A stretch of 24,250 nucleotides of DNA from a virus, in the IMG/VR virus record IMGVR_UViG_3300023281_000963, positions 1-24,250 of that record. One strand, written 5' to 3'. Both the position numbers and the translations under genes were made by a program. Positions 1 to 24,250 of the stretch are shown here, piece by piece. Under the pieces are notes generated by a model, which saw only the letters and a list, made by a program, of their open reading frames with translations, ran no database searches and was not told the DNA's origin. Every line of letters begins with the position of its first letter. Positions within the stretch are counted from its first letter, which is position 1.

Positions 1-55
1 ACTCTTGTAACTCGTTGTAAGCTTTTACTTTTGTTTTGATTTCTTGCATTGTGTT
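1..55. repeat. 55-base exact direct repeat, left copy (right copy at 24035-24089)
   Basis: Bases 1-55 equal 24035-24089 without a mismatch and diverge right after, and the left copy begins exactly at the window's first base. Both copies encode the N-terminal part of the same small minus-strand protein. It may be a gene duplication, or a contig end made where an assembly graph branches at a 55-base word. Confidence 0.8.
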
Positions 56-58
56 CAT
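1..58 (-). CDS. N-terminal fragment of a small unknown protein, paralogous to the gene at 23865-24101
   Basis: Minus-strand reading from the ATG at 58-56 gives M-N-T-M-Q-E-I-K-T-K-V-K and continues off the left edge of the window, so only 19 codons are visible. Bases 1-55 are identical to 24035-24089, which encode the same residues in the gene at 23865-24101, whose start differs (MNNSNTMQEIK). A promoter-like element at 84-139 lies upstream. Function is unknown. The fragment is either a true paralogue or the same locus met again because the contig wraps or branches at a repeat. The reading frame is well supported by identity to the complete copy; the origin of the duplication is not. Confidence 0.6.
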   Translation of the reverse strand, partial: MNTMQEIKTKVKAYNELQE

Positions 59-83
59 AATTGTTATTTGTTTGTTATTAGAT

Positions 84-139
84 TACTAATATACTAAAAA
101 TATTTGACATAAAAAAATATTTTAGCAATTATTTTCAAA
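84..139 (-). promoter_or_regulatory. Repeated minus-strand promoter element, copy 1
   Basis: AT-rich element sharing the 19-base core TTGACATAAAAAAATATTT (plus strand, 104-122) and a flanking TACTAATATAC-like stretch with copies at 708-764 and 24131-24186. Each copy lies just upstream of a minus-strand start codon. Read on the minus strand it offers a TTG about 23 bases ahead of a TATTTTT box, loosely like the Bacteroidetes -33 TTG / -7 TAnnTTTG promoter. Recurrence upstream of three separate genes is directly visible; promoter function is inferred. Confidence 0.55.
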
Positions 140-670
140 TTATTTTTGTGGAGTGTAAATCATTTGGAATTTCTTACCATAAGATCTGAAACCTAAAGTC
201 TCGTAATACTCTATTAAACGATCGGTAGCTTTAGTAAGCTCGTCATTAATAGGTATAAAGTTGTCAATACCTGCGGCTTGATTATTTAAGTGATAACTTT
301 CTAAGTGTTCAGTAACCTCGGTAGCACATGCATTTAGATTTATTCTAATACCTGTCTTGTCAGCGGCGTCTAATAGTAAATTTAGAATTTCAGTACCTAA
401 GCCATTACCTTTTTTAATAACTGCTATATTAAATAACTCAACGTTACTTCCATTAGTACATAAGGTTATATTAAAGTCTTGATTTACCAATGACCAATAA
501 ATTGGATTGTTGATTTGCGAGAAATGATATTTACCATTATGCATAGTTTCAGTGAATACTCTACCAACAGTGTCGACTGTAATCTCACCTGTGTGTTTAG
601 CGTCATCTAGTGACTGAGTGTATTCCATTGTTAACTTTTTTAACATGTTTAACTTTTTTACTTCTTTCAT
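140..670 (-). CDS. GNAT-family N-acetyltransferase
   Basis: A 176-residue protein with the signature of GCN5-related acetyltransferases, which move an acetyl group from acetyl-CoA to an amine. Residues 78-100 form motif A: a hydrophobic strand (LFNIAVI) followed by the acyl-CoA pyrophosphate loop K-K-G-N-G-L-G (86-92) and a helix. Residues 150-163 (DRLIEYYETLGFRS) match the motif B helix ending in the usual YxxxGF. The length is normal for the fold. Substrate is not predictable; in phages such enzymes may modify host or virion proteins. It is transcribed leftward, away from the capsid operon, from promoter element copy 2 (708-764). A second in-frame Met at residue 9 is an alternative start. 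Family call is confident, role is not. Confidence 0.75.
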   Translation of the reverse strand: MKEVKKLNMLKKLTMEYTQSLDDAKHTGEITVDTVGRVFTETMHNGKYHFSQINNPIYWSLVNQDFNITLCTNGSNVELFNIAVIKKGNGLGTEILNLLLDAADKTGIRINLNACATEVTEHLESYHLNNQAAGIDNFIPINDELTKATDRLIEYYETLGFRSYGKKFQMIYTPQK

Positions 671-707
671 TTTGTTTGTTTAAGCGGAGTAATCTCCATT
701 AGTATAC

Positions 708-764
708 TACTAATATACAAAAAATAATTGACATAAAAAAATATTTGAGCACTTTTTTTCAAAA
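708..764 (-). promoter_or_regulatory. Repeated minus-strand promoter element, copy 2, ahead of the acetyltransferase gene
   Basis: Carries the identical core TTGACATAAAAAAATATTT at 728-746 and the flanking TACTAATATAC stretch seen in copies 1 and 3. It lies about 40 bases upstream of the acetyltransferase ATG on the minus strand. It overlaps the plus-strand promoter at 744-777, so leftward and rightward transcription may interfere here. Confidence 0.55.
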
Positions 765-777
765 AAGTTTACTTTTG
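744..777 (+). promoter_or_regulatory. Bacteroidetes-type promoter (TTTG, 22-base spacer, TACTTTTG) for the capsid operon
   Basis: TTTG at 744-747 and TACTTTTG at 770-777 match the known Bacteroidetes vegetative promoter (-33 TTTG, -7 TAnnTTTG) exactly, with a 22-base spacer in the accepted range. Transcription would start near 783, about 75 bases upstream of the scaffold ATG. The late-type motif at 795-807 follows directly, so the operon may have tandem promoters read by the host and by a phage factor. Confidence 0.6.
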
Positions 778-794
778 TCATATACGAGCCCTTC

Positions 795-807
795 TATATT
801 TCTATAT
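795..807 (+). promoter_or_regulatory. Candidate late promoter motif TATATTTCTATAT, site 1
   Basis: One of five exact TATATTTCTA copies in the window, with a sixth near-copy. This site and those at 3549 and 11105 share all 13 bases. It lies 50 bases upstream of the scaffold gene. TATATTTC differs from the host -7 box TAnnTTTG only in its last base, which suggests an altered -10-like element. Function is inferred from recurrence and position. Confidence 0.55.
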
Positions 808-857
808 GTCTAGCACTAAGCTAGATAAATATTAATCTTTAAAAAAACATTTTACAG

Positions 858-1478
858 ATGACAGTAAACGACGCAATTACGAAGTTAAGAGTTATGCTTG
901 GCGCTTCAACGGAAACTGTGGTTAAAATGGAAGAAGTAGAAGAAAAAGAAACTATCGAAGTGAAAGCTGCTGAAGCTACTCTAGTCGATGGTACTGAAGT
1001 GTACACTGAAGGTGAATTACAAGATGGAGCAATCCTTTTCGTAAGAGCTGGAGAAGGTGCATCTGAAGATCCTTTCGCTCCTGCTGGAATCCACGAAACT
1101 ACGGATGGACTTTTGATTACTGTAGGTGAAAATGGTGAAATCTCATCAATCGAAGATAAGTCTCCTGAAACAGAAGCTTCTGAAGAAAAAGAAGAAGTTG
1201 AAATGGAAGAAGAAGTTATCGAAGAGAAGAAAGAGATTAAGGAATTTGATGCTGACGCTTTATTAGAAGGTGTTGCTTCATTACTTAAGCCATACACTGA
1301 GGAAATCAAAGAACTTAAAGAAGAGCTATCAGTTCTTACTTCAAGATTTAATGATGTAGCTGATGAACCAGCTGCTAAAAAGGTTGCCAACACCTTTTCA
1401 AAAGAGGCACAAACAAGACAGACTACTTCTGAAGCTAGATTTGAAAGACTAGTTTCATTAAGAAAAAGTAGAAAGTAA
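858..1478 (+). CDS. Probable capsid scaffolding protein
   Basis: A 206-residue acidic protein directly upstream of the major capsid gene, the standard place for a scaffold. Residues about 38-98 form a small beta-rich domain (ATLVDGTEVYTEGEL, then a PAGIHETTDG turn and a GENGEISSI strand) of a type I recall from Bacteroidetes phage proteins in this position. Residues 100-135 are extremely Glu/Lys rich, and 140-165 give a predicted coiled coil (LKPYTEEIKELKEELSVL). The C-terminus is basic (RLVSLRKSRK), as expected for a tail that docks inside the capsid shell. The prohead protease encoded at 22017-23444 would be expected to degrade it during maturation. The scaffold role is inferred from position and composition; the beta domain alone does not prove it. 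Confidence 0.65.
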   Translation: MTVNDAITKLRVMLGASTETVVKMEEVEEKETIEVKAAEATLVDGTEVYTEGELQDGAILFVRAGEGASEDPFAPAGIHETTDGLLITVGENGEISSIEDKSPETEASEEKEEVEMEEEVIEEKKEIKEFDADALLEGVASLLKPYTEEIKELKEELSVLTSRFNDVADEPAAKKVANTFSKEAQTRQTTSEARFERLVSLRKSRK

Positions 1479-1514
1479 AACCAAACTAACAATTAAAAAC
1501 AAAAACAATTTATT

Positions 1515-2402
1515 ATGGCATTTGATTTAACAGCACTTAGTGTGTACACAGATGAAACATCAATGGATTTAATTGCAAAGGCAGTATTAGAAACTGACCT
1601 TATGTCTTATGTAGACTTAAGATCTGGACTTTCTGCTGGAACAGTAGCAATTAACCTAATGGACGGTGACTTAAACGTCGCTGACTTAGCTTGTGGATGG
1701 AATCCTTCAGGCGATGTAAACTTTTCTCAGGTAGATATTACTATCAGAGATAAACAAGTAAAAATGGACCTCTGCCCTGAGGATTTAAGACAATATTGGT
1801 TGTCTCAAAGAATGAGCGCAGCAGCAAACCAAGAGAGTGTTCCTTTCGAAGAAGTAATCGCTGATTACTACGTGAAGAGAATCTCTAAATACAACGAGTC
1901 TTACTTAGTAGACGGAGATGGTACTGGAACAGGTATCAAAGATCAAGTAACTGTCGGTAACGGCGCTACTTTATCTGCAGCTCCAGCAGCATGGACTTTA
2001 TCTAACGCAGTTGAGCAAGCTTTAAATATCTTTGATGCAGTAAATGAAGCATCTAAAGATAGAGATGATTTAATTATGATCGTTTCTCCAGCTAACTTCA
2101 ATACTTTAAGAAGAGCTTTAGTTGCACAAAACTATTACCACTATGATCAAGGCGACGGTCGTTCTTTCGAACTTCCAGGTGCTAATATCACAGTAGTAAA
2201 AACTTCAGGTCTTACAGGTTCTGATTACGTAGCAGCAGGTCCTTCAGGGATGATCGTTGCAGGAACAGGATTAGAAGATGATGCATCAACTGTACAATTC
2301 TTCTTTGACAAAGGTCAAGATGTTGTGAAATTCATCGCTAAGTGGAGACTTGGTGTTGCAGTATCACAAGTAGATCAATTCGGTACTAACGGATTAGCAT
2401 AA
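1515..2402 (+). CDS. Major capsid protein (HK97-like fold)
   Basis: A 295-residue protein of the length and character of HK97-fold major capsid proteins that lack a fused scaffold domain. It lies right after the scaffold gene, with a 36-base A-rich gap. Features fitting the fold are the amphipathic N-terminus with an E-loop-like segment, a long central helix (residues about 165-182, SNAVEQALNIFDAVNEAS), the P-domain-like stretch LIMIVSPANFNTLRRAL, and a C-terminal A-domain ending KFIAKWRLGVAVSQVDQFGTNGLA. The last segment closely resembles capsid C-termini of other Bacteroidetes phages as I know them. It forms the icosahedral shell. A stable hairpin without a T-run follows the stop codon, which may protect or attenuate this abundant message. 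Confidence 0.8.
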   Translation: MAFDLTALSVYTDETSMDLIAKAVLETDLMSYVDLRSGLSAGTVAINLMDGDLNVADLACGWNPSGDVNFSQVDITIRDKQVKMDLCPEDLRQYWLSQRMSAAANQESVPFEEVIADYYVKRISKYNESYLVDGDGTGTGIKDQVTVGNGATLSAAPAAWTLSNAVEQALNIFDAVNEASKDRDDLIMIVSPANFNTLRRALVAQNYYHYDQGDGRSFELPGANITVVKTSGLTGSDYVAAGPSGMIVAGTGLEDDASTVQFFFDKGQDVVKFIAKWRLGVAVSQVDQFGTNGLA

Positions 2403-2409
2403 TCATATA

Positions 2410-2433
2410 CCAGAGCTGCTCAGGTGGCTCTGG
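2410..2433 (+). terminator. Intercistronic hairpin after the major capsid gene, no T-tract
   Basis: CCAGAGC (2410-2416) pairs perfectly with GCTCTGG (2427-2433) across a 10-base loop. TTTAATTAAC follows instead of a T-run, so it is at best a weak terminator. It may lower downstream expression relative to capsid protein, or stabilise the capsid mRNA 3' end. Confidence 0.45.
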
Positions 2434-2464
2434 TTTAATTAACTAAAAAAACAAATATAAAACT

Positions 2465-2983
2465 ATGGCTTGTAGCAATTTAACAGCAGGATTTACTTTA
2501 GACTGTAACGACTCTAATGGTGGTATAGAATCAATCTTTATCGCTAATGGACCAGTTGAATCTATTACTGAATCCGCAGGACTTATCACAGCAATTACTG
2601 TTGGAGGTTCAGCGCTTACGCCTAGTGACTTTTTTGAATTTTCAGTTCCAAGACAAACTAGTTCAGCAACCGAAACAATCAACGTATCTCAAGAGAATGG
2701 TACAGTATTTTACGACCAAGCTCTTACAATGATATTCAACAAAATGGAAGCAGCTAAGAGAGATCAGATTTTACTGATGGCTCAAGCTACTAATATGGTA
2801 GTTGTATTCAAAGACAATAACAACAAGTATTTCTCTGTTGGTGTTGAAAGAGGTGCATTTATGACTGCAGGAAGTTCTTTAAGTGGAACGGCTTACGGTG
2901 ATCGTAACGGATACGAATTAACTATCTCTGGAATGGAAGAAAATCCAATGTTCGAAGTTACAGGTAGTATCGTGGAAGCATAA
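2465..2983 (+). CDS. Virion structural protein, possibly the major tail-tube protein
   Basis: A 172-residue protein starting MACSNLTAGFTLDCNDSNGGIESIFIA. The pattern C-x-GGI-xx-I-F-I-A, then an alternating hydrophobic strand pattern, a long central helix (TVFYDQALTMIFNKMEAAKRDQILL), and a C-terminal NGYELTISGMEENPMFEV segment is one I know from structural proteins of Bacteroidetes phages. A tail-tube role fits the mixed beta content and the GY-L-I-GxE-xP strand near the end, but a head-decoration role is also possible because it directly follows the major capsid gene. It is the last gene before a strong bidirectional terminator, so it shares the capsid transcript. The structural call is moderate; the tail-tube assignment is tentative. 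Confidence 0.5.
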   Translation: MACSNLTAGFTLDCNDSNGGIESIFIANGPVESITESAGLITAITVGGSALTPSDFFEFSVPRQTSSATETINVSQENGTVFYDQALTMIFNKMEAAKRDQILLMAQATNMVVVFKDNNNKYFSVGVERGAFMTAGSSLSGTAYGDRNGYELTISGMEENPMFEVTGSIVEA

Positions 2984-3004
2984 TAATCCACATTCAATCA
3001 ATAT

Positions 3005-3035
3005 AAAAGGGTAGCAGAAATGTTACCCTTTTTTT
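3005..3035 (+). terminator. Bidirectional intrinsic terminator with a GAAA tetraloop
   Basis: A 12-pair stem (3005-3016 with 3021-3032, one G-T wobble) is closed by the tetraloop GAAA (3017-3020). The T-run 3029-3035 ends the capsid operon on the plus strand. On the minus strand the same stem is followed by TTTTATAT, so it can also end the convergent gene at 3034-3513, whose stop codon lies inside the T-run. Confidence 0.85.
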
Positions 3036-3513
3036 ATATTAATCTTTTAGGTGAGTATGGTGCGTGTTTAGATTTAGTCATAGGCCATTTACGTTCACTA
3101 ACCCAATAACCTTCTTCGTTTAATTGACCGTACTTATAGACAACACCATCTATAGTAATTTCTGGTTTATAGTGCGCAAGTGTGTTAGTGCGCTCTTTAT
3201 CTTTTGCAAAGTCAAATAGTTCTCCTTCTAATAGGTATTTAATATCTACTTGTATACCTAAGTTAAAACCAATCATAATACATCCGTCGAGTAATCCAAA
3301 CACTCTGTGTTGAACTTTAGGACCTATGATAGTTAAATCTATATCATTAGCGGTAGAGTCTCCTAGAATGCTTCCATGTGTCCATAGCTGAAAGCCATCC
3401 CAATTGAATTTTTTAATCTCTTGTAGATAGATTTCAACAATAGGATCTTGCAATCCGTCGAGCTCACGCATTACTTTACATTCATATGCACCATATATTA
3501 CATGTTTTAGCAT
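3034..3513 (-). CDS. Nucleotidyltransferase-fold protein (pol beta superfamily)
   Basis: A 159-residue protein whose core fits the minimal nucleotidyltransferase fold: G47-S48 in WTHGSILGD, then the catalytic pair D57-x-D59 in NDIDLTI on the next strand, and a third acidic residue D90 in VDIKYL. This hG[GS]-x(9-13)-Dh[DE]h pattern defines enzymes that move a nucleotide onto a protein, RNA or small molecule. The substrate cannot be read from the sequence. It is the only minus-strand gene within the structural region, and lies between a bidirectional terminator and a shared divergent promoter region. That is the layout of a phage moron, an accessory gene with its own transcription signals. No HEPN partner or antitoxin-like gene is adjacent. 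A host takeover or anti-defence role is possible but unproven. Confidence 0.6.
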   Translation of the reverse strand: MLKHVIYGAYECKVMRELDGLQDPIVEIYLQEIKKFNWDGFQLWTHGSILGDSTANDIDLTIIGPKVQHRVFGLLDGCIMIGFNLGIQVDIKYLLEGELFDFAKDKERTNTLAHYKPEITIDGVVYKYGQLNEEGYWVSERKWPMTKSKHAPYSPKRLI

Positions 3514-3548
3514 ACTCTATTTATCTCCATTACAACTGATGATGTTTT

Positions 3549-3566
3549 TATATTTCTATATAGAAA
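3549..3566 (+). promoter_or_regulatory. Candidate late promoter site 2, overlapping a 14-base palindrome
   Basis: TATATTTCTATAT (3549-3561) repeats the 13-base motif of sites 1 and 4 and lies 20 bases upstream of the ATG at 3582. It overlaps the perfect palindrome TTTCTATATAGAAA (3553-3566). As this is the only intergenic space between the divergent genes 3034-3513 and 3582-3986, the symmetry may allow transcription both ways or provide an operator. Confidence 0.5.
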
Positions 3567-3581
3567 AACAACTTAACTAAT

Positions 3582-3986
3582 ATGACATCATACATTGGAC
3601 AAAGTATTGCCGGAGCGATAGAATTATATGTAAATTATGAGATCGATGCTGTCGGAGCTACAGGTTGGGTGACTTGGATTAGATCACTAAACACACAAGA
3701 ATGGTTAGGTCCATTCCCAACAATAGGTAACGTTACTAGTAATAAAAGATATTCTAGATGGTTTGCAGATACTAGTAGTATTCCGGACTTTGAAGATCAA
3801 CATAGAAACGGATTCTATCAAATGTGTACAACACCGCCATTTCCAGTAGATCAACCACTAGTTGGTATTCAAAATCAAGGTATGATAAAACTAATATTTG
3901 AACCTGGTGGACAAATTAACAAAGTAGAGTATGTCTCAAATAATGAACAAAGAGAGGCAGATACATACTTTAGACCAAATTATTAA
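3582..3986 (+). CDS. Conserved phage protein of unknown function, first gene of the portal unit
   Basis: A 134-residue protein, rich in aromatic residues and largely beta-like (GATGWVTWIRSLNTQEWLGPFPTIG, GMIKLIFEPGGQINKVEYV). No signal peptide, membrane segment or catalytic motif is visible. It starts 20 bases after late motif site 2 and ends 8 bases before the portal ATG, so it is co-transcribed with portal. A small virion or assembly role is likely by position only. Confidence 0.45.
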   Translation: MTSYIGQSIAGAIELYVNYEIDAVGATGWVTWIRSLNTQEWLGPFPTIGNVTSNKRYSRWFADTSSIPDFEDQHRNGFYQMCTTPPFPVDQPLVGIQNQGMIKLIFEPGGQINKVEYVSNNEQREADTYFRPNY

Positions 3987-3994
3987 GAAGTAAT

Positions 3995-5143
3995 ATGAGA
4001 AACACAAACCCAGAAGGATTATACAGTATTAGAGGTAGCAAGTTTGAAGCACTAGACTTACCAGTAATCCAAGAACAAAGAGGAAAAGACTATATCAAGT
4101 TCGGTAAAGACAACCTATTTCCACAAACATTAATCAGTTTATATGATAGTTCAGCAATGAACCACACTTGTATAGATGCTATTAGAGATGGTATCTTTGG
4201 TGAAGGTATTACTGACTATGGTAGTGAGTATATTAACACTGATGGTGAAACAATCGATAATATCTTTGAAAAGATTGCATTAGATTACACATTATTCGGT
4301 GGTTATTCACTTAACCTTATATGGAATAAAGAAGGTAATCGAATCGCAGAGATCTATCACTTACCATTTGCAAACGTAAGATCAGGTAAACCAGACGAAG
4401 AAGATAAGATACATTCTTATTACTACTCATCTGACTGGTCACAAATAAGAAAACACAAACCAGTTGAATATAAATGCTTTGATGTCACAGATACGAAAAA
4501 AGATTCTGCAAGTCAGATCTATTATTGTAAAAACTATAACCCAGGACAAGAAATCTATCCACTGCCTGCTTATATCGGTGGTGTTAATGATATTCAGCTT
4601 GATGCGAGAGTGTCAAGGTTCCACAATGCAAACATCTCAAATGGACTTGCTCCATCAATGTTCGTACAATTTAGAAACGGCATACCTAGCCCAGAAGAAA
4701 GAAGAGACATCTACAACGAAATAGAAGATACATTTAGTGGAGAAGAGAATGCAGGTAGATTCTTTTTAGCTTTCTCTGAACCAGGTAAAGAATTAGAAGT
4801 TACACCTATTGAGAATGCGAATGATGATTATTATATAACTCTAGAGCAAAGGATCACGTCTAGAATCCTAACTGCACACCGTATTACTTCACCTCTCCTT
4901 CTTGGAATTAAAGATGGTGCAGGATTTAGCTCAAACGCAGACGAAATCATCACTTCGTATTCTCATTTTATGAATACAGTAATTAGACCAAAGCAATCTA
5001 AAGTAATAGATACTTATGGTTACATACTTGGCTTAGCTGGATATAATGTAAGAATTGAAGTAGAGCCTGTACCAATGATTATTGGAACAGACGCAACAGA
5101 TCCAGCAATGGAAGAAGACATAACAAATATAGCAAACGAATAA
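3995..5143 (+). CDS. Portal protein
   Basis: A 382-residue protein, on the short side for portals but typical of Bacteroidetes phages. The recognisable core is the C-terminal half: RITSPLLLGIKDGAGFSSNADEI (roughly residues 298-320) followed by the long helix TSYSHFMNTVIRPKQSKVI, which matches the HK97/SPP1-type portal stem and crown pattern. The N-terminal half carries the wing-like segment YTLFGGYSLNLIWNKEGNRIAEIYHLP. The dodecameric portal sits at one capsid vertex, is the channel for DNA, and docks the terminase and the connector. The next gene, a connector, starts one base after the portal stop codon. Separation of portal from terminase by more than 6 kb is unusual. Confidence 0.85.
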   Translation: MRNTNPEGLYSIRGSKFEALDLPVIQEQRGKDYIKFGKDNLFPQTLISLYDSSAMNHTCIDAIRDGIFGEGITDYGSEYINTDGETIDNIFEKIALDYTLFGGYSLNLIWNKEGNRIAEIYHLPFANVRSGKPDEEDKIHSYYYSSDWSQIRKHKPVEYKCFDVTDTKKDSASQIYYCKNYNPGQEIYPLPAYIGGVNDIQLDARVSRFHNANISNGLAPSMFVQFRNGIPSPEERRDIYNEIEDTFSGEENAGRFFLAFSEPGKELEVTPIENANDDYYITLEQRITSRILTAHRITSPLLLGIKDGAGFSSNADEIITSYSHFMNTVIRPKQSKVIDTYGYILGLAGYNVRIEVEPVPMIIGTDATDPAMEEDITNIANE

Positions 5144-5144
5144 T

Positions 5145-5735
5145 ATGGCTCAAACAGCACTACTAGTCTCAGAACAACGACTTAAACAATGGACTCAATT
5201 AGACGATAATGTTCGTGTAAATGAGATTACACCTTTTATTTTACAAGCACAGGATATTTACTTACAAGATAGCTTAGGTACTAAATTCTATACAAGAATT
5301 AAGAATGGTATTATAGCTGATGATCTTACGGCAAATGAAAAACTATTACTTAATGACTACATAGCACCGACTCTGATGCAGTATGCTCTTTATCTAATGT
5401 TACCTAGTATAAAATATAAAGTAGCTAACCAGGGTATCTTAAATGGTACCTCAGAAGAGACTTCACCTACTACATTAGATGAATTAAAATATCTAAGACA
5501 ATCAACATTAGATACTGCAGAATTCTACAATAAAAGACTTATTGAATTCTTTCAGGATAATCCTTCAATGTTCCCTGATTACACAAGTCCTGGAACTGAT
5601 GGAATGATGCCAAACAAAAGAAATCCATACTTTAGTGGATTAGTAGTACCTAGAAACAATTTAACATATTATGAAGAACAATACGGCGAATGCTCGGACT
5701 GTGGGCCTTCCACAACAATCCAAGGCAACCCTTAA
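5145..5735 (+). CDS. Head-tail connector / adaptor protein (DUF6712-like)
   Basis: A 196-residue, mainly helical protein. The N-terminus LLVSEQRLKQWTQLDDNVRVNEITPFILQAQDIYLQDSLGTKFYTRI has the pattern of gp6-type head-tail adaptors: a strand and turn, then helices with an I-x-P-x-I-x-x-A-Q segment and LGtxxY. I associate this form with the Bacteroidetes phage family DUF6712. The C-terminus has a C-x-x-C pair (CSDC), followed by GPSTTIQGNP. It follows the portal by one base, as expected for the ring that docks under the portal. Family is recognised by pattern only, without alignment. Confidence 0.65.
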   Translation: MAQTALLVSEQRLKQWTQLDDNVRVNEITPFILQAQDIYLQDSLGTKFYTRIKNGIIADDLTANEKLLLNDYIAPTLMQYALYLMLPSIKYKVANQGILNGTSEETSPTTLDELKYLRQSTLDTAEFYNKRLIEFFQDNPSMFPDYTSPGTDGMMPNKRNPYFSGLVVPRNNLTYYEEQYGECSDCGPSTTIQGNP

Positions 5736-5770
5736 AAACATAGATAAATTACAAACATATTTCAGTAAAG

Positions 5771-5959
5771 ATGGGAAAAGTAGACAAACTTCTAAAAAGT
5801 TGGGTAAGTAAAAAACTATTTGTTTTCGTAATAGCGACAGCTCTTGCACTCTTTGGTGACTTAACTTCATCAGATTGGGTTATTATTGCAACTACATACA
5901 TTGGTACACAAGGAGCTATCGATGCAGTTAGTAGGCTAAAGGGAAACAACAACATATAA
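5771..5959 (+). CDS. Small membrane protein, possible holin
   Basis: A 62-residue protein with a basic N-terminus (MGKVDKLLKSWVSKK), a hydrophobic helix at about 17-34 (LFVFVIATALALFGDLTS), and a second hydrophobic stretch at about 40-55 (WVIIATTYIGTQGAID). Two short transmembrane segments and small size fit a holin or another virion-associated membrane peptide. It lies within structural genes and no endolysin is adjacent, which weakens the holin call. The late motif for the next gene starts right after its stop codon. Confidence 0.45.
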   Translation: MGKVDKLLKSWVSKKLFVFVIATALALFGDLTSSDWVIIATTYIGTQGAIDAVSRLKGNNNI

Positions 5960-5962
5960 AAT

Positions 5963-5976
5963 TATATTTCTTAGTA
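5963..5976 (+). promoter_or_regulatory. Candidate late promoter motif, site 3 (variant TATATTTCTTAGTA)
   Basis: Matches the 14-base form TATATTTCTAAGTA of sites 5 and 6 with one substitution, and ends one base before the ATG at 5978. The preceding bases (AACATATAAAAT) also resemble those sites. If it acts like a -7 box, transcription would begin at or next to the start codon. Confidence 0.5.
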
Positions 5977-5977
5977 T

Positions 5978-6649
5978 ATGGATATTAAATCAGTAACTAA
6001 AGACTATGTAGAATGTGCCTCAGGTGGTAACGTTACAGCACCAAACAACGGAAGTTGGATTAGTGCTTACGCTATCTATTTAGGTGCAACTACTATTGTC
6101 AATGGTTCATGGCTTCAAACACTATGTTACCAATTAGGTATAACAACACCAGTAAATAGCTCATGGGTTATAGCACTAGCAAATTCTTATAGTATTACAG
6201 CTCCTGTTAATGGCAGTTGGTGGTATGCAATTGCTGAATCAGCTTGTTCAGGTCCACCAGCAATTCCACCTACAGCGGAATTTATTGGTTCACCACTAAC
6301 ACTAAATGAAACAGCTAGTGTAACATATACTGATCAATCATCAGACAATGGAGGTCCTGCTATTACACAATGGGCTTGGACATTCGAAGGTGGTACTCCA
6401 GCTACTTCTAGTGCACAGAATCCAGTTATACAATATAATACTGCTGGAACTTACGATACTTCATTAACGGTCACTAATGCAGACGGTTCAGACGGAGAAA
6501 CAAAACCTGATTATATACAAGTAAACTTCGTACCAACACCAATAGTTATTAATTCATGGAGTGTCGGTGCATATAATAACACATTAATACAAGTACCAGC
6601 AAATCAAGATTTCGTTGCTGGAGCTTACGGACAAAAACTAGAACTATAA
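5978..6649 (+). CDS. PKD-domain virion protein with an exact 18-residue repeat
   Basis: A 223-residue protein in three parts. Residues 17-90 hold four repeats with Trp at 27, 45, 63 and 81, an exact period of 18, each built on P-V-N-G-S-W followed by a small helix-like A-x-A stretch. Residues about 98-182 form a PKD domain: PTAEFIGSP start, TQWAWTFEGGTP, then YNTAGTYDTSLTVTNADG, which contains the hallmark WxF and GxYxxxLxVTN. The last 40 residues are beta-like with no known family. PKD domains are Ig-like folds common on surface proteins and also on phage virions as adhesive decorations. Role is probably a tail appendage or capsid decoration that binds surface glycans. The domain call is strong, the virion role is inferred from neighbours. 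Confidence 0.65.
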   Translation: MDIKSVTKDYVECASGGNVTAPNNGSWISAYAIYLGATTIVNGSWLQTLCYQLGITTPVNSSWVIALANSYSITAPVNGSWWYAIAESACSGPPAIPPTAEFIGSPLTLNETASVTYTDQSSDNGGPAITQWAWTFEGGTPATSSAQNPVIQYNTAGTYDTSLTVTNADGSDGETKPDYIQVNFVPTPIVINSWSVGAYNNTLIQVPANQDFVAGAYGQKLEL

Positions 6650-6650
6650 A

Positions 6651-6875
6651 ATGGAAGAAAACAACACACCAGAACCAATCTATGATTTACAATATGATGC
6701 AAATTATAGTGCTCAATTGTATGGTGAATACAATGCAGATAACGAAACAGTTACTGATGCTGAATTAATTATTCAAAGACAAGACCCTAGGTACATATTT
6801 ACATATCTAGTTAGTGGTACTATCTCTGAAATTGATGCATACTCAGTACAATTAATAAAAGACTTACAAGAATAA
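6651..6875 (+). CDS. Small protein of unknown function between two appendage genes
   Basis: A 74-residue acidic protein (MEENNTPEPIYDLQYDANYSAQLYGEYNADNET start), with a beta-like middle and a C-terminal helix (YSVQLIKDLQE). It begins one base after the upstream stop codon and ends one base before the next ATG, so it belongs to the same transcript as the PKD protein and the fibre-like protein. I do not recognise the family. A chaperone or linker for the appendage is possible by position only. Confidence 0.5.
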   Translation: MEENNTPEPIYDLQYDANYSAQLYGEYNADNETVTDAELIIQRQDPRYIFTYLVSGTISEIDAYSVQLIKDLQE

Positions 6876-6876
6876 T

Positions 6877-8616
6877 ATGGCTATATTTCACGTAGATTAC
6901 ACAAACGGTAGTAATTCCAATGATGGAAGTGCCGCGAACCCATATGCTACAATAGTATATGCAATTCAAAATAACACATTAGTAAATGGTGATACCATTA
7001 AGGTTGCAACACAAGGTGGTGAAACTGTAGTTGAGACAGCTGCTACATTAAAGGCTGCTCAAGGGAATGACTATAAAATATTAGAAACTCCTACCGACTT
7101 AACAGGTAGTATTTCAGTAGGTGATATTGTAAGAATCGATTCACCATACACAGAAACAAACGGATGGATGGTTGCTCGTGTAACCTCAATTAGTGCAACT
7201 GAAATACAATTCTATGAAGACATGTATTTACCTGGAACATTAGGAACTGGTAATTATAGTATTTCTACATTTCAAATGGATTCTGAAAGTACTGCAGGTA
7301 CATTTGAAGACTTTGGATCTGGTTCAGCAAAGCTAGTAGATATTATTGGAGGATATAATACTGCATTTACTTCTATAATTGGTAGAACACATTTTAGAAA
7401 AAGTGGTCAAAGTGCAGGTGGTTCTAGTGGAACTTGTTTTAAAGTAAGATCTACAAATAATAATATTGACACTTGGAATTTTGAAAACTTTGGTTGGTAT
7501 GAATGGCAAAAAGCAACTGAAGGTGAATTTGGAGGATCTATATATGGAGACAACTTATTAAGTTACCAACAATCAAGCAACGCATACACTAATTATGGTG
7601 CTGTTTGGAATAAAAGCGGTGAGAATGGTAATCTTTATTTTGTAAATTGTAGTTATATAGGTGCGTCAAATTCATATCGAAGTAATTTTGTTGCAGCTGG
7701 ATATTCAACATGGTTTAATATAGGTGTATATGGTGGACAAAGAAATTTCAGATGGGATACTTTAGATATAAATAACGGAGTTATGTGGAATCCAGGACAG
7801 AATGCTTTTTCTTCACAGTTTGGATCTACTAATAGTTTTTATATACAAAATTTTACTACATTAGTTAGAAATAATATAACGGTTAATGGAATTGAAGCAT
7901 CTAGACCTGGATATAATAAAAACCAAGAATTATTTGGTGCTAATGGAGATAGAGCTTCTGTATTTGGTAAAATAAATAGCTTTGATTTTAAAACTGGTGG
8001 AGCTACTGATTGTTATTACAACTGGTATAGTAGTAGTGACGGTGAAGCCAGCCGTTTCATATGTAATCTTACAATGCCAACTGGGTATGATCTTAGTGAT
8101 GAAGACTTATCTTCAAGTAGAGATACTACTGGTAAATTAGGTACTATGCATGTTATTAATACAGATAATCACTCATGGATTAAATCCAATGGTGCATGGG
8201 TAACAGAAGATTCTACAGTATTTGATACTGGTACTAATTCTAAGTTAATTTATTTTAGTACTAAAGATGCATATGCAGTTGATGATTGTCGTCCAATGCT
8301 TTTTGGAATGCAAAAAGGTACCACTGTACCTGCTAGTGTTACAATAAGATCTAGAGTAATACCACATAATAAAGCTGGCCAACAAAACAATATAAGAGGT
8401 TTTGTTGGGTGTGAAGCTGCAGGTTCTGCAAGTTTAGCTACTAATACTGTAACGATAAGCAATACTACAGGATGGTCTGATACAACATTTAATTTTAGTA
8501 TGACTCAAGCACAATATACTAATTATGTTGCAGACGGTTTCTTAACATTTACTTATACGGCTTCAAATCAAGATGGTCAAAAATGGTATGTTGATAGTAT
8601 TACAGTAAATTACTAA
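6877..8616 (+). CDS. Tail fibre or appendage protein, parallel beta-helix-like
   Basis: A 579-residue protein. The N-terminus HVDYTNGSNSNDGSAANPYATIVYAI (residues 5-30) matches the start of right-handed beta-helix proteins, which open with yVd-x-x-G-x-D-x-n-DG-x-x-x-x-P-x-x-T-i-x-x-A-i, as in pectate-lyase-like and phage tailspike families. The middle is Gly/Ser/Asn rich with repeated short strands. The last about 90 residues look like a jelly-roll or carbohydrate-binding cap (TTGWSDTTFNFSMTQAQYTNY, then WYVDSITVNY). It is the last gene before a strong terminator. Likely a receptor-binding or polysaccharide-binding appendage; an enzymatic activity cannot be shown, as no catalytic residues are identifiable. 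Confidence 0.6.
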   Translation: MAIFHVDYTNGSNSNDGSAANPYATIVYAIQNNTLVNGDTIKVATQGGETVVETAATLKAAQGNDYKILETPTDLTGSISVGDIVRIDSPYTETNGWMVARVTSISATEIQFYEDMYLPGTLGTGNYSISTFQMDSESTAGTFEDFGSGSAKLVDIIGGYNTAFTSIIGRTHFRKSGQSAGGSSGTCFKVRSTNNNIDTWNFENFGWYEWQKATEGEFGGSIYGDNLLSYQQSSNAYTNYGAVWNKSGENGNLYFVNCSYIGASNSYRSNFVAAGYSTWFNIGVYGGQRNFRWDTLDINNGVMWNPGQNAFSSQFGSTNSFYIQNFTTLVRNNITVNGIEASRPGYNKNQELFGANGDRASVFGKINSFDFKTGGATDCYYNWYSSSDGEASRFICNLTMPTGYDLSDEDLSSSRDTTGKLGTMHVINTDNHSWIKSNGAWVTEDSTVFDTGTNSKLIYFSTKDAYAVDDCRPMLFGMQKGTTVPASVTIRSRVIPHNKAGQQNNIRGFVGCEAAGSASLATNTVTISNTTGWSDTTFNFSMTQAQYTNYVADGFLTFTYTASNQDGQKWYVDSITVNY

Positions 8617-8694
8617 ACAAAAGACAGATAAATAGTATAACTACAGAGGTTATTGCCATTTCCTCGAATAGTTATTTTTTATTTTATTTAGGCA

Positions 8695-8732
8695 AAGGGT
8701 CAGTGTGTTGAACGAGCACTGGCCCTTTTTTT
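8695..8732 (+). terminator. Strong intrinsic terminator ending the portal-appendage unit
   Basis: AAGGGTCAGTG (8695-8705) pairs with CACTGGCCCTT (8717-8727), 11 pairs with one G-T wobble and an 11-base loop, followed by a T-run 8726-8732. It lies about 80 bases after the appendage stop codon. Confidence 0.85.
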
Positions 8733-8773
8733 GTAAACTTGACTTTTTTCTAAAATGTTTTAGATATATAAAC

Positions 8774-8794
8774 TGTAGACAACTTATATCTACA
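8774..8794 (+). promoter_or_regulatory. Small inverted repeat in the leader of the HNH operon
   Basis: TGTAGA (8774-8779) and TCTACA (8789-8794) form a 6-pair hairpin or dyad in the 80-base leader between the terminator and the ATG at 8814. The leader must hold the promoter of the 8814-11413 operon, but no TAnnTTTG box or TATATTTCTA motif is visible there. The dyad could be an operator; evidence is slight. Confidence 0.25.
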
Positions 8795-8813
8795 CTAAAT
8801 AAAAACTATAAAA

Positions 8814-9221
8814 ATGGTACAAGAATGGAAAACAATTGCAGTTACAAAAGCTTCAGGTAACTTCAGAAACACAGAAAGACCTGATGTCTTATGGCAAATA
8901 AGTAATCACGGTAACGTTAGAAGAATCAACACAGCCACACACATTATTCATGATGTTAGTTTATACCTCACAGGAGGTCGACCAGGCAGTCAATACAAAG
9001 CAGTTAGTGTAAACCACTTATCTGATAAGTATGTACACAGGTTAGTAGCCAAAATGTTTCTGGATAACCCTGAAGACAAAAGAACAGTAGATCATATTGA
9101 TGGCGACAAACTAAACAATCATGTTAGTAACCTTAGATGGATGACATATAAGGAAAATGCTCAAGCATATCAAGAATTAAGAAGATTGAAACAATCTAAA
9201 GATGCAGAGTATAATAAGTAA
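8814..9221 (+). CDS. HNH homing endonuclease with NUMOD4 domain
   Basis: A 135-residue free-standing endonuclease. Residues about 4-50 form a NUMOD4 DNA-binding module (W-K-x-I, then VLWQISNHGNVRRI). Residues 75-117 form the HNH core: VHRLVAKMFLDNP, then the catalytic VDHIDGDKLNNHVSNLRWMTYKEN with D93-H94 and Asn at 101, 102 and 106. The length matches the family. Such enzymes nick or cut DNA at specific sites and spread as mobile genes among phages. It is the first gene of the non-structural operon, between a terminator and the probable replication initiator, a common landing site. The sequence gives no sign of an intron around it. Confidence 0.85.
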   Translation: MVQEWKTIAVTKASGNFRNTERPDVLWQISNHGNVRRINTATHIIHDVSLYLTGGRPGSQYKAVSVNHLSDKYVHRLVAKMFLDNPEDKRTVDHIDGDKLNNHVSNLRWMTYKENAQAYQELRRLKQSKDAEYNK

Positions 9222-9239
9222 TACTGTTCACAATGAACA
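9221..9239 (+). promoter_or_regulatory. Palindrome TGTTCA-CAA-TGAACA upstream of the initiator gene (candidate operator)
   Basis: Perfect 6-base arms at 9225-9230 and 9234-9239 with a 3-base spacer, sitting 26 bases ahead of the ATG at 9266 and directly after the upstream stop codon. The same arms and spacing recur inside the gene at 9595-9609, and the flank ATACTGTTCAC (9221-9231) recurs at 9622-9632. Position suggests binding and autoregulation by the winged-helix product. Confidence 0.5.
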
Positions 9240-9265
9240 CAACAAACTAAATAAAGATTCTAATA

Positions 9266-9790
9266 ATGGCAAAAAGAAATCAAGGGTTTATTCAAATACC
9301 CAATTGGTACTGGGAATGTGGTCTCACACTAGTACAAGTAAACACACTAGCTGAAATAGCTTCATGGCAAAGAGATGAAAAGGCAGGTAAGATCTTCTTC
9401 CAATCGATGGAAGGTCTTGCTTGTAAATATAATATCTCGTACTCTCAAATGAGAAGAGTATTCAAATCCCTCTTAGACTTACGTGTAATCAAAAGACACG
9501 GTAAAATGAAACGTATGTGGAAATATACGGTAGATGCAAACAGACTAAATCAACTTAAATTAGAAACCAACTGTAAACTAGTTAAAGAAGATAGTGTTCA
9601 TGATGAACATAAAGATGCTAGATACTGTTCACAGGAAGCACAAATACTGTCCACAGAGAGCAACTATAATACTAATAAAACTAGTTTATATAAAACTAGT
9701 TTTAAAGGGAACGAATCGCTTTTAGAGCGATCGTCCCCAACCCAAGAAGAGATCGCTTCATTTGCTGCAGATATTAATTTAGATAAATAA
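9266..9790 (+). CDS. Winged-helix DNA-binding protein, probable replication initiator
   Basis: A 174-residue protein. Residues 1-95 form a winged helix: FIQIPNWYWECGLTLVQVNTLAEIASWQRD, then FFQSMEGLACKYNISYSQMRRVFKSLLDLRVIKRHG with a recognition helix near 58-70 and a wing. This resembles the N-terminal domain of phage replisome organisers and lambda O-like initiators. The rest is hydrophilic and low in structure, and its DNA holds the palindromes and iteron-like repeats at 9595-9738. Initiator genes that carry their own origin inside the coding region are known (lambda O). No DnaA-like or helicase-loader motif is visible, so a plain transcription regulator remains possible. The start has a palindromic operator-like site just upstream. 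Confidence 0.55.
   Translation: MAKRNQGFIQIPNWYWECGLTLVQVNTLAEIASWQRDEKAGKIFFQSMEGLACKYNISYSQMRRVFKSLLDLRVIKRHGKMKRMWKYTVDANRLNQLKLETNCKLVKEDSVHDEHKDARYCSQEAQILSTESNYNTNKTSLYKTSFKGNESLLERSSPTQEEIASFAADINLDK
9595..9654 (+). repeat. Iteron-like repeats inside the initiator gene (candidate origin, part 1)
   Basis: Holds TGTTCA-TGA-TGAACA (9595-9609) and two direct repeats, ATACTGTTCAC (9622-9632) and ATACTGTCCAC (9644-9654), whose starts are 22 bases apart, about two helical turns. The palindrome arms and the 11-base repeat both also occur upstream of the gene at 9221-9239. Direct repeats bound by the product of the same gene are typical of phage and plasmid origins. Confidence 0.5.
9676..9731 (+). 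repeat. Tandem AT-rich palindromes and hairpin (candidate origin, part 2)
   Basis: TAAAACTAGTTT occurs twice (9676-9687 and 9691-9702), each holding the palindrome AAACTAGTTT. A hairpin ATCGCT / AGCGAT with a 5-base loop follows (9715-9731). The AT-rich, symmetric stretch right after the iteron-like repeats would suit a DNA unwinding element. It lies in the low-complexity coding tail of the winged-helix gene. Confidence 0.45.
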
Positions 9791-9793
9791 ACT

Positions 9794-10237
9794 ATGGAAA
9801 ACGATATTAAAATAAAAGTACCAGAATGGACAGAGGATATTAAAGATGAAGGTTTACTAACCTTTATAGCCCTACTAACAAAGATAAACTATAGGTATGG
9901 TTGTGATGAATGGTATAACTTTCATAGAAGTGACGTTAATAAAATAAAGGGTGGATCTAGTAATATACAACGTATGTTAGAACCATACCATCAATTCATT
10001 GAAGTCGCTACACCCTATAATGATGAATTCCAATTTAGAATGAAAAGGGTATTTAAACATCATCTAATTAGTAGTACGTTATCTGACAATAGACAGATTA
10101 GAATATGGTGTTACTTAGTAGGTTGCATGAATAATAACTTAATAGATCAAGAGTATTATGGTGCTAGACCACCTCAGTCTTCAGCATTTACTAATGAACA
10201 TGAACACCAGTTATTTAAACAATATGGTATGTCATAA
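9794..10237 (+). CDS. Unknown protein of the replication-region operon
   Basis: A 147-residue protein starting 3 bases after the winged-helix gene. Residues about 18-75 (GLLTFIALLTKINYRYGCDEWYNFHRSDVNKIKGG, then a helix) have a rhythm like a winged helix, and a basic segment FRMKRVFKHHL follows, so nucleic-acid binding is possible. I do not recognise the family. It could act with the initiator in replication. The stop overlaps the next start by one base (TAATG), showing translational coupling. Confidence 0.5.
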   Translation: MENDIKIKVPEWTEDIKDEGLLTFIALLTKINYRYGCDEWYNFHRSDVNKIKGGSSNIQRMLEPYHQFIEVATPYNDEFQFRMKRVFKHHLISSTLSDNRQIRIWCYLVGCMNNNLIDQEYYGARPPQSSAFTNEHEHQLFKQYGMS

Positions 10238-10467
10238 TGGAAAGAAGATTTAAAATAGGTAATCAAATATTTGCTAACTACATATACGAAAACAAAGACG
10301 TTAAGGAGTTATGTCAAGAAGTAGTATTTAAATGGTACCTAGATAAACATGAAGGTGACTATGCTGATCTGTTCTATGATATTAGAGAAGAGATTGACTT
10401 GTTAGAAAGTTTAGAACTATATGAACGTTGTAAACTATTAAAAGATATTATAGACAGATTTGAATAA
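10237..10467 (+). CDS. Small unknown protein upstream of the sigma-like gene
   Basis: A 76-residue, acidic and mainly helical protein (KDVKELCQEVVFKWYLDKHEGDYADLFYDIREEIDLLESLELYERCKLLKDIIDRFE). It starts at the TAATG overlap with the previous gene and overlaps the next by up to 8 bases. The C-terminal helix pattern, with LE-x-x-E-x-Y-E-x-C-x-x-L, resembles short regulatory or adaptor peptides. Tight coupling to the sigma-like gene invites the idea of a partner or antagonist, but nothing in the sequence proves this. Confidence 0.45.
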   Translation: MERRFKIGNQIFANYIYENKDVKELCQEVVFKWYLDKHEGDYADLFYDIREEIDLLESLELYERCKLLKDIIDRFE

Positions 10468-10981
10468 GTTTTTAACTGATAAGTACAATGATATTATTAA
10501 GATGTCGTATAGGATATGTAAGTCACCTGAATCAGAAGAGGTGGCTCACTACGCTATAGAACAGTTTATGACACATAAAAGAGGACAAGAGTTAGTAGAC
10601 AAAGGACAAGGCATGTTATTCCTATCAGGTATTATACATAGATCATTCCATAGTTCAACCTCACCTTACCATAAACTATATAGACAGAGTGGAAGGGTAC
10701 ATCAGTTACATGACAAGACCGCTGAGAAGCGCATAGATGAAGAGTATGATATAGAAATAGATTATACTATCGAAGCAATACAAGGTGTCTTAGAAGACAT
10801 GGAATCAGATACAGTAGAACAATGGTATAGAGCTAAACTATTTAAGATGTGGATAGATGAACCTAATTATTCAGAACTATCAAGAGTAACAGGTATACCA
10901 AGAACATCGATTAGTCAAGCAGTAAATGAATGTAAAGAATTTGTAAGAAAAAGAATAGAAGAATATGGAATTAATACTTAG
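10460..10981 (+). CDS. Sigma-70-like RNA polymerase sigma factor, candidate late-gene activator
   Basis: A 173-residue protein with the two-domain plan of small sigma factors. Residues 6-75 (DKYNDIIKMSYRICKSPESEEVAHYAIEQFM, then a segment with FLSGIIHRSFHS) resemble region 2, which binds core polymerase and the -10 element. Residues 128-168 (MWIDEPNYSELSRVTGIPRTSISQAVNECKEFVRKRI) form a region 4-like helix-turn-helix, with the turn at V-T-G-I-P and recognition helix RTSISQAVNEC. The longest frame starts with TTG at 10460, overlapping the previous stop; the first ATG (10502, residue 15) would trim region 2, so TTG is preferred though uncertain. It precedes the packaging genes, and could read the TATATTTCTA motif. 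Divergence from classical sigma factors keeps this at moderate confidence. Confidence 0.6.
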   Translation: MNKFLTDKYNDIIKMSYRICKSPESEEVAHYAIEQFMTHKRGQELVDKGQGMLFLSGIIHRSFHSSTSPYHKLYRQSGRVHQLHDKTAEKRIDEEYDIEIDYTIEAIQGVLEDMESDTVEQWYRAKLFKMWIDEPNYSELSRVTGIPRTSISQAVNECKEFVRKRIEEYGINT

Positions 10982-11189
10982 TATATTAGGAGCTGCAGGC
11001 CTAGGACATTTAGCTGCAGACTTCTTTAGTCAATTTAAATGGGCACCAGACAAACCTACAAAATGTAATATGTGTATGTCTTTCTGGTTAAATGTCGGAC
11101 CTTTTATATTTCTATATGGCTGGCATGGTGTGTTGTATGCCGCACTAGCATCAATAGTTAGTGAATTATATTTAAAAATATTACTATGA
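10965..11189 (+). CDS. Small membrane protein with a CxxC motif
   Basis: A 74-residue protein with hydrophobic segments at about 3-20 and 39-70 and a short hydrophilic loop between them that holds C34-N-M-C37 followed by SFWL. The C-x-x-C-x-SFW pattern followed by a membrane helix is one I recall in small Bacteroidetes phage proteins of unknown role. It overlaps the sigma-like gene by 17 bases and the next gene by 4 (ATGA). Late motif site 4 lies inside it. A holin role is possible but the paired Cys loop is not typical of one. Confidence 0.5.
   Translation: MELILSILGAAGLGHLAADFFSQFKWAPDKPTKCNMCMSFWLNVGPFIFLYGWHGVLYAALASIVSELYLKILL
11105..11117 (+). promoter_or_regulatory. Candidate late promoter motif TATATTTCTATAT, site 4 (inside a coding region)
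   Basis: All 13 bases match sites 1 and 2. It lies within the coding sequence of the membrane protein, 69 bases ahead of the gene at 11186 and a few hundred bases ahead of both terminase genes. It would let packaging genes be switched on late while the upstream genes of the operon are early. Chance occurrence in coding sequence cannot be excluded. Confidence 0.4.
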
Positions 11190-11413
11190 TAGATAAAGAT
11201 TTTGAATGGTTAACCAATAACCAGAAGCTATTAGGGAATGTCAGAATGACTAGACCTGAATTAGAAAGAGTATTTAGTATCTACAATCAGATAACTAAAG
11301 AGAACAAGCCTATAACATCGTGTGGTAGGTGTGTATTAAACATTAAAAAAAGATTAAAATTCGAATATGAAAAAAGAAACGATCGTAATCAGTGGGATAA
11401 CATATCAAGTTAG
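11186..11413 (+). CDS. Small unknown protein with an SCGRC motif
   Basis: A 75-residue protein joined to the previous gene by an ATGA overlap. It has a helical N-terminal part and the segment ITSCGRCVLNIKKRLKFEY, whose C-G-R-C pair followed by a basic helix suggests a small metal- or nucleic-acid-binding element. I have seen similar small proteins just upstream of terminase genes in Bacteroidetes phages but know no function. Its 3' end overlaps the next small gene by 47 bases in another frame. Confidence 0.5.
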   Translation: MIDKDFEWLTNNQKLLGNVRMTRPELERVFSIYNQITKENKPITSCGRCVLNIKKRLKFEYEKRNDRNQWDNISS

Positions 11414-11534
11414 TGCCACTACAGGACAAGGCTTAAAGGATGCCATTAAAATGCTTAAGAAATCCTTAAAACCAGTTAAACCAAAGAAGTCGGATAACGA
11501 CGATAAATCAAACGAAGAAGAACATGTCATTTAG
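11367..11534 (+). CDS. 55-residue overlapping small protein upstream of the terminase genes
   Basis: An ATG at 11367 opens a frame that ends with TAG at 11532-11534. It overlaps the previous gene by 47 bases and the small terminase start by 11, and fills the otherwise empty 110 bases between them. The protein begins MKKETIVISGITYQVSATTG, a plausible beta hairpin, then GLKDAIKMLKKSLKPVKPKK and an acidic end. Basic middle and acidic tail suggest nucleic-acid or protein contacts. Filling the gap and chained overlaps support it as a real gene; function unknown. Confidence 0.55.
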   Translation: MKKETIVISGITYQVSATTGQGLKDAIKMLKKSLKPVKPKKSDNDDKSNEEEHVI

Positions 11535-11844
11535 AGGAGGAGACGAAAACATTAATAGAGATGGTAGACCTAAAGGAAGTGTTAATAGGAACACTAAACA
11601 AATTAGAGAAGCCTATCAGTTACTAACCGAACAAAACCTAGACAATATGAATAGGTGGTTACAACAGACTGCACAAGAAGATCCTGCTAAAGCAATGGAT
11701 CTAATGTTAAAGTTATCTGAATACATTATACCTAAGTTAGCCAGAACAGAACTAACAGGTAATGATGGCGAAGACCTATTTAAAAATATTAAATTTGAGT
11801 TTGGACCAGATGTTAATGATCAAGATAATAGAATAGCAGAGTAA
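11524..11844 (+). CDS. terS: Small terminase subunit (TerS)
   Basis: A 106-residue protein ending directly before the large terminase ATG. The N-terminus carries GRPKGSVNRNTKQIREAYQLL, a typical start of small terminases and their DNA-binding helix in Bacteroidetes phages, followed by helices (LDNMNRWLQQTAQEDPAKAMDLMLKLSEYIIPKLARTEL) suited to oligomerisation. The acidic C-terminal tail likely contacts the large subunit. TerS rings recognise the packaging site on phage DNA and regulate the motor. It is short for the family but position and sequence pattern agree. Confidence 0.75.
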   Translation: MSFRGGDENINRDGRPKGSVNRNTKQIREAYQLLTEQNLDNMNRWLQQTAQEDPAKAMDLMLKLSEYIIPKLARTELTGNDGEDLFKNIKFEFGPDVNDQDNRIAE

Positions 11845-13071
11845 ATGAAGTATACTGGTTTTACACCACACCCTAAACAGAGAGACATGGTTACTGAAAT
11901 AATTAGCAGCGCAGCTAAGTACCATGTCGCTTGTGTTGGTCGTCAGTTTGGCAAGTCCTTAATGGCGATCAACCTCTCTCTGTATTGGATGATCAATGAT
12001 GGACCAGTTAAAGTGCTATGGATCAGTCCGACCTATTCACAAACATCAAAAGTACAAAAGGAAATGATGCAAGCAATCGGCGGAACCAACATAGTAAAAT
12101 CATGTAATTACTCATCAAACTATATTACCTTAAATAACGGTAGTGAGATAATATTTAGATCAGCCGAAAAGTACGATAACATTAGAGGTCTAACAGTAGA
12201 CTATGGTATTCTAGATGAAGCAGCCTTTATGAAAGAAGATGCATGGCGAGAAGCCATTAAACCAGTATTCTTAGTAAGAGGCAAGAAAGTCTTATTCATC
12301 TCAACACCCAAAGGTAAGAACTGGTTTCATCAATTATTTCAGTTAGCAAAGTCGCCGGACTACCCAACATATACTGCATATACAGGAAGTTCATATGATA
12401 CACCTTATATAGATGCAAAGGAAATAGAGGATGCTAAAAGAACCCTACCACCAAATGTATTCCAACAAGAGTATATGGCTAAGTTTATAGATTCAGGTGG
12501 TGAAGTATTCTCAGACTTAAAGAAAAACCTACAAGCCTACTATCCACAACCACAAGGTAAAGTCTATTGTGGTATTGACTTAGGTAAGCAAGAGGATTAC
12601 ACAGTAGCCACTTTCATGGACTCAATGGGTAATGTAGTAGATATTTATAGAGCCAATGCACAAGAGTGGACCACGATGACCAGAGAGATTATACAAAGAA
12701 TCAGAAAGTTTTCAGCTACCGCAATGGTAGAAGTCAATTCTATAGGTGATGTAATCTATGAACAGATCAAAAGAGAATGGCAAGACACACACCCTTTTAT
12801 TACAAGTAGTAAATCAAAGAATGAAATTATAGAAGGCCTAATACTTGACATGAATGAAACCAATATTAAGATCCCAGATGGTCAACTGTTTCCGTACCTT
12901 CTAAGCGAGCTTGAAGTATTTACATATGAATATAATCCTAAGACAAGAAACATCAGGTATGGTCACCCAAGTGGTCTCCACGATGACACGGTTATCTCAC
13001 TGGCGATAGTTAACTACAATCGGAAACAAAATAAGTCCTTAGGCTCATACGCTGTAATGGGTCGCAGGTAA
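11845..13071 (+). CDS. terL: Large terminase subunit (TerL), packaging ATPase and nuclease
   Basis: A 408-residue motor protein with all expected motifs. ATPase domain: Walker A G32-R-Q-F-G-K-S38, Walker B GILDEAAF with D124-E125, and the coupling motif S-T-P (153-155) in FISTPKGKNWF. Nuclease domain with RNase H fold: first acid D245 in CGIDLGKQEDYTVATF, second acid E296 in MVEVNSIGDV, third D380-D381 in LHDDTVISLAI. It pumps DNA into the prohead through the portal and cuts genome units. The start follows the TerS stop without a gap. Length is slightly shorter than the usual 420-550 residues, but no motif is missing. Confidence 0.92.
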   Translation: MKYTGFTPHPKQRDMVTEIISSAAKYHVACVGRQFGKSLMAINLSLYWMINDGPVKVLWISPTYSQTSKVQKEMMQAIGGTNIVKSCNYSSNYITLNNGSEIIFRSAEKYDNIRGLTVDYGILDEAAFMKEDAWREAIKPVFLVRGKKVLFISTPKGKNWFHQLFQLAKSPDYPTYTAYTGSSYDTPYIDAKEIEDAKRTLPPNVFQQEYMAKFIDSGGEVFSDLKKNLQAYYPQPQGKVYCGIDLGKQEDYTVATFMDSMGNVVDIYRANAQEWTTMTREIIQRIRKFSATAMVEVNSIGDVIYEQIKREWQDTHPFITSSKSKNEIIEGLILDMNETNIKIPDGQLFPYLLSELEVFTYEYNPKTRNIRYGHPSGLHDDTVISLAIVNYNRKQNKSLGSYAVMGRR

Positions 13072-13103
13072 TTCAATAACCATATAAATTATATTTCTAA
13101 GTA
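13071..13103 (+). promoter_or_regulatory. Late leader with motif TATATTTCTAAGTA, site 5
   Basis: The motif at 13090-13103 ends two bases before the ATG at 13106. With the preceding ATTCAATAAC (13071-13080) the whole 33-base leader matches 20186-20218 at 30 of 33 positions, and both begin at the stop codon of the upstream gene. Such close conservation ahead of two unrelated tail genes points to a shared promoter or translation signal. Confidence 0.6.
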
Positions 13104-13105
13104 AG

Positions 13106-13786
13106 ATGGCCACAATTAATATTAATAATAAGAGGTACGAGATACCAGAAAGATTAACAATAGACCAATACCATGGTGTATTACAGTTTGACTGGAATGA
13201 TCCCAAATACTATCCTTACATAGTGTCACAATTAACTGGCGCGCCATTAGACCTTTTAGTAAAGGCCGACGAAGAAGCCATGGTCCTAGCTATCTCAATG
13301 ATAGTTAAGTCTATGAATGATAGAAAAGAAGTAGAGATGTTAGAGTTAGACCAGATTATGTTTGGTCAATTTATAGATGCAGATGTATACTTAGCCTTAG
13401 GGTTAGAGAAACACTTTAAAGAACTGGCAACACTGCTAGCACCTAAAGCCAAATGGGCTGACGAAGCCATGTGGGCAGTAGACCGATTTGCAGCATTTCG
13501 CACATACACATACAGACAATATAAGGTGCTATTTGGCCTTACAGATAAAGATCTAGACGAAGAAGTAGAAGATACACCAGAAGTAAAACTAGATATAGCC
13601 AGAGCTTGGTATAAGGTAATAGTAGGCTTAGCACAAGATGATCTACTTAAAATAGATCAAGTAACTGACGAGCCTCTAATAAAGGCACTAAACTTTATGG
13701 CATTACAAAAAGAAAAGGTAATGGCAGAGAACGAACAAAAACTAAAACAAAGAAGACAATATGACTTATCGAGATCTCGTACTTAA
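13106..13786 (+). CDS. Tail-module protein, possibly a tail assembly chaperone
   Basis: A 226-residue protein, first gene of the tail unit behind late leader site 5. The start ININNKRYEIPERLTIDQYHGVLQFDW followed by long helices (VKADEEAMVLAISMIVKSMNDRKEVEML) and a highly charged Gln/Arg/Lys-rich C-terminus looks like tail assembly chaperones, which hold the tape measure during tail assembly. It lies 6 kb from the tape measure gene, and I see no slippery sequence for the frameshift that often marks this role, so the call is weak. The next gene starts inside its last 26 bases. Confidence 0.4.
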   Translation: MATININNKRYEIPERLTIDQYHGVLQFDWNDPKYYPYIVSQLTGAPLDLLVKADEEAMVLAISMIVKSMNDRKEVEMLELDQIMFGQFIDADVYLALGLEKHFKELATLLAPKAKWADEAMWAVDRFAAFRTYTYRQYKVLFGLTDKDLDEEVEDTPEVKLDIARAWYKVIVGLAQDDLLKIDQVTDEPLIKALNFMALQKEKVMAENEQKLKQRRQYDLSRSRT

Positions 13787-14333
13787 ATTTAAGAATATTA
13801 GTGAGAGCCATCTAATAATTAGAGACTTTGGGTATGGCGCACTAACAGACCTTAAGACTATGAACACTGAGAAGAATCAAGCATTCAGTGCAGACACAGA
13901 ACAGATAGAGTCAATGACCTTATATCCTTATGTGTTCTTAAACCCTACACAGTCTACTAGATCATCACAGGCCATTACATATAGGTTTAACATGATAGTA
14001 ATGGAAACAGTGTTACCAAATGGCTTAGAGCTAAGAACCGGTGATGATGATGATCAGAAGGATCCACCATTCTATCAAGTACTACAAGCACAATCAGATT
14101 GCCAACAATACATTGATGATATTATGGCAGCGTTTAGATTTGGTGAACCAAGTACTGGCGGCTATGTTAGTGGCGTCTATGATCCTGATGTAGACATACA
14201 AGTACAATATAACTTAACACCATTTAAAGAAAGGTTCCAAGATACAGTAGCGGGCATGACAGCCACTATAGAGATAATGGTAACACAACCTCTTAATAAA
14301 TGTATAGCACCTTATTATACACAAACTCCATAA
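13761..14333 (+). CDS. Tail terminator / completion-like protein
   Basis: A 190-residue protein overlapping the upstream gene by 26 bases. The body shows FGYGALTDLKTMNTEKNQAF, then YPYVFLNPTQSTRSSQAITYRFNMIVMETVLPNG, then a helix with QSDCQQYIDDIMAAF, and closing strands FQDTVAGMTATIEIMVTQPL. This layout of a beta sheet, a helix and a final strand set is what I know from small tail-terminator or head-tail completion proteins in Bacteroidetes phages. It lies next to a gp10-like gene, which fits. It would cap the tail at the head-proximal end. Confidence is limited since this is pattern recognition only. Confidence 0.45.
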   Translation: MTYRDLVLKFKNISESHLIIRDFGYGALTDLKTMNTEKNQAFSADTEQIESMTLYPYVFLNPTQSTRSSQAITYRFNMIVMETVLPNGLELRTGDDDDQKDPPFYQVLQAQSDCQQYIDDIMAAFRFGEPSTGGYVSGVYDPDVDIQVQYNLTPFKERFQDTVAGMTATIEIMVTQPLNKCIAPYYTQTP

Positions 14334-14791
14334 TGACAGTAGACGACTTCGAATCAGCACTAAGTGACTTTGGTGAAACTATGACTAACCTACAACCTAT
14401 ACTTACACAGATAGGTGGTAGACTAGTAGATGAGATTAGACAAGAGGCACCTACAAATACAGGAGCACTTAGACAATCTATCAAGGCCGTAATAGCAGAT
14501 GACTCACTGGCCATTGAAATGTTATACTATGGTATCTTTCAGAACTATGGAGTAGATGGTATGCAGAATGCACCAGCAAGAGAAGTACCAAGGTTCGGAG
14601 TACCTCAACCTACGGCAGGTAGTAGATTCGGATTCAGTGGTAACTTTGAGATGATAGGTGGTAGCCTACCTTACGGTGTACGAAAGTCGATATATAAGAT
14701 GGGTTTAAAACCACAACCATTCTTTGATGTCGATGCTATAGCCGCTGCCGTTGCTGATGGTGTAGCACAAAACTTAACAACAGAATTTTAA
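14333..14791 (+). CDS. HK97 gp10-like tail / head-tail joining protein
   Basis: A 152-residue protein. I place the start at the ATG that overlaps the previous stop (TAATG, 14331-14335); a longer frame from 14300 would add 11 residues of poor character inside the upstream gene. The segment GGRLVDEIRQEAPTNTGALRQSI (residues about 24-46) is the hallmark of HK97 gp10-like proteins, which contain A-P-x-x-T-G-x-L-x-x-S-I, followed by YGIFQNYGVDG and the late PQPFFDVDAIAAAV. It takes part in joining head to tail. Length agrees with the family. Confidence 0.75.
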   Translation: MTVDDFESALSDFGETMTNLQPILTQIGGRLVDEIRQEAPTNTGALRQSIKAVIADDSLAIEMLYYGIFQNYGVDGMQNAPAREVPRFGVPQPTAGSRFGFSGNFEMIGGSLPYGVRKSIYKMGLKPQPFFDVDAIAAAVADGVAQNLTTEF

Positions 14792-14793
14792 CT

Positions 14794-16233
14794 ATGGCAA
14801 TTACAGTATTACAAACCCCAACAACACCATTCGATATGGCCTATGGAGCTAATCCAATTACATTAGGTGGTATTGATACAATAGCTAGTGCAGATAAGTA
14901 TGCATTAAGAATTACTATCATTGGTCAAACAGATCCTATCACAGATATTAGACAGACACCTAACAAACAGGGTCGAGCTATCTTTGATGTACAAAATGCC
15001 TTACAAGCTTATGTAGGTCCAATGCAAAACAAGATAGACTCATTACATTATACAGGTGGCTTTGTTGCTCAGAACACTCGTATGACACTCGCTGGTGAAA
15101 CCTTATTAGAATATCAAATAAGTTATGCAGCTGAATCTGGTGGTGTCGTAGGAGCCTTTACAACAGTACCAACAATCTTTACAGTAATAGCAGGAAGTAA
15201 GCAATACTTTCAGATACCATTTGACACTAATCCTTATCAACCACTAATAGAAGACGATAATACATTCGCAGCTTGTAGTGACATAGATAGAACAGCTAAA
15301 CCTCTAAGTGATAATAACTTTACAATAGCAGATGAATTACCTGGTAAGACAGGCAATATCTACTCATCACCTGGTGGTATAGATGTACATAACGTATATA
15401 GAAACGATCAGTGTACTAAGACATTCTATCAATCAGTAGAGAGATCAGCTACTAATCCACCACCAACACCTGTACAAGGTATAGAAGCATTTTACGTCTT
15501 ACAGTTCTCTGCTACTTCTAGTACTCCTTTAGTGACTAACGTAGTTACTAACACACAATCAAATGGCGGTGGACCTAACATATCCCTAGGACAAGGTACT
15601 CTAATTAGTGGACAGTTTCAAACTATTACAATAGCTAGTGGTCCTGCTAACTTAATGGTACCGCTAAATCCTTTAACAACTTATTACTATATTTTACCTG
15701 TAGTCTATGGTTGTCCAGAAGATCCACAGTCACAAATCGATATGATGACAGCAGCGGCATGGAGAGCACAGAAGTATATTATTAATGAAGAGCCTTGTAA
15801 TGATTATCCACATGTACAGTTTGCATGGCAGAATAGCTATGGTTACAGAGACTACTTTACATTTACTAAAAGACTAGATCATTCAACTAAGACTAAGAAT
15901 AACAACTTCTTAAAAGGAGCCGCAGACTATAACTCAAGTAGTTACAATGTAGACTTACAAGATAGAGGCCTAACAACATTCTCACAGAAAATAGAGAATT
16001 CATTTAAAGTGGAATCAGGCTATATGAGAGATGCTGAAGCTGAACTACTTAAACACCTATATCAATCAGGTGAAGTTAAAGTCAGGTTCTCTGAAGGACC
16101 CTATGCAAACCAATGGGTACCTGTAGTAATTACAAACACATCATACAATGAGAAGACCTACAGAAAAGATAGGTTATTCCAATATACAGTAAGCTTTAAA
16201 CTGGCTTCAAACATAAAATCAATGAGAGGATAA
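14794..16233 (+). CDS. Large tail protein, conserved in Bacteroidetes phages, exact role unknown
   Basis: A 479-residue protein, rich in beta strands and Asn/Thr/Gln. The N-terminal 110 residues (TTPFDMAYGANPITLGGIDTIASADKYALRITI, then QGRAIFDVQNALQAYVG) form a Ig-like or tail-hub-like sheet, and the C-terminus has LLKHLYQSGEVKVRFSEGPYANQWVPVVITNTSYNEKTYRKDRLFQYTVSFKLA. Both ends resemble proteins I know just ahead of the large tail tip protein in Bacteroidetes phages. The position between gp10-like and the 1316-residue protein suggests a distal tail or baseplate hub component. I cannot assign a named family. Confidence 0.5.
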   Translation: MAITVLQTPTTPFDMAYGANPITLGGIDTIASADKYALRITIIGQTDPITDIRQTPNKQGRAIFDVQNALQAYVGPMQNKIDSLHYTGGFVAQNTRMTLAGETLLEYQISYAAESGGVVGAFTTVPTIFTVIAGSKQYFQIPFDTNPYQPLIEDDNTFAACSDIDRTAKPLSDNNFTIADELPGKTGNIYSSPGGIDVHNVYRNDQCTKTFYQSVERSATNPPPTPVQGIEAFYVLQFSATSSTPLVTNVVTNTQSNGGGPNISLGQGTLISGQFQTITIASGPANLMVPLNPLTTYYYILPVVYGCPEDPQSQIDMMTAAAWRAQKYIINEEPCNDYPHVQFAWQNSYGYRDYFTFTKRLDHSTKTKNNNFLKGAADYNSSSYNVDLQDRGLTTFSQKIENSFKVESGYMRDAEAELLKHLYQSGEVKVRFSEGPYANQWVPVVITNTSYNEKTYRKDRLFQYTVSFKLASNIKSMRG

Positions 16234-16234
16234 T

Positions 16235-19200
16235 ATGATTCAATTAAAAGTATATCCATTTGAAGGTGCCGCTGATACAGATGCAATCTTCTTAGACCTT
16301 TACGAAACACAACCTATTAAGTTAACACTTAGTATAGAAGATGTAACGTCAGCGGATGCTACATCAGTATTTAGTAGAACCTTTAAGGTACCTGCAACTA
16401 GAGATAACAATGAGTTTTTTCAGAATGCTTGGGAACTAGATGGTATAGACTTTGATATTACTATAAAGAAACCCGCACAGGTCTTAGTAGATGGTGCTGA
16501 GTTTAAAACAGGCCACGTAAGACTACAAAAGATATTTAGCAATGCAGACTTAGATAAGATTGACTATGAACTCTTATTCTTAGGAGAGACTAGAGACTTT
16601 AGTTCTGCTATTGGCGAGGCTAGCATGTGTCAATTAACATTTACAGATTTTAACTGGGATGATCTACCAGTTGCTTATACTAATGCTGCAGCCTTTGTAT
16701 CAGGTATAGGTGCAACAGAAGTTAAAGATAGTTGGGATGCTTTTCCATCTACAACTAGTGGTGGTAGCTTAACGGCAGGTTATGCAGATGGCGACCTCTT
16801 ATTTCCTCTTATAGATCATGGTAATGTATATGACTCTAATGGCGACTTAGGAACAGACTCACCTACAATTGCATTAGGTAGTAACGGTGCTCAACAACAA
16901 TCCTTTACACATTCTACTAGTGCTCTACCAGCTTCAAGGTTTAAACCTATGATTAGAGCTAAAAGAATATGGGATCAGATCTTTGAAGATAGCGGTTATA
17001 CATACGAGTCTAACTTCTTAGATAGTGAACAATTCAGACACATGTATTTAAGTGCCTTTGGTAATAGAGAATCTGTTGCTATAGGTGTAGAGCAAGATGT
17101 AGGTGGTGTATTTGGTGGTGGAGCTTCGGCAGAAACCTTTGAATACTTTGAGCCAGCTAATGGTAACAATGATGTACAGAGTTACTTATACCTTTCTAAT
17201 CAAGTAACAGCATCGCCTAGTTATACAGTAGGTTTTCCAGATGTTGGTGGTAGTCCTACTGGTAATGGTTCTTACTTTACAGCTCCTGGTAGTGCATCAG
17301 TTGGTGGTGCTTTCTATCAATTTAATTATGGCGCACAAGTAGATGCTCAAATAGAAAACTCTGATTATGGTTATACCGCTGTTAACTGTGCTGTACAACT
17401 TTGTATTGTCGATGCACCAGGTGGTAACATATTATATACATTAGATACAGGTAACTTTGCATCAAACGGTAACTGGTCAAGTTCTACTTATACTTCACAG
17501 AATGGAGGTTATCAACCACAAGCAGGAGACATCTTTCAAATCTTTGTAACTGCTGGATATTCTTACGATGTTAGTTCAGTAGATCAAGCCTATTGGCGAT
17601 GTGATGCTGCACCAGGTAATTACTCACCTGCAAGAGACTTAGACTGTGAGTACCAACAAATAGATTTTATTAAGGATGTTATTACTATGTTTAGATTAGT
17701 AATGCAACCATCAGTCAGTAGACCTAACCACTTCATTATAGAACCCTGGAAAGACTTCATAGGTTCAGGTGATGTATATGATTGGAGTGATAAGATGATA
17801 CGCGAGAAGGACTTTGTAAGTGAACCCTTATTTAATACACAGAGTGCTGTAATAGAATATACAAAACAAGAAGATGAAGACTATATTAATACCTTTCATC
17901 AAGATAATAATAAGCATGCTTATGGTTGGCTAAGGTTTGATTCACAGAATGAATTACTAAAAGGTAAGAGAGAAGTAGAAGTACTAGGTATTGCACCTAC
18001 ACCTATAGATCAAATAATAACTATGAGTGGTACTGCAAACGATAGCTTTATCTTACCACAAATATTTGAAGTAGATGATGATCAAAGATTACCTATAAAA
18101 CCTAAAAGTAGATTCTTATTCTATAATGGACTAGTAACTACTTATGGAACTACATGGTATTTTAAAACCTCATCTAGTTCGCAGATAGCAATGGTAACAT
18201 ATCCATTAGTAACACCGTATGAATATTGGCCAATTGAGAATGTTGCAGAGTCACCAGGACCACCACCAGTAGAAGCAGTTAATACACTTAATCTTAACTT
18301 TGCTAACGATACTAGATACTATATGGATCCAGCGCCTAACGCTGCTCTAACAGAAATACCTAATACTCTATTTGAAATCTTTTGGGCTCGTTATATTAGT
18401 TCACTCTATAATAAGTTTACTAAACGTGTAACGGCATACTTTACACTTAACAACGTAGACTTACAGAACCTAACATTTGATGATGTAATCTTTGTAGATG
18501 GTAAGTACTATAGACCTGAAAAGATTATAGATGCAGAGATAGGTCAAAGAACAGCGGTTAAAGTACAGATGATTACTCTTAAAGATCAACGACCAGTATG
18601 GCGACCTGATCCACTAACAGGCTTCTCTGTTATAGTCACAGATGGTATATGTGCTGGTGAAGAAGGTTCAATACAGGTAACTACAAACGGTACACCTCCA
18701 TTCAACTGGTCACTCTTTGGAAGTTCGAGTACAAACACTGGAACATATAATGCACCAGTAGGTCAAGCACCTTATATTTTTACAATAGATAACGTGCCAT
18801 TAGGTAACGGTCAATTAGAAGTAGATGATAGCTTTGGTAGAACGGCCTCTGTTGCATATACTATTGGTGCTTCAAGTTCATCACCAGTAGAAGCAACTCA
18901 TACAGTTGTAGATGCTACAGACTGTGCAGCACCATGTAATGGTTCTATAAATGTACAAGTAACAAGCGGTGCGCTACCTGCAACTATAACATGGCAAGAT
19001 GGTGGAACTGGATTTAATAGAACAGGTCTATGTCCTGATGATTACATGTACTTTATCACAGACGCCTTAGGATGTCAGAGTGATACGTATACCGCATCAG
19101 TTAGTTGTACACAGGTAACCTATACTTATCAGCTTAGAGAACACCTAAACAATTGTAGCCAATCTAGTTCAGCAACTTATATTGCTACATCAAATACTCT

Positions 19201-20185
19201 ATACACTAATGGTACAACAGTAGACTTAAACGAAAGAGCTGGATGTTATTACATACAGAATCAAACTACTCAAACACCTAATTATACAATAGGAACAGAT
19301 TATCCAGATTGTGCTAGTTGTTCATCAACAACACCAGTTAGTTATGAAGTAGAAACTTGTGGTACTGGCGCTAATACTTATTATATAAATAGAAACATAA
19401 CCTTAACACCTGGTCAAGCTGTAGAAATTAACGGAGCTGCTGGTTGTTTCGAAGTTGTTGGAGATTCTACTAATGCAGTTACTAACACCGTAGCTCAAGC
19501 ATTTGCGACATGTGCAGATTGTACTATAGTACCTCCAGGATTTGGATATTATGCCTTCTTCTGTGATGGTTCATTTAGCCCTAGATACTTTGCATCTACA
19601 ATCGCCTTACAAGCAGGAGATGTATTAGAAATTGCAAATGGCTTCTATATTGGTAAATGTGTTGAAATAATTAATCAAAATAATTCAGCTACAACACAAG
19701 GTGACTTAGATACAAGTGTAATCCATAATGATTGTAACGAGTGTCAAGGTATTACAGTACAAACATGTCATACAGTTTCTGTCTTTGGTGCTGGTGCTGA
19801 AATTTCATACGAACAAAACGGTTCAACATTTACAGAAACCTTAAACTCTGGTATCTATAATAGATGTGGTGATAACTTTATTCTAATTAGTGGTCAAGCT
19901 TCATTCGCTGACAAATACACTACTTGTCTTTCAAACGGTGATTGTTTTGTAAGATCAAGAACTAGCTGTCATACAGTATATGGTGGTAGCTCATTTAGTT
20001 CTACCTTTGAATATAGAGATTCTCAAAACGTATTACAAACAATAACTGTAAATGGATTTGTAACAGCATCTATATGTGCAATAGTTGGTACAGTTGTTAA
20101 AACAGCAGGTGCTGGTAGTTTTGTTGACAACCAATCAATCTGTATACAGAACGGAGATTGCTTTAGTGGTAACCCAACACCATAA
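16235..20185 (+). CDS. Giant tail protein with SprB-like and Cys-rich C-terminal modules, probable host-binding tip
   Basis: A 1316-residue protein, the largest in the window. Residues 1-790 begin VYPFEGAADTDAIFLDLYET with FSRTFKVPATRDNNEFF, a start I know from tail tip proteins of Bacteroidetes phages. Residues about 797-882 and 886-955 are Ig-like repeats; the second (DATDCAAPCNGSINVQV, then PATITWQDGG, then GLCPDDYMYFITDALGC) matches the SprB repeat pattern of flavobacterial gliding adhesins. Three Cys-rich modules follow (about 962-1029, 1034-1098, 1102-1170), each ending C-x-x-C, then two of a second type (about 1177-1240, 1245-1311), each with CHTV near the start and NGDC at the end. 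Likely a tail-tip protein contacting the host surface. The Cys richness suggests disulphides outside the cell. Confidence 0.6.
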   Translation: MIQLKVYPFEGAADTDAIFLDLYETQPIKLTLSIEDVTSADATSVFSRTFKVPATRDNNEFFQNAWELDGIDFDITIKKPAQVLVDGAEFKTGHVRLQKIFSNADLDKIDYELLFLGETRDFSSAIGEASMCQLTFTDFNWDDLPVAYTNAAAFVSGIGATEVKDSWDAFPSTTSGGSLTAGYADGDLLFPLIDHGNVYDSNGDLGTDSPTIALGSNGAQQQSFTHSTSALPASRFKPMIRAKRIWDQIFEDSGYTYESNFLDSEQFRHMYLSAFGNRESVAIGVEQDVGGVFGGGASAETFEYFEPANGNNDVQSYLYLSNQVTASPSYTVGFPDVGGSPTGNGSYFTAPGSASVGGAFYQFNYGAQVDAQIENSDYGYTAVNCAVQLCIVDAPGGNILYTLDTGNFASNGNWSSSTYTSQNGGYQPQAGDIFQIFVTAGYSYDVSSVDQAYWRCDAAPGNYSPARDLDCEYQQIDFIKDVITMFRLVMQPSVSRPNHFIIEPWKDFIGSGDVYDWSDKMIREKDFVSEPLFNTQSAVIEYTKQEDEDYINTFHQDNNKHAYGWLRFDSQNELLKGKREVEVLGIAPTPIDQIITMSGTANDSFILPQIFEVDDDQRLPIKPKSRFLFYNGLVTTYGTTWYFKTSSSSQIAMVTYPLVTPYEYWPIENVAESPGPPPVEAVNTLNLNFANDTRYYMDPAPNAALTEIPNTLFEIFWARYISSLYNKFTKRVTAYFTLNNVDLQNLTFDDVIFVDGKYYRPEKIIDAEIGQRTAVKVQMITLKDQRPVWRPDPLTGFSVIVTDGICAGEEGSIQVTTNGTPPFNWSLFGSSSTNTGTYNAPVGQAPYIFTIDNVPLGNGQLEVDDSFGRTASVAYTIGASSSSPVEATHTVVDATDCAAPCNGSINVQVTSGALPATITWQDGGTGFNRTGLCPDDYMYFITDALGCQSDTYTASVSCTQVTYTYQLREHLNNCSQSSSATYIATSNTLYTNGTTVDLNERAGCYYIQNQTTQTPNYTIGTDYPDCASCSSTTPVSYEVETCGTGANTYYINRNITLTPGQAVEINGAAGCFEVVGDSTNAVTNTVAQAFATCADCTIVPPGFGYYAFFCDGSFSPRYFASTIALQAGDVLEIANGFYIGKCVEIINQNNSATTQGDLDTSVIHNDCNECQGITVQTCHTVSVFGAGAEISYEQNGSTFTETLNSGIYNRCGDNFILISGQASFADKYTTCLSNGDCFVRSRTSCHTVYGGSSFSSTFEYRDSQNVLQTITVNGFVTASICAIVGTVVKTAGAGSFVDNQSICIQNGDCFSGNPTP

Positions 20186-20218
20186 ATTCAATAACACAAT
20201 AAATTATATTTCTAAGTA
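20186..20218 (+). promoter_or_regulatory. Late leader with motif TATATTTCTAAGTA, site 6
   Basis: The motif at 20205-20218 ends three bases before the tape measure ATG at 20222. The 33-base leader matches 13071-13103 at 30 of 33 positions and starts directly after the stop codon of the giant tail gene, as the other does after TerL. Confidence 0.6.
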
Positions 20219-20221
20219 GAT

Positions 20222-22006
20222 ATGGCAGAACAAGAAGTTAAAATTACATTTACCATTGATGGTATTGAAAAGGAAGTAAAGTCCGTAGAGGAATTACAAA
20301 AAGAGATGAAGAATCTTGGTAAAGAAACCAAGGCTGTAGCTCAAGAAAATTCAATACTTGCAAAAGGTAAACAGGCTTTCGCAGACATGAAAGCTGGTAT
20401 CAAAGGAGCAACAGCAGGATTCAAAGGACTTAAAGGTGCAATTGCAGCTACAGGACTTGGAGCCTTACTGATTGCACTTACTAGTTTATTTGCATATTTT
20501 AAGAATTCAGAAGAAGGTAGTCGTAAGTTAGCCATAGCAATGGAAGCTTTAGGTATCATAACTGGTAAAGTTATGGACTTCTTCTCTGCATTAGGTGAAA
20601 AGATAGTATGGGCATTTACCTCGCCTAAAGAAGCTCTAATGAGCTTTGCAGATGCCATTAAAGAAAATATAATGAACAGGTTTGAAGGTCTCTTAGAACT
20701 CATCCCTGCACTTGGTAGCGCTATTAAAGAGCTGTTTAGTGGTAACTTTAGTAAAGCTGGAAAGATTGCGGCTGACGCAGTAGGTAAAGTAGTACTTGGT
20801 GTTGAAGATATTACAGATAAAGTAGGCGATGCCATAGAAGCTACAGTAGAATTTGGTAAGACAGTAGTAGCAGAAGTAAAAGAAGCCGTAGCAGTAGCCA
20901 CTAAATTAGTAGATCAATTCAGAAATATTAGAGATGCACAACAAGCACTTATAGTTGACAATGCATTGCTTAACAAAGAAATGGAAACTCAGCAAAAAAT
21001 AGCTGAAGATACTAATAGAACTTACGAAGAAAGAAAAGAAGCCTTAGAAAAAGTAGGAGAAGCACAAGTTAAATTAGCAGAGAATCTTGCTAAACAAGCT
21101 CGCTTAGAAGAACAAAACTTAAAGTTACAAATTAGTCAAGAGAGTAACTACGAAAAGAGAGAAGAATTAGAGACTAGTTTAGCAGAAGCTATAGCTACTC
21201 GTATCGATGCTGAAACTGCATTAGAAACACGTAGACTAGATGCACAAAAGATAACAGCGGAACTAGAAAACGAAGAGATAGCCAGAAAACAGACTATTAG
21301 AGATAAGCTGGCTGAAATGGAGCTAGAAGATATAGAGAATGAGTTTACAAGAGCACAAGAAGAACTTGCCTTAGCACAACAAAGAGATCTCGAAGAATTA
21401 GATAGACTTAAAGCTACAGAAGAACAGAAACAAGCAGTTAAAGACTTCTATGCTAAGAAGTCTATGAAACTAAAGCAAGAAGAGGCTAAGTTTGAAGAGA
21501 ACTTGCAGAAACAGGTTAGTGAAGCTAATCTACAAGTAGCCAGTCAAGCCTTAGGTGCAGTAAGTAAATTAGTTGGTGAAAATACCACAGCTGGTAAAGT
21601 TGCGGCAATAGCAGCCACTACAATTGATACTTATTTAGGTGCACAAAAAGCATATACATCTCAGTTAATACCTGGTGATCCTACCAGTCCTGTTAGAGCT
21701 GCCATTGCTGCAGGAGTTGCAGTTGCTGGTGGTCTTGCTAACGTAGCAGCTATTGTAAAGACTAAAACACCTGGTACTGGCGGTGGTGGAGGTGGTTCTG
21801 CACCAACTAGACCTAGTATACCTTCATTCAATCCCACAGAGGCACTTGGAGCAGCCTCTGATATAGATACTAGTGAAGAGAATATAGTAACGTTAGGAGA
21901 ACAATCGGGTTCAACAGGAGGCGCTATACGAGCTTATGTTGTTTCAGACGAAATGACTACACAACAAGAGGCTGATGCAAAAATAAATGATCTTGCGAGA
22001 TTGTAA
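20222..22006 (+). CDS. Tape measure protein
   Basis: A 594-residue protein. Residues 1-45 (VKITFTIDGIEKEVKSVEELQKEM) and the amphipathic-hydrophobic stretch 66-93 (GFKGLKGAIAATGLGALLIALTSLFAYF) match tape measure proteins of Bacteroidetes phages as I know them. Then come more hydrophobic helices (about 105-190), a long charged coiled coil (about 225-450), a second hydrophobic region (about 455-515), and a Gly-rich linker near 520. The last segment AIRAYVVSDEMTTQQEADAKINDLARL is a typical end. Tape measures set tail length and enter the host membrane; at about 1.5 angstroms per residue the tail would be near 90 nm if most of the chain is extended. The role is well supported, the tail length only indicative. 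Confidence 0.75.
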   Translation: MAEQEVKITFTIDGIEKEVKSVEELQKEMKNLGKETKAVAQENSILAKGKQAFADMKAGIKGATAGFKGLKGAIAATGLGALLIALTSLFAYFKNSEEGSRKLAIAMEALGIITGKVMDFFSALGEKIVWAFTSPKEALMSFADAIKENIMNRFEGLLELIPALGSAIKELFSGNFSKAGKIAADAVGKVVLGVEDITDKVGDAIEATVEFGKTVVAEVKEAVAVATKLVDQFRNIRDAQQALIVDNALLNKEMETQQKIAEDTNRTYEERKEALEKVGEAQVKLAENLAKQARLEEQNLKLQISQESNYEKREELETSLAEAIATRIDAETALETRRLDAQKITAELENEEIARKQTIRDKLAEMELEDIENEFTRAQEELALAQQRDLEELDRLKATEEQKQAVKDFYAKKSMKLKQEEAKFEENLQKQVSEANLQVASQALGAVSKLVGENTTAGKVAAIAATTIDTYLGAQKAYTSQLIPGDPTSPVRAAIAAGVAVAGGLANVAAIVKTKTPGTGGGGGGSAPTRPSIPSFNPTEALGAASDIDTSEENIVTLGEQSGSTGGAIRAYVVSDEMTTQQEADAKINDLARL

Positions 22007-22016
22007 TAAATAACTT

Positions 22017-23444
22017 ATGAAGAAAATAATAGAACTTTTAATAAACTTCGAAGACCTAGAGTTTGATGACTTAGGCGTAGAAGTAATGTCAATAGTAGAT
22101 AAGCCAGCAATCGGTATAGATTTCTTAGCATTTAGTGAAGTAGAAGAAGATGAGTTTGATTTAGAGAACGCATGTCAAGCTGGATATGAAGCTATTGGCC
22201 TAAAACCTAAAGGAGGTAGAATGGTACCTAATTGTGTACCTATTGAAAACAGACAAGAGTTTGAAACCTTTAATGATTATCCTGAGTCGGCAAAGAATGC
22301 AGCTCAAAGAGCCTTAGATTGGGCTGATGAGAATGGTTGGGGTAGCTGTGGTACAGCCGTTGGAAAACAGAGAGCTAATCAATTAGCAAAAGGTGAAAAC
22401 ATCTCAGAAGACACGATAGCGAGAATGGCCTCGTTTGCAAGACATAAACAAAACTCTGATACGCCATATTCTGAAGGTTGCGGTGGACTTATGTGGGATG
22501 CATGGGGTGGAACTGCTGGAATCGAATGGGCTAGTGGTAAACTAAAAAAGATTAGACAAGAACAGAGAGAAGAACAGATCTTACAATTATGTGAAGAGTT
22601 TGGTGAAGCAGTTGACTATGAAAAAGCAGTCTACATAGATACTACTAAGACTAGCTTTGAAGGCATTGGTGATTATGTTAAAGGTATAGTTGGATTAGAC
22701 ATTTTAGGCAAACAGGACCTAGATGACGAGCCAGAGATTAAATACAGATATGCTGGCGCTATAGCACAAAGAAACTTCTGTAAAGCTATGATGAGGTTAC
22801 AGAAATTATATACAAGAGACGAGATTAGAGAGATGGACACTAGAATCAATACTGGTTTTAGACACAATGGTCAAGCCTACTCCATTTTTGATTTTAAAGG
22901 CGGAGTTAACTGTAACCATTACTGGGAAGAACTAGAAGTCTATAAGAATGGTAGAGAGACTGTAATCATGTCAAAAGGTAGAGCTTCAGGTAGAGCAGGT
23001 CAAATAGCATCTGGCTCTAACGACTATTGGAGATATCCTGGTACATTTGCATTCTCTGATGATGAAGAAATGATAGTTACAGGACCAGCTATGGTACCTC
23101 AACAACTAATCTTAAGAAAAGATGAGATGGGTAATCCATTCCATGTATTCTTCTCACAAGAAACTATTAAAGAAATAGCTAAGAAATTCTTTGAGTACAA
23201 TAAAATGAATAACACTGATATTAATCATGACGATGATATCACTACTAAGAACACATTACTTGAATCCTGGATAGTCGAAAATCCTGATATGGATAAATCT
23301 AAAGCAATGGGATTCAGTGTCCCTAAAGGCACTTGGATGACTTCCTATAAGATCAATGATGTAGAAACTTGGAACCAAATTAAAACAGGTAAACTAAATG
23401 GATTCTCAATCGCAGGGAACTTCATCGAAAAAGCAACGAAATAA
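22017..23444 (+). CDS. XkdF-like prohead protease with two inserted domains
   Basis: A 475-residue protein. Residues 19-40 (VEVMSIVDKPAIGIDFLAFS) and 340-475 (EMIVTGPAMVPQQLILRKD, FHVFFSQETIKEIAKKFF, DINHD, ESWIV, GTWMTSYKI, NGFSIAG) form the XkdF family, a serine protease related to herpesvirus and HK97 prohead proteases; H404 and S464 are the likely catalytic pair. Between them lie two extra domains: one at about 50-178 with MVPNCVPI, DWADENGWGSCGT, RMASFARH and GGLMWDAWGG, and one at about 245-340 with NFCKAMMRL, YSIFDFKGGVNCNHYWEEL. Similar inserts are known to me in head proteins of Bacteroidetes phages. It would clip the scaffold and capsid. Its place after the tape measure, far from the capsid genes, is unusual. 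Confidence 0.7.
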   Translation: MKKIIELLINFEDLEFDDLGVEVMSIVDKPAIGIDFLAFSEVEEDEFDLENACQAGYEAIGLKPKGGRMVPNCVPIENRQEFETFNDYPESAKNAAQRALDWADENGWGSCGTAVGKQRANQLAKGENISEDTIARMASFARHKQNSDTPYSEGCGGLMWDAWGGTAGIEWASGKLKKIRQEQREEQILQLCEEFGEAVDYEKAVYIDTTKTSFEGIGDYVKGIVGLDILGKQDLDDEPEIKYRYAGAIAQRNFCKAMMRLQKLYTRDEIREMDTRINTGFRHNGQAYSIFDFKGGVNCNHYWEELEVYKNGRETVIMSKGRASGRAGQIASGSNDYWRYPGTFAFSDDEEMIVTGPAMVPQQLILRKDEMGNPFHVFFSQETIKEIAKKFFEYNKMNNTDINHDDDITTKNTLLESWIVENPDMDKSKAMGFSVPKGTWMTSYKINDVETWNQIKTGKLNGFSIAGNFIEKATK

Positions 23445-23448
23445 TAAT

Positions 23449-23613
23449 ATGAACGATATTAAAGACACAGCAGCAACAGTAACTACCATTGCAGGTGGAG
23501 GAATGGCAGTAATGGGGATTAACGAATGGTTAACCTTAGCTCTATTAATGACAGGCATTGTCTTAAATATCATGCGTATACGTGCTATCAAGAAGTCCAA
23601 GAAAGACAACTAG
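23449..23613 (+). CDS. Holin-like small membrane protein
   Basis: A 54-residue protein starting at the ATG 4 bases after the protease stop codon; a longer frame from 23398 lies inside the protease gene and is unlikely. It has a short N-terminal helix, a hydrophobic stretch at about 8-23 (VTTIAGGGMAVMGINE), a second at 25-40 (LTLALLMTGIVLNIM), and a strongly basic tail (RIRAIKKSKKDN). Two membrane segments and a basic C-terminus are typical of small phage holins, which form lethal holes to release endolysin. No endolysin lies beside it. Its stop overlaps that of the convergent gene on the other strand. Confidence 0.5.
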   Translation: MNDIKDTAATVTTIAGGGMAVMGINEWLTLALLMTGIVLNIMRIRAIKKSKKDN

Positions 23614-23861
23614 ACCATATACCACTTCTTCTCGAAGCGTCTAATTGCACCTTTAAGCACTAATCCATTTAGTGTATAGCTAATCGTCTTCCAATTAAGG
23701 CCAGTGGCAGCTATTAAATAGTTGACATGTACAGGTCTTTCATTCAATGCCGCTTTAAAGCAACATCTTAATATTACACCTTGTTCTACTGTAAGCTCGC
23801 CGCCAGCAATCATTTCATTGACCGCTGACATATACTCGTTAAATGTAGGTAAGTTATCCAT
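23610..23861 (-). CDS. Small winged-helix-like protein
   Basis: An 83-residue protein. Residues about 40-83 (VNYLIAATGLNWKTISYTLNGLVLKGAIRRFEKKWYMV) form a helix-turn-helix with a wing-like end, so DNA binding is likely. It may be a transcription regulator of phage or host genes. It lies 3 bases after the stop of the upstream minus gene, so both come from promoter element copy 3. Its stop codon and that of the plus-strand membrane gene share CTAG (23610-23613). Confidence 0.5.
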   Translation of the reverse strand: MDNLPTFNEYMSAVNEMIAGGELTVEQGVILRCCFKAALNERPVHVNYLIAATGLNWKTISYTLNGLVLKGAIRRFEKKWYMV

Positions 23862-23864
23862 AGA

Positions 23865-24101
23865 TTATTTATCTAAATTCATAGAGTCAAATAAAGAGCT
23901 AGCCTTTGTGATAGCATCTTGCAATAAGATTTCGTCACCGTATATCATATCACGTAATTCGATAAGATCTTCGTAAGTATCTTTGCTAATGTCATAAGCT
24001 GCATCAGCTAATTGGTCGATAAACTTAAGAGTTGACTCTTGTAACTCGTTGTAAGCTTTTACTTTTGTTTTGATTTCTTGCATTGTGTTTGAATTGTTCA
24101 T
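23865..24101 (-). CDS. Small helical protein of unknown function, full copy of the gene cut at the window start
   Basis: A 78-residue acidic protein starting MNNSNTMQEIKTKV, then helices (YNELQESTLKFIDQLADAAYDISKDTYEDLIELRDMIYG, DEILLQDAITKASSLFDSM). No membrane segment or known motif. I set the start at 24101; an upstream in-frame Met exists (24143) but it falls within the promoter-proximal leader. Bases 24035-24089 equal bases 1-55. By position it is an early-type gene, co-transcribed with the winged-helix gene that follows it. Confidence 0.55.
   Translation of the reverse strand: MNNSNTMQEIKTKVKAYNELQESTLKFIDQLADAAYDISKDTYEDLIELRDMIYGDEILLQDAITKASSLFDSMNLDK
24035..24089. repeat. 55-base exact direct repeat, right copy
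   Basis: Same sequence as bases 1-55, inside the coding region of 23865-24101. The sequence continues for 161 bases beyond it with a flank related to, but not the same as, that at 56-140. Confidence 0.8.
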
Positions 24102-24130
24102 AGTTTTTGTTGTTTTGATTAATATTACTC

Positions 24131-24186
24131 TACTAATATACAAAAAATAATTGACATAAAAAAATATTTAGGCAACTATTTTCAAT
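24131..24186 (-). promoter_or_regulatory. Repeated minus-strand promoter element, copy 3
   Basis: Carries the identical 19-base core TTGACATAAAAAAATATTT at 24151-24169 with the flanking TACTAATATAC stretch. It lies 30 bases upstream of the ATG at 24101. On the minus strand a TTG precedes TATTTTTTG, close to the Bacteroidetes -7 box TAnnTTTG. Confidence 0.55.
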
Positions 24187-24191
24187 TTATT

Positions 24192-24250
24192 TTACTTTAC
24201 AAGGTTTTGTTGATTCATAATATAGTGGTTACGTTCTTTAGTGACTTGAA
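24192..24250 (-). CDS. C-terminal end of an unknown minus-strand gene
   Basis: Minus-strand reading gives 18 codons ending VTKERNHYIMNQQNLVK and a TAA stop at 24194-24192; the rest lies beyond the window. Too short to assign a family. Its place just upstream of promoter element copy 3 matches the tandem layout of minus genes. Confidence 0.3.
   Translation of the reverse strand, partial: QVTKERNHYIMNQQNLVK

Follow-up and report, generated by a model that had tools for sequence, protein, structure and literature searches.

The window analysed here, 24,250 bases long, is the entire virus record. On its plus strand a short motif, TATATTTCTA or a close variant of it, recurs ahead of the scaffold/capsid unit, the unit holding the portal gene, gene 5978, the packaging genes, the unit after the large terminase (TerL) and the tape-measure unit. 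The features that bear on its interpretation are as follows.

771..802, plus strand: predicted late promoter of the scaffold/capsid unit, upstream box ACTTTTGTCA at 771-780 and core TATATTTC at 795-802
807..827, plus strand: hairpin where the scaffold/capsid mRNA is predicted to begin, TGTCTAGC-ACTAA-GCTAGATA
3531..3556, plus strand: predicted late promoter of the pre-portal/portal unit, TACAA at 3531-3535 and core TATATTTC at 3549-3556
5945..5970, plus strand: predicted late promoter of gene 5978, AACAA at 5945-5949 and core TATATTTC at 5963-5970
10460..10981, plus strand: sigma-70-like (ECF-like) gene, TTG start as listed, adjoining the packaging genes
11105..11112, plus strand: probable intragenic copy upstream of the packaging genes, within ORF 10965-11189
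11845..13071, plus strand: TerL (phrog_2, E 2.9e-47), a query for relatives and the source of the comparison tree
13072..13097, plus strand: predicted late promoter of the unit after TerL, TTCAA at 13072-13076 and core TATATTTC at 13090-13097
20187..20212, plus strand: predicted late promoter of the tape-measure unit, TTCAA at 20187-20191 and core TATATTTC at 20205-20212

The preliminary description had placed exact plus-strand copies of TATATTTCTA at 795, 3549, 11105, 13090 and 20205, and each is found at precisely that position; the further copy it gave at 5963 is likewise present on the plus strand and reads TATATTTCTTAGTA. The minus strand of the window contains no exact TATATTTCTA, and the reversed control pattern has no copy in the window. 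When up to one mismatch is allowed, the window has 17 matches against 8.0 expected, a number reached by one of 100 shuffles. Five of the six sites lie 12-70 nt upstream of a listed plus-strand gene, in zones that make up 6.8% of the window (P ~8e-6), and three of the six lie 15-17 nt upstream of an ATG, in zones that make up 0.35% (P ~8e-7).

The TATATTT motif is one half of a bipartite element. The other half, a CAA-centred box of the form [T/G]TCAA or [A/T]ACAA, starts 18 nt upstream; the preliminary description had thus recognized what we regard as the promoter core and had missed its fixed partner. At the scaffold promoter GTCA (GTCAA within ACTTTTGTCA) begins 18 nt ahead of the core, and ACAA takes the place of TCAA at the sites of gene 5978 and gene 3582.

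The distance between the core and the start codon differs from site to site. The core start precedes the ATG by 15 nt at gene 5978 (site 5963), by 16 nt at 13106 (site 13090) and by 17 nt at 20222 (site 20205). The core at 3549 lies about 30-33 nt ahead of the ATG at 3582, with a predicted leader of about 20 nt, and that at 795 is about 60 nt from its ATG, with the hairpin between them. The -7 box of Flavobacterium johnsoniae, TAHHTTTG, occupies positions -12 to -5, with transcription starting 4-5 nt beyond it (PMC6847099). By this host-box ruler, the mRNAs from 5963, 13090 and 20205 would begin 2-5 nt ahead of the AUG; the three cores end 1-3 nt before the ATG, and nearly leaderless mRNAs are therefore predicted. 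The prediction deserves attention, since few mRNAs of these hosts are leaderless, 5.5% in F. psychrophilum (PMC9723704).

The same ruler puts the predicted start of the capsid mRNA near 807, the point at which the hairpin begins. Across 39 unique leaders the mean best stem comes to 6.3 pair units, compared with 2.1 for mononucleotide-shuffled controls, and these leaders hold 30 different arm pairs; the arms thus covary, and what is kept is the structure rather than its sequence. The position of the hairpin would agree with the predicted start independently of the promoter argument, and the hairpin is possibly an mRNA stabilizer.

A different element is found ahead of minus-strand genes: a stretch some 65 bases long that contains TTGACATAAAAAAATATTT, present in three copies (75-139, 699-763 and 24130-24198) that are about 87% identical. 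These copies are probably early promoters or operators.

Recurrence of the element in related loci

Scans of viral contigs with the TerL, the major capsid protein (MCP) and the tape measure yielded about 200 related loci, some of which are overlapping fetches of one contig, such that independent genomes are fewer than loci. Throughout this set the element recurs at five syntenic places, namely ahead of the scaffold/capsid unit, the pre-portal gene, gene 5978, the post-TerL gene and the tape measure. Among unique relatives, 48 of 52 have it ahead of the scaffold homolog, all 11 with the relevant upstream region ahead of gene 3582, 36 of 39 ahead of gene 5978, 54 of 56 after TerL and 34 of 36 ahead of the tape measure. 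It does not occur ahead of genes lying within units, and it is absent ahead of the MCP (0/61), gene 22017 (0/28), the HNH gene (0/11) and gene 9794 (0/26). Three weak look-alikes occur among the portal upstreams of the relatives and one upstream of the initiator gene; the sigma-like gene has look-alikes in 16 of 47 upstreams, ten of which are TATATTTG/CATATTTG and resemble the host box. The lack of a site before the HNH gene, as first described, therefore holds both in the window and in the relatives, and the element clusters at syntenic unit starts instead of occurring at equal density in coding sequence genome-wide.

The strand distribution is also skewed. The first 80 loci have 50 coding-strand copies of TATATTTCTA and 7 on the opposite strand, where chance would give about 2 on each; for TATATTTCTAAGTA the counts in 80 related loci are 20 forward and none in reverse. 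On the coding strand there are 108 cases of TATATTT plus C or A at 12-20 nt upstream of an ORF start; on the opposite strand, which has few ORFs, there are none. An origin of the motif by chance in AT-rich DNA could appeal to the 36% GC and to one-mismatch matches that reach only about twice expectation; with the counts, the strand bias and the syntenic conservation all against it, this explanation is refuted by the relatives, and we accord it a negligible probability.

The partner box is conserved with the core. Of 48 scaffold sites, 41 have the pattern [TG]TCA/TTTC at offset 18, as do 44 of 54 post-TerL sites; the latter also give 15 matches at offset 19, with overlapping matches liable to be counted twice. 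The upstream box is at offset 18 in all 34 tape-measure sites. The spacer between the boxes varies in sequence while their spacing stays constant. Two conserved boxes at a fixed spacing ahead of transcription units are the configuration of a bipartite sigma-dependent promoter. A weight matrix trained on the relatives' post-TerL sites alone, with 40 shuffles as its null, gives 33.9 at 20205, 30.1 at 13090 and 19.6 at 5963, against a null maximum of 13.7. The strict-matrix scores at 3549 (7.6), 795 (5.2) and 11105 (-0.4) are at or below the shuffle maximum, and these three putative promoters rest on conservation and not on matrix score. One additional stretch, TACATGTTTTAG at 3499, scores 15.7, just over the shuffle maximum of 13.7; it overlaps the start of the minus-strand gene 3034-3513. 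A candidate extra site, CATATTTC at 5756 ahead of gene 5771, was rejected, as its variation in relatives looks coding.

Individual assignments made from the window needed some adjustment. The site at 3549 does precede the portal unit, but the first gene of that unit is 3582 and the portal is the second, and the label "PKD protein" was not confirmed for gene 5978, which has no PHROG match. The copy at 11105 lies ahead of the packaging genes, inside ORF 10965-11189, and the next ATG is 81 nt further on. Among 30 homologs of this ORF, codons 45-50 have the lowest synonymous variation (0.16 versus a mean of 0.38), with the exception of codon 48, which alternates between TTT and TTC, giving TATATT[T/C]CTA. 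A coding coincidence was set aside, and the copy is kept as a probable intragenic promoter, because synonymous variation is lowest exactly at the site; it is less certain than the other sites. It is missing in most genomes with the class A core (see below), some of which have a copy just ahead of the next gene. The same ORF has a second stretch of low synonymous variation at 11163-11180, TTATATTTAAAA, immediately ahead of the packaging genes, which may be the packaging promoter in place of 11105 or a further promoter.

Two further explanations accept the conservation and deny that it reflects a promoter. The element might be a Kozak-like, AT-rich translation-initiation signal of strong genes: three window sites end 1-3 nt ahead of the ATG, and Bacteroidota use an A-rich upstream context in place of the Shine-Dalgarno sequence (PMC6847099). 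Such a signal would not be expected about 30-33 nt (3549) or about 60 nt with an intervening hairpin (795) before the ATG, where core and upstream box are found as well; it leaves the partner box 18 nt away unaccounted for, and the MCP, the portal and 22017 are structural genes that lack the element. We regard this as very unlikely. Less probable still is the conservation of the sites as recombination joints between gene modules, although they do lie at module borders and the stretches 13070-13110 and 20185-20226 are 91% identical: joints would not account for a spacing that is fixed while the spacer varies, for the coupling of the scaffold site to a hairpin, or for the single core class shared by all scored sites of a genome, described below. 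The repeated motif is real and very probably the core of a phage late promoter, and we consider it highly probable that the element is a late promoter with two boxes. The repeated TATATTTC would then very probably be an on-switch for virion genes in a large uncultured marine phage group. Its hosts are probably flavobacteria. Three contigs of about 24 kb (L208, L209 and L210) in the Flavobacteriaceae metagenome-assembled genome (MAG) FRAM18_bin221 show the gene order of this phage and are probably phage genomes binned with their host.

A sigma-like protein as candidate reader

A late promoter served by a sigma factor other than the host's main one, as first proposed, is by far the best fit. The same proposal derived the motif from the host -7 box and invoked an altered sigma factor. 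The altered specificity stands, but its source is probably the phage gene 10460-10981, which had been overlooked, and not an altered host sigma. The likeness to TAHHTTTG is only partial because the last base, C, is class-specific: the eighth base is C, A or that of the TATATCTT form according to class, and the sites read TATATTTC in the window and TATATTTC/TATATTTA in relatives instead of matching the host box.

The family of the 10460 protein has 41 members, of which 29 show a match to phrog_1740, annotated as "RNA polymerase sigma factor", with 9.7e-7 as the best E-value. None is shown to pass the Pfam sigma cut-offs, the best values being E 0.0056 for Sigma70_r4 and E 0.04 for Sigma70_r2, and weak antitermination-Q-like and MarR-like matches also occur. 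The AlphaFold model (pLDDT 84.4, pTM 0.43) shows an all-helical fold and a flexible linker. Its top Foldseek matches in the PDB are mostly ECF sigma factors, the best being Mycobacterium tuberculosis sigma L (probability 0.99, E 0.077), and the C-terminal domain alone gives a target TM of 0.60-0.76 to the region 4 structures 2h27 and 3hug. A PDB sequence search with the sigma alignment returned nothing usable. Judged by profile matches and by its model, the protein resembles ECF sigma factors, though below curated thresholds; it is ECF-like, not a proven member. Its gene starts with TTG in the window and in many relatives, and ATT or CTA stands at the aligned place in some, which suggests that the gene start or its translation may be unusual. 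A sigma-like gene also occurs on a 3.4-kb contig in an Aliivibrio MAG (L211), probably a mis-binned phage fragment.

The relation between this gene and the promoters emerges from their joint variation. The cores of the relatives fall into TATATTTC (class C), TATATTTAATA (class A; TATATTTA(ATA)) and TATATCTT, the last in two loci, L065 and L067, with three sites in L067; L051 is counted as class A, a more distant class C site there being left aside. Among the 70 loci with at least two sites of classes C or A, 58 are all-C, 12 all-A and none mixed. The gene 3582 promoter has a class A core in L013 and L207. The class of the post-TerL site changes 2 times on the tree of the 10460 gene (bootstrap 2-2) against 6 on the TerL tree (5-6), and the bootstrap ranges of the two trees do not overlap. 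With matched rows the changes number 2 on the 10460 tree versus 5 for TerL and 3 for the gene directly downstream, the margin over the downstream gene's tree being one change; a second matched set gives 1 versus 2 for TerL and 4 for gene 9794, and fully supported branches underlie only one TerL-tree contrast. Four loci (L004, L006, L008 and L013) have TerLs 80-82% identical to that of the window, sigma-like proteins only 41-44% identical to its own, and class A promoters.

The predicted recognition helix follows the same division. It contains SQA in all 23 class C loci and lacks it in 22 of 23 class A loci. The one class A locus with SQA is L016, whose scaffold and post-TerL promoters are TATATTTAATA while its sigma falls in the TATATTTC clade. 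That protein has the TATATTTAATA-clade residues 72 (T) and 77 (K), a point noticed after the fact which L059 and L003 fit only in part. The stretch around these residues may be region 2.4, and L016 may represent a recent specificity switch. Residues 69-77 were rejected as the specificity determinant, not being consistent with every locus. Taken from the sequences, the promoters and the sigma-like protein appear to have evolved together. Whether they form a paired series with at least three cores (TATATTTC, TATATTTAATA, TATATCTT and perhaps CGTTAATA in the phage P12024S, discussed below), in which the promoters of a genome switched jointly with its sigma, is a suggestion that we hold tentatively, at a little under even odds.

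These data also bear on the alternative in which the element is a promoter started by the host sigma, and specificity comes from the 10460 protein as an activator or anti-terminator, or from some other phage or host factor. Such an arrangement would accommodate a sigma assignment that falls under curated cut-offs, the weak antitermination-Q-like and MarR-like matches, and a core resembling the host box TAHHTTTG (PMC6847099). An activator would, however, leave the core to the host sigma, whereas here the core itself shifts between classes with the 10460 gene; the C, A and TATATCTT variants deviate from the host box, and the Foldseek matches are mostly to ECF sigma factors. We consider this alternative unlikely, and put the probability that the late promoters are read by the 10460 protein at roughly 0.8. 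We infer transcription from the element, its late timing, its start sites and the identity of its reader. The ECF-like 10460 sigma would bind the host RNA polymerase and direct it to the two-box sites, and the units switched on would be those of the scaffold/capsid, portal, gene 5978, packaging, post-terminase and tape measure.

Known systems and significance

A TerL search for a close cultured phage found none, identity being about 30%. The Nonlabens phage P12024S (Inhavirus, JQ823122; L212) has a distantly related portal (29%) and MCP. Its gp33 contains a Sigma-70 region 2 above the Pfam cut-off (E 1.4e-5) and is encoded four genes upstream of TerL. Six genes of its structural region have CGTTAATA, or in one case CGTTACTA, exactly 12 nt ahead of their ATG:

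JQ823122, positions 167, 3019, 5400, 23949, 25189 and 26790: copies of CGTTAATA/CGTTACTA, apparently late promoters

These sites appear to be so far unreported late promoters in a cultured phage. P12024S thus shares with the window phage a sigma gene upstream of TerL and a repeated core ahead of start codons, but the core sequence differs. A direct profile comparison of gp33 with the 10460 sigma family gave no significant match. The AAAACAAA found upstream overlaps in part with a divergent host-type box, so that the second half of the promoter is less certain.

Three characterized systems offer further comparison. T4 gp55 is a small phage protein of the sigma family that directs late transcription from AT-rich core elements, and T4 late promoters consist of a -10 element alone and need the sliding clamp. 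The window phage would resemble T4 in its small sigma-like protein and AT-rich core and differs from it in having an upstream box. Flavobacterium sigma-A (sigma-ABfr) promoters are like the TATATTT core in geometry (PMC6847099, PMC9723704), but their eighth base is G in place of C or A, and their upstream box is also different. The phages phiEco32 and 7-11 have a phage ECF sigma factor with its own promoters (PMC4331800; also PMC7881722), and the window phage would parallel them in encoding an ECF-like sigma that serves a few conserved phage-specific promoters, while early genes would use the host sigma. Those phages are enterobacterial and have larger genomes (about 90 kb in 7-11), their promoter sequence, so far as it is known, is different, and the geometry of the window sites predicts near-leaderless mRNAs. 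A tblastn search with the 10460 protein against 50,697 phage records, at E up to 1, gave no match and hence no sequence kinship to the phiEco32-type sigma family.

The arrangement is thus of a known kind, a phage sigma with its promoters as in phiEco32 and 7-11 (PMC4331800); what is new is the lineage, the sequence, the near-leaderless geometry and the visible co-evolution. In the literature searched, no account came to light of how phages of marine Flavobacteriia control their late genes. The analysis yields a predicted sigma, its promoters and natural specificity variants that are open to direct test, and the element could serve to mark late units when genomes of this widespread uncultured phage group are annotated. 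Escherichia coli promoters fail in Bacteroidota, and the predicted sigma and its promoters are a candidate expression tool for these bacteria.
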